Shown piece by piece: positions 1 to 64,000 of a DNA stretch of 64,000 nt. The notes beneath the pieces are model-generated. The model had not been told where the DNA came from, made no database searches, and worked only from the letters and a program-made list of their open reading frames with translations. Within the stretch, counting starts at the first letter, position 1. Each line of letters opens with the position of its first letter. Both the position numbers and the translations under genes were made by a program. Source of the DNA: Lamellibrachia satsuma (taxonomy: Eukaryota > Annelida > Polychaeta > Sabellida > Siboglinidae); assembly GCA_033239005.1 (NCBI GenBank), contig BSQZ01000015.1, forward strand, positions 8,381,001 through 8,445,000, in the 5' to 3' direction.

Positions 1-798
1 TCTAGAAAATGGACCTGGCACAGCCCAGATGGAAAACATCACAATCAGATCGACTACATCTTGGTGAAACAGTGCTTTCACACAGGAGTGAACATTGCCA
101 GGACACGAAGCTTTCCAGGAGCAGATATCGGAAGTGATCATGACTTGCTGATGACAACCTTCCACATTCACCTGAAGAGGATCAGCAAACCAAAGCCAAC
201 AAGAATAAAATTTGACATCAAGAAACTTAAGGATCCTGATGTAGCAGAATCATTCAAAGCAATGATAGGTGGGAAATGTGCACCACTTATCATATTGGAT
301 GACAAACATACCGATGTGAACTTGCTGACCAACACTTTCAACAAAATAGTGACCGACACAGCCAGCGAGATCCTTGGAAAACACAGTCGGACAAAGAAAC
401 CATGGGTCACAGCAAAATACAGAGAAGTCAACAAGAAGATCAAACAAGATATGAGAAGAGCAAAAGATAACTGGATAGCAGAACAATGCTGTGAAATTGA
501 AGACAGCTTAAACAAGAGCAAGAGCAAGAAGGCTTATCAAATAGTGAAAGACCTGACATCAGTGAAGAAAGGGATAACTACCACTATCCAAAACAAATCA
601 GGGAAATGCCTGACAGAAGAACAGCACATCCTCAATCGATGGACGGAATACTGCTCAGAACTGTACAGCCACAACACCAACGGAGACCCTTTTGTACTAA
701 ATTATCCACAGAATACTGAAGAGGACGACTACCCCATTCTTCGTGAGGAAGTGGAGGCTGCAGTAGTCTCTGAAAAAAGGAAAGTCAGCTGGAATTGA
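1..798 (+). pseudogene. LINE 1 endonuclease end and linker
   Basis: This frame is open from the first base, so the true start lies outside the window. Residues 1-50 match the last part of an APE endonuclease, with the Asn-Gln-Ile-Asp-Tyr block and the catalytic Ser-Asp-His triplet. Residues about 60-240 are the basic, lysine-rich linker usually found between endonuclease and reverse transcriptase. The frame ends at a TGA (796-798) just where the RT begins in another frame, so the original protein was longer and has lost a base or two near 770-790. Confidence 0.85.
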
Positions 799-2222
799 TA
801 ACATACCAGCAGAACTGGTTCAAGCTGGCGGAGCTTTGATTACCACACTTACAACAATCTGCAACAAGATCTGGCAGACAGGAGAATGGCCCACCCCATG
901 GACTCAGTCACTAATCATCACACTTCCAAAGAAAGGCAACCTACAGATGTGCCAAAATTACAGAACAATCAGCCTCATCAGCCACCCGAGCAAAGTCATG
1001 TTGAAGATACTACTGAACAGACTCAAACCCCAGGCAGAAGAGAGCGGGTTTTCAAGCAGGACGGAGCACCAGTGAACAGATCTTCAACCTTAGAATCCTT
1101 TGCGAGAAACACCTTTAACATCAGCAAAGCCTGTATCATGTCTTCATAGATTTCAAGAAGGCCTTTGATAAGGTATGGCATGCGGCCCTATGGGCAACCA
1201 TGAGGAAGTACAACATTGGCTCCAAGCTTGTCCGAACCATTGAACACCTATATGACAATTCCACCAGTGCAGTAATCTTCAACAGCAGCATAGGAGACTG
1301 GTTTTGAACAACAGTCGGAGTTCGACAAGGATGCCTACTATCACCAACACTCTTCAACATTTTTCTGGAAAGGATCATGACTGATGCTTTAGAAAACCAT
1401 CAAGGCATTGTCAGCATTGGAGGCAGGACAATCACCAACCTTCGTTTTGCTGACGACATCGACGGCTTAGCAGGAGATGAACAAGAACTATTCAATTTGG
1501 TGGAGCGCCTCGAGAAAACATCTACATCATACGGCATGGAGATCAGTGCCGAAAAGACCAAACTGATGACGAACAACACACAAGGCATCAGCACAGAGGT
1601 CAAAGTTAATGGACAGAGACTTCACACAGTAACAAGCTTCAGGTACTTGGGATCAATTATCACAGATGAGGGTTCCAAACTGGAGATATTTGTCAGGATT
1701 GCACAGACAACAGCAGCACTAACAAGGTTGAAACCCTTACGGAACGACAGAAACATTACGGTCAGTTCGAAAATAAGGCTGATTCGCTCCCTTGTCATGT
1801 CCATCTTTCTGTACGCTTCTGAAATATGGTCCCTCTCAGCAGATCTACAGAAGAGGATACAAGCCATGGAAATGAGATGCTTTCGGAAGATCTTGCGCAT
1901 ATCACACAAAGACCATGTTACTAACGAAGCTGTCCGCAACAAGATCAAACAAGCCATCAGACCTTATGACGACCTTCTTACAACAGTTAAGAAGCGTAAA
2001 CTGAAGTGGTACGGCCATGTATCACAATCATCTGGCCTTGCAAAGACTATCTTGCAAGGTACCGTAAGAGGGGGGAGACGAAGAGGTAGACAGAAGAGGT
2101 GGGAAGACAACATCAAAGAGTGGACAGGAATGGAGTTCGCTGACTCCCAGAGGGCTGTCAAGAACAGGGAAACATGGAGAGAGCTGGTTAGAAAGTCATC
2201 ATTTCAATCTGGTATAAAATAA
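779..2222 (+). pseudogene. LINE 1 reverse transcriptase, frameshifted
   Basis: The RT is read in frame 2 to about 1040 (AGIDNIPAELV, LPKKGN, YRTISLISH) and then in frame 3 (AGFQAGRST, FIDFKKAFD, RQGCLLSP, FADD). The FADD box at about 1446-1457 keeps both catalytic aspartates. The 281-residue open stretch 1377-2222 covers palm, thumb and the C-terminal region. Stops at 1116 and 1308 plus the frame change near 1040 mean no full enzyme can be made. Confidence 0.85.
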
Positions 2223-2407
2223 AGAAGGTTTATTCTAAACCCAACCTTAAAAAAGGATGAAGGGTTTTTCTAATCTCAACTATTTTGGAGGGAAAATTGG
2301 AGTAGTTTGATTTGGTGAATTGGTTTATACATTAAAATAACTTAAATTGGAGCATTAAAAGTGGGATTACTTTTATATACAAATCTTTATACAAATCACA
2401 TCATGTC
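2223..2407. other. AT-rich spacer
   Basis: This may be the 3' untranslated tail of LINE 1. It holds an AT-rich stretch and no clear poly(A) or short tandem tail. I see no gene. Confidence 0.4.
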
Positions 2408-2704
2408 ATGTCACAAGCAACAGGAGATTTTAATCTGTTGTGTGCGGGCAACAGAGACAGATATTTTGGTTGCAAAATTTTTTTTTTATTGCAGACAAAA
2501 ATCTCTCATTCAAAGATTAAAATCAAAAGTATGATATTCGAGAGACAAAAATCTTCCGGTCAAAGACTAAAATCACTTCGGAAAACTCTTTGCGTCTGCA
2601 ACACAGATTGGAACAAATTGTCTACGGATTGTGTAACTGCTAGCAGCATGAATATGTTTAAAAACAAGGTTGACACATATCTCAGGAGGGTGGGTTATAA
2701 GTAG
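2408..2704 (+). pseudogene. CR1/L2-like LINE C-terminal fragment
   Basis: The last 40 residues (WNKLSTDCVTAS, MFKNKVDTYL) match the conserved C-terminal end of jockey-superfamily RT proteins, where a WN.LP..VV.A.S..SFK..LD pattern closes the ORF. The upstream residues are unrecognised and may be neighbouring DNA. Only the tail is present, as expected for a strongly 5'-truncated insertion. The stop is at 2702-2704. The following 100 bases could be its 3' UTR. Confidence 0.6.
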
Positions 2705-3745
2705 ATGAACATTGTTGGACTCTCGATAAGCCAATGGCTTCCTTGTCCACTTGTCATCTGGGCCCTTGGCTTGGATGTCAAAGCTTGTTAAATCTAGTTA
2801 AAACTGAGCAGCTTTACTGTGACCAAAGTCCTTAGAATCCAAAATGGACCATTTCTCTACAAGACAAGACCATACATCTATTCTTTATCAAAATATAGAG
2901 CACTACAATCACTTCTATGGACATTGCCATTTTTAATTTACTAATAAAGTTGCTGCTATGTGGTGCACACGTCTTTTTTATTATCGCAATGTGGTGTGTG
3001 CTAATGTAGCCTTGTAACACAAATCGTCTCGTGTGCAAGTACCTGGAGATGGATCATATGCGGCTGAAACATAGGCTTAACAGCAGTGTTTTATCAAATT
3101 CAGTCAATAATAGGATTAGGTGCCTAGGTGGTGTATTTAGGGATTTTCTTTTAAATAATAACTCCTCAATGTTGAACAGAGAGAAACTTGAGTTAAGGTT
3201 GAAAACATTATCAATATAATCTAAATAAAATTTGTAAGAAATTAAATAAGTTTGGCAAAATTCCTTGGTCAAAGCTGAAATTTTTCTTTAAGTCGATGGG
3301 ACATAGTGGAGAGCTTTTATTGATGGCCTATGCTCCCAGAGAACAAACAGGCCTAGGTAGGTAAGTGCAAGATCATAATAAAATAATTTATAGGATTGAT
3401 ATGGTACTATGTAAGCATTGCTAAGCAAACAGTGATGGTAACCAGATATTTGATGCCTGATAGTTGCAACAGTTCATAGTATTTGAGAAAAGTCTGGCAG
3501 AAACCACATTGCTGTGCAGTGCCAAAGACACCACAGGATGTTTGTTTGTAAGGGACATATCATCAAAAAGTGTGTGACCCACTGGTGTGGGAGACTGACA
3601 AAGTCACTAGAATGTGACCTAGTGGCATATGAGACTGGCAAGGTCACTGGAGTGTGACCCAATCATGTGAAAAATCAGCTGGATTTGTATTTACACCACA
3701 CTTTGAGGTTTATCTACCAGCAGATGCTCACTTTCAAACACATAC
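2705..3745. other. intronic or flanking sequence of the DnaJ gene
   Basis: I found no further J-protein exon on the minus strand here. A 62-residue plus-strand frame at 3031-3219 is unrecognised. If the DnaJ gene continues, its next exon is either a short one I cannot see or lies left of the window. Confidence 0.35.
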
Positions 3746-3821
3746 CTGTTCTTTTCATGAGATATGTGTATGCTTCACTGAGTTCCTGGAACTTCCTTGT
3801 TGCCCGTGGATCCTCTGCATT
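3746..3821 (-). CDS. DnaJ-domain protein, exon 3 (J-domain helix III-IV)
   Basis: On the minus strand a splice acceptor (TATAG at 3822-3826) is followed by 76 nt encoding NAEDPRATRKFQELSEAY then TYLMKRT, and then a donor (GTATGTG from 3745 down). The reading starts in phase 0, exactly where exon 2 stops after HHPDK, so the joined sequence runs HPDK-NAEDP..RKFQELSEAY, the classic end of a J domain. The exon ends with one base of a split codon (phase 1). Both borders follow GT..AG. The next exon was not found and may lie beyond the left edge. This is a host gene rather than a repeat, because phase, order and motif all agree. Confidence 0.85.
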
Positions 3822-4037
3822 CTATACAGCAACATAATAATCACCCAGCTGTGTAGGTTTGTGCCACTAGAAGATCACTCACTGGACAACCAGTGCACAA
3901 CTTACATATTTTACAATTAATAACAAATTAACTCCAGTACACACTTTTGTTGGAGATAAAAAATTACAATGACTACACATCAAATGAATGAGAGAGCTAG
4001 AAAGAGTTGCTATTTTCAGTGTAGCATCCGACCGTAC

Positions 4038-4090
4038 CTTGTCCGGATGATGAGTCAGAGCCAGCTTCTTGTAGCTCCTCTTGATATCAT
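4038..4090 (-). CDS. DnaJ-domain protein, exon 2 (helix II and HPD motif)
   Basis: This 53-nt exon on the minus strand is bounded by TTTCAG (acceptor, next to 4090) and GTACGG (donor, below 4038). It encodes (D)DIKRSYKKLALTHHPDK: the basic helix II and the HPD tripeptide that stimulates Hsp70 ATPase activity in all functional J proteins. The first two bases complete a codon begun by the G at the end of exon 1, and the last codon is complete. Helix II has the usual K/R-rich face and the YKKLA signature. Family knowledge: J domains recruit and activate Hsp70. The subfamily cannot be named because the rest of the protein is not in view. Confidence 0.9.
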
Positions 4091-4472
4091 CTGAAACCAA
4101 AGTTCACAACTGCTTTGTTGCTGATTCACTTAACAGGAACATTTCAATACCGCAGAAATAGGGACTGATTCAGTCCCAGCCAATATATTGGATTATAAAC
4201 GGCAGACATGAAGACTTGAGTCACTCGAGTTGCTAATTTTAACTTACGACTTCACTTGGTAAGCCACGACACGATTTGTTGTCAATTATATGATATCAAT
4301 TCCAAGTCCATACTAATTACAGCATACCAATTCCATATAGAAACAACAACATGTGAACAGAGTAAGAAAAAACACACTCAACACAAAAAATAGCATCCAT
4401 TTTAAAGCAGTTTTATTTAATAGATACCCAGAATGTCATATTGTAAAATGGTAATCGCCAGATGGTGAATGT

Positions 4473-5123
4473 CAGGCCTGGGGTAATAGTAATGCGTAAC
4501 GATTACAATTGATCAAGTAATAGTAATAGATGGAATAGAATGCAATGTAACAGAAAGCAAAGTAATAGTAATTGAGCTATTACTTTGCTATTACAATTGA
4601 ACATTTTCAATCACACCAAAATTCATAAAATATTCTGTATTTTGACATAATGGGACTTGGACAAACATCATGTTCAGTTGTTCACAGGCAGTTTTATTTA
4701 TTTATTTCTTTTCCAACAGTGGTGATAGAATGGTTGAGTATTTGAATCATGACAGTCAGTGAACTTTAGCACCATTAGCAGGAGACACTGAGTGTGACTG
4801 CTGCATGGCTAAACAGTCTTTAACATTTGAATCAATCAATCAATCATTGCCATCTCCCAACCCTAGCTACAAGTCTGCCATGTTGGGTAATGTCTGAATA
4901 AAATCCAGGGGCTTATACCAACTTTTCAGACTTTTTCTCAGTTGGTAGCTAGCTTGCACACTATTGACCAAGTGTGAAAAATATCCTATCCTTGAGCCAA
5001 TAATTAACTGTCCACCAAGCAGCAGCCTATATTACATTGCCTTCAGCATGTAACAACAATAGAAAGGAAACTAAGTAATAGTAATCCATTGCAATCATTG
5101 CAATGTAATAGAACACAGGCCTG
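4473..5123. mobile_element. non-autonomous hAT-type MITE
   Basis: The element begins CAGGCCTGGGGTAATAGTAA and ends in the inverted form, ATTACATTGC..-like sequence closing with CAGGCCTG at 5123. It is flanked by GTGAATGT (4465-4472) and GTGAATAT (5124-5131), an 8-bp target duplication with one mismatch. CAGG-type ends with 8-bp duplications are diagnostic of hAT elements. At 651 bp without an ORF it must depend on a transposase made elsewhere. The inside has several copies of the tract GTAATAGTAAT and a short TTTA run near 4691. It lies in intron 1 of the DnaJ gene. Confidence 0.75.
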
Positions 5124-5131
5124 GTGAATAT

Positions 5132-6147
5132 GTCGTATGTCAACAGAACATTCCATCAAATGCACGTGGTTGATGTTTCATTTGATGCTTTAGAAGCTAT
5201 GAAAATGTGAATTTTCATCACAGTGTAGAACAAAGGTTGTCAGTGAAGATTACATGTCATGGTATCTAAATCCAGGAGTGGAGATATAATTTGAATAACA
5301 TGAACAATTAGATACTGAAAAGATTTGCGCATTTATTTTACCATGCACCGAAACAATCGCACATGTTCGATCACGTTTAAAGTTACGCAAATGTTAGATC
5401 AGCAGATTTTTGGGATTCCGGTGACAGCATTGTGATTTCTGTTTATAATATCAGTAAGCATTAATGTGGTACAATGTAGTCTTTGCTGATTGGTAAACCA
5501 CCAACATATGAACATGATATCTAAAACTAAGAATATAATACACTAACCTTTAACCCTTTTGTGGCCAAATATGTGCTGCTAATGAATCCTATTAAATTGT
5601 GAAATGCTGCTGTGAACGAATCCTGTAATTGACAAAATATGCTTATCTAAAGTTTGAAAAAATAGATATTTATTTTATTCTTGTTAAATCAAATATACTT
5701 CATCAACAATTAGCAGATCCATGCTGCATATGAAATGTTTGTAAATGAACAAAATGTAAAAAGAACTATAGGGTAAATAAAACTTAAATCATAGTATTTT
5801 TTCTAAGGACATGCATTTTCATGATTTCACATCTTTCTTCCTGGTGGTAGCCACCAGAACTATCATGTTACTGTTATATTTAGACTGTGTAACCATATAA
5901 ACTGTGTAACCATATACGTAGTGCAAAACATTGCTTCCTGGCATCAATGCTTTTTAAAAAACTCTTCCAAAATTCGCTCAAAATTTGAATCGCTGGATTC
6001 CGACAAAATGGCAACATTTGTAATTGTAATCAAACTAAGAAGCGCCATTTCTAACCCTCTGCACATTACATACAATTTTTTTCAAATTCAAATATTCAAA
6101 AGTTACCATTTAATCGTAGACTTTACCAAAATGTGTGTGTTATTAAA
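5132..6147. other. intron 1 sequence without recognised features
   Basis: AT-rich. No exon, repeat array or TIR was recognised, except that its right part leads into the dispersed repeat at 6148. Confidence 0.4.
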
Positions 6148-6405
6148 GGGTTCAGCCTACAGTTGACTTTCTCACTGGTGGCCATGTTAATCTCAAACAT
6201 CATTCTGCCTATATTAAAAACATCCAAATAGCTACCATTTTACTCTCAACAGCTTCTACCAGCAAACCTGGCAATGTCCATGCTCAAATGCACTCATGTC
6301 AGATCATATGAATCTTTTCAAACTTTTTATATCCAAACTTACTATGCTCTACATTCGTCTGTAACATGCCAGGAAGTCTAACTGAGATATGACCTCTAAA
6401 GTTGT
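6148..6405 (+). repeat. dispersed repeat, copy 1
   Basis: Shares GGGTTCAGCCTAC at its left, then a body with AGCAAACCTGGCAATGTCCA, CTCAAATGCACTCATGTCAG and a CTACATTCG block. These occur in the same order and orientation in the copy at 8515-8970, with visible divergence. Probably an old interspersed element; no coding capacity and no class assigned. Confidence 0.6.
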
Positions 6406-7057
6406 CATGTATCAGCCATTTTGCTACCTCGAAGCAAATTACCATGTTTAATTTTATTGGATGAAATAACTTTTACTCCGTAGGTGACCTAGTTTAAAAG
6501 GTTCCATCATCCGGTCAAATCAAATCCAATCAAATTAGATTATACTGACCCAACCCTATCCTGGAAGTTGTCAGATCAGATGCATGCAAATAAACAGACA
6601 GGTCTGGTAATAAATGTAAGAGCTGCCATAAGAGGCAAAAATGCCTAAAAACCACGAAGAACTGTACGAACCTATAAAATTTATGACATAGCAAGTAGAA
6701 CTCAAACATCAGAAAGCACACTTGAAACTATTTCCTTAGACCCAATCTACAAAAATGCCTCAATATAAAAAAGTGATGCCACATATTGTTTAGTAGTGGT
6801 AATTAATTGGGTCTAATTTAGACTGGACTTATGCATATTTATTTGGTAAACCATTTATTTGATCTATCAATGGATCATCTGATGTAGGAACATAAAATGC
6901 AACATTCACAATAAGTTCATGGAGACCCTGATTAAGCCATTAAATGTTGTATGACGTATCCCTTACTATCATGTCATGGGTACGGGTGCCAACCTGCCCT
7001 GGAACTTCCTGGTAACCGAAAATCGAAACAAAAACGTTGCTGCAATATATACAGTGC
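6406..7057. other. intron 1 sequence without recognised features
   Basis: AT-rich sequence between the dispersed repeat and the TIR element. I see no exon or ordered repeat in it. Confidence 0.35.
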
Positions 7058-7059
7058 TA

Positions 7060-7992
7060 TAGGGGCTTTCACAGTGACGTCACGTGCCTAATCACATGAT
7101 CGTCTGGCGGCAATGGCTGGCAAGACAACCAGATGCCTCTATTGTTTTAGTGTGTTTTGCTAGTTGCGTTTCTCTTATATTTTGCATTTTATGCGTTTTG
7201 ACACACACCTTCGAAATCATGGTTGTGTCCTGTGTTGTTATGGGATGTACTAATCACTGTGTGGATGGTTCATTGTCGTTTCATCGCATCCCAAAGAGGA
7301 AAAACGATCAGATGTAAACATTGCTAAACGACCATGTTTGTGGATGACATTTCAACTTTGAACTGCTATTAACAATTAATATTACCAATGAATATATTGT
7401 ATTCATGGCTGTTGGCAGCTGTCATATAAAATTAAAGCAGAATGAACGCTGAAAAGGGAAATGTTTGTAATCTCTGAACCGTGTAACAGTAGCCGGCCTA
7501 GCCTTGCCCTAGGCTCACGTTCGCGACACTGGTTCTGCCGCTGTCATCGACACCATTCATGGGTAATATATGAACGTTGTTTTCTGGCTAACAAAATCGT
7601 TTAAACCGTTTGTTATGAAAAAAATTTAATAGTTGTCACACAACTGTGCTAGTTATAAGCTTTCACAGACTCTCGGCTGAAGATTTCTGGCTTGATCACG
7701 TAATGTCGAACGTTTGATTGGGTCTGAGGCTGGGTCATTCTACCACCCGTTTAGAACAAAATACAGATCTGGTAACTTACTAAAATCGTCACTAGTTTCT
7801 TATTGTAAAACTCCCTCGCACTGGGATCTAAAACATTGCCATTGGCGTATTTAGCCCAGTAATCATTCATGTTTGCTCGAGCATAGCAACGCATTTGTTA
7901 GAGAAAGCTCGGCTGGTTTGCGGCTTTTGCCAGCCAGCGTACTGCGCATGTGACGTCATGTGTTGCACTGTTGGTATACATGAAAGCCCCTA
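7060..7992. mobile_element. TIR element carrying a THAP exon
   Basis: TATAGGGGCTTTCA at 7058-7071 is repeated in inverse at 7981-7994. The inverted similarity continues inward through a CRE-like GTGACGTCAC / GTGACGTCAT core and a GGCTGGCAA block, so the imperfect TIR is roughly 70-90 bp. The outer TA on both sides could be the target duplication (inference; I found no 8-bp duplication). Inside, the left half holds a THAP start exon on the plus strand. The rest has no transposase ORF, so the element is an internally deleted or non-autonomous derivative. THAP domains occur in P-element and some Kolobok transposases. Confidence 0.6.
7219..7313 (+). pseudogene. THAP-domain N-terminal exon
   Basis: The ATG at 7219 opens MVVSCVVMGCTNHCVDGSLS then FHRIPKRKNDQ. 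This has the C-x4-C pair of a THAP C2CH zinc finger followed by the typical SFHR(I/F)P motif, at the very N-terminus as in almost all THAP proteins. After GAT (7311-7313) comes GTAAAC, a usable splice donor; unspliced reading stops after two more codons. The later Cys-His pair and the AVPTIF-type end of the domain are not visible downstream, so the exon is probably orphaned. It may be the relic of a P-element-like transposase or a captured host exon. Confidence 0.6.
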
Positions 7993-8342
7993 TAACGAAA
8001 CAATTATTATTATGAACTAATCATCATCATGTCTGGATACCGATATCACCACTAGGAAACGGGAACAACGTATTAATTCCAGTTCGTATCCGACAAATAC
8101 ACAATCCAAGGCTGGTCACACGCACCAACTGACATGGAGCAGAGCTGGGCTTACGACCTGGGTCGGTAAGAAGGCAAGGGTCGATACCCGGAAACAAAAC
8201 GAGTCAAGACTCAAGCGCCAAGTGGAAAGCTCAACATTCAGCTACACATCATGACAAAAGTCAACCATGACATATCTATAAAATAAACTGTTTAAATTTG
8301 AAAATGCTATTCGAGTAATCAGACCATTCTCCATTGATCTAC

Positions 8343-8412
8343 CTTCACTTGCACCCGATTCTAAACCTAAAACTTGGAGACACCTATCAATCTCTCCAGT
8401 TCGTGCTGCCAT
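8343..8412 (-). CDS. DnaJ-domain protein, exon 1 (start codon and helix I)
   Basis: The ATG at 8412-8410 sits in a good Kozak context (A at -3, G at +4) and is the first ATG of its frame. It opens MAARTGEIDRCLQVLGLESG then ASE and one base, followed by the donor GTAGATC. The piece CLQVLGLESGAS is the start of a J domain, where xxVLGLxxxAS precedes helix II. Joined to exon 2 over a 4.25-kb intron it reads ..GASE-DDIKRSYKK.. in perfect phase. Exons 1-3 together give 66 residues of one J domain starting about nine residues from the N-terminus. Gene order on the minus strand is 8412 to 4038 to 3746. The splice model is read by eye and needs transcript support. Confidence 0.82.
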
Positions 8413-8514
8413 GATTGCCGCCGACAGTGATGTGGTTATTTCTCCCTCTGTCGGACAGTAGCCGCATAAGCGCACTAAACGGTTGAGGGCGCTCCAGCAC
8501 TGACACCCAATGAT

Positions 8515-8970
8515 GGGTTCAGCCTACTGTTATGTTTCCCATTGGTGACCACATAACGTTTCGCACGATTATAAGAAAACGGGACCATCCAAAATTATAA
8601 AAGGTCTTACTTGCCTTTGTCACCATTTCATTGACATGCAGATCGAGTATAGTCAAAGTCTCGTAGTTCTAACTCTTTTAAAATGGTTGAATGTGCTCCA
8701 CCCGTCAATGTTTACAAATTTCTGCATGATCAGTTACTACGCACAAGTGCTTTTTGGCGAAAAAATAGCCAAAAATCCTTCCGCCTATTGAAATCATCTA
8801 AAAATCCACAGTTACACTGTTAACATGTTCTATAAGCAAACTTGCCAATGTGTCTGCTCAAATGTAGTTATGTCAGATGATATGATTTCTTTAATTACAC
8901 TTATCTAAAATTACTATAGGTGTCCTACATTCGGAAGTGTAACTGAGTCTGAGGCATGATCCCTGATGGA
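8515..8970 (+). repeat. dispersed repeat, copy 2
   Basis: Begins GGGTTCAGCCTACTG and has the same ordered blocks as the copy at 6148, including GCAAACTTGCCAATGTGTCT, CTCAAATG, GTCAGATGATATGA and CTACATTCGGAAGTGTAACT. No ORF. It lies upstream of DnaJ exon 1. Confidence 0.6.
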
Positions 8971-9159
8971 TTCTCCCAATGTCATGAGTGGACGAAAGAA
9001 CTCATATATGTGTTATAGTTTCCGTTTCTAGAGGCTCTTGGTTTAAACTGTTAGTTTAAAAATATATTTGTGTGCAGCAGAGTCAACATAACTTTCATCG
9101 GCCATTGTTACTAACTATGCTGGTCCATTTTCAGGAAGTAGTAGTTTCTCAAAGGATAC

Positions 9160-9303
9160 AGGTCAGAACGGCGACAGATGTGGTGAAAACGGCGACAAGT
9201 CATAAGACAAAACGGCGACAACCATTGGTCAAAATGGTGACATCCAGTGGTCAAAACGGAGACAACCATCGGTCGAAACGGCAACAAACCAAAACGGCGT
9301 GTT
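9160..9303 (+). repeat. minisatellite, about 25-bp unit
   Basis: Five or more diverged copies of a unit built on GGTCAAAACGGCGACAACCA. Period varies from 22 to 27. The 79-residue frame across it (9072-9311) is a by-product of the repeat. Confidence 0.7.
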
Positions 9304-10284
9304 GTAAGTGAGCAAATGTACTTCCAGGGTGACAGCTGTCTTAATGGGAGTTAAAGGATGAGGTGCATTGTTGAGCACAAATGAAAGGAAATTATTTCCG
9401 TAGAGCAGCTAATAATCTCTCACAAACGTTTGCTCATAGGGAAATACATTGTTTGGTTTTATAAATAACATTTAAATAAGAAGTTTGTATGATAAGATAA
9501 ACATCACAATTCCAGATATTTCAGTCATATTATTAGCTATGTATGTATGTTATATACATTTATTTTTATGAAACTGTCCCATATATAATAATTTAAGTTG
9601 TCTTTCTTCTTCACTCTATTTTCTTATGGCGGGCTTTTTCGGCGTCTTTTGACGACTTCTTTTTTCCACCGTGTTAACTCTCCTTAGTTCCCTAGCGTAG
9701 TGATCCATCTATGGACCACAATAGTATCGCATTTCATATAGAATTTACAGTGTGGAAGTTGTACCAGTCCAATTAAATACCATGATTTGTCGTCAAGGAC
9801 GAAGACCGCGAAACCAACATAACTACAGACCATAATGTTAAATATGCATGTCTACGTCGTGGACTACATGTGTAGTGATACATGTTCAGTGGCGAACTAC
9901 GTGAGTAATACATGCGTTTGCAAATAAAGATCAGTTATGTGCCACCCCTAAGAACCACGTGTATGTTATATGTAGTGTCTGTGAATATACAACACATAAC
10001 GTTTGTTGATGTCGACTTAAACCTAACGTATTTCATACCGCAACGATGCGTATGGTACAGTTTTACTTTGCGTATTTGATTTATGGCCAACAACTAATGA
10101 TAATTATCATCAACTGAAAATGAACGCATCATGACATATAGATCCGTAGTGGAATGTGAACATTTGGGCTGCTTTTCATTCGATTATTACTACAAGTCGT
10201 TCGTGTTCGTTAACGTTACGGTTAAATAATTCGAGTAATTAGACATATAATGTCATTTAAACATTAAAAGAGATACAAGATTAT
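9304..10284. other. unannotated AT-rich stretch
   Basis: No ORF above background, no ordered repeat and no splice-bounded exon recognised. Confidence 0.4.
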
Positions 10285-10286
10285 TT

Positions 10287-10511
10287 CGTGAAAATTCGGT
10301 CTGAAAAAAACATGTTCAGATTACCTATATTTTTTGTGGGCCTCTGACCTTCGTTGTCCTTAGGCACGTGCCTATTGGTTACTCCGCCACAATACGTGAA
10401 TATTCGGTCCGAAAAAAACATGTTCGGATTACCCATTTTTTGTGTGGGCCTTTGACCTTCGTTGTCCTTAGGCACGTGCCTATAGTGTCTATTGGTTACT
10501 CCGCCACTACA
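10287..10511. repeat. tandem duplication, about 108-bp unit
   Basis: Two copies, starting near 10287 and 10395, of a block running from CGTGAAWATTCGGTC through GAAAAAAACATGTTC and GACCTTCGTTGTCCTTAGGC to ACTCCGCCAC. The second copy has a 9-bp extra (TAGTGTCTA). It lies just left of gypsy element A and outside its LTR. Confidence 0.75.
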
Positions 10512-10589
10512 CGTGACACATTCCAGCTACGCTCACTCACTAGTAGGAACTATACCTGGCCGCTCATTACCAATTCCAACAATTATATG

Positions 10590-10744
10590 TGTGGTGTTTT
10601 AAGGGTTCGTTGATACGAAGGAAGAGACAGACACATGCGTCGTTGAACAGCCGATAAATCACTCTGTTTTATTTCCCCTCGTGTCACCAGAATGCACAAT
10701 GCATATTACAATAGGTGGCAGCACCTGACGGTCACTATATTGCA
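10590..10744 (-). repeat. 3' LTR of gypsy A
   Basis: 155 bp, TG..CA. Compared with the 5' LTR it lacks about 16 bases (GGGAATAGTTGCCCAC region), probably through slippage between two CACC copies. Otherwise nearly identical. Confidence 0.9.
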
Positions 10745-10832
10745 TCCCTCCCCAAAACAAGACATGTTTATGAAGCAGGAACTTATGAGTCCTGGCCTGT
10801 TCAAACTTTAAACACAAAATGTAGTCCCATAG

Positions 10833-13562
10833 TCACAAGTGTCGCCTCACACTTGTTCCAGCAGACGCTGTGTAGGCTTTCTGGGACGTGCCGATCTTCT
10901 TGGTACTTCGGCCATGACGGGCGGTGTCACCCTTTCGCGGTCTCGCCCAGGAGATGGTGGTTCTGTGGGGTACCGCCATCTCTGTCTCGTCCTCGGTATC
11001 TTCGTCGTCGATCACTGGATGGTCTTTTGCTACTTCGTGTGGCAGTCTGTGAAACATGGACGTGTTTCGCGTCACGAGTGACCCATCTTGACGACGTGCT
11101 GTCACCATGGAGCCCTTTCGGCTGGTGACGACCAACGGCCTGGGATGAAACGGTGTAGATAGTTTCCCTGTCTTGCGCTGCCGTATGAGCATGACATTAC
11201 CGATGTCGATCAAGGACGGTTTAGCCCTTGCCTTCGTGTCGGCATAAGACTTGATGTTGCGTTTGGCCGCTCTGCCATTCTCTCTCACTACTTGATCGTC
11301 AGGGTGAGGCTCTTGTACCGCTTCTGGCAACTTCGTACGCGGATCTCGGCCAAACATTAGCCTGTGCGGTGTGAAGGCTGTCGTCACGTGTGGCGTACTG
11401 CGATAGGCTCGCAGCATCCGTTGCATCTCCGTGGGCCATGCTAGCCCGTTGATGCTAGCGGCCTTAAGAGCTTTCATTAGTGGTTTGTTGAAACACTCTG
11501 CCTGCGCGTTGGCCTGTGGCGAGAGGGGTGTTATCCTGCGATGGTGGACCCCACACTCCGTCAGAAAGGACTTCCAAATGTACCCATTGAACGGAGGTCC
11601 GTTGTCTGTCTTCACCACTTCCGGGAAACTAAACAGACTGAACACCTTGTCCACTACAGGGATCACTGTCTCCGCGGAAGTACTCCTCACGACCTCTACG
11701 ATTGGGTACCGTGAGAATTCGTCGACTATGACGAGCAGATACTCTCCTGTGGGTAGCGGCCCACAGAAATCGATGCTTATTTCTGACCATGGCCCTCTGG
11801 GTAGCGGCGACATGGATAGTGGTTCTGTCTCTCGACGAGTAGTATTCGCCTGACAAGGAATGCAGCGCTTCACCGCTTCCGCTGCTGCAGTGTCTTCCCC
11901 TGGGAACCACACCTTGGTACGAAGCAAGGCTTAGGTTTTACAGATGCCTTGGTGCCCTTCGTGCGCAAGCTCTACTGCGCGGTGTTGAAGGGTTCTAGGG
12001 ACAACTATCCTGTAGTCTCGCTTCACCAAGTCCCCACCCTCGTTGACTGTTAGTGTGTCTCTCACTCTACTGTAGTTGGAGAGAGCTGTTTGGTCGACGT
12101 CAGTACCCTGGTGCTGTGTAGTGTCGTACCACTTGTTGGACCGAACCAGGCTGATTACCGCCTGAAGCGTGCTGTCCTTGGCTGTTTCCCGCTTGACTTC
12201 CTCGATTGTCATGGCAATCGGTATGGCGGCAGAAGCTACCGAGTTCATATAGTGCTCTGCCATGTGTTGCTCACGGCTGCGCAGGATCCCCTGTCCTGCT
12301 GGATGCCGGGACATATAGTCGGCTGAGTTGTCTGCACCGGGCTGATACTTGATGACCATCCTGTATGGTTGGAGACGAAGTCCCCAGCGCTCGATCCGAA
12401 GTGGTGGTCTCGGCTTCTTCCAAATGGTCTCCAGTGGCTTGTGGTCGCTGATGACTGTGAACTGAGGCGCTCCATTGATGAACTTGTCGAAGTGTTCACA
12501 GGCCCAGACAACAGCCAGAGCTTCACGCTCCGTCTGACTGTAGCGTGTCTCCACATCAGACAACGCTCGGCTCCCGTACACTACGACCCGCTTCTTCTGG
12601 ACAAGAAGTGCTGCTAGCCCGACTGGACTGGCATCAACCACGATCTCAATCGCCTTCTTCACGTCGAAGTAAGCGGTTGTCGCTGACTCCGCAAGTCCTT
12701 CTTTAACTGCGTTGAAGGCCTTGACTTCTTTCTTTCCCCATTGCCAGTCATTGTCCTGCTTCGTGAGCGCTCGCAAGGGCTCGGTAATGGTCGCAAAGTC
12801 CTTGATGTACCTAGCACTGTACTGCGCCATGCCCAAAAATGAACGAACTTCAGACGCGTTCTTCGGTTCTGCAGCCCTGTGAAGGTCAGCTACCTTCTTT
12901 GGGTCAGGTGAGACGCCCTCACCCGAGAAGATCAGCCCAAAGAACTCGATATTCTTCTTCCGGAATTCACATTTCTCCAAGTTGGCCGTCAGCCCAGCCG
13001 CCTGGAGCTTGTGCAGTACATCATCCAGTGCTTTGTCGTGAGAACTCTGGTCAACACCAAAGACTGCGATGTCATCACTGATGTTGATGGCCCTGACACA
13101 CCTTGTATGACAGTTTGAATCTCGTGAATCTCGTTCATCGATGTATGCGTCAGATCCGGTCACGTGGCACACTCCTACTTTCAGGAGGCCTAACGATTCC
13201 GCATTCGCCTTGCCCAACAGTGGAGTGACTGTTCCCTCGATAGCCAGGAAATCAGCCTCGATCTCGTTGCCATCTTCCAGAGTGATGTTGGACCGGATCA
13301 GCTGATGTACGTGAATTGGTGGCGAACTGTATGGATGGATCTTGCGGTTGCATGAAAGCAGTTTGACACCCTGCTCTATGAGCTTCTTCTTGTATTCGGT
13401 GTTAATAATGTTGCATGTTGACCCCGAGTCTATCAGCATGGTTACCGGGACGTTGCTAATTGATACCGTCACTGTTTCACCTTGAGATGTTGAGAACGTG
13501 TACTCATTCTGGCAATCATTGTCAGAGCCACTGTCACTGGATTTGTCCCTAACATATTTCAC
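10833..13562 (-). pseudogene. gypsy A pol (PR, partial RT, RNase H, integrase)
   Basis: One frame apart from a TAA at 11933-11931. Domains in order: aspartic protease with LIDSGSTCNII near residue 40; a junction near residue 165 where sequence jumps into the RT end at NISDDIAVFG (the two RT aspartates survive but the fingers and the LPFG-type region are gone); RNase H with VDASPVGLAALLVQ, TEREALAVVWACEHF and ISDHKPL; then an HHCC-type integrase (GHQG before the stop, CIPCQ after it); and the catalytic core with DFCGPLP, TDNGPPF and QANAQAECFNK (D, D, E). The stop falls between integrase Zn-binding elements. Dead through the RT deletion and the stop. Confidence 0.9.
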
Positions 13563-13592
13563 GGTGTTTTTCGGGCAGTGTCTCGACTGTGT

Positions 13593-14353
13593 CTATTTCT
13601 TGTGGCGGCCGCACATCTTGCTGAAGTGCCCCGTTTTGCCACACGTGTAACACTTGGCAGTCTGTGTGCAGCGACATGCATCAGCTGTGTGGCCCCGTCG
13701 ACCACATTTTGTACACCAGTTCGAGTCGTGAGTGGCACGTCTGTCGTTCACCTTGGGTTGTTTCTGCCTTTCTCGCCAACCTTCACCACTCACCATATTC
13801 ACTCGCTCGGCATCCTGGGCCATCTGCGCCGCTTGTCGTTCTGACGCCTCCATAGCAGCTGCAAGATCAAGCACACGCTCAAGTTTCAGGTCACGCTCAG
13901 CCAACAGCTTCGTTCTGAGTCGTTTCGACCGGCAGTTGTCTATCACTTGGTCCCTTATAAAATCGTCAATGTGGTCGCCAAACTCGCATAGATTCGCTAA
14001 CTGCCGCAGTCGTGTCACGAATTGCGCCACACTTTCCCCTTCTGTTTGACTGTCTTTGCGGAACATATGACGGTTATACGAAGTGTTCTTTCGCGGAGTG
14101 AAATACGCTGTTATTTTCTCCTTGGCAGCTGTATATGTCTCACCTGTATTTGGCAGGGTATAAAAGATGTCTTGCACGTCCGTGCCGGCACAATGTAATA
14201 ACAATTGCCGTTTCTGCTTGTCATCTGTCACCCCGACACACCCACGTACAGTTCAAAAGCTCGGAGCCATCGTTCCCACCGTTGACACAAACTGTTTGCG
14301 TCCCCGTGAACGTCAAAAGTTGGCACTCCACCAACTTGAAATGCCACCGCCAT
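13593..14353 (-). pseudogene. gypsy A gag
   Basis: An ATG at 14353-14351 begins MAVAFQVGGVPTFDVHGDAN and runs 41 codons to a TGA. The homologous reading continues one base out of register as TDDKQKRQLLLHCAG and so on for 212 residues, so one base has been lost near 14232. The main part has a capsid-like helical region and then two zinc knuckles, CTKCGRRGHTADAC and CYTCGKTGHFSKMC (both C-x2-C-x4-H-x4-C), near the end. It stops at a single TAG (13595-13593), and the protease frame follows in the same register. That could be ordinary decay or a suppressible gag-pol stop. Confidence 0.88.
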
Positions 14354-14377
14354 GGTTCGTCGTTATCTCGTCGCCAA

Positions 14378-14547
14378 TGTGGTGTTTTAAGGGTTCGTTG
14401 ATACGAAGGAAGAGACAGACACATGCGTCGTTGAACAGCCGATAAATCACTGTTTTATTTCCCCTCGTGTCACCGGGAATAGTTGCCCACCAGAATGCAC
14501 AATGCATATTACAATAGGTGGCAGCACCTGACGGTCACTATATTGCA
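14378..14547 (-). repeat. 5' LTR of gypsy A
   Basis: 170 bp, TG..CA. The minus strand runs from 14547 down to 14378, followed at once by the primer-binding region. No canonical TATA box was identified with confidence. Confidence 0.9.
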
Positions 14548-14761
14548 ATATGCTGATTACTTTGTCCGCAACCAATTAGCAAACAACACGCCCCTTGCTG
14601 TTGTGTCATTTTCATATAAATCCGACGTGGCCTCCACTTCTAGTCACTCTGCTTTACATAACGATTGATCGTTAATTTTTTTAAGTGTGTTAAAGTGTTG
14701 TTAAATCTTGTTATATTTTGCTAAATCTATTGATATGTTGTAAAATAATTTTTTTTAACTA

Positions 14762-14953
14762 GTGCGTCTTGCAACGCCATGTATAGACAACTGTGTTGTC
14801 TGTAACAAAGTGGTAAGAGCCCGACAACAAACACTGCAATGTGATGACTGCGACCTACGGCAGCACCGCGTGTGTAAAACCCAAAGCGATTACTGGAGGC
14901 TTGTGAAAGATGAAACGGATGATTACGCTTGGAAATGTTTGCAGTGGACGTGA
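14762..14953 (+). pseudogene. PHD-like zinc-finger exon of a MULE-type gene
   Basis: Encodes a Cys-rich module CVVCNK, LQCDDCDLRQHRVC, YAWKC, that is C-x2-C, C-x2-C, H-x2-C, W-x-C. This spacing is that of a PHD finger. The same kind of finger precedes the transposase region in invertebrate proteins with MULE transposase domains, and a MULE-like piece lies 1.7 kb downstream on the same strand. The frame ends with TGA right after the last Cys; splice borders were not decided. It could be either a decayed element or a real but rapidly evolving gene. Confidence 0.5.
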
Positions 14954-16644
14954 AACAGACGGAAACACGAGACGACGAGGAACCCGCAGATGATGTGGTA
15001 AGTCATAAATATTAGTACTCCTCTATAATGTGTATCCTCCATAATCTCCCTATATAAAAATGTGTGCACGTCAATCCCGTCAACTGACCCTGTGTGTACC
15101 CGACATTGTACATCCGTACAGTCATGGAGGAAACAATTAAATGTGAAGCCGCGCATTTTAACACGGAATTTAACACATAATGAAGAATGGGGGATCCGGG
15201 GGTACCCAACCAGGGAGTGAATCCGTCTTGGCCAACTAAACGTATGTATAACTAGCTGATTTGTCCCGCGAGTCATCACAAAATGGTTTATGCTTTAATT
15301 TGAGAGTATGACAACAGTGACATCGCCAACAACGGGATGGTGACGTCTGATACCCCTGACCTCGACGGGTCAGAAAATATGGTAATTAATCTTAGCTCAG
15401 AAAGAAATGCTTGCCTGCGTAGCCTTTGTTGTTTGTAGGCAGTGGTTATTGACACATGTCCACAGTCATTATTGAATAGCTATATCTACCCACTTGTCGG
15501 ACTCGATCAGCAGGTATTTGCCTTTCCTTGCTTTTCGAACAATGCTATAGGTCGGGTACGCAATTAACCCAATAGGCCGTCTTATCTTCACCTGGGGTTT
15601 TTCTCCATCTCTACGCGCACGAGATCCAGCATGGAAGCCTCTCCCACGTCCGTCAGAGCCAGTCCATCCTACAGGAAAGCAGAAACACGTGCATACGTTA
15701 CTTTCACACTTTCACACGGAACACTAGCTGTTCGTACCTTTGTAACTACAGTATTCAATTGTACCCAACTGTTGTAAAATCGGGTGTTATATTGTTTTAA
15801 TTGTTGCAAACTCTATGCAAACGAATAGCAATAGTTAAATCCACCCCAATGTCATATAATGTTATGTAACTTGCCTCTTGTTCATCAGCCAGCGCATATA
15901 GTGCAGAGCTTTCTGCTTGCGCATCAATCTGAAAAGGTAACACATATAAATTACAGGTTAGCAGGTGTAGCGTAATAGTAACTACGTTAACCATTTATAA
16001 GTTGCTGTGACCCGTTGAGAAGCACAAATTAAAACAGAAATAAAACAGTTCTATAGATATAACGCCCAACGTCACAATACTTGTGTAATGTAAACCAGGG
16101 TCCCGTAATTCAGCATAGCAAATAAAAACTTAATATTAACAACGTTAAACATGTCCGAACGTGCGACACGTGTTAAGAAAGTCTGACTGAATGGCGTTAC
16201 AGTTTGGCGAGCAGTGAGCACCCCTTGTTACAAGGACATAATGCAGGCTAGTGAACAAAACCCACCAATATCAAAGAAACATTCTAGTCACTTCAATGTA
16301 ATGATTTCAGTAGTCCTAATTTCCAAATTCTGTGAATAAGCTGAACTGTGAGTGAGCTACAGCTTTATTACATAAGATCACTGATTCTTGGCACCCATGC
16401 ATTAAAAAATCATTGTTTTAAAAATAAAAGTTCAGTTAATTATTCTACGCGACGTTTTCTTTTTAGGTATCTTTTGTACGACCTCGTGAGCGTGTGGCCG
16501 TTGTCTACTGGCGAGCTCGGTACGAACAAAGCTGATAACCTGTCGTGCGACGATTTCTCAGCGCATAGATACTTTCTCGAGCGCCCCACAATCACCCGCC
16601 GCATGAAGGCTGCCACGGTCGTGTCGAGGTCATAGTTCAGGTAA
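14954..16644. other. putative intronic region, no confident exon
   Basis: A 95-residue plus-strand frame at 16348-16635 ends in basic sequence next to the following exon and may contain part of an exon, but I recognise no motif. Otherwise AT-rich with no ordered repeat. Confidence 0.35.
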
Positions 16645-16826
16645 ATGTGGGTTGATACTATATACGGGGCATGTCGACCACGAAACCCAGACGACCTCGA
16701 GTTTAATCTAAGCGATGATTTAGTGCCAGATTATTTCTTGCGTGGCGACGTCAGAGTTGACGTTAGGCGGCACCTGCTGTTCGCCACTGACCGCATGATA
16801 GAACTCCTTGCACGCGCCAAGCAGTG
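16645..16826 (+). pseudogene. MULE-type transposase-like exon
   Basis: Encodes RNPDDLEFNLSDDLVPDYFL then RGDVRV..RRHLLFATDRMIELLARAKQW. This pattern (RH.VFAT..Q..LL..AKRWY.DGTF) precedes the first catalytic Asp in MULE-domain proteins of molluscs, cnidarians and others. The best fit is a splice after TG (16825-16826) at GTACGC, joining to 17017 so that Trp is completed and the reading goes WYAGANFCVVKRPFTQQ. Read without splicing the frame gives WYADAKL and stops. The start of the exon is unsure. Confidence 0.5.
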
Positions 16827-17016
16827 GTACGCCGATGCAAAACTTTGATTTCTTGGTTTCATTGCTTTACTTTCTGTATGTTGTTTCAGGCCTACCTTCG
16901 CCGTATACGACATCCGCTCAATGTCAGCGTTAAGGTTTCCTTTGCAGCCGCTTAAAGAGCTTTTTACTGTAATCAGTTAATTGATAGATTGGTAATTTTC
17001 GATTTGTTTGTTTCAG

Positions 17017-17065
17017 GTATGCAGGTGCCAATTTTTGTGTGGTAAAGAGGCCCTTCACTCAACAG
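17017..17065 (+). pseudogene. MULE-type transposase-like exon (continuation)
   Basis: A short exon between TTTCAG (ending 17016) and a donor GTGGGTAAG (from 17066). Joined to the previous exon it reads (W)YAGANFCVVKRPFTQQ. FxVVKRPFTQ is the conserved stretch after the first catalytic Asp of the MULE domain; in this spliced reading the Asp position is Gly. The rest of the domain was not found downstream. Confidence 0.5.
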
Positions 17066-17509
17066 GTGGGTAAGAATGGAAAAACGTGTACACTGGGAAC
17101 TATCTGTTGTCTGAAATTCGAATAATAAAACAATTACATAAAATTATTACCGACATGAATGAATATCGAGTCGAGTTTACATATGTTTGAGGTACAATCG
17201 TTTTTGTAAATAATTGGTCAGATGTACAGCGTACGTACGTAACACTGAAGATGGCCATACATAAATGTCAAATGTTAAGAAATGTTTATTACGACATCTA
17301 TTTTCTCACACAGATTATCGTTGAAACGTGTTCAGTAGTATGCCTGAATAGTAGATCTAAAAGGAATTGTTTATATATTGTCATAAAGCTGGATGTCACT
17401 AATAACGGTGATGAACCTATAGATGTTGCAAAAGTAATAATCGATAATACATGTTAATCCTATAGTCGGTATTGCCTTTTCAGCACCCATGATTTATGAT
17501 GATGATATT

Positions 17510-17765
17510 TAAAGATATTTTGGAGGATTAAATAAAAATTTTCTTACATATCTCCTTAATAATAAAATTAACCCGGTTGATGACTTTATCAATAAAATAC
17601 CTGAAATAATAAGACACTCTCCATATTTCGATGATGATAGTTTAATTAGTATTTTAAAGGGAAAAACTAACAACTTTACAATATTAAGCTTAATGGCCAT
17701 TCTCCAAAATTGTCTGACAGTTGGCTTGGGAGAGACCACTTTTTTCATGTTTCCCAATCTCTGTT
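17510..17765 (+). pseudogene. N-terminal fragment of a jockey-superfamily LINE
   Basis: Plus-strand reading VDDFINKIPEIIRHSPYFDD, then a Lys/Asn-rich stretch and FTILSL, after which a one-base shift restores NGHSPKL. Such a leader followed by FSVLSLN.QS is the start of the endonuclease in a LINE group common in fish and invertebrates. Only about 80 codons remain. May relate to the LINE at 59.9-62.0 kb. Confidence 0.45.
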
Positions 17766-18058
17766 AAACTTTAATCCGATAAAATACATAACCTAAACAT
17801 TTAAATTCTGAAGTTCCTTTGCTTAAATCCGAAAACTCACTAATTGGTAGGCGGCGCATGTCAGGAATGTTACCCTCGATCTACTGTTACGCCCGGTACC
17901 AAGCCAAGGTATCGAGTTAATTTTTACACCCTAAAGAAAAAAACATAAATAAATATTGGAATTTAACTATAATAGTGATATTCGACAGTTATTATGCTCT
18001 TCTTCATGTTATGCTAAAAAACAGTGTGGGGATCATCTATAAATTCATAAAATGAGAC
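17766..18058. other. spacer left of element A
   Basis: AT-rich, no gene or repeat recognised. Its last bases hold the start of the CCTGTT target duplication. Confidence 0.4.
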
Positions 18059-18064
18059 CCTGTT

Positions 18065-19560
18065 AGTAGTATGTGTCTTTTTCAATTATAAAAAATGAGG
18101 AGCAGATTTGCTTCATTCTGATTGGTCGAAATTTGAAATGGAGCGTTCTGATTGGTCGTGCGCTTATTGCCGCCAGGGACGCCACGATATAATCCCCTAT
18201 TATCGCTCAAATGAGGAGCACTTTCTGATTGGTCGAGAGCAGTTTCACCACCAGGGGCGCCACGTGTCATCCCCTATTATTGCCCCTGAGGCACTGTTTT
18301 GCGGTAATATTGTCGCCAGGGAGCGCTACGGGTCAAGTGTGTCGACGGCTCTGATTGGTCGAGAGCAGTCACGTCACCCTTTTGCGGTCATACTGTTGGT
18401 GACCTCTCTATGGAGGCTGCCATCTTGTTTTGCTGCCATCTTGTTTTGTGATGATACGGTCACCAGGGGCGCTACGGGTCAAGGTCAAATGTGTCGACGG
18501 TTCTGATGGATCGAGAGCAGTCACGTGACTTATGACGTCACAGCTCTTCATTTATATATCACGTGACCTCTCTCTGGAGGATGCCATCCTGTTTTGTGCT
18601 GATACGATCGTCAAAGGGCGCTCGCGAGGTTTCAGGTGAACCTGGGTGATACGGTCACAAAGAGGCACTCTCCTTGGTGATACAGTCGTCAGAGAGGGGT
18701 TTCAAGTGAGCCCGGATGATACGGTCGCCAAGGGGCGTGGCGACTGTTCTCATGGGTTGAATGCATGCACGTGACCTGGTTTCTTGCGCACGCACAGCAT
18801 GCACACAGCCTTAGTGACCGTGTTGCGCTCGCGTCTGTTTCCGGTTGCGCGAGCGGGTGCTAATTCGCCTACTCCACACTTCCCAACCGTACAGTGTCTA
18901 CGATTTGTATATAACCATGGCCGAGTCGTTGCAGTCGATCATGTGGTATCCATAAGTTTTACGCGTGTTTGCTTATAGGCATAAAAAGCGAACGCGTATT
19001 TTGCAGTTCCCGTGTATTAGAATCACGTCCATTTACGGGCGAATGGTTGTTCTAACGCGTGTTTAGGAGAACGTTACGGTTACATAATGCTAGTTTTCTG
19101 AACCCTTCTGTATGAATTGAACCGGTTTCATGTAGTTTTTTCTTGTTTTCTGGAACGTTCGAACGACGTCATGGAATTTTCCACGCTCACGAAAAGAAAC
19201 ACGATCCCACATTTTCACCTTGCTACCAGACTGAAACCTAGCGGTCGAATGTTCGTGCATGCAGCGGGAAAAACGTAGCCGTGCATGTAAGCTATACGAC
19301 GCATATCGCATCATTGCATTATATCGAGAACTTTTCGACGTATGTCGTTTCGCGTCGACACCTACATATTGCCTATTTCACCACGAGTCTGCAAGAACAC
19401 CGCGAGGTCAAAAGGTCAAGGTCAACAAAAACCACCGTCGCTTTCTGGAACGTTCAAACGAAGTCATGGAATTTTCCATAATCAACGCGAAGTCAAAAGG
19501 TCAAAAGGTCAAGGTCAAAGCAGTTTTTCCATCGAAATATGTCTAGGCACATTGAAATTT
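18065..19560 (+). repeat. long arm of element A
   Basis: Contains repeated GATTGGTCGAGAGCAG motifs, blocks close to CACCACCAGGGGCGCCAC, E-box/CRE pairs such as CACGTGACTTATGACGTCA near 18520, and a segment (18990-19560) that reappears inverted at 29280-29640 in element C. Short frames inside it are not conserved. Confidence 0.75.
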
Positions 19561-19671
19561 CATACGTCTTGACGTTTCTCACATTTCTCACACACTTACT
19601 TCTATCTCATTTTGTCTATACTGCCAGGCTACAGGAAAAACCGCAGAAAAAGTGCATCGTCAGCAAACTTT

Positions 19672-19891
19672 CAGGTTAAACTGTAGGAGGTATGGGTAAA
19701 TTGTAGGAATTATGGGTAAACTGTAGGAATTATATATTAACTGTAGGAGTTATGGGTAAACTGTAGGAATTATGGGTAAACTGTAGGAGTTATGGGTAAC
19801 CTGTAGGAATTATGGGTAAACTGTAGGAGTTAGGGTAAACTGTAGGAATAATGGGTAAACAATAGGAGTTACGGGTAAACTGTAGGAGGTA
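19672..19891 (+). repeat. 20-bp minisatellite (AACTGTAGGAGTTATGGGT)
   Basis: About eleven copies of a 19-20 bp unit, mostly AACTGTAGGARTTATGGGT. The same unit occurs at 40288-40376 inside element B and inverted at 22481-22510 inside element D. Confidence 0.85.
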
Positions 19892-20110
19892 GATTAAGAG
19901 ACGAACACTGGTAATATTGACAATGTGAACATGTTGTGAAAGTCGTGACGGGTCCAAAGCATGCGATTAAGAGACGAATATTGGTAATATTGACAATGTG
20001 GACATGTTGTGAAAGCCGTGACGCACCCAAAGGGTGAGATTAAGAGACGAACATTGGTAATATTGAGAAAGCTTATGTTATGAAAGTTTGCAAGTTGGAA
20101 GTTTCCTTCA
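19892..20110 (+). repeat. 76-bp tandem repeat
   Basis: Three diverged copies of a unit starting GATTAAGAGACGAAYAYTGG and containing GGTAATATTGACAATGTG. Followed by the GAAAGTTTGCAAGTTGGAAG block that is also seen in element B. Confidence 0.7.
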
Positions 20111-20154
20111 CCGCACACACATGTTTTGAAAGTTTGTGTCATGAATTTTTTTGG

Positions 20155-21408
20155 AGGCATTGACTACCATGTGACATGCATGGAGACGTTGACCGTCATG
20201 TGACATGCATGGAGACATTGACCGTCATGTGATATGCATTGAGACATTTACCGCTGTGTGAAATGTATGAAGACATTTGACGCCATGTGACATGCATGGA
20301 GACATTTACCACTGTGTGATATGCGTGGATACATTGACCACAATGTGACATGCATGGAGACATTGACTGCTATGTGACATGTATGGAGACATTTACCGCT
20401 GTGTGATATGTATGGAGACGTTCACCACCATGTGATATGTGTGGAGACATTTACGTGGTATGCATGGATACATTGACTGCCATGTGACATGCATGGAGAC
20501 ATTGACTGTCATGTGACATGCATGGAGACATTGACCACCATGTGACATGCATGGAGACATTTACCGCTGTGTGATATGTATGGAGACATTCACCACCATG
20601 TGACATGTGTGGAGACATTTGGCACCATGTGACATGCATGGAGACATTGACCGTCATGTAACATGCATGGAGACATTTGACACCATGTGACATGCATGGA
20701 GACATTGACCACCATGTGATATGTATGGAGACATTTGACACCATGAAAGTTTGCAAGTTGAAACTTTGCTTCACCGCACACACATGTTTTGAAAGTTTGT
20801 GTCATGAAAATTTGTTTGGAGACATTGACTGCCATGTGACATGCATGGAGACATTTACCGCTGTGTGATATGTATGGAGACATTTGACACCATGCATATG
20901 ACACATTTACCACTGTGTGATATGCGTGGAAACATTGACCACAACGTGACATGCATGGAGACATTGACTGCTATGTGACATGTATGGAGACATTTACCGC
21001 TGTGTGATATGTATGGAGACGTTCACCACCATGTGATATGTGTGGAGACATTTACCCCTGTGTGATATGTATGGAGATATTTGACACCATGTGATATGCG
21101 TGTAGATATTGACCGCCATGTGACATGCATGGAGACATTTACCCCTGTGTGATATGTATGGAGACATTTGACACCATGTGATATGCGTGGAGACATTGAC
21201 CGTCATGTGACATGCATGGAGACATTTACCACTGTGTGATATGTATGCAGACATTGACCGCCATGTGGTATGCATGGAGACATTGACCGCCATGTGACAT
21301 ACATGGAGACATCGACTGCCATGTGACATGTATGGAGACATTCACCACCATGTGATATTTGTGGAGACATTTACCACTGTGTGATATGCGTGGAGACATT
21401 GAACACAA
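20155..21408 (+). repeat. 29-bp satellite array (element A)
   Basis: More than 40 units of the type CATGTGACATGCATGGAGAC ATTGACCGC (29 bp), with variants ATTTACCACTGTGTGATATG and ATTTGACAC. Because 29 is not a multiple of 3, any stop-free frame shows a 29-residue peptide repeat rich in His, Cys and Met; these frames are by-products. One interruption, at about 20745-20820, is the GAAAGTTTGCAAGTTG block. Confidence 0.9.
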
Positions 21409-21411
21409 TTT

Positions 21412-21560
21412 GAAGAAAACAAGACACTGTCATACACAACTTGAAAAAAACAAGACATTGTCACACACAACTTGAAGAAAGCAAGACATTGTCATACACA
21501 ACTTAAAGAAAACAAGACATTGGCATACACAACTTGAAGAAAACAAGACATTGTCATACA
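21412..21560 (+). repeat. 31-bp minisatellite (element A)
   Basis: Five copies of AACTTGAAGAAAACAAGACA TTGTCATACAC. The same unit, inverted, occurs at 28760-28975. Confidence 0.85.
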
Positions 21561-22210
21561 CTTAGTTAGTTACAGTTAGTCCTCTTCGTGCCCGGTGGCA
21601 CATAAGGCATCAACAAGACAGCGCCAAGACAATGGTAAATGTCTCCATACACAGTGGTCAATGTCTCCACGCATATCACATGACGACCGCCCGTGTTCCG
21701 TGGTGGCAGCGGCACGAAAACAGGTGTAACCCCAACCTGTTGTCGGTTGTATAACCCTAGATAGCCTGCATCGAGACAGTGCTGTTTGACAAACCTATCA
21801 TCACGTAGTTGTTGGCACGTAGATAGCCTGTATTGAAACGTTGTGTATGACAATGACACCAGATGATTGGAAGACAGGCACAATTATCAAGCTACCAAAG
21901 AAGGGCGACTTGGGGAACTATAACAACTGGCGGGGCATAACCCTGTTTTCAATGACATGCAAGATTTTCAGCCGCATAATCCTGAAGAGAATATCAGCAG
22001 CTACTGATACAATCCTCCCCCAGGAACAAGCCGGTTTTCAGAAGAGGAAAGTCATGCATCGACCACATTAGTAGTTATAGTGAGGAATGACCGATCAAAA
22101 GAGTCGCCCAGTAGGGAGGGTCACTGTGACTTCCGGTCGCAGAGCCTTCTGAGTACCGTGAGCGCCCCCTTGCGACTGGAGCTAACCCTAACCGTCTAGA
22201 GCGCCCTTTA

Positions 22211-22361
22211 ATGAATGATTTTAATTTTAATTTTAATTTTAATTTTAATTTTAATTTTAATTTTTATTTTTATTTTTATTTTTATTTTAATTCTAATTCT
22301 AATTTTAATTTTAATTTTAATTTTAATTTTAATTTTAATTTTAATTTTAATTTTAATTTTA
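22211..22361. repeat. TTTTAA hexamer array
   Basis: About 25 copies of TTTTAA with a patch of TTTTTA. Low-complexity Phe/Asn/Ile/Leu frames through it are not genes. Confidence 0.9.
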
Positions 22362-22706
22362 AGCCTCACAGCCTTCCGGGTAGCCCCAGCGCCCCTTGGC
22401 GGGACTCGTAACCCTAGAACGCCCCCTGGCGATTGAATTGAATTTTAATTTTAATTTTGAAAATAATGCGCTCTTGCACTTTACCCATAACTCCTACAGT
22501 TTACCCATAGAGCAACGAAAGGCGTACTTTCGACCCGGCCCGCTAGCGAAGTCGGCTTGATGTTTTTATCACTAGGCCGTTAGCAGCCGGCTAGCAAGCG
22601 TGTAGAAGTAGGCCACGCACATAAGATAACAGTGATCCAACGACCCAGCCTGGCTCGTGGTGTTTATCAGTAGACCGCTAGCAGCCGGCTAGCAGGCGTG
22701 AAGAAA

Positions 22707-22830
22707 ATAAAAATAAAAATAAAAAATTAAAATTAAAATTAAAATTAAAATTAAAATTAAAATTAAAATTAAAATTAAAATTAAAATTAAAATTAAAATT
22801 AAAATTAAAATAAAAATAAAAATAAAAATA

Positions 22831-22861
<31 letters not shown>

Positions 22862-23153
22862 AAAATTAAAATTAAAATTAAAATTAAAATTAAATTCAGT
22901 CACCATGGGGCGCTCTAGACGGTTACGGATAGGGTTACGGGTCCCGTCAGGGGGCGCTCGGGCTACCCAGAAGGATGTGAGGCTGCGCGCGCATGAATTT
23001 GAAATTAAAATTAAAATTAAATTTAAATTTAAAAAATTTTTAAATTTAAAATTAAAATTAAAATTAAAATTAAAATTAAAATTAAAATTAAAATTAAAAT
23101 TAAATTTAAAATTTAAATTAAAATATAAATTTAAATTAAATTTAAATTAAATT
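22707..23153. repeat. AAAATT / AAAAAT arrays
   Basis: Two blocks of AAAATT-type hexamers, with an AAAAAT run near 22808-22860, separated by a GC-rich segment at 22895-23000. They are complementary to the TTTTAA array, so single strands of this element could pair over hundreds of bases. Confidence 0.88.
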
Positions 23154-24251
23154 CAGTCGCCAGGGGGCGCTCTAGACGGTTACGGATAGGGTTACGGGTC
23201 CCGCCAGGGGGCGCTCGGGCTATCCAAAAGGGTGTGAGGCTGCGCGCGCATGAATTTGGAATTAAAATGAAAATTAAGATTAAATTTAAATTGAAAAATT
23301 AAAATTAAAATTAAAATCAGTCGCCAGGGGGCGCTCTAGACGGTTAGGGTTTGCTCCAGTCGCCAGGGGGCGCTCACGGTACCCAGAAGGCTCTGCGACC
23401 GGAAGTCACAGTGACCTTCCCCATTGGGCGACTCTTTTGATCGGTCATTCCTGCACTATAACTACTCACATTTTCACGCTACGGCAGATTTTGGAACAAA
23501 GCACGGAATGGACCAGTACTATCTATATTGCCTTCATTGACTTTGAAAAGGCCTTTGGCAGCCTTCACAGAGAATCCCTGTGGAGAATAATACGTCACTA
23601 CGGGATCCCACAGAAGATGGTAAATGTGATCAAGATTCTTTACACAGACGTCCAGTGTCAAGTCGCCTGTAACAGTTACATGTCAGACAGCTTTAGCGTA
23701 AAATCCGGAGTAAAACAGGGATGCATTCTCTCACCATTTCTTTTCACCCTTGCCATCGACTGGCTGATGATAGAAATCACCAAAAATGGAAACAGAGGCA
23801 TCAGATGGACACTTACCTCGATCTTGGAAGACCTGGACTATGCAGATGACATTGGACTGCTGTCTAACAGGCACAAGGACATGCAAGAAAAGATGGACAA
23901 ACTCACAAGAACAGCACCACAGATTGGGTTAAAGCTCAACACAGCAAAAACCAAACTGATGAGGATCAACAACAAGACAGATAACCCCATCACCATAAAC
24001 AACATAAACAACAGTGATGCTTTGGAAGACGTTCAGGACTTTGCATAAGCAAAATCACAACAGATGGAGACTCTGCAAAATATGCCACGGCTAGGATCAG
24101 AAAGGCAAGTCAGACCTTCGCTATGCTGAAGCCCATCTGGAAATGCGCACGACCAATCAGATCGCTCCATTTCAAATTTCGACCAATCAGAATGAAGTAA
24201 ATCTGCTCCTCATTTTTGATGATTGAGAAAGACACATATACTACTCCTGTT

Positions 24252-25004
24252 CCGGGAATGTGATTTGAAATTGTGTGCTTATACAAACTGGTAGTTGAAT
24301 TGGAACACAATTTATAAAAATAACCCTTTCCCATGGAGCACTTCTGAGAGATGTTTTACAGATACTATATTCCATAGATAATGATTTGGACACACCGCTT
24401 TTAGCTATACAACATTAATAATACAATAATAATAAAGTTTATTTCAACAACATCAACAGTTAACGTACAAACACAATAAATTATTGAATTTTAAACATCA
24501 ATAGTACGAGTTAAAAAGTTGAAAAATGGCAAGAAGAAGGGTAATGCTTATGCTGCTTGCCCTATCACTTATAAGTGATACTAAATAATACAATTATCAT
24601 ACAAGTGTAAGTGTTTTTTTTAAAAGAATAGTACATGAATTTTTTTATCATAATTGGGTTACTCATTGGTTACATAGCTGTGCAATATTTGAACAGTATA
24701 GTTCTGTTATATACTCATTTTGGTATTTAAAAGACGATGTACAAACAAATCAGATCTTTATTTTAGAATTCGACACAAAGACAGACGTCGTCCCCCACTA
24801 GCCAGGAATGCACCACTGCTTATATCTTTCTAAGCATTATGCATACATTACAATCTCCTCCTCACCAGTTTTTAAAGTCCATAGTCAGTCCAGGATAGAA
24901 CTTCTACCTAAATAATTAAAAACTAAGGCCCACGGTAGACTGTCCTGTCCTTTGTGATACAGGGGATTATTATGCCCCACAGCTACTGTGTAGTGCTACT
25001 CTGA
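24252..25004. other. unannotated AT-rich stretch
   Basis: No gene recognised. The part next to 25004 could contain the 3' end of the broken gypsy element on the minus strand, but I cannot define an LTR. Confidence 0.35.
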
Positions 25005-25517
25005 CTACAGAGTTAATCTGTCCGGAGCTTTCCTGAGTCTCTCCGATGTGCGAACAGAAGTAGGGGTCCCATCTGTATATGGCACTGTAGGAGATGGTTG
25101 CGTTACATGTGTTTTGTTACTCATAGCTCCATCAGGTATTGGAGTCACGTCTCTTGTCATTTCATTATCTCCAGACTCGGGTCGTTCGATACCTGCTTCC
25201 GGTGCAGCAACAGCCTCTTGCTCCACTGGGTTGTCTAACGCCTCTGTATGACGTCGGCGCATGTGATCACTATGACGTCTCAAGTAGCGACCATCAGCTG
25301 TCTCTGATATCATGACGTTGTTCTTCTGTTCTCGCAGAACAGCTCGAATCCATTGTTCATCCTTCAACTTCACCAATCCCCTCTTCACCAGCTGCACCGC
25401 CCTTTCCGCGAAACCGTTACAAGATGGATGATATGCTGTTGACTTGATGTGTTGGCTGTTGTTTCTCTTGACTGTATCAACGCCTCCTGGTGACTGGAGC
25501 TTTGTTAGTTTATCCAT
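25005..25517 (-). pseudogene. Ty3/gypsy integrase C-terminal fragment
   Basis: Encodes HIKSTAYHPSCNGFAERAVQ followed by a Lys-rich helix (VKRGLVKLKD), which is the end of an rve integrase core with the third catalytic residue, Glu, in GFAERAVQ. After that come a short basic segment (GRYLRRHSDHMRRRH) and an acidic, Pro/Thr-rich tail to the stop. The core is cut upstream where the 22-bp tandem repeat begins. The first and second catalytic Asp are absent. No LTR was identified. Confidence 0.8.
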
Positions 25518-25615
25518 AATTTTGTTAGTTTGTCCACCATTTTGTTAGTTTTGTCCTTCATTTTGTTAGTTCGTCCACCATTTTGTTAGTTTGTCCATCA
25601 TTTTGTTAGTGGCGA
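25505..25615 (-). repeat. 22-bp tandem repeat
   Basis: Five copies of TTTTGTTAGTTTGTCCACCA-type units. It abuts and replaces the integrase sequence at 25517. Confidence 0.8.
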
Positions 25616-26160
25616 GGCAACTTCCGGTTACGATGTCTGATTACGCATGAGCTCCTCTGTTTAGTTGATTTTTGGCTGTTTACAGTGGAGAAAGGGCGTT
25701 TTTCATCCTAATCATATTATTCTAGTAGCATACTGATTATCACACCGTGATGTTTAGATGTAAATTCTGAGTTGATGCGATATAAATCCAATCTTAAACT
25801 ATACATCGACCCATTCGAAATTTCCCGCCAAAATTTTCATTCTTCCGGTTAGGTGCACAATGTAAACAACACAGATAATTAAGGCTAGACAAAATTTAGT
25901 AATAACGTACACTCCCAACCTGAGTCATCTATATGCTAACAGGCAATTTCTACCAAGGCGTCTTTTACCCAGAGTAGCCCTGGGACAGAAGTACGTTTCT
26001 CGTCGAGCACAGCACACTGTCACTAGTCACAACGCCTTGGAAATCCCTGCACGTACTCTTAGTAAAACAGCACGCATATGGTAAGTGTTAAATAGAACTT
26101 GATTTTTTTTTCTGGAATTACGGAAATTAGTGAAAATTACCAACACAGTGGTCCAAAACA
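25616..26160. other. possible 5' UTR of the CR1-like LINE
   Basis: Unique-looking sequence between the tandem repeat and the open frame of the LINE. Contains CTTCCGGTTA near 25622. No gene seen. Confidence 0.35.
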
Positions 26161-26748
26161 AGATACTGGCGAAATGTAGCAATTTCTAGCGCTCCAATCA
26201 CAAAACTAAAAAATAAGGGGACACGGAGAGGTAGCAAAAACTCTGAATCGGGAAGCGATGTTAGAGAAGCTTGGAAATGCGAAGACTGCAAGAAAATCTT
26301 TAAAAGTGAGAAAGACAGAATGCTCGAGTGCGAGTACTGCGGAAACCGATACTGCATTAAATGCTTGAAATTTAAACCTGGCGAATATGAGACAATGGGG
26401 AAACCCGGATGCATGTGGTGTTGCTTAAAATGCAAACCAAAAATAAAAAAAAATATTCTCAATGAGAAAGTTATCGAAGAGAGATGCAAGATGTATTTCG
26501 AAACTATGAACACGAGATTTGAGGCCACAGAGAAAAAACTGGATGCTAAATGCGATAGTAAAGAAGTAAAAGAAATCGCAATGCAGGAAATGGATGCATT
26601 ACATACATGCAGACCAAATGATGATGAAAGCAGGAACCTACTAACCACCCAAAATAGTGGAATTGTCGTAGAAGAAACAGTAAGAGAAATCAATGAAAAA
26701 AAAATAGGGAAACAAATTGTCTTATATTCAATGAGGAAGAGAGGATGA
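26161..26748 (+). pseudogene. CR1-like ORF1 with PHD-type zinc finger
   Basis: The frame is open from at least 26161. After a short basic leader comes WKCEDCKKIF, LECEYCGNRYCIKCLKF, MWCCLKC: three Cys pairs plus two aromatic/Cys steps, as in PHD/FYVE-like fingers found in ORF1 of CR1 elements. The remaining part is charged and probably coiled coil (residues about 105-150, Glu/Lys rich). It stops at 26746-26748. The downstream sequence around 26750-27000 looks like more of the same ORF in other frames. Confidence 0.7.
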
Positions 26749-27117
26749 GAATATATATGGAGTTTGTTGAAGGGTTGTGTAATGAGGTGTGCAATCTGAA
26801 CCTAGATGTAAAAGATGAGATAATCAAAGTTATCAGGCTAGGTAAAAAAAACAGACTGAGATACGGGTGATACTGAACAAAAACCCAGAACTCTTAAGGT
26901 AGTAATGAAAGACACTAACAAAAAAGAAAGAGAGGAATGAAGGAAACTTTGTCAGGACAAAAGAGATAAATGATGAGGGGAAATGGTTGTACAGGGTGAG
27001 ATGCTCACCATGGGCCAGAAAAATTTGAAGATTCAAACCTCGAAGGGACGAGGAGTAAGACAAGAAAGTTCGTCTAACCAGAAAAACACTGTAAATACAA
27101 ATTATACACATAAACAG

Positions 27118-28757
27118 TTAAAATGTTTCTACACCAATGCTAATAGTCTAATCAATAAATTTACTGAGTTCAAAGTTTGAGTCGAATCACATAAGTGTAT
27201 TGTGACTGCAAACACTGAGATTAAACCGAAAAACCAGAAATTTTTATTAAACACAGCTGAACTGAGTGACTATGATTTATACCATAACATCGATAAGCAA
27301 GGACGAGGTGTTTGTATATTTATCCACAAAACACTAAACGCAAAACCCTTCGTATCTTTAGGAACCAACTTTCAAGAATCGATATGGGTTGAGATAAAAT
27401 TAAACAAAAAAAACCACTTTTCTGATAGGATGTGTATATAAAAGCCCGGGCAGCTCTGGCACCAATAATGAACAATTAAATGAACTGATTAGTGAGGTAA
27501 TGCGCTATAAACACTATCATCTTCTCTCGCTTGGAGATTTTAACTACCCCAACATAGACTGGCAAAACTAGTACACACTCTCAGAGAATACTAATAGCCC
27601 AGGCACTAAATTTAAAAAAGGAATAATTTCCTCTTCCAACATGTCACACTCCCAACAAGGGGGCGATTAGGAAATAAATTGAACATTCTTGATTTAGTTT
27701 TCACCAATGAAAAAGATATAATAGATGATATAGTGTATGAAAGCCCACTTGGTAAGAGTGATCACTCTGTCCTCATCATTACATTTAGGTGCTATGCAGA
27801 AATAATAAGCCATACACGACTTAAATATTATTACGACCAAGGGGATTATAATAGTATGAAGACGAAACTAGACCACACAGACTGGGGCGAGGTACTTAGC
27901 ACGAGCACATAAAGGAAAAGTACCCCTAAGCAAGGAATCAGTAAAGAAAATTAAGAAAAACACACTTTATGGAAACGTTATAAGGAGACAAAAGAACGAA
28001 AATACTATACTGAATATTGTAGGGCTAGAAATCAAGTCCGTAAATTAACGAGGAGGATACAGAAGGAGTTTGAGATGAAGCTAGCAACAGAATCTAAGAC
28101 AAACCCAAAAGTAGTATGGAAATATATGAACTCCAAAACCAAGAATCGAGAAGGTGTTTCATATCTGAACACAGACCCTAAAGATCCTAAATCTAGACTC
28201 ACAGATTCTGATAGTAAAAAGGCAGATGTCTTAGGAAAATATCCCTCATATTCCACCAGTGAAATTAAGGCACAACATGGAAGAATTGACTATTGATGAG
28301 GAAATTATTAAAAAAAGACTTGATAACCTTAATGTGTGTAAATCGGTAGGGCCAGATGGTGTTCATCCTAGGTTGTTGAAAGAGCTATCTAATCATCTAT
28401 GTAAACCACTAGCTAGGCTATTTAATAATTCACTGGCTGTGGGTGAACTACCAAAGGAATGGAAACAGCCATATTGAAGAAGGGTTATCGAAAAAACGCA
28501 GGAAATTATAGACCAGTCAGCTTAACAAGTATACTATGTAAATGTATGGAACAATGTGTCAAATATCATATTGTCAATCATATGATTAGGAATAAATTAT
28601 TTATTACGCAACAATTTGGTTTTATTAAAGGTCGATCTACGGTACTCCAATTATTAAATGTTATTGATTCATGGACCAAAGCTTTAGATAGAGGGAATCT
28701 GTAGACGTTGCATATTTGGAATTCATGAAAGCATTTGACACCCTCCCTCACAAAAGA
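27118..28757 (+). pseudogene. CR1-like endonuclease and RT, broken
   Basis: Endonuclease pieces: LKCFYTNANSLINKF at 27118, RGVCIFIHKTL near 27305, LSLGDFNYPNIDW near 27530 and KSDHSVLIITF near 27750. RT pieces: CKSVGPDGVHPRLLKELSNH (28340), AGNYRPVSLTSI (28500), QFGFIKGRSTVLQLL (28610). Stops at 27178, 27439, 27570, 27910, 28294, 28475 and 28702 mark the breaks. The palm with FADD is missing. Confidence 0.8.
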
Positions 28758-28972
28758 TTGTTTTCTTCAGGTTGTGTGTGACAGTGTCTTGTTTTCTTCA
28801 AGTTGTGTGTGACAGTGTCTTGTTGTCTGCAGTTTGTGTGTGACAATGTCTTGTTTTCTGCAGTTTGTGTGTGACAGTGTCTTTTTTTCTTCAAGTTGTG
28901 TGTGACAGTGTCTTGTTGTCTGCAATTTGTGTGTGACAGTGTCTTGTTTTCTTCAAGTTGTGTGTGACAGAG
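28758..28972 (-). repeat. 31-bp minisatellite (element C)
   Basis: Seven copies of TTGTGTGTGACAGTGTCTTG TTTTCTTCAAG, the inverse of the unit at 21412-21560. Starts right after the broken RT of the CR1-like LINE. Confidence 0.85.
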
Positions 28973-29270
28973 GCTAAGATGGTGAGACACAGCAAGGCAG
29001 GCTAGAGATAGTGTCATAAAGTACAGAAATATATGCTAAGATGCTGAGAAACAGCAATGCAGGCTGGATACAGTGTCATAAAATAAATAAATGTATACTG
29101 AGATGGTGAGAAACAGCAAGGCATGGTTGAGACATTGTCATAAAATAAATAAATGTATGCTGAGATGGTGAGAAACAGCAAGGCAGGGTTGAGACAGTGT
29201 TATAAACTATAGAAATGTATTCTGAGCCGGTGAGAAACAGCAAGGTAGGCTGGAGACAGTGCTATAAAGT
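28973..29270. repeat. 62-bp tandem repeat
   Basis: Five diverged copies of a unit with GAGATGGTGAGAAACAGCAA, GGCAGGNTGGAGACAGTGT and CATAAA. The period, about 62, is twice that of the neighbouring 31-bp repeat. Confidence 0.75.
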
Positions 29271-30744
29271 ACATATATATTTTTTGACCTTGACCTTTAG
29301 ACCTTTTAACCTCGCAGTGTTTTTGCAGACTCGTGGTGAAATAGGCGGTATATAGGTGTCGACGCGAAACGACATACGTCGAAAAGTTCTCGATATAATG
29401 CAATGATGCGATATGTGTCGCATAGCTTACATGCACGGCTAAGTTATTCCCGCGGCATGAACGAACATTCGTCCGCTAGGTTTTAGTCTGGTAGCAGGGT
29501 GAAAATGTGGGACAGTGTTTCTTTTCGTGAGCGTGGAAAATTCCATGACGTCGTTCGAACGTTTCAGAAAATTAGAAAAAAACTACATGAAACCGGTTCA
29601 ATTCATACAGAAGGGTTCGGAAAAGTAGCATTATGTAACCGTAACATCCTCCTAAACACGCGTTAGAACAACCATTCGCCTGTAAGTGGACGTGATTCTA
29701 ATACACGGGAACTGCAAAATACGCGTTCGCTTTTTATGCCTATAAGCAAACACGCGTAGAACTTAATGATACCACATGATCGATTGCAACGACTCGGCCA
29801 TGGTTATATACAAATCGTCGACACTGTACGGTTGGGAGATGCGGAGTAGGTTAATTAGGAGCCGCTCGCGCAACCGGAAACAGAAGCGAGCGCAACACGG
29901 TCACTAAGGCTGTGTGCATGCTGTGCGTGCGCAAGAAACCAGGTCACGTGCATGCATTCAACCCGTGAGAACAGTCGCCACGCCCCTTAGCGACCGTATC
30001 ATCCGGACTCACCTGAAACCCCTCTCTGACGACTGTATCACCCAGGAGAGCGCCTCTTGTTGACCGCATCACCCAGGTTCGCCTGAAACCTCGCGAGCGT
30101 CCTCTGACGATTGCATCAGCGCAAAACAAGATGGCAGCCTCCATAGAGAAGTCACGTGATATGAAAATGAGGAGGTGTGGCGTCATAGGTCACGTGACGG
30201 CTCTCGACCAATCAGAACCGTCGACACAATTGACTCGTAGCGCCCCTTGGCGGTGAAACTGCTCTCGACCAATCAAATGCTTACCCAAAATCTGCATATT
30301 TGAACGATAAATAGGGGGTTACCCCGTGGCGCCCCCTGATGGTGGGACTGCTCTCGACCAATCAGAGCCGTCGACACAAGTCACGGGACTGCTCACAATT
30401 GACCCGTAGCGCCTCTGGCGGTGAAACTGCTCTCAACCAATCAGATATGTAGACACAAATGACTCGTATCGCCCCCTGGCGGTGAAACTGCTCTCGACCA
30501 ATCAAGTGCTTACCCAAAATCTGCTCATTTGAGGCATAATAGGGGATTACCCCGTGGCGCCCCCTGGTGGTGAAATGCTCTCGACCAATCAGAACGCTCC
30601 ATTTCTAATTTCGACCAATCAGAAGCTTGAAGATTGAAAGGTGCACACATGCTACTCCGGATGTTTACTCACCGTATCTGAAGGCTGCTAGTGACACTGG
30701 CTTCTCGGCTGAAACAGTTGTGGTCATATTAGGTCTGCTCGTTT

Positions 30745-31275
30745 GTGGACCATGTCAATTTTAGATTGATGTGTTTGGATTCATCTGATTTAAGTTGGAA
30801 TGCATATGTAGATGAAATAGATGCGAAGGCAAGGAAAAGGGTGTGCATGATCTATCAGTTGAAACGGGCTGGAATCAATCAAATCGATTTGGTTAGAATT
30901 AATGTATCTGTGATCAGACCAGTAGTTGAATATGCTTGTCCGGTATGGCACATGAACTTGCCTAAATATTTGTCGGACAATATCGAGATAATCCAAAAAC
31001 GGTGTCTCAAAACTATATTTCCTGGTGTTACATACGAGGATATTCTGCAGATGGTAAACATACCAACGCTGCACGACAGGCGCAATGCGATACGTAAAGC
31101 GTATTTCGGTAGAATGAGGCGTGGTGCCCACAAACTGAATAAGCTACTACCGGACACTCGAACGGTTTCATATGCTCTAGGATCATTTAACGAGCTACCC
31201 GTTCCAATGGCTAACACAAATCGCTACAAAAACTCGTTAATATGGTGGTGTTTGGTACACTGTCAAAACAATTAA
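30745..31275 (+). pseudogene. LINE C-terminal fragment (CR1-like)
   Basis: 176 residues ending at a natural stop. The stretch ARKRVCMIYQLKRAGINQID, then RPVVEYACPVWH, LPKYLSDNIEIIQKRCLKTI and LHDRRNAIRKAYFG, is the region after the RT thumb in jockey-superfamily LINEs (VxEYACPVWHxxLp..L...IE.iQkrAlkiI). The RT core is absent, as in a 5'-truncated copy. It starts about 90 bases after the right end of element C. Confidence 0.85.
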
Positions 31276-31684
31276 ATGGTTTATCGGGTATGTTTTATCT
31301 TACAATTGTAATATCTAAAATAATTTATTTATTTTCATTTTAATGTAAGTTAATTATGTTGAATAGGATGAACTGTATTAATGAAACAGTCAGTTTTAAT
31401 ATAAAGTGTCTCCTACTGGGTGGGTTGATTTCACGGTTCGTTTTAGTGAATGTATATAAATGTAAATTTAATTTAATTGTATTACTGTTATTACGTACAA
31501 TATGTGCAATAATTATTTTAACGTAATTTCCGGTGTTTTATAACAGAATTATACATGCGTGGCTTTGTATATTTTATCGTGACTGTATGTACAATCCAAC
31601 TGAAAAGTTGCCAAATAATAAACTGATTCTGATGTATTTGGTGCCATGTGGCAGCGGCGTACTCCAGTTGGGGTCTGACAAGGG
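31276..31684. other. AT-rich stretch after the LINE fragment
   Basis: Possibly the 3' UTR of the preceding LINE (an AATAATAAACTGATTC near 31614 looks like a tail). No gene. Confidence 0.4.
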
Positions 31685-32270
31685 TTAGATATTATTAATA
31701 TTATTATTATCATTAAAAGTGTCGCAGATCTTGGCGATCCGAAGCAGATGTCTCAGGTCGGTCATTGTCTTCAGCCGCATGCCGATGTGTTGCAGTGTAG
31801 GCGTCAAGAGTGCCGGGGAGGCCGGTCCTGGGTCGGCAGCGATATCTTTCGAGTCCGTCAGAAAAAATGCGGACATTGCTAGGTTTGCGGGCGCCTCCTT
31901 GTTCATGCGTAGGATGTGACCAAAAAGGCGATATCGCATGTCCATCACATCATTCTGTGCTTATTTGTCGGCACCGACATTGGTCATACAACTTCACGTT
32001 GCTTAATCCTCTAAGGCCAGTGAATCCTGATGAGTGAGCGGAGCTGCTTCCGATGGAAGGCATTTAGTTGTTCCGCAATGACAGCAAGTATTTTTTGCGA
32101 GACTGGTCCTCAACGTCTCCAATCAGAGATCCGTTTCTTAGCCGTCCCCCATTCTTTGACAACACGGATGATGATCATTGATGTACATTAACCTATCACC
32201 CAGTGCTGTTGGCGCGATCTCGTTGACTTTGCTCAGGTAGTCATGGTCGGTTGAGACGATGACGTATATT
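31685..32270 (-). pseudogene. LINE C-terminal fragment (RTE-like), minus strand
   Basis: Minus-strand reading gives IAEQLNAFHRKQLRSLTGLR then, further on, DMRYRLFGHILRMNKEAPAN and LAMSAFFL. This matches the ...LYGSE..FH.R.LRRI.GI and RWRLFGHILRM..ETPAN.AM pattern at the end of RTE-like LINE proteins. Several frameshifts and stops. Its far end meets the dispersed repeat at 32283. Confidence 0.65.
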
Positions 32271-32282
32271 GCCTTGCTAGTA

Positions 32283-32745
32283 GTTAACGTGTCGTTTTGA
32301 TCCATCAAGATTGGAGCATTTCCGGGATTCTATGGTGATGTCAGGTCATCTGAAGTCAGTGGGGTAACGTCCCGTCAGTAGTGGTCATATGGGGCTAGTG
32401 GGTGTAAGTAACACTATACGTTGTGCATTGTTTTATTGTTAGGGGTTGTATCATGTCAGTAGGGGTTATAATCGCCTTTTATTACGTAACGAGCTAATAC
32501 ATATGTTTACGTCGACAGCGAGATAACATTCCGACCGTGACTCGTAATCGCTTATGTAAGCTTACGTAAACGGGTCATGCATTGGGTGGTGAATAGCTGA
32601 TATAAAAACCTACACATTTGTAAGAACTGCATGTCTTGCAATATCAGATACACGTAGGATGAATAGTTTGTGGTTTTTTGTTTTGGTACACCTGCATTGA
32701 ATAACTGTTTTAGTTAATTGTGGTACACTTTTATTTGCTAACTGT
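32283..32745 (+). repeat. dispersed repeat R, left copy
   Basis: Inverted relative to 48446-49115. Shared blocks include GATCCATCAAGATTGG, ACGTAACGAGCTAATACATA, GAGATAACATTCCGACCGTG, GGGTGGTGAATAGCTGATAT and GAATAACTGTTTTAGTTAAT. No ORF. A weak third copy may lie near 43312-43372. Confidence 0.8.
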
Positions 32746-33450
32746 ACATATACTAGTTTTTTTTCCTCACCAATTCCAGGGGTCAGCATTACGGCAGTAG
32801 CGCGTCATAACAACATGACATCAACCACTACATTCACCTCCGTCTTCATAGGAGAGCAATGGCGCTGTATGCACGACGTATACACAAAGGCAACTGCTAT
32901 CGCGCGATAGGCGGCGGTTGAGATAAGGGGTTGCGCATATGAAACGACTGCGATAACATCAGCAACTATTTTAGTAATTGTGTTTGATTGGTAGTCTCGT
33001 GAATGGAAACATTGTTGCACGCCTTTACAATTTATATAATTCCGTCGGATTGTCCCTAAGAGCAACTCCACACATCGCCCCTACATTCACCTATGTCCGT
33101 AATTTGGTTAGTTAATGACATTTGATACATTTTGTTAAGTAAGAACAAAGAGTGTGTTACTGTGACAAAGAGTACATGACAGTACGTGTGTGACATTTTT
33201 AGTTATGCATATGTTGCATTTTAGTATGTAGAAACCCTTTCTCGCTATGTAATTATACATGTGTTGCATTTAGCTAGAAATGTAGAAATGCTTACTTGCT
33301 ATGTATGCGTCATGTTTTGTTATGTGGTAACGATTGTTCACTTATAATGTAAACGTGTTTTGTAACTTTGTTGGAAAACGATTTGTTCATACATACATAA
33401 TTTATATGCAGTTTTCGTGGCAGTTACCCGGGTAGCTCTGTACCAGTAAT
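32746..33450. other. unannotated stretch
   Basis: No gene or array recognised. Confidence 0.35.
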
Positions 33451-33454
33451 GGGA

Positions 33455-33625
33455 CAATTAATTAATTTGGACATTTAATTAAAATAATTACAATTAAATC
33501 AGACATTCTCTAATTAACTGAAATTAACCTGACACATTTCATTTAAATTAAACTAACCTCCCAATTTCTTCAATTAGATTAAATTACGAATAATTTTTTA
33601 TTCAATTAACAATTAAATTATGTGT
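33455..33625. repeat. AATTAAATT-rich low-complexity tract
   Basis: Irregular runs of AATTAA. No reading frame of interest. Confidence 0.7.
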
Positions 33626-34948
33626 TGGTAGAAATGTTTTTTGCAAGTTTAAGCATTTGATGCAAGTCGTCATTGAAATAATAACGCTATTTGTTATTAC
33701 TTACACATTTCTGAAAGCACAAGTAGGTTTTACGTGTTACTGTCACGATAGTGGTGAGATTCAACTACAGCGTTCATATACATTGGAGGAATTACTTTGC
33801 TTGTTAGATATGAGGTACATTACTTAATGCAATCAATTCAGCATTTTTTATGTATAACATACATTTGGTGGGGGTCGGTCACAGGCCTGAGGGGGTGACC
33901 TAGTGGCGAGTGACCCCCACCAATACTATGTGAATTGTAAATAAGTCAGTATTGGTACAGATAATACTGGTAGGTAGATGCTAGATATAATTTAATAATT
34001 ATGTGTAAATACATTTTGGGGGCCGGCGTGCTTGCTGTGATTATGCAATGTATCTCGTTTTGATGATGACTGCTTGCCTAATTTCCGGCTTATTAATTAA
34101 TAAATTAAATGTCATTATTGTTATGTAGCGTAGTGTTTATGTCACTCCTTGGACTGGTTGCTAGGAGAGAGTGTCCTTAAAAGACTGCAACCTTGTAGAC
34201 ACTATAAAGGCTGGCAGTAGCCAGATTAATGATGTGTCATGGAGGAGCATTGGACTATGGACGTCTTTGAATATCTGAATAATTAATAATAGTAATACAC
34301 GTTTTAAAATCACATTTCGCTTCAGTGAGCTCATTTTAACACAAAACCAAGAGGAGTGGTGTATTTTTAATGGTATGATTAGGCTTAGTTTTTTTCAAAA
34401 TGGCCTGTCGACCGTATTTCAAGACTGTCTGGTTGGTATTATGGCAGTAGCCCCTGCTAAATATTTCATTTAAGCAAGACTTATGCTAGAAGTTACCTGT
34501 CTACGTCATCCGTTTAAGCCACAGACTTATGCTATATTTATCCAAGGAAAGCAAGCCCCATGAGCTTAATTCACTAAAGTTCGTGTAAAAGCAAAAGTGT
34601 AGGCTCGCTCATGTAGGAATTCATTTTATTTTTGTTGTTGTTGCAGCATGGCACCATAAAAGGCACAATGCGCAACCTGTCAAAACGCTCATGGCATTTG
34701 GCATAACAAAGAAACCAAAAAGGAGCCCCAAAAGAAGGTAATAAATTGCCTAGCACTGCAAAACCACTGATACAAATTAGGCATTTGTACATAAACCCCG
34801 AAAGTTGAAACGGGTATAAACCACTATATTAATTATACTAAATATTATAGTAAACACAGTAAGCAAGATGTCATTTTACTTTCAGAAAAACATTGGGAGA
34901 AAATACAATATTGTCGGTTATTCTTAAATACAAAATCAAAACATGGAT
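33626..34948. other. unannotated stretch with one hairpin
   Basis: Only a strong hairpin at about 33866-33923 stands out (see findings). A minus-strand frame at 34574-34792 is unrecognised. Confidence 0.35.
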
Positions 34949-35121
34949 CTACTTGTATTGTCTTGGTGTGCAATTCAAGTTGGTATACCTTTTTTCAGAC
35001 ATGCAGATACTGGAAGGGATTTCAGCAGAAGAACATGAACTGTAACCGTTCTGGATGCAGCCATTTTTTACCGTTTGTTGCCCAGGTAATGCAGCGGACA
35101 TCAAGCACGCAGTCCAGGCTG

Positions 35122-35466
35122 CAGAGGTAGGCGATTCCCCAATCAAGACTGCAGAAGTCGTCGATTCCCCAATCAAGACTGCAGAGGTCATTGATTCCCC
35201 AATCAAGACTGCAGAGGTCATTGATTCCCAAATCAAGACTGCAGAGGTCATTGATTCCCCAATCAATACTGCAGAGGTCGTCGATTCCCCAATCAAGACA
35301 GCAGAAGTCGTTGATTCCCCAATCAAGACTGCAGAGGTCGTCGATTCCCTAATCAAGACTGCAGAGGTCCTTGATTCATCCAATCAAGACTGCAGAGGTC
35401 GTTGATTCCCCAATCAAGACTGCAGAGGTCGTTGATTCCCAATCAAGACTGCCGAGGTCCTCGATT
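35122..35466 (+). repeat. 30-bp minisatellite (CTGCAG-containing)
   Basis: About eleven units of GTCGTTGATTCCCCAATCAA GACTGCAGAG. With a unit of 30 the frame is kept, giving the ten-residue repeat TAEVVDSPIK on the plus strand and TSAVLIGEST on the minus strand. Two late units differ in length (31 and 29 bases), which breaks the frame near 35380-35440. A plus-strand frame opens at 35055 and ends at 35405. I lean to non-coding, but see findings. Confidence 0.85.
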
Positions 35467-35469
35467 ATG

Positions 35470-36798
35470 TTATTTATACACAGCTGCTGTAAACAGAGTT
35501 TCTAGTATCTAGTTGTTTCCAGCATCCGTTCTATTAACTGACTAGTCTTTATAATTATATTGTGGTTAGAATGTTATGGTCTTTTGTGGCCTTTTTAGAA
35601 CTTTATCGAAGCCGACCCCAGTGGTTATTTAACGTCCCAAATTGAGACGGGACCGACATTAACGTGATCTCCGAGTTACGAGGGATACAGTCCATAATGT
35701 TGAGAGCCAGGTTTATACACCAAATGTACCGTGTCCAGTTTGCGTCTTGAATTCAGAACTTAGGCATGAAAGGTGGATGTGCTAATCACTACATTTACAT
35801 TTTTGGGTTTTGTAATATAAGTACACAACGTCAGTTAGTTATGTCATACTTTTCCTCTTTCTATGGTGTATGTATTTCTATGATGCGTTTTAATTTACAT
35901 GGCGCAAAGGTGTCAGGAAACATTTTAATCTACCGGTTTGCACTCACTGTCGTTATATGGTACTACTACTACTTTTAGCGGAATGTCTCCCGATTCAAAT
36001 TCAGATCATGAATCGAATGGTTCGCTTTATACAGAGTAGTTTAAAATGCAACAACAGTTTGGATAGGCTCTCTTGAGAGGGCAATCTAGCACTTCGGGGT
36101 ATTGGTTCATATATGTCTAAAAGTTTCAGTTACACCTTGTCTCAGTTCAAACTTGATGCCACGACTTTCTGTGATATGAAACCTAGCTACTTTTATTATA
36201 TAATTCAGAACAACTATCAGAAGGGGCTGGATGAGAAACTATTCACCACAGTTTCACAGCAAAGGATGTGCTGAATAATATATAGAATGCGTGTAGCACT
36301 TTTTTAATCAAAGATGTGTTAGTCTCATTGTGTGCAAAGATACTGAATTGTACACTTTATCATAAGAATAAATATATATTTACTGTTACTGCACAACCGT
36401 GCCTCTAGTTTGCAATAATGCCGATACCGAGTTAACACGATTACGTGTTGTTTTAGCAATTTTAGCATACTCGTTTTTTTTATTAAACATTTGCATTACT
36501 ATAGTTGTTTTAGTCAATGTTGCAATAAATGGCACATAAAACTTGTTTAATATTGTCTTTTCGGTTGGACATTTTCAGACACCGCATTTTCTTCATTGGA
36601 ATAAGCCTACTTACAGGTGTAAATGAAACAAAATCCGCTGAGTTTTGCTAAAACTCTAGACTCAAACGTAGTTACACCTCGTCTACTGTAAATTTGACAT
36701 TCAAAGTTATACTTATGAAACGAATACAAGAAAATGCATAGCACTACTTTATTACTATTTTCAGCAAACCCGTATTAAAGCGGGACACGGCCGAAGGT
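35470..36798. other. unannotated stretch
   Basis: No gene, array or TIR recognised. The right edge holds the start of the CATATT duplication of element B. Confidence 0.4.
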
Positions 36799-36804
36799 CA
36801 TATT

Positions 36805-38195
36805 AGTAGTATGTTGTTGTTTTTGACACATAAAATTTGGGAAGATTTTGGGTAAGCTTCTGATTGGTCGAAATTTGAAATGGAGCGTTCTGATTGGTCG
36901 TGCGCTTATTGCCAGAGGGCGCCACGTGAAATCCCCTATTATCGCAAAAAAATTAGCAGATTTTGGGCAAGCATCTTATTGGTCGACAGCAGTTTCACCA
37001 CCAGGGGGCGCCATCTATAATCCTCTATTATCGCCCATGAGGCACTGTTTTGCGGTAATATTGTCGCCAGGGGCGCTACGGGTCAAGTGCGTCGACGGCT
37101 CTGATTGATCGAGAGCAGTTTCACCACCAGGGGGCGCCACATATCATCCCCTATTATCGCCCCTGAGGCATTGTTTTGCGATAATATTGTCGCCAGGGGC
37201 GCTACGGGTCAAGTGTGTCGACGGTTCTGATGGGTCGAGAGCCATCACGTGACCTATGACGTCACAGTTCCTCATTTACATATCACGTGACCTCTCTATG
37301 GAGGTCGCCATCTTGTTTGTTGCCATGTTGTTTTGCGATGATACGGTCACCAGGAGGCGCTGCTACAACGTCACAGTTCCTCATTTGCTTATCACGTGAC
37401 CTCTCTATGGAGGCTGCCATTTTGTTTTGGTGCCACGTTGTTTTGCGATGATACGGTCACCAGGGGCGCTACGAGTCAAGGTCAAATGTGTCGACGGTTC
37501 TGATGGGTCGAGAGCATTCACGTGATTTATGACGAACAGCTTTTCTTTTGTATATCACGTGACCTCTCTATTGAGGCTGCCATCTTGTTTTGCTGCCATG
37601 TTGTTTTGCATTGATACGATTACCAGACGGCACTGCGGGGCAAGATCGAAGGTCAAAGGTTACCGACCTTTTCCGTTGATACAATTGCCAGTTAGGGTTA
37701 GGGTAAGTAACCCTAATGGAAAATTCGAGAAAAAACTTAAAAATTGTAGGAATAATTATCAGTTAGAGTTAGTAACCCTAATTAAAGGTCAAAGGTCGCC
37801 GACCTTTTGTACTTATACGATTGTCAGTTAGGGTTAGGGTTAGTAACCCTAATTCTGACGTCCGTAGTGAACCCTAGTACGAACCCTGACCCTAACCCTA
37901 AAAGAACATGCAGGAAGAAAAGTTGTGATGACAGTGGCGGTTCAGTTTACTACTGACGATTATGGCGCGTTTCGAGACGTGTCTGGGCACAGAACCGGTT
38001 TGAACCGGTTCAAACCGATTTGATCCGGTTTTTATTGCATCATTGCATTATATAGAGAACTTTTCGACATATGTCGTTTCGCGTCGACACCTACATATCT
38101 GCTATTTCACCACGAGTCTGCAAGAGCACCGCGAGATCAAAAGGTCAAGGTCAACAATGCATAAACACTGCCGCACTTGCGAGTTGTGTATTTAC
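36805..38195 (+). repeat. left arm of element B
   Basis: Inverted match to 41825-43028. Holds two exact CCACCAGGGGGCGCC motifs (36998-37012 and 37124-37138), repeated ATCACGTGACCTCTCTATGG with nearby GACGTCA, telomere-like hairpins at 37691-37716, 37751-37780 and 37825-37852, and AACCGGTT palindromes at about 37992-38030. Confidence 0.8.
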
Positions 38196-38199
38196 CACG

Positions 38200-39530
38200 G
38201 TGTGATATGCGTGGAGACATTGACCACAATGTGACATGCATGGAGACATTGACTGCTATGTGACATGTATGGAGACATTTTTTGGAAGTCTGCAAGTTGG
38301 AAGTTTGTGCTTTGGAAGTTTGCAAATTGGAAGTTCTCCACTCCACTCCACTCCACTTTGAAAGTTTACGTTATGAAAGTTTGCAAGTTGAAAGTTTGCT
38401 TCACCGCACACACATGTTTTGAAAGTTTGTGTCATGACAATTTGTTTGGAGACATTGACTGTCATGTGACATGCGTGTAGACATTGACCGTCATGTGACA
38501 TGCATGGAGATATTTACCACTGTGTGACATGCATGGAGACATTTACCGCTGTGTGATATGCTTGGAGACTTTTGACACCATGTGACATATATGGAGACAT
38601 TTACCACTGTGTGATATGGGTGGAGACATTGACAACAATGTGACATGCATGGAGACATTGACTGCTATGTGACATGTATGGAGACATTTACCGCTCTGTG
38701 ATATGTATGGACACGTTCACCACCATGTGATATGTGTGGAGACATTTACCCCTGTGTGATATGTATGGAGACATTTGATACCATGTGGTATGCATGGAGA
38801 CATTGACCGCCATGTGACATGCATAGAGACATTGACTGTCATGTGACATGCATGGAGACATTGACCGCCATGTGACATGCATGGAGACATTTACCGCTGT
38901 GTGATATGTATGGAGACATTTGACACCATGTGACATGCATGGATATATTGACCGTCATGTAACATGCATGGAGACATTTGACACCATTTGACATGCATGG
39001 AGACAATGACCACTATGTGATATGTATGGAGACATTTGACACCATATGGTATGCATGAAGACATTGACTGCCGTGTGTTTGAAGTCTGCAAGTTGGAAGT
39101 TTGAGCTTTGGAAGTTTGCAAATTAGAAGTTCTCCAATCCACTCCACTCCACTCCACTTTGAAAGTTTATGTTATGAAAATTTGCAAGTTGAAAGTTTGC
39201 TTCACCGCACACACATGTTTTGAAAGGTTGTGTTATGAAAATTTGTTTGGAGACATTGACTGTCATGTGACATGTATGGAGACATTGACCACCATGTGAT
39301 ATGTATGGAGACATTTGACACCATGTGACATGCATGGAGACATTTACCACTGTGTGATATGCGTGGAGACATTAACCACAACGTGACATGCATGGAGACA
39401 TTGACCGCCATGTGACATGCATGGAGACATTGACCGCTGTGTGATATGTATGGAGACATTTGACACCATGTGACATGCATGGAGACATTTACCAATGTGT
39501 GAGACATTGACTACCATGTGACATGCATGG
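38200..39530 (+). repeat. 29-bp satellite array (element B, left)
   Basis: Same unit as in element A, interrupted by two blocks (38283-38450 and 39065-39245) of GGAAGTTTGCAAGTTGGAAG-type sequence with a CCACTCCACTCCACT run. Confidence 0.9.
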
Positions 39531-40290
39531 AAGTTTGCAACATGAAGTTTGAAAGTTGAATGTTTGGAAGTTTATGTTTTGAAAGCTTGGGTTATGAAAA
39601 TTTGTTAGTTGGAAGTTTTACATATCACTTACAACTTACATAATTCAACTTCAACAAACTTGAAAATTGGAAAACAAGATTCAACTTACAAACATCAAAA
39701 TTGCAAAGTTTCATATCATAAACTTTCATGTTACAAACGTTCTACTTACACACTTCCAACTTGTAAATTTTCAACTTAAAAACTTCTAACTTTCAATCTT
39801 CATGTTACAATCTTTCAATTAAAAAATTTTCAAAACACAAACTTTCATATCATAAACTTTCATTTTTGAAATAAACTTCTTTGTAAGTTGGGAAGTTTGT
39901 GATGTAAAAAGTTTATGTTTTGAAAGTTTATGTTATGAAAATTTGTAAGTTGGAAGTTTGTAAGTTGAAAGTTTGTGATGTGAAACTTGGTGATATGAAA
40001 AGTTTATATTTGGAAGTTCATGTTTTGAAAGTTTGTGTTTTGAAAATGTGTTAGTTGAAAGATTGTAACATGAAGATTGAAAGTTGGAAGTTTTTTAAGT
40101 TGAAAATTTACAAGTTGGAAGTGTGTAAGTAGAAAGTTTGTAACTTTAACTTTAAGTTTTAAAGTTTATGATATGAAAGTTTGTGTTATGAAACTTTACA
40201 ATTTTTTTAAGTTTGTAAGTTGAATCTTTCAAGTTGGAAGTTTGTGTGAAAGTTTGTGATGGGAAACTTGGTGATATGAAAAATTAAAAC
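39531..40290. repeat. central GAAAGTTTG repeat region of element B
   Basis: Irregular copies of GAAAGTTTGTRAGTTG and, in 39610-39870, of their inverse CAACTTACAAACTTTC. Midpoint of the palindrome. No ORF. Confidence 0.7.
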
Positions 40291-40459
40291 CTGTAGGAAT
40301 TATGGGTAAACTGTAGGAGTTATGGGTAACCTGTAGGAATGATGGGTAAACTCTAGGAGTTATGGATAAACTCCCGCGAAATGTATCTAGGCACATTGAA
40401 ATTTCCTACGTGCGCTCCCACTCGTCTTGTTCATGGAATTTTTTTATAAACACCGCATA

Positions 40460-41828
40460 TCACATGTCTACACGCATATCACATGGTGTCAAATGTCTCC
40501 ATACATATCACACATGGGTAAATGTCTCCACACATATCACATGGTGGTTAACGTCTCCATACGTATCACACAGTGGTAAATTTCTCCATACATGTCACAT
40601 AGCAATCAATGTCTCCATGCATGTCACATTGTGGTCAATGTCTCCACGCATATCACACAATGGTAAATGTCTACATGCATGCCACATGGTGTCAAATGTC
40701 TCCATACATATCACACAGCGGTAAATGTCCCCATGCATGTCACATGGCAGTCAATGTCTCCATGCACGTCACATGGCAGTCAATGTCTCCATGCATGTCA
40801 TATGGCAGTCAATGTCTCCATGCATGTCACATGGTTGTGAACGTGTCCATACATATCACACAGTGGTAAATGTCTCCATACATGTCACATGGTGTCAAAT
40901 GTCTCCATACATATCACACAGCGGTAAATGTCTCCATGTATGTCACATGGCGGTCAATTTCTCCATGCATGTCACATGGTAGTCAATGTATTCATGCATG
41001 TCATATGGTAGTCAATGTCTCCATGCATACCATATGTTGTCACATGATGTCTCCATACATATCACACATGGGTAAATGTCTCCACACATATCACATGGTG
41101 GTTAACGTCTCCATACGTATCACACAGTGGTAAATTTCTCCATACATGTCACATAGCAGTCAATGTCTCCATGCATGTCACATTGTGGTCAATGTCTCCA
41201 CGCATATCACACAATGGTAAATGTCTACATGCATGCCACATGGTGTCAAATGTCTCCATACATATCACACAGCGGTAAATGTCCCCATGCATGTCACATG
41301 GCAGTCAATGTCTCCATGCACGTCACATGGCAGTCAATGTCTCCATGCATGTCATATGGCAGTCAATGTCTCCATGCATGTTACATGGCGGTCAATGTCT
41401 CCATGCATGTCACATGGTTGTGAACGTGTCCATACATATCACACAGTGGTAAATGTCTCCATACATGTCACATGGTGTCAAATGTCTCCATACATATCAC
41501 ACAGCGGTAAATGTCTCCATGTATGTCACATGGCGGTCAATTTCTCCATGCATGTCACATGGTAGTCAATGTATTCATGCATGTCACATGGTAGTCAATG
41601 TCTCCATGCATACCATATGTTGTCAAATGTCGCCATACATGTTACATGGTGGTCAATATCTCCATGCATGTCACATGGTGTCAAATGTCTCCACACATAT
41701 CACATGGTGGTGGACGTCTCCATACATATCACACAGCGGTAAATGTCTCCATACATGTCACATAGCAGTCAATGTCTCCATGCATGTCACATTGTGGTCA
41801 ATGTCTCCACGCATATCACACAGTGGTA
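40460..41828 (-). repeat. 29-bp satellite array (element B, right, inverted)
   Basis: The unit appears as its inverse (GTCTCCATGCATGTCACATG). A segment starting near 40480 is repeated almost unchanged from near 41035, giving a higher-order period of about 554 bp; the second copy has one extra 29-bp unit. Confidence 0.9.
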
Positions 41829-43028
41829 AATACACAACTCGCAGGTGCGGCAGTGTTTATGCATTGTTGACCTTGACCTTTTGATCTCGCGGTGCTCTTG
41901 AAGACTCGTGGTGAGGCGATATGTAGGTGTCGACGCGAAACGACATATGTCGAAAAGTTCTCTATATAATGCAATGATGCAATATGCGTCGTATAGCTTA
42001 CATGCACGGCTACGTTTTTCATGCTGCATGCACGAACATTCGTCCGCTAAGTTTCAGTCTACTAGCAGGGTGTTTTTTTCCGTGAGCGTGGAAAATTACA
42101 TGACGTCGTTCGAACGTTCCAGAAAGGAAGAAAAAACTACATGAAACCGGTTCAAACAGGTTTGAACCCAGACACGTCTCGAAAAGCGCGCCATAATCGT
42201 CAGTAGTAAACCGAACCGCCACTATCATCACAACCGTTCTTCCTGCATGTTCTTTTATGGTTAGGGTCAGGGTTCGTATTAGTTCACTACGGACGTCAGA
42301 ATTAGGGTTACTAACCCTAACCCTAACTGGCAATCGTATAAGTACAAAAGGTCGGTGACCTTTGACCTTTCATTAGGGTTACTAACCCTAACTGACAATT
42401 ATTCCTACAGTTTACCAGTTTTTTATTGAATTTTCCATTAGGGTTACTAACCCTAACCCTAACTGGCAATTGTATCAACGCAAAAGGTCGGTAACCTTTG
42501 ACCTTCGACCTTGCCCCGCAGTGCCGTCTGGTAATCGTGTCAATGAAAACAACATGGCAGCAAAACAACATGGCAGCCTCTATAGAGAGGTCACGTGATA
42601 TACAAATGAAGAGCTGTGACGTCATAAATCACGTGACTGCTCTCGACGGCGACCTCCATAGAGGTCACGTGATATGCAAATGAGGACCTGTGACGTCATA
42701 GGTCATGTGATGGCTCTCGACCCATCAGAACCGTCGACACACTTGACCCGTAGCGCCCCTGGCGACAATATTACCGCAAAACAATGCAAAACAAAGGGGC
42801 GATAATAGGGGATGATACGTGGCGCCCCTGGTGGTGAAACTACTCTCGACCAATCAGATGCTTACCCAAAATCTGCTCATTTGAGAGATAATAGGGGATT
42901 TCACGTGGGGCCCTCTGGCGGCAATAAGCGCACGACCAATCAGAACGCTCCATTTCAAATTTCGACCAATCAGAAGCTTACCCAAAATCTGCCCAAATTT
43001 TATGTTTCAAAAACACCAACATACTACT
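41825..43028 (-). repeat. right arm of element B
   Basis: Inverse of the left arm: the GTCGACGCGAAACGACATAT block near 41930, telomere-like motifs at 42260-42465, CGACCAATCAG repeats at 42845-42980 and the terminal 15 bases. Some segments present on the left (for example the duplicated E-box block) are shortened here. Confidence 0.8.
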
Positions 43029-43034
43029 CATATT

Positions 43035-44632
<1,598 letters not shown>

Positions 44633-44639
44633 CCAAACG

Positions 44640-46785
44640 AGAAGCCCTGCTTGCATGCAAACACAATCCATGCGAGAAGACACTGTCGGCTCTCAGATCT
44701 GCACGGAGCACCGCACAACGCAAAGCAAGATGGTGTACAAATGACTACTGGCTGAAACTGTGCGAGAGTATCCAAAACTCAGCCGACTGCGAAAACGTAC
44801 GCGGCATGTACAATGGCATCAAGAAAGCCGTTGGCCCCACTGTAAGGAAGATGGCTCCACTGAAATCCACATCAGGAGAGATGCTCACAGACCGGGATAA
44901 ACAGATGGAGCGATGGGTTGAACATTATTCAGAACTGTACTCCCAAGAAACAGTCGTTACTAATGCTGCTCTCAACGCCACCAGGGACTTGCCTATGATG
45001 GAGGAGCATGGACAACGAGCCCACATTCGAGGACCTGAGCAAAGCTATTGACTCCCTCTCTTGCGGCAAGGCACCAGGATGTGACTGCATACCGCCAGAA
45101 GTGATCAAATGTGCGAAGCCCGCCTTACTACAGCACCTGCATCAACTGCTCTGTCTCTACTGGAATGAAGGAACAGTCCTTCAAGAAATGCGGGATGCTA
45201 CAATAGTCACCTTGTACAAAAACAAAGGCGACCGCATTGACTGCAACAACTATAGGGGCATATCATTATTGAGCATTGTGGGGAAGGCCTTCGCTCGGGT
45301 CCTACTAATCAGACTTCAGAAACTTGCCTCACGTGTCTACCCAGAATCCCAGTGCGGGTTCAGATCAGGAAGATCCACCATAGATATGATCTTCTCATTA
45401 CGCCAGCTCCAGGAAAAGTGCAGAGAACAGGGAATGCCCCTCTACGTGGCGTTCATTGACTTAACCAAGGCCTTCGATCTTGTCAGCAAGAAGGGACTCT
45501 TCCGCCTATTCGAGAAGATCGGCTGCCCTCCCAAGCTACGCAGCATGGTGGTCTCCTTCCTTGAGAACATGAAGGGTACAGTTATGTATGATGGTTCGAC
45601 ATCGGAGCCTTCCCTGTCTGCAGCGGTATCAAACAAGGCTGTGTCCTTGCTCCAACATTGTTTGGGATCTTCTTCTCCCTCCTTCTGTCATATGCCTTCG
45701 ACTCTTCTTCAGACGGTATCGACCTGCACACCAGATCTGATGGGAAGCTGTTCAACCTGGCACGTCTGCGTGCCAAAGCAAAGTTGACAGAGGTACACGT
45801 CAGGGATATGCTGTTTGCAGATGATGCAGCACTCACTGCCCACTCAGGAGAGGCCCTCCAGAGGTTGGCCGATCGCTTTGCACACGCCTGCAGAGAGTTT
45901 GGACTCACAATCAGCCTGAAGAAGACGAACGTTATTGCACGGCGGGATGCCAGCCAAGTCCCCTCCGTCAAGATCAATGACTACACCCTGGAGGTAGTAG
46001 AAGACTTCACCTACCTCGGGTCAAACATCTCTAACAACCTTTCGCTGGACACGGAGATAAACAGGCGCATCGGAAAAGCCGCATGCACTATGGCCAAGCT
46101 GACCTAAAGAGTATGGGAAAATAAGATGCTCACTGAGAACACCAAGATGAGAATCTACCAGGCCTGTGTGTTGAGCACCCTCCTCTATGGCAGCGAATCG
46201 TGGACAACATACATGTGCCAGAAGCGCCGCCTCAACACCTCAAGCGTATCCTCGGCATCACATGGCAGGATCGTATCCCCTACAGCGACATATTGGACCG
46301 TGCCAGGATCCGCAGCATGCATTCACTGCTGAGCCAGAAGCGCCTGCGCTGGTTGGGCCATGTACGTCGCATGGAGGACGGCCGCTTGCCGAAAGACATC
46401 CTCTATGGACAACTCACCAGTGGCGTGAGGCCAGTGGGACGCCCAGCCCTTAGATTCAAGTATGCCTGCAGCCGTGACATGAAGGCCTGTGACATCAGCC
46501 CCAAAGACTGGGAAGCAGTGGCCGAAGACCGCACAGCTTGGCGTCAGGCAAGACACAGAGGCATTGAAAGGGCAGATGAAAAGAGACACCAGCATGCGGC
46601 GGAGAAGAGGATGCGGCGAAAACAAAACGCAGCACTACCACCAATGTCACCCTGTTTCGTCTGTTTTGGCTGCGGCAAGGACTGCCACTCAAGAATCACA
46701 GCCACAGTGGACGCTGCCAAAATTTGAAAATTTGACAAATTGACAACGGGGCGCATCAGCAACGTCTCTTCGAGACTACGCTCTG

Positions 46786-46790
<5 letters not shown>
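44640..46790 (+). mobile_element. LINE 3 with C-terminal zinc finger, 5'-truncated
   Basis: RT-bearing LINE without endonuclease. Reading frames: 1 (to about 45000, WVEHYSELYS), 2 (45008-45590, GKAPGCDCIPPEVIK, NNYRGISLLSI, FRSGRST, FIDLTKAFD), 1 again (45600-46200, SGIKQGCVLAPTLFGIFF after the shift, MLFADDAAL, YGSESW) with a TAA at 46105, and 3 (46200-46727, RRLKRILGITW, RLRWLGHVRRM). It ends with [15 protein letters not shown], a zinc-finger-like tail whose intact form, [13 protein letters not shown], is visible in the copy at 48128. The 3' end is a GCATCAGCATCGTCTC-type tail followed by (AT)n. Confidence 0.9.
45008..46727 (+). pseudogene. LINE 3 reverse transcriptase and C-terminal region
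   Basis: All RT blocks from the template-binding fingers to the thumb are recognisable, with the FADD catalytic pair kept. Shifts occur near 45000, 45595 and 46205, and a stop lies at 46105-46107. The C-terminal part has a Lys/Arg-rich stretch ([17 protein letters not shown]) before the Cys-rich finger. This is the best preserved LINE in the window but still dead. Confidence 0.85.

Positions 46791-46827
<37 letters not shown>
46789..46827. repeat. (AT)n at the 3' end of LINE 3
   Basis: About 38 bases of AT dinucleotides directly after CTCTGCC, cut by the GC-rich element at 46829. Confidence 0.9.
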
Positions 46828-46828
<1 letters not shown>

Positions 46829-46829
<1 letters not shown>

Positions 46830-47966
46830 TGCCCTGCGCGGGCCTAGAATTTGATCCCAAGCCCGGCCCGCAATTAGCAGTTAAAGTCCAGGCCCGGCCC
46901 AGGCCCGGCCCAGGCCCGACCCAGACCGTGAATGTTTGGCCCAGGCCCAACCCGGCCCGGCCCACAAGTTTCAGGCCCAGGCCCGGCCCATACCCGCGGG
47001 CCAAAGATGGGTAAGCCCGCGGCCCGCAAGCCCGCGGCCCGCTAAGTTTAGAGAAGATAAACCTGTAAATAAACCTGAAGAAAAATAAAGAAACACTTCT
47101 TAGTGTCATTACTATTAAATATGATAACATTCGTTATATTTTGCTTTAATGTATTGGCTTATGGTTAGGGTAGGATATTTGTCTAACCCTGACTTAACCC
47201 TTATGCAAGCCATAACCCCAATTTATATTGTTAATTGAATTAGCTCAAATAAGTTAACATAATTTAATATGATATTTCAATTAAATGTCACCCACTGGCA
47301 CTGACACCCAGTGGCATTTCCAGCAGGCCTGCAGTCACTAGCCTGAGACAGACATGTTCAGACATGTGTGAATTAGTACAAGTGTGAATGAATTAGGACT
47401 GGGGAGAAATACCAATTACCAACTGGGTTTGGATACTGGGTAGTGGGCTAGTGGCCTAGTGGGCACTTGGCAGTGGGCAGGTCATTCAGGTGGGCAATGT
47501 TTGGAGGGAAGACCTAGCCAATAGAATATCCACTGGTAGGGTTAAAGGGTGATAAGTTGATAGTTAATCATGGCTTGATTGCCTCTGCAAATATTTCTAA
47601 ATTAAATCGTTGGGGCTGGCTACTTCCAGCCCAGCCAAGTGAACTTATGGGGCCATTATATTCCATGCAAGGTATCAACTATATAATACTAAATAAATAA
47701 TGTTAAGCATTCATTAACCGGAATTACTATTTATAATCACTTTTATTAAAAAATAAAGTAATAATCGGTGTTTTGTATGAATATTTTTATATTGTCCAGG
47801 CCCAGCCCAGGCCGCTCACACTAGGCCCAGGCCCGGCCCAAGCCCGATGTGTTTAAATTGTTTTCAGCCCAGGCCCGGCCCGGCCCGGGCCCGCAGTATG
47901 GAGGCCCGGCCCGCGGGCTGCGGGCCAGGCCGGGCTTGGACCCAAAGCCCGGCCCGCGCAGGGCAC
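46829..47966. mobile_element. GC-rich TIR element inserted in the (AT)n tract
   Basis: GTGCCCTGCGCGGGCC at 46829 is mirrored by GGCCCGCGCAGGGCAC ending at 47966. The mirrored similarity continues through AAGCCCGGCCCGC and CAGGCCCGGCCC-type repeats for about 180 bp on each side, with an AT-rich middle (47045-47795) of no coding capacity. The flanks are AT dinucleotides, so a target duplication cannot be read. GC-rich subterminal repeats of this kind are seen in some hAT-like MITEs; the class is unproven. Confidence 0.65.
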
Positions 47967-47974
47967 AAATATAT

Positions 47975-49115
<1,141 letters not shown>

Positions 49116-50820
49116 AACTACTCTCGCTGGGTCGGTTGTGTTCGGTTGGTGGTCGGCTTGGAAGACATACGCGCAGCGTCCGGGGGGCTGCTTCAAGGGA
49201 CACGACGAAGAGTACCAGCGACGACGAGTCCCCCTGTGGAGTGTAGAGTTGAATGGGGCAGGGGTTGAATTCCATTCGCCAAGATGTGGCTAGTTTGTTT
49301 AAATCGCATCTGCGCGACTGGATATTGTCGTGTAGACAATAACGTTGTCAGCAAAAAGTCGGGACAGCAATGCATTATTTCTTGAGCGTCAGGATAAGTC
49401 TTTGATGAGGTACTTTATCAAACTCAGATTGACCAGGTTATCTTGTTAAAACGCTAGCACTTGCAGCACGTCACAGCCAATGTTGTTAGCTTCTGTTGCG
49501 CAAGTTTGCTGCACTCACGTGCGTGTGACACTGGGCAGTAATTCGCTGGATAGTATCGATCTCCTTTTTTGAAGATCGGTGCAATATTTGTTTCTTTCCA
49601 GCCGTCTGGTACATCGCAAGTTTAAGGGATTTGGATAATTGTGTGAATAATATCAACAACTGCTCTATAGCTGTTTGTTTGAGGACCTTGGGTGGAACAT
49701 GTCTGGTCCCATATAGCCTTGATATTTTTAAGTGCTTGGTTGCCTACTGTGGTGATATTAATTTGGAAATCAAGGGATATTGGTTCAGATTCCTGTGGGG
49801 GTGGATTTTACACAGAACTGAACTGGGGACTTGGGACACTGGCTGTTTCTAGGAATGTGTCCTTCAAAATTCCATTCTATATAATAGTGCAGTACACACT
49901 GAATCCGTTTGCCCGTTTGATGTTATTAAATATGTGATCCCTGGCTTTCAGTAGTTCTTCACTGAACTGTTTATTCGGTTAAAGGTGTCTCGGCTGGTGT
50001 TGATATACTCATAAGTCATGTTAAGTTCACTTTTCATAACTTTCCATGGAGCACACTTTCTTGTAGATGGGTAGTTTTCCTGGGTTTGTGTGTAGGGGAG
50101 AGTTGTCGGGATTGGACCAGTTCCTTGATCGGACCAGTGCAGTATATTCCATATTACTGTATACCGTGGTATCATCTATCGATTATATCATTCATCAGTG
50201 GCACTTCGGATGACACGATAAGTTTCGACGAAATAGCAGTACTTTTTAATATTTATCATTGAAAGTAGGTTTCCTGTCATCACCATAATAACCAGGCCGA
50301 GAGCAGCTCAGTACAACACCCCATGGTAGGCAAAAATGTGTGTCCATCAAGAGTATAGGAGCCCAACGTATATGGTGATAATAAGAATTTTAAAAGTGGA
50401 TATCGTATGCTTGTTGTGACAATGCAATATTTTTGACACGTGCAATTCCACGATTGGACCACTGCAGTTGCCACAATTGGACCAGTGACCCACATCAATA
50501 GATGTGTGTGATTATTCCAACATAGTTGATTGATTACCAGAAAGTAATATTAGACAAGGGAGCAATTATAATAATACAAATAAAGGAAGTTGCTAAGTGG
50601 TCCAATCGAGGGGGACTTGTAACAGACCACATTTGGTCACACGTAAATGTACATCATTGTGGACTACCAGAGACTTTGTATTTTATGAGGGTTTACATAA
50701 GTTTGAAACTATATCAACATAGAAGTAAATTTTGGTTTCGTCTTATTTACTAAATAAGCCCTTATTTAGTAAATAAAAATAAACAACAATAACGTTCCAG
50801 TTATAATTGGATTTTATTTT
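49116..50820. other. flank of the pogo-like element
   Basis: No gene. Five WTTGGACCA-type motifs between 50113 and 50605 (see findings). A weak plus-strand frame at 49631-49937 is unrecognised. Confidence 0.4.
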
Positions 50821-50837
50821 ACAGATAGACATTGATT

Positions 50838-51730
50838 ATGACAAAGAAGTACTGCAAATGGGAACCATCTGAGATGAACCTTGCTATTGGTGTAATAAGA
50901 AGAGGAGATGTGGGGTTAAATGCAGCATGCAAAACATATGGTGTACCGAAGGCAATACTCTCGCGACACGAGAAAAATCTAAATATGTATGCCAAAGAGG
51001 ATACCATATTTCATGGAGAAGTACCTTGCCTTGGAGATGGGTTAGAAGATGAATTGGTAAGCCATTGCTTAGCTTTAGAAGAACTGTATTTTGGGTTGAC
51101 GATGGATGGCCTACGTCGTCTGGTGTTCCAAATTGCCAAAAAGCACAGCAATGGCGAGAGCACAAGGCTTTAATAAGTCAAGAGTACAATAGTTTTTTTT
51201 AACTACAAGAGGGCATTTATGATCGTGAAAAACTAACTCCACATAGGCTGTACAACATGGACGAGACAAGCCTGTCTACTGTACAACATGGACAGGGAAA
51301 AGTAGTAGGGCTTTGTGGGGAAAACAAGTTTGAGCGAAAGTTCTACTTGGTAGTTTGCGTAAATGCTGCTGGAAAATATGTTTCCCTAATGGTTATATAT
51401 AAACGGAAGAGGATGAAAATAGAAGTGACAAATGGTAGACCTCCGGGGTTGTCTATTCATGCCAAGACAAAGGCTGGATGTCCAATGAGGGGTTTGTTAC
51501 CTGGCTGAGACATTTCGTAGATTTTGTTAAAACAACAACGGGGGAGAATGTTGTGCTTATACTCGATGGCCACGTAAAGGTATACCACGTGTCCCACACA
51601 AAGACTTTGACTGCAACTGAGATGGCTCGGGAAGCTGGAGTTGTCTCACTTCCGCCACACACGACTCACCGACTCCAGCCTTGGATGTCGCCTTTTTCGG
51701 ACAGTTTGGGAAATACCATGATGTTGCATT
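50838..51730 (+). pseudogene. pogo/Tigger-like DDE transposase, broken
   Basis: Starts MTKKYCKWEPSEMNLAIGVI with a psq-type helix-turn-helix (AACKTYGVPKAILSRHEK) in residues 5-55, then GLTMDGLRRLVFQIAKK typical of the region before the catalytic core. A stop at 51171 ends the first frame. The core continues at 51257 as YNMDETSLSTV (first Asp, MDET), then VLILDGHVKVYHVSHTKTLT (second Asp, LDGH), LPPHTTHRLQP and, after one extra base, the DVAFF-type block with the third Asp. This is DDE_1 (pogo/Tigger/CENP-B superfamily). Three or more frameshifts make it inactive. Confidence 0.85.
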
Positions 51731-52230
51731 GAGGATGTGGATGTGAGAACATGTAGGCAGACCAGTGACAACATGGCAAGTCGCCCAAATTCTGAATGTG
51801 GCGTACGGAAAAGCGACATCCGTCCAGAATGCTGTTAGTGGCTTCAGGAAGGCAGCTAGTCTGTGGCCATTGACCATAGAAGTATTCCAAGACTCCGACT
51901 TCGCTGCTGTTACGGTAACTAATGTAATCACGGAAGCTACACAAGAGCACAACCCTACGCCACCTCTGACCCCAGCTGTTCAGCTCCAGCTGTTGCTATG
52001 GTTACTGTACAAGAGCACAAATCTACGCCACCTCTGACCCTAGCTCCAACACTGATATATATTGCCATGGAAGCAGTACCAGAGTTATGCCCACTGCTAC
52101 CGCTGCCTATGCTACCTTGGATGCCAACAGGACATGGCTGTAACCAGCGCAAGGAGTTGATTTTTAAACATTTTATTGAACTGTCGTCACTACCAGTAGC
52201 AAAGCCAAAGGCGATGGTCTGAAAACGGAA
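51731..52230 (+). pseudogene. possible C-terminal end of the pogo-like transposase
   Basis: The frame 51765-52037 (VAQILNVAYGKATSVQNAVS GFRKAASLWP) fits the end of pogo-like transposases, where a ...A.....I..GFR.TGI.P pattern follows the catalytic core. After that a near-repeat (CAAGAGCACAA..TCTACGCCACCTCTGACC at 51940 and 52010) is low-information. Confidence 0.65.
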
Positions 52231-53094
52231 AGTAACATCGCATGCGTGTGACCTTACTTGCAGTTCCTACAAGAACAACTTGGTTGCGAAAACAGTAATG
52301 TAAAAAAATCAAAGAAGAAAGAAACTAGTTAAACAAAGCAAAATCGGACCGGAAAAAGCTATGCCTACACCCACCCAAGCCAAGAGCTCAATACTTCTAA
52401 GACCACTGCAACTCAATCGAGAGCACACAACATAATGCGGTGAGTAATGGATGTGACGAAAGAAACTGGCGGTGCAGTGCATGCAAATTGTGGGACAGAA
52501 CGAGTTCCGATGACATCGCTGAATACGAATTGAAGGAGTTCATTTCAACTATTCCGTAGCCATTGACCCGACACCTGCGCATCGGCCCGCTTGCATGGAT
52601 GGAATTAGAAGACTACGAACATTAGGCCCTGTTACCACTGCAGTTGACACTATGCAGGCATAGTGCGACGTGTAATGGATGTGATGAAAGACTCTGTGAT
52701 GCCAGTGCATGCAATTGCGAGACAGAATATGTTCTGGTGGGCTCTAAAATTCCGGACTTACTTTTGGTCCAAACAAAGACATTGGGTGGGCCAACCGAGG
52801 AAACCGTGTCCACGGTTGGACCTTTTTGTCATTTTTTTATTATATTTTTGTAAACTTCATCAATCATTTTCCTGTGATTAATATGGTTGTTGTTGAAAAT
52901 AAAATATAAACTCTATGCTAGTATATTGTTTACTGCAATTCCATTTGTTTTTGCGCCTATATCCAAGTTTATCGTTAGGAGTCCCAATCCCAGCAACTCT
53001 CCTCATATCAAACGGTGGTTGTGCTTAGATATGTAGTATATGAGTTAAAGTACCAGTGGGTAGTAATATACAATTATAACTTACCAATTGACTT
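52231..53094. other. region with two related Cys-rich pieces
   Basis: Two copies of TAATGGATGTGAYGAAAGA (52447 and 52674), each followed by a Cys-rich reading (CDERNWRCSACKLW; CDERLCDASACNC). They could be remnants of a C-terminal zinc finger of a transposase. No intact frame. A (T)n stretch at 52835 and a probable poly-A signal (AATAAAATATAAA, 52898) follow. Confidence 0.35.
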
Positions 53095-53099
53095 CATAT

Positions 53100-53302
53100 T
53101 GTCACGGCTGCATATAGTGACGCCATCTGGCGACTACAGATACACCTTAGTCGGTTACCCTAGTCTATAGGAGTACCTCGGGCTCTGGGGTACGGAGACG
53201 CAGACCATGTATTGAGTTATTGAAATACACCTCATGAATATCAATCCCAATAATACCGTGTTGTAATGCTAATGATAAGTACATACCACAAGTACTATTA
53301 CA
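53100..53302 (+). repeat. 5' LTR of gypsy B
   Basis: 203 bp, starts TGTCACGGCTGCATATAGTG and ends AGTACTATTACA. It differs from the 3' LTR by C/T and A/G changes near 53125 and 53139, one near 53266 and two near 53287-53290. Confidence 0.92.
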
Positions 53303-53431
53303 TGGTGGCAGCAGCGTACGAACTACACGCCACACGTCAAGTTTGAGTCACAGACAGGTTGAAAATCGTAAGTTGACGGCAACGCCAGCCGACCTGTACT
53401 GTATTGTCGCCCATACGAATTGACACTGAAA

Positions 53432-54937
53432 ATGACAGATCTGTCAGGCACCGATCCGCCTAGGATGGACTGGTCATCGGCCGATCTGCCGAGTACGTTC
53501 CGTACGTTCAGACAGTACTGCGAACTGATATTCAAGGGGCCGCTAAGTGCCAAAACCGAGGAAGAGCACGTCACATACGTCCTGCTCTGGATAGGGCAGG
53601 ACGGCCTAAGCATATACAACACATGGGAAATGACGACAGCCGAACGAAAGCTCCTCGCCCCACTGTGGTACCGGTTCGATAAGCAAGTGGAGCCAAAAAG
53701 CAACTTCAGGCTGAATCGGTTCCACTTACAAAAGTTCCGGCAAACGTCATGCGAGTCCGCAGACGATTATATGATCAGGTGCTGGCTCCAAGCCAATAAA
53801 TGTAAATTCCGAGACTCGCGTGAAGTCGGCGAAAGACTGCTGGAACAATTGATCGTGGGAGTCCGGCACAAAAAAGTGCAAGAACAGCTGCTAGCCAAAC
53901 CTGATTCCTACACACTGGACGCAGCTATGGATCTAGCGTGGACCCACGAAGCGATGATCTCCGACATCGAGCAGTTGCACAATGACAAACTGACCGTCGA
54001 TTATGTATCCCGCCAAAACAACGACAGGCGGTCGACACATCCGTGCGCTTATTGTGGTGGGAGCCATCCACCCAAGCCCAAGAACCGTTGTCCCGCATAT
54101 GGGTCACACTGTGACGCGTGTGGGAAGCCCAACCACTGGAAGAAGGTCTGCAGAGCCACAGGTCAGCAGGAACCTGCCCGCTTTCGCCGCAGCAGCAGAC
54201 CGCGCTTGCTACAGCAGAGGCCACGGTCGCAGTCACGGCATCGTGGACCGACTGCAGAGCGACGACCCACATATCGTCAACGCGACAGCTCGCACACTCG
54301 CGTGTACGCGGTTGAACAGTCGCCATCACTCGCAGAGTCATTTGATGCGCTCACCTTCGATATCGTGAATGTTGCGGACACGAGAGACGAAGTGTTCGCC
54401 TCCCTGAGTATCACCCTGGCAGACAAGCCTAACGTGCCTGCTACATTGAAGGTCAAGGTCGACACCGGCGCACAGGGGAATATTCTGCCGCTGCGCATTT
54501 TTCGCCGTATGTGCCCAGCGAAACTGGACTCGGAGGGGTTCCCTATTCCGGGTAGTCTGTTGCCCAGCGAAGTCCAGCTGACAGCCTACAACGGCACGAG
54601 CATACGGCAGTATGGCAAGATGACGGTGCCATGCAGCTACAACAGTGAGCGCATTGACACCGAGTTCTACGTGTCGGACTCGGCGGGACCGGCAATTCTG
54701 GGGCTGCCGTCATGCCGACGTCTCCACCTCATAGAGATGAACTGTGAGATCAAGAGTGTGCCGATTCGAGGGAATCGGCAATTTCAGCGGCGAATTCCAC
54801 ATCACTGTGGACAACTCGGTGACGCCAGTCATTCACGCCCCTCGACGCTGTTCAATCCATCTGAAGGACGAGGTCAAAGACGAACTCGACAACATGGAAC
54901 GGCTCGGTGTCATCTCCAAGGTGACCGAACCGACTGA
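53432..54937 (+). pseudogene. gypsy B gag and protease
   Basis: The first ATG in frame is at 53432 (MTDLSGTDPPRMDW). The first 190 residues are a capsid-like region. A Cys-rich block follows (CAYCGGSHPPKPKNRCPAYG) and then a zinc knuckle CDACGKPNHWKKVC near residue 235. The aspartic protease is recognised by VKVDTGAQGNILPL near residue 350 and the AILGLPSC flap-end motif near residue 430. After that (about 54745) the reading leaves homology and runs on to a stop at 54937, while RT begins in another frame. The linker normally found between protease and RT is missing, so there is a deletion at this joint. Confidence 0.88.
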
Positions 54938-56168
54938 TTGGGTTTCAAGCCTGGTCTACAGCCGTAAATCCAACAACAAACTGAGGATATGTCTTGATCC
55001 AAAAGATTTGAACACTGCCATTAAGCGCCCGCATTATAAGACTCCAACACTTGACGAGCTGACACACAAGCTCGCTGGAGCAACCGTCTTCTCCAAACTC
55101 GACGCGCGACACGGGTACTGGAGTGTGTCCTTGGACGAACCATCCAGCTTCCTGACGACATTCAACAGTCCGTTTGGTCGCTACAGGTTCCAACGTCTAC
55201 CATTTGGTTTGAACCTGAGCCAAGACGTGTTCCAAGAGCGAATGGACCACATTCTGGAGAACTGTGGAGGCACAATCAGGATAGCGGATGACGTCGCAGT
55301 ATTCGGCAAGAACGAGGCCGACCACGATGCGAACCTGCACAACTTAATGAAGACAGCGCGTCAGCATGGCCTAGTCTTCAATGCCGACAAATGCCACATC
55401 AAGCAGCCAAGAATGCAGTTCTTCGGGCTTATCTTCGACACTGATGGAGTGCACCCCGACCCAGGGAAGATCACGGCCATCAAGCAACTACAGGCGCCAC
55501 AAGACGCCACTCAACTCAAGGAGTTCCTGGGCATCGCAACTTACATGTCTCCCTTCACGCCAAATCTCTCACAGCACACCGCCATACTCAGAGACCTGCT
55601 GAAGAAGGACAGTGAGTTTGTGTGGACACCAGCGCACGAGAGCGCATTCCAGCGAACCAAAGACGCAATATGCAGAGAAGCTACGTTGAGCTACTTAGAC
55701 CCGGCAGTCGAGACGGTCGTGCAAGTCGACGCGTCGAGCCGCGGTCTGGGCGCCGTCCTACTGCAGAAGAACAAGCCTATCGCCTTCGCATCGAAGTCAC
55801 TCAGTGACTGTGAACGACGATACGTAAACATCGAGCGCGAGATGCTCGCAGTCGTCTTTGGATGTGAGCGCTTTCACACGTTCGTATACGGCAAGCGATT
55901 TACTGTAGAGTCCGATCACAAGCCTCTGAAGAATCTGGCAGCCGCCCCCCAACGTCTACAGCGGATGCTCCTACGCATTCAACCGTACGACATCGTCATC
56001 AAATACCGACCTGGTAAAGACGTCGCGTTCGCTGACCTACTCTCACGCCGAGCAGCAACAAGGAAAGTCTCAAGTTTGACATGCAGATCAACCACGTGCA
56101 GTTCTCCCCACACCGGCTGCAGCAGCTGCGAGACGAGACAGACAACGACGACGAGATGCTCTCTCTGA
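54744..56168 (+). pseudogene. gypsy B reverse transcriptase and RNase H
   Basis: RT reads from FEGIGNFSGEFHITVD through FSKLDARHGYWSVSLDE (first catalytic Asp), RFQRLPFGL, IADDVAVFG (catalytic pair), FFGLIFDTDGVHPDPGKI and LKEFLGIATYM. RNase H follows with VDASSRGLGAVLLQ, NIEREMLAVVFGCERFH and ESDHKPL, and ends IKYRPGKDVAFADLLSR. All catalytic acids are present. The frame then drifts; integrase starts in another frame near 56081. The RT and RNase H stretch itself has no stop. Confidence 0.92.
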
Positions 56169-57241
56169 AGTCCATCATCATGAGTGGCTGGCCAGAGACA
56201 AGGCGACAACTCGCTACTCAGCTCCGCCCCTACTGGCCATTCCGCGATGAGCTGACGGTCGACGATGGCATCATCATGAAGAGCGACCGCATCGTTATCC
56301 CACTCAGAGCCCGATCAGAGATCCTCGCGAAACTCCACCTGGCGCACCAGGGAGTGGAGAAAACTCGCCTGCGTGCCAGGTCATGTGTATACTGGATAAA
56401 CATCAACTGTGACATCGAGAATATGATCCAGCGATGCGACATCTGCCAACGCGAGTTGTGCGCACAGCCTTCGGAGCCGCTGATGCAGCACGAAGTGCCA
56501 TCACGGCCGTGGCAGGTCGTTGGCACCGACTTGTTTTCGATTGGCCGAAATAATTACCTCATCATCGGTGATTATTACTCAAAGTTCCCTTTCGTCGAAC
56601 TCATCGAGGGACGAGCGACGAGTGACATGATCGTCAAGTTGACAAAGCGTATCTTCAGCGAGCAAGGTGTCCCTGACAGAGTTGTCAGCGACAACGGAGG
56701 TCACTTCGACAGTCAGGCGTATAAACTCTTCGCTAAGGCTTGGGGATTTGAACACGTCACCTCCAGCCCGCACTACCCGAGATCAAATGGATTCGTGGAG
56801 CGGCAGATACAGACGATAAAGCGCACACTGAAGAAGGCAGCATCGGCCCGAGTCGACACAGACATGGCCATGCTGATTCTGCGGTCGACACCGATCGATC
56901 ACCATCTCCCTTCACCAGCCGAGATGCTGAACGCGCGAAAGATGAGGGCCAACCTGCCGGTGAAAATCCTGAACGCCCACCCGGAGAAGGGCGCGATATC
57001 CGAACGCCTGTTCGAGCGACAGCGTCAACAAAAAGTGTATCACGACCAGGGAGCGATCGCGCAACTCACCCCGCTGGTCCGTGGACAACCCGTTCGCATC
57101 CAGCACCACGTCACAGGGAAGTGGAACCCGGCAACCATCGAGACCGTGCGTCCGGAACCAAGGTCGTATGACGTCCGCACAGCAAGTGGTGGAGTTCTCC
57201 GCCGCAATCGTGTACAGATCCGCAGGTCACACGAGACTTGA
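56081..57241 (+). pseudogene. gypsy B integrase
   Basis: Domains in order: linker helix; HHCC zinc-binding region (HLAHQGVEKTRLRAR, CDICQRELC); catalytic core with GTDLF (first Asp), VSDNGGHFDS (second Asp) and SNGFVERQIQTIKRTLKKA (Glu); then a short C-terminal domain (GQPVRIQHHVTGKWNPATIE). The stop is at 57239-57241, followed by a Pro/Thr-rich region in other frames up to the purine tract. The frame itself is complete. Its link to the RT frame is broken by an indel near 56060-56090. Confidence 0.92.
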
Positions 57242-57549
57242 CCTATTGACGCCGACCCCGTGTCACACCCTGACGACATGCCTAGCACGGCCGCCGCTGA
57301 GCCAGTGGAGCGTCCCGACGAGGCACACGACTCCGGCAAGCGAGTCCGCTTCAGCACTCCTGAAGCAGGCTACCAGACCCGCTCTGGACGGCTCAGCAAG
57401 CCTCCAGCCATGTTCAATTTGTAACTCTATCTTGATCTTGTCCGTTGATAGTATGTTACGGTTGCAAGGCTGCTTATATAACTATGTTAATGTAGTAAGC
57501 CACACTTAGTTGTTCTTGTTCTGATGTTCTTGTTTTATAAGAAGAGGGA

Positions 57550-57752
57550 TGTCACGGCTGCATATAGTGACGCTATCTGGCGACTGCAGATACACCTTAG
57601 TCGGTTACCCTAGTCTATAGGAGTACCTCGGGCTCTGGGGTACGGAGACGCAGACCATGTATTGAGTTATTGAAATACACCTCATGAATATCAATCCCAA
57701 TAATACCGTGTTATAATGCTAATGATAAGTACATACTACGAGTACTATTACA
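57550..57752 (+). repeat. 3' LTR of gypsy B
   Basis: 203 bp, same borders as the 5' LTR. The purine tract touches its first base. Confidence 0.92.
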
Positions 57753-57757
57753 CATAT

Positions 57758-58454
57758 AACAGACACGGCATGGACAAATAAGTTATCATATGACAACTGC
57801 ATCAAGAGTGTAAACATACGTGGCAGACACCAAAAGACATAACGGCAAGAGTGAGAAACGGGGGAGAAACGAAGAACAGAACAAGAGCCAATATATCATA
57901 TGTGCATTGAGGACACCTATGACGTCATCCTTATTGACATGCAATCATCCCCCAGTCACATTTCAAGTGGATCACTGTTTATCAGTGCCATCTCACAAAG
58001 TTCTGTATCATATGGCCTCTAACCTCGAAGTGAGCAGCAGAAGTGGCTATCCAGCTGTTGGATATATTTCTCCTGTTCAGAGCCCCTGCAATACCCAGTT
58101 CCCATCTCTATGGTGGATAGAGGAAGGGGGATCCACATCCTGGGGGGTCATCATTGACCATGGCGACAACTTATACACTACTGCTGTGAAGACTAGGATC
58201 CTTATATATATATATTCACACAACCAATTCGACTTATGCCCACAACACCTTCTATACCAGTCAGACACCAACCAAGACCAATAGATATCTCTCCGCCATG
58301 CATTAAAAACTTCAGCGACTCGTGGACAAGGTTTTGTCAGATGTGACTGTTGCAGTCTTCTTTTAAAATGTACTAGCAACAGGTGCAAGTGCTACAAAGC
58401 AAAACGAATGTGTAACAGCCGGTGTCACAACAGTCTGAGCTGCCCTAACAAGTG
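57758..58454 (+). pseudogene. KRBA2-like integrase C-terminal remnant with CXC-type Cys tail
   Basis: Read in two frames: PVPISMVDRGRGIHILGG, then in frame 1 GVIIDHGDNLYTTAVKTRIL and HNQFDLCPQHLL. After a TAG at 58282-58284 the same frame continues RGQGFVRCDCCSLLLKCTSN RCKCYKAKRMCNSRC HNSLSCPNK to a natural stop at 58453-58455. Such a D.YkiGt..G.L...Y.rnqF..c...LL stretch with a GQGFvrCnC..kC.tnrC.CkKa...CnsrCH tail closes KRAB-A-domain-2-like integrase proteins derived from transposons. Only the C-terminal part is present; the catalytic core was not found. Confidence 0.6.
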
Positions 58455-58455
58455 A

Positions 58456-59310
58456 GAACGAACTATATGACATGCTAATAACTAATCATCAAGTTATTAG
58501 TGAAGTAAATTCTCCTTTTAAGACCAGACATGATTTGATTTGTCGTCTTTTATAATTATCTTCTGGGTAATGTGTATAATTTCTCTCAGTGGCAAGTATA
58601 CCTACTAGTATGCTTCATGTCTTTCATGATAACTAGTGAGTATAATAATTATTTAGTAATATTTGTTAAATACAATATTAGCTTTCACCAATACTGTGAT
58701 GTAAAATATTATGAATTTAACATTCTTGGCTTAAAAACAACTACCCCGGGGTATATGCTCTCATCCATATCCATACATATAATTATGAGAATATGGCATG
58801 TTGTTTAATTTGTTTGACATATATTGTGGAAATGTAACGCATTGATATAATTTCCAATGATACAGTAGACTATTGCAAGTTGTAGAATCATAATAAGTTA
58901 TATGTTGTTCAATAAGACAGTGTTGTTGTGTTTTAAGTATGTACGTAACATTTCCAACAGTTAATTTAAGATACACAATAGAATACAAATTGTAATTGAT
59001 ACTTCAGTGTTTGCTCTGGGAATAATGGCACAAAGCGCACTTAGGGAGACTGGGGCATTGCACCTCGTAATAAAAACATTAATTTGATAAGTGGTTTCGA
59101 TCATGTGGAGTAACTTCAATTCCTGGTGTTCTACACGATCCAAAGTGAACCTGAACAATAATTTTAAATCATAATTTCATTACAATATAAAAACTATTTT
59201 TGAATGTGAGAAATAGATAGCTGCTAGGTTGCAATTTCTGAAAATATTGGACTAGGTAGATGAAAAACAGCAAGTTTGCCCACATCACTTGTCATTAACC
59301 AAGGGAGCAC
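58456..59310. other. unannotated AT-rich stretch
   Basis: No gene or array recognised. Confidence 0.35.
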
Positions 59311-59313
59311 TGT

Positions 59314-59488
59314 TTCAGTCATTATGCGAAATGACTGCACCTCTTTTCCAGTCATTTAGCATAATGACTGAAATTTTCAGTCATTTCGCGAAATGCCTGA
59401 GTGTGAAAAATAGGTAGCAGTCATTTCGTATAATGCCTAAACATGTCAGTCATTGCGTGAAATGACTGATTACGCAAACTGACTGTCA
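59314..59488. repeat. array of CAGTCATTTCGCGAAATGACTG-type palindromes
   Basis: Five to six half or full copies of CAGTCATTTCG/CGAAATGACTG, the best being GTCATTTCGCGAAATGCCTG and CAGTCATTGCGTGAAATGAC. Each copy can form its own hairpin. Confidence 0.8.
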
Positions 59489-59929
59489 TCAGTGTGTGGA
59501 GGAAGCACAAACATGATTGTGATCTTACCATAACAATAACCTAAAATCCTTCAAGTGATCATGTTTTCAAATGCAGCATAAAGAATACTAACATCATGTT
59601 TTAGCTGTAAATTATAGTACTTCGATGTACCAGTCTACACAAAATGCATACATTTGCCAACTTCATCATCATATTTATTTCAACAACAATATATTTACAT
59701 CACTTATACAGTGCATATATCAATGAAAAAACAAACTGTTGAAAAAGGGTAAAAAGAAGTGCAATACATATAATGTTTACTCTTTTAATTAATATCAGGT
59801 TAGATAAAAAAATAAACAACTAAAGTACCAGAACATTTCTAGAAAAACACTAAACAATGTGTTTGCATTCAGATGAACGGTCATTTAATTTGTCTTGTTG
59901 ATGTTACGTAATCGGCGAGAATAGGTTAT

Positions 59930-61990
59930 GACTCTAACACAGCTATTTAATATTTTATCTGTGTACTGCTTTTTGAACTGGTGAATATTTCTACAACTAA
60001 TCAGTGAACTGTCCAGGAAATTCCAAAGTTTTATCCCTTTCACAGAAATACACACTCTTCAGACATGTACATGCATACTTTTGTATAAACTTACATTTAT
60101 GTCTACTTTAAGAATACGCAGATTGTAAAATAGTAAATTTGTATGATCAAGTCTCTTGGCACCACAAAGTAATCTTATTACCCTTTTCTGTAATAAAACT
60201 AAACATTGGACATTTGTAGCACGTGTTACCCCACACTTCTGCACAATATATAATATAAGGCATAAAATTAGAAAAGTACAAAACATGCATACCACGTTTG
60301 TTAATCAAGAAACTGGCTCTGTACTTAATAGCACAACTCTTTGACAGTTTAGATCTAACTCATAAAATATGATTTTTCCAGTTTAACTTGTCATCAATCA
60401 TTACACATAAAAATGTTGTGGCATTTACTCTATTTATAATTTATTTTTACAGAAATATCAGCAGTCAACTTCCAAAAATCATGTAATTAGTTTTTGTTAC
60501 ATTAAGAGATAATCGATTAACAGAAAACCACACCTGGAGTTGCTCAAGTCCATTACTTATCATCCGAACAAGTTCATTTAAGTCCCTATCACAACATAAT
60601 ATGTTTGTATCATCGGCAAATAAAATAAACTTAAACACCTTTGAAACTTTACAAATGTCATTAATGTACATGATAAATAACTTTGGTCCCAAAATGGAAC
60701 CCTGTGGAACACAACATGATACATTTAGTATTTCTGAATCACAATTATTAAAATTTACAAATTGTTTTCTATTTTCTAAGTAACTCTGTATCCATTTATA
60801 TGAGACACCACACACACCACAGAAATGTATTTTTTTTACACAGTATATCATGATCACCAGTGTCAAAGGCTTTCTTTAGGTCAATAAACACTCCAACAGC
60901 ATATTTGTTGTTTTCTAGAGAATTTGTAATTTCTTCAACAAATTCTAAGAGCCTCAGTTGTTGACATATTAGACCTAAAACCATATTGACTTGGACTGAG
61001 TATATCGTACTTATTTAGGAATAAGTCCATCCTATCATTATATAGTTTCTCAAGAATTTGTGAGAATTGTGGTAATAATGATATTGGCCTGTAATTTGTA
61101 AACAAATTCTTTTCACCAGACTTAAATTAGTGGAACAACTTTGGCCACTTTCATCTTGCTTGGAAATACACCTGTTTGAAAGGATACATTACATGTGACT
61201 AAATGGCTTAATTATTTTAGTAATTACTTTCTTTATTAAGCTCATATTAATATCACTGTAATCAGTTGATCTTTTACTTTTACAATTTTGTACAGTTCTT
61301 ATCATTTCTAGGTCATCAACAGGACTTAGAAACATAGTGTTCTTCTTTCCTTTCTAAGTAATCATAAATAGTTGCATCATTTTCAGGCAAGGAAATATTT
61401 TTTGCTAAGTTGGGGCCAACATTAGTAAAGAAAGTATTAAATCCATTGGCAATATCCTTTTTGTTTGAGATTCGCTTGTTGTTTTTTATAAAGTATTCGG
61501 GATATGTTGGCTTATTGTAGCATTTGTTAATTACATTATTTAATATTTTCCAGGTTTCTTTAACATTTGTTTTCTGCTTTTCTAACAATGTGCCATAGTA
61601 GTTTTTCTCAGTAATTCTTAATATCGATGTTGATTTATTTTTGTAAGTTTTGTATTTTTTTCTGCTGCAGCAGATCTCGATATAATAAATGCTTTATATA
61701 ATTTATTTTCTTTGTACAAGCACATTTAAATCTTTGGTGAAATAGGGCTTTTTGTTAATATAACTTGACCAGGACAAATACCATTTGTTAAAGTCACTAC
61801 GTCACTGTTCAAGATACAATATTCTCACAAAAACTTTATTTTTACCTCAAAATCTGACAGGTCCCAATTGTTAGCTTTTACATTTTCACCTTTTGCAACT
61901 GTGAACTCACTCTGATGTTTATATGAGCAATTCATTGATATACTTCATGCATTTTCTTGAAGGGAACGACGGAGATTTCGTGTTTGGGGG
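59930..61990 (-). mobile_element. jockey-superfamily LINE 4, minus strand
   Basis: Minus-strand RT in several frames. From right to left: EKNYYGTLLEKQKTNVKETW KILNNVINK (61588 on), GFNTFFTNVGPNLAKNI, then FVEEITNSLENNKYAVGVFI DLKKAFDTGDHDIL (60984 on), VSCCVPQGSILGPKLFIMYI NDICKVS and FADDTNILCCD (60866-60465), and the C-terminal region QKCGVTRATNVQCLVLLQKR VIRLLCG (60295-60059). The VPQGSILGP and FADDT motifs are typical of the jockey superfamily (CR1, Crack, Daphne and relatives). Endonuclease is missing or unrecognisable. Stops and shifts between the pieces show decay. Confidence 0.88.
60465..60866 (-). pseudogene. LINE 4 reverse transcriptase core
   Basis: 133-residue open piece with WIQSYLENRKQFV, CVPQGSILGPKLFIMYIND, FILFADDTNIL (both catalytic Asp) and LQVWFSVNRLSLNVTKTNYM IF. 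Motifs RT3 to RT6 are contiguous. The first RT motifs are in a neighbouring frame at 60796-60984. Confidence 0.88.
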
Positions 61991-62329
61991 CAGTTTATAT
62001 TCCCCGGCAAGTCTTTTCATCTGGGTTTCTGCAAGATCAACAAATATCACAGGTGATTTTTAAATAAAAACAGGATCCTTTATAACTTTTTGTGTATAAT
62101 CTTCCATTTTATTACACAAATCTTCTACTGAGTATCAAACTTTATTACAAAGTACAAAAAAAAACACCTCAAGATAAAATCAATTGATATATATTTCTTA
62201 AACTTTCCCCAAAAAACACAACAAGGGTATGAACAATGGGATGTTTTAAAGTTGTTCTGTTATGTTGGTGTCATACCCCAGCAATCTTCTAATCGATTGT
62301 TTCTCTTCTCTAAAAATGCACTCTCAGGC
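61991..62329. other. unannotated stretch
   Basis: May include more upstream LINE 4 sequence, but I recognise nothing with confidence. Confidence 0.3.
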
Positions 62330-62592
62330 TTTGTTCCTACATATTATTGATATTCGTCGATCCCTTGACACAACATTCCCACGAAAATATGACTGTTCTG
62401 CAGCAAGGATTTCATGTGTGTATTCATATCTTGCCCGGTCCCTGAAAGCACAACAAAAGCATTAAGTATCTTCATTCCTATATAACATTGATATTCGTTG
62501 ATCCCTTGACACAACATTCCATGAAAATATGATTGTTCTGCAGCAAGTATTTCATGTGTGTATTCGTATCTTGCCCGATTTATGAAAATACG
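62330..62592. repeat. tandem duplication, about 150-bp unit
   Basis: TTGATATTCGTCGATCCCTT and the following 100 bases (to CATATCTTGCCCGGTCCCTG) recur from 62490 as TTGATATTCGTTGATCCCTT to CGTATCTTGCCCGATTTATG, with about ten percent differences. Confidence 0.75.
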
Positions 62593-63298
62593 ATATCTTA
62601 GTGAATTATAGATATAAGATATACCTTATTTTACTTTGAAAATATGTACAGGTGGGCCACACAAATTGGTTCACACAGAACGCACATTATAATGAAGGAC
62701 TTGAAATATGACATGTCAGAATTTTAGGGTTACAAGCATAACTCATAATTTGAAAATCTGCTTAATTACAAATGAGACACCTTGATAAGTTGTGCATCCA
62801 ATTTTTTTTTAAAATCATGTCATAATTGCACAAAAGACATGCTACACACGGCTCCACTTGTAGTACATTTCTGTATCTAAGATTTGGGTATGCAGGCAGT
62901 AATTTTGTTTCACCAACCATTATCCATCACAATTTTGGAGAATGTGCACTGAATGTGACTTTTAATGGTAAATCTGTGACATTTTAGTGAATTAAATTAC
63001 TTTTTTCTCCTTTTCTATCATTAGCATTGTCAAATGACCATGCTCTAATACCTAGTGGCTGACCCAAATTGTAATTACACATGGGGTAATCGTAATCATC
63101 GCAATGAACTGGTGTTAATTACATATGTTGTAACTGCATTAGAAACTAATTACATTTCTAATATAATCATAACTGTTGACTGCATAACAATGTACAAGGG
63201 TCTGTATTTTAAATTGACCAATAAACAGTTGTCCAATCTGCGACTTAGAGCAGACATTAGTTTCATAACTGCAGTAAATGCTTCAGAGAACTTTTTTC
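62593..63298. other. unannotated stretch
   Basis: A 99-residue plus-strand frame (63055-63354) is unrecognised and partly overlaps the MITE. Nothing else seen. Confidence 0.35.
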
Positions 63299-63302
63299 AT
63301 TG

Positions 63303-63734
63303 GGGGCATTCCATATCAAATCAATCAAGAATTTACATGACCGTCTTCTTTTGATGAAACTAGGTGTGTTGGTTTATGTTCATGAGTCCATGAGTCAAAG
63401 AAATCAACAAAATCTGAGGTTACATGATTTTTGCTAGGTCAGATCAAAGATTAAAAAAACATGTTTATAACATTTTTTTGCGTTTTATTGTCTAAATCAA
63501 TATCACATCTGTAGGTTACCTATGAGAGGAGTTATAACACCTGGAAGGTCGTTAGGTAGCCAAGGTTGGGTCAAACTTTTATGACATCTATCTCTGGAAA
63601 GGGAGGTCATGTTGACTTAAAATTTGGGTAGGAACGTTGACTCACAAACATAAACTAACATACCAAATTTCATCAAAATTAAAGGTGGTCATGTAAATTT
63701 CACCGTTTTTGATTGATTTGGCATGGAATGCCCC
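63303..63734. mobile_element. MITE with GGGGCATTCCAT ends
   Basis: GGGGCATTCCATATCAAATC AATCAA at 63303 is mirrored by TTGATTTGGCATGGAATGCC CC ending 63734. The inverse similarity continues inward (AATTTACATGACC, GATGAAAC/T, GTTTATGTTCATGAGTC) for about 100 bp. ATTG on both sides (63299-63302, 63735-63738) may be a 4-bp target duplication. 432 bp, no ORF. Superfamily unknown. Confidence 0.7.
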
Positions 63735-63738
63735 ATTG

Positions 63739-64000
63739 GTGAATTTCATTTCCATCCAATGAAGCAATATGTGCAGCAGGGTGTATACTTTACTCCTCTG
63801 TAAATTTTTTTTAGCTGCATGAACATTGAACAAGTATGTTATAATTATGTTGCCAGACAGAATGTAAATAATATATTCCACCAGAAAGTTCACATTAACA
63901 CAAAGCATAAAAAGTTAAAATGACAAAAGAGAACCTTACCTCATTACATAGAGTGATCTTTGCTTCAGAAGAACATCAACATATTTGAACTTGTCTTTCT
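63739..64000. other. right edge, no feature seen
   Basis: AT-rich. An 88-residue minus-strand frame (63642-63908) overlaps the MITE and shows no recognised motif. Confidence 0.3.

What the first reader, a model, noticed from the sequence alone, without database searches (positions are those of the whole stretch)
18065..43034. A family of large palindromic elements with AGTAG ends and 6-bp target duplications, likely non-autonomous Polinton/Maverick relatives
Elements A (18065-24245) and B (36805-43028) start AGTAGTATG and end CATACTACT or TATACTACT. They are bordered by perfect duplications CCTGTT and CATATT. Element C shares the right end. Family knowledge, from memory: Polintons are known for long TIRs, AG-starting termini and 6-bp duplications. 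None of the Polinton genes (PolB, rve integrase, ATPase, protease, capsid) is present. What remains is TIR plus satellite, which makes each element mainly a giant hairpin. I know of no described family with this make-up.
Basis: partly seen in the sequence, partly recalled or inferred. Interest (0 to 1): 0.88.

Follow-up and report, generated by a model that had tools for sequence, protein, structure and literature searches.

The report
Gene-less palindromic Polinton transposon derivatives
These are stripped-down, often mirror-image relatives of a virus-like giant transposon (Polinton/Maverick): they kept its ends, lost its genes, and are probably copied and inserted by gene-bearing relatives found elsewhere in the same animal genome.

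Summary
A and B have AGTAGT...ACTACT ends and exact 6-bp duplications; a third such element, D (22070-23466), is nested in A. In the window's own 735-Mb genome (probably a siboglinid tubeworm) A's tip matches tips of 13.6-15.3-kb elements with integrase, capsid, polymerase-like and protease-like genes. Of 13 paired A/B-type elements 11 have perfect 6-bp duplications, 2 have one mismatch. AGTAGT ends are a published Maverick motif.

They look like left-left defective genomes; how they form is inferred. (2) The target is not random: NAYRTN, central YR in 40 of 54. (3) Terminal repeats are packed with promoter-factor-like motifs. (4) The two tips of an element are each other's closest relatives by identity in 13 of 14 (10 of 14 in a tree).

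One correction: A is not a hairpin; its right arm keeps only about 99 bp of the repeat. New variant of a known kind.

The parts
18065..24245 (+). Element A: gene-less Polinton-type element, 6181 bp
   Evidence: AGTAGTATG...TATACTACT with perfect CCTGTT duplication
18059..18064 (.). Left target duplication of A, CCTGTT
24246..24251 (.). Right target duplication of A, CCTGTT
18065..18163 (+). Outer inverted repeat of A, left copy (99 bp, 94% to the right copy)
24145..24245 (-). Outer inverted repeat of A, right copy; the only part of the right arm left
19120..19466 (+). Segment of A matching the region between terminal repeat and polymerase-like gene in gene-bearing relatives C85 and C44 (91-96%)
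19674..21561 (+). Satellite block of A: 20-bp (19674-19891), 73-bp (19892-20069), 29-bp (20152-21413), 31-bp (21394-21561) repeats
22070..23466 (.). Element D: 1.4-kb element with inverted arms, of a second Polinton-type family, inserted in the LINE remnant inside A; ends AGTAGTTATAGTG
   Evidence: genome copies; duplications of other copies
22064..22069 (.). Left target duplication of D, CACATT
23467..23472 (.). Right target duplication of D, CACATT
23482..23964 (+). LINE reverse-transcriptase remnant carried inside A, next to the short right arm
   Evidence: Pfam RVT_1 E 1.5e-21 in frame 23290-24045
28758..30656 (-). Element C: one arm of the same family, end at 30656 (flank CCGGAT); 31-bp repeats 28758-28969, 62-bp-period repeats 28973-29275; other end not found, abuts a LINE remnant
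36805..43028 (+). Element B: gene-less palindromic Polinton-type element, 6224 bp
   Evidence: AGTAGTATG...CATACTACT, perfect CATATT duplication
36799..36804 (.). Left target duplication of B, CATATT
43029..43034 (.). Right target duplication of B, CATATT
37739..38174 (+). Polymerase-side ('P') segment in the left arm of B
41847..42413 (-). Polymerase-side ('P') segment in the right arm of B, inverted
38190..39531 (+). 29-bp satellite, left arm of B
40464..41831 (-). 29-bp satellite, right arm of B, inverted

Best explanation
A, B and C are non-autonomous ('hollow') derivatives of a Polinton/Maverick family; D belongs to a second such family. They keep the ends that the Polinton enzymes recognise and carry none of its genes. 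Gene-bearing relatives in the same genome supply the work in trans: the protein-primed family-B polymerase would copy them as linear episomes, and the retrovirus-type integrase would join both ends into a 6-bp staggered cut, preferably centred on a YR step (consensus NAYRTN in the A/B family). In the long hollow elements both arms derive from the polymerase-side end of the parent, so they are symmetric left-left molecules. I think they arose when a displaced single strand folded back on itself, or when the polymerase switched template, and then acquired satellites and spread as lineages of their own. Shown: ends, duplications, target preference, relatives with Polinton-type genes, arm composition, similar tips. 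Inferred: trans-mobilisation, episomal copying, snap-back origin.
For: Tips shared with gene-bearing elements; integrase Pfam hit; capsid fold; polymerase homologues with PF03175 in 83 of 120 listed; published (AGT)2 ends and 6-bp duplications. 11 of 13 paired A/B-type elements with perfect 6-bp duplication, 2 with one mismatch. Centre YR in 40 of 54 insertions against 28% in nearby flank, p 2e-12. P-segment in both arms of 7 of 12 hollow elements (B, C12, C166, C56, C6, C40, C43). Satellites in 12 of 12 hollow elements and the protease-side minisatellite in 0 of 12; the reverse at 5 of 6 protease-side ends of integrase-bearing copies fetched, the sixth being truncated. The two tips of one element are nearest relatives by identity in 13 of 14, and sisters in 10 of 14 in a FastTree tree.
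Against: No mobilisation or episome was observed. A hollow element could also be a plain internal deletion of a chimera like C21, which has genes, both satellites and protease-side repeats, and P-segments at both ends; C20 also carries both kinds of repeat. Five of the 12 hollow elements do not show the P-segment in both arms: A, C33 and C (one arm seen) on one side only, C44h and C111 with short pieces on one side. In the tip tree the tips of A, C33, C43 and C111 are not sisters, and by best identity the P-segments of C21 and one arm of C40 are not nearest to their own partner. Deeper in the arms within-element identity is not always highest: C56 arms 84% against 86% to a C166 arm. Pfam found no PolB, capsid or protease domain in the C85 pieces themselves, and PF03175 over the genome gave one weak hit. 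The YR preference is not shown for the D-type family (5 of 9 pairs).
Confidence: 0.85

Rival explanations
1. The hollow elements are ordinary internal-deletion derivatives: a gene-bearing copy with long terminal repeats and satellites (like C21) lost everything between, with no snap-back step.
For: C21 and C20 carry genes together with the satellites; deleting C21's middle would give a P-satellite-P palindrome.
Against: C21 already holds an inverted satellite centre and a P-segment at its protease side, which the five protease-side ends that kept the protease gene lack, apart from a stretch of about 130 bp that is part of the terminal repeat (C85, C44, C15, C110, C117). So C21 looks more like a recombinant with a hollow element than an ancestor.
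Confidence: 0.35
2. They are foldback (FB/TU/Galileo-like) or MITE-type elements of another transposase whose ends look like Polinton ends by chance.
For: Long inverted arms made of tandem repeats and no genes resemble foldback elements (family features recalled).
Against: Whole tips of 200 bp, not just a short motif, are 89-91% identical to those of the gene-bearing C85 and C44 copies; duplications are 6 bp, where foldback and P-type elements give 7-9 bp (recalled).
Confidence: 0.03
3. They are satellite arrays or assembly artefacts caused by palindromic reads.
For: One locus (C56) is part of a larger 97% inverted duplication that could be a misassembly.
Against: Copies on many different contigs, 11 of 13 pairs with their own perfect 6-bp duplication and with different flanks.
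Confidence: 0.03

Closest known systems
Polinton/Maverick elements (vertebrate Mavericks, PMC8097293, passages read)
   Same: (AGT)2//(ACT)2 ends, 6-bp target duplications, terminal inverted repeats; relatives here carry integrase, capsid-like, polymerase-like, ATPase-like and protease-like genes
   Different: A, B, C and D carry none of these genes, are shorter (1.4-6.2 kb here, up to 11 kb elsewhere) and are filled with satellites; arms of the longer ones are left-left symmetric
Mavirus / endogenous mavirus-like elements (PMC8547959, passages read)
   Same: terminal inverted repeats; a distantly similar capsid fold; retrovirus-type integrase (named for Mavirus-like virophages in PMC12220804, passages)
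   Different: that paper found no sequence-specific integration and mostly 3-5-bp duplications for its elements (it gives 5-6 bp for mavirus and Polintons); here a palindromic NAYRTN preference and 6 bp
Symmetric (left-left) defective adenovirus genomes (recalled; one search, seen as a listing, showed no paper on them by title)
   Same: inverted duplication of one genome end in a virus copied by a protein-primed PolB
   Different: here the molecules sit in chromosomes with target duplications, carry satellites and form families
Foldback / TU / Galileo elements and MITEs (recalled; Galileo seen only in search listings)
   Same: gene-less or gene-poor, long inverted arms with tandem repeats
   Different: other duplication lengths and other transposases
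Tlr elements of Tetrahymena (recalled, no paper read)
   Same: Maverick relatives with tandem repeats in their inverted repeats
   Different: they carry genes; no left-left gene-less form known to me

Membership tests
Polinton/Maverick | Ends (AGT)2 ... (ACT)2 or (AG)3 ... (CT)3 | tested here: met
   A, B and D AGTAGT...ACTACT; motif in PMC8097293
Polinton/Maverick | 6-bp target duplication | tested here: met
   A, B, D perfect; 11 of 13 A/B-type pairs perfect, 2 with one mismatch; D-type 7 of 10 perfect, 1 with one mismatch, 1 with two, 1 unmatched
Polinton/Maverick | Long terminal inverted repeats | tested here: met
   B and the longer copies, 0.3-4.9 kb stretches; but only about 99 bp in A, and about 180-250 bp in C44h, C111 and C33
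Polinton/Maverick (autonomous) | Encodes PolB, rve integrase, ATPase, protease and capsid | tested here: not met
   None in the window, so none in A, B, C or D. Present in C85 and C44 with the same ends (ATPase and protease by my reading). So A, B, C and D are filed as non-autonomous derivatives, not as Polintons proper
Polinton/Maverick (autonomous) | Length about 15-20 kb or more | tested here: not met
   6.2, 6.2 and 1.4 kb; C incomplete
Polinton/Maverick | Protein-primed replication and virion formation | not testable with these tools
   -
Non-autonomous DNA element mobilised in trans | Several copies with independent flanks sharing ends with a gene-bearing element in the same genome | tested here: met
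   54 insertions counted as independent, one of them possibly a duplicate (C56); gene-bearing C85 and C44 share the ends. Movement itself not tested
Foldback/MULE/P-type | 7-11-bp target duplication (recalled) | tested here: not met
   In 13 pairs no length of 4, 5, 7, 8 or 9 bp fits as well as 6
Symmetric left-left defective genome | Both arms from the same genome end, other end absent | tested here: inconclusive
   P-segment in both arms of 7 of 12 and protease-side minisatellite in 0 of 12; 5 of 12 do not show it in both arms, and the shared terminal repeat itself cannot tell left from right

The most novel reading that the evidence does not exclude
Hollow Polintons are heritable defective genomes: left-left snap-back molecules of a virus-like element that were inserted into germline chromosomes by the parent's integrase, became lineages of their own with satellite stuffing, and still compete for the parent's polymerase and integrase, possibly dampening it, as defective interfering genomes do.
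Probability: 0.25. Interest if true: 0.82.

Novelty: new variant of a known kind. Interest (0 to 1): 0.62.

Why it matters
Gene-less Polintons appear little described: a phrase search of 5.39 million open papers for 'non-autonomous Polinton', 'nonautonomous Polinton', 'non-autonomous Maverick', 'Polinton-derived MITE' and 'Maverick-derived' found none. Wider term searches were seen as listings, and I read passages of eight listed papers. The library lacks most subscription papers; the founding Polinton paper is not held. If the left-left structure is general, it ties a transposon family to the defective genomes that protein-primed viruses make, and leaves an in-genome record of how Polintons are copied. 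The NAYRTN target consensus can be tested on many more copies. The motif-packed terminal repeats suggest how such elements recruit host factors or act as promoters.

Tried and rejected
Plasmid records: a distant-mode DNA search with B's left arm found nothing. Viral contigs: an exact scan with a 21-base piece of the arm found nothing. Pfam on ten frames of the C85 pieces (E up to 0.01) named only the integrase and the RT of the LINE piece, plus one sub-threshold match that I disregard; PHROGs on nine frames named only transposase families for the integrase and weak matches for one polymerase-like piece. Sequence search of solved structures found nothing credible for the polymerase-like or capsid piece. 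The capsid was settled by fold and the polymerase by its homologues. PF03175 over the genome gave one weak hit, so I do not lean on it. Whole-arm comparison as proof that the whole palindrome is re-made each round: rejected as too weak. Ginger and related integrase transposons: rejected on duplication length (4-5 bp, PMC2836005 passages).

Rows dropped and limits of the sample: only the best 40 of 347 (A tip), 40 of 317 (B tip) and 40 of 393 (D tip) candidates were scored, so the copies are biased to close relatives. Of 68 ends located, 15 were dropped (12 second ends of pairs, 2 of 3 ends sharing the flank GCAGTGCAGGGG, 1 duplicate flank on C56) and D was added, giving 54. One of the 54 (C56:2905527) belongs to an inverted-duplicate copy of another counted element and may not be independent. 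The 13 pairs are those with both ends located by script; C40 and C117 were checked by eye and also match (see full report); C20's second end was not located. In the tip comparison the protease-side tip of C20 was left out.
Full report
WHAT IS THERE. Element C has one end at 30656; no matching left end was found. B is a broken palindrome. A is not: beyond the outer 99 bp its right half is a LINE reverse-transcriptase remnant with D inserted in it.

WHERE IT IS. The window lies on contig C15 of a 735-Mb genome with 279 contigs. The best named relatives of the capsid-like protein of a gene-bearing copy are proteins of the tubeworm Lamellibrachia satsuma (up to 93% identity), with Ridgeia piscesae further down.

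RELATIVES. A's tip (201 bp) gave 347 candidates, of which 40 were scored; B's (200 bp) 317, 40 scored; D's (121 bp) 393, 40 scored. Some tips pair into long elements. Two, C85 (15.3 kb) and C44 (13.6 kb), carry in the same order a polymerase-like frame, an ATPase-like frame, an integrase, a capsid-like and a protease-like frame, several of them broken. The integrase of C85 matches Pfam rve (E 9e-13). A homologue of the capsid-like protein, P0121 (89% identical), was folded with 30 sequences (mean pLDDT 77.8): its best solved match is the Sputnik capsid (E 2.6e-16, TM 0.63), followed by PBCV-1 and iridovirus capsids, with the mavirus capsid at rank 33. Homologues of a polymerase-like piece carry PF03175 in 83 of the 120 listed (my count). 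ATPase and protease are named from my reading of their frames only. A search with the integrase had 2108 first-look candidates, of which 148 were scored; these are 78-100% identical, and 124 of the 148 show no stop in the matched part (my count). Polinton integrases are thus abundant here.

ENDS AND TARGETS. The published end motif of vertebrate Mavericks includes (AGT)2//(ACT)2 with 6-bp duplications (PMC8097293, passages). Of 13 paired A/B-type elements whose two ends my script located, 11 have a perfect 6-bp duplication and 2 (C21, C56) have one mismatch; 4, 5, 7, 8 and 9 bp never fit better. Two more pairs read by eye also match: C40, GTTGTA, and C117, GTCAGA. D-type pairs: 7 of 10 perfect, 1 with one mismatch, 1 with two, 1 (C21, 31 kb) with none. 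Over 54 insertions (D included) the central dinucleotide of the duplication is YR in 40 (background 28%, p 2e-12), position 2 is A in 31 and position 5 is T in 32: a palindromic NAYRTN. Among the nine other D-type pairs with at most two mismatches I count YR in 5, so the bias is not shown for that family. A paper on endogenous mavirus-like elements reports no sequence-specific integration for its elements (PMC8547959, passages).

HOLLOW ELEMENTS. Twelve gene-less members were examined in whole or part: A, B, C, C12, C166, C56, C6, C40, C43, C33, C44h and C111 (no Polinton gene hit). All 12 carry at least one of six satellites (20, 29, 62, 73, 31, 15 bp); none carries the minisatellite that follows the protease-like frame in gene-bearing copies. 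Six protease-side ends of integrase-bearing copies were fetched. Five that kept the protease-like frame (C85, C44, C15, C110, C117) have the minisatellite and none of the satellites. The sixth, C135, runs from a capsid piece straight into the terminal repeat and has neither protease nor minisatellite. C20 and C21, which have polymerase-like and protease-like pieces but no integrase or capsid hit, carry both kinds of repeat. The segment between terminal repeat and polymerase-like gene ('P') lies in both arms of 7 of the 12 hollow elements (B, C12, C166, C56, C6, C40, C43) and of C21. In C85, C44 and C20 it lies at the polymerase side only, apart from stretches of about 120-130 bp at the other end of C85 and C20; such a stretch also ends the protease side of C15, C110 and C117 and is part of the terminal repeat of C85. 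So the longer hollow elements look like symmetric copies of the polymerase-side end. The most regular is C12: 10.7 kb, arms of 4.9 kb at 96.6% around a centre of about 270 bp.

TIPS. In 13 of 14 elements with both tips aligned (170 bp), the two tips are each other's nearest relatives by identity (90.6-100% within, 80% mean between elements); the exception is A, whose right arm is truncated. In a FastTree tree of the same alignment they are sisters in 10 of 14 (not in A, C33, C43, C111). This holds for gene-bearing and hollow elements alike. It means that the two ends are made alike at or near insertion, as expected if one end templates the other during copying; gene conversion after insertion would also do it. 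For the P-segment, C12, C166, C6 and C56 arms are sisters; C21 arms, and one C40 arm by best identity, are not. Over whole arms the within-element excess is clear for C12, slight for C166, C6 and C40, and absent for C56.

TERMINAL-REPEAT MOTIFS. Nine terminal repeats (A left, B both, C, C85 both, C44, C12 and C166 one each) hold 47 TCACGTGAC sites against 0.09 expected, 40 CCAAT-box against 1.5, 12 CRE against 0.16, 7 CTCF-core-like against 0, 12 YY1-like against 0.03 and 11 octamers against 0.4 (100 shuffles); a TATA pattern is not clearly enriched (4 against 1.3, shuffle maximum 4). The copies are related, so these are not independent counts; but single arms already hold many (11 TCACGTGAC in about 1 kb of C166). 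In the window outside A, B and C there are 0 TCACGTGAC and 0 CTCF-core sites, but 4 CCAAT-box, 3 CRE, 1 YY1-like and 4 octamers. Factor names and consensus patterns are recalled. Adenovirus ends also carry host-factor sites used for replication (recalled), so I read these repeats as landing platforms for host factors.

MECHANISM. The best-supported reading is trans-mobilised, non-autonomous Polintons. The left-left form is most simply made by a polymerase that copies from a protein primer at one end, displaces a strand and lets it fold back or switches template; internal deletion of a C21-like chimera is the main rival. Neither episomes nor movement were observed.

NOVELTY. The family is known; a gene-less, left-left palindromic, satellite-filled form with its own copy lineages I did not find in the library searched, which lacks most subscription papers.

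Noticed in passing
genome C56:2899000-2938900 (L067, L068, L069, L015): A hollow element and its flank form a large inverted duplication (97% identity over about 7 kb, mostly flank); it may be real or an assembly artefact.
   Followed up: partly
genome C21:5516577-5547612: Two D-type ends 31 kb apart enclose the 13.7-kb A-type copy C21, but their 6-bp flanks differ, so they may belong to two insertions.
   Followed up: partly
genome C143:175342, C131:56124, C218:64680: Three ends share the same 12-bp flank GCAGTGCAGGGG: a duplicated locus or insertion into a repeat.
   Followed up: no
genome, listing: Most of the 148 scored integrase copies sit at 78-83% identity to the C85 query with open frames (often 414 or 392 aa) and near-identical scores, suggesting a recent burst of another Polinton family; D-type ends lie near some (C145, C104, C21:8996133).
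   Followed up: partly
window 23482-24145 and 28546-28763; L010:5333-6668; L087, L088, L090: LINE reverse-transcriptase pieces repeatedly abut Polinton or hollow-element sequence: in A, at C and near protease-side ends; capture or insertion hot spot unclear.
   Followed up: partly
window 10833-14252 (-) and 53372-57241 (+): Two Gypsy-type retrotransposon coding regions; RT and RNase H domains in both and an integrase domain in the first by Pfam, the rest by reading.
   Followed up: partly
window 1308-2222 and 44999-45784: LINE-type reverse-transcriptase remnants (Pfam RVT_1).
   Followed up: no
window 35119-35466: 30-bp tandem repeat (11.6 copies) left of element B, outside the elements described here.
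   Followed up: no
terminal repeats of A, B, C: Dense promoter-type motifs (E-box, CCAAT, CRE, CTCF-like, YY1-like), far above shuffles.
   Followed up: yes
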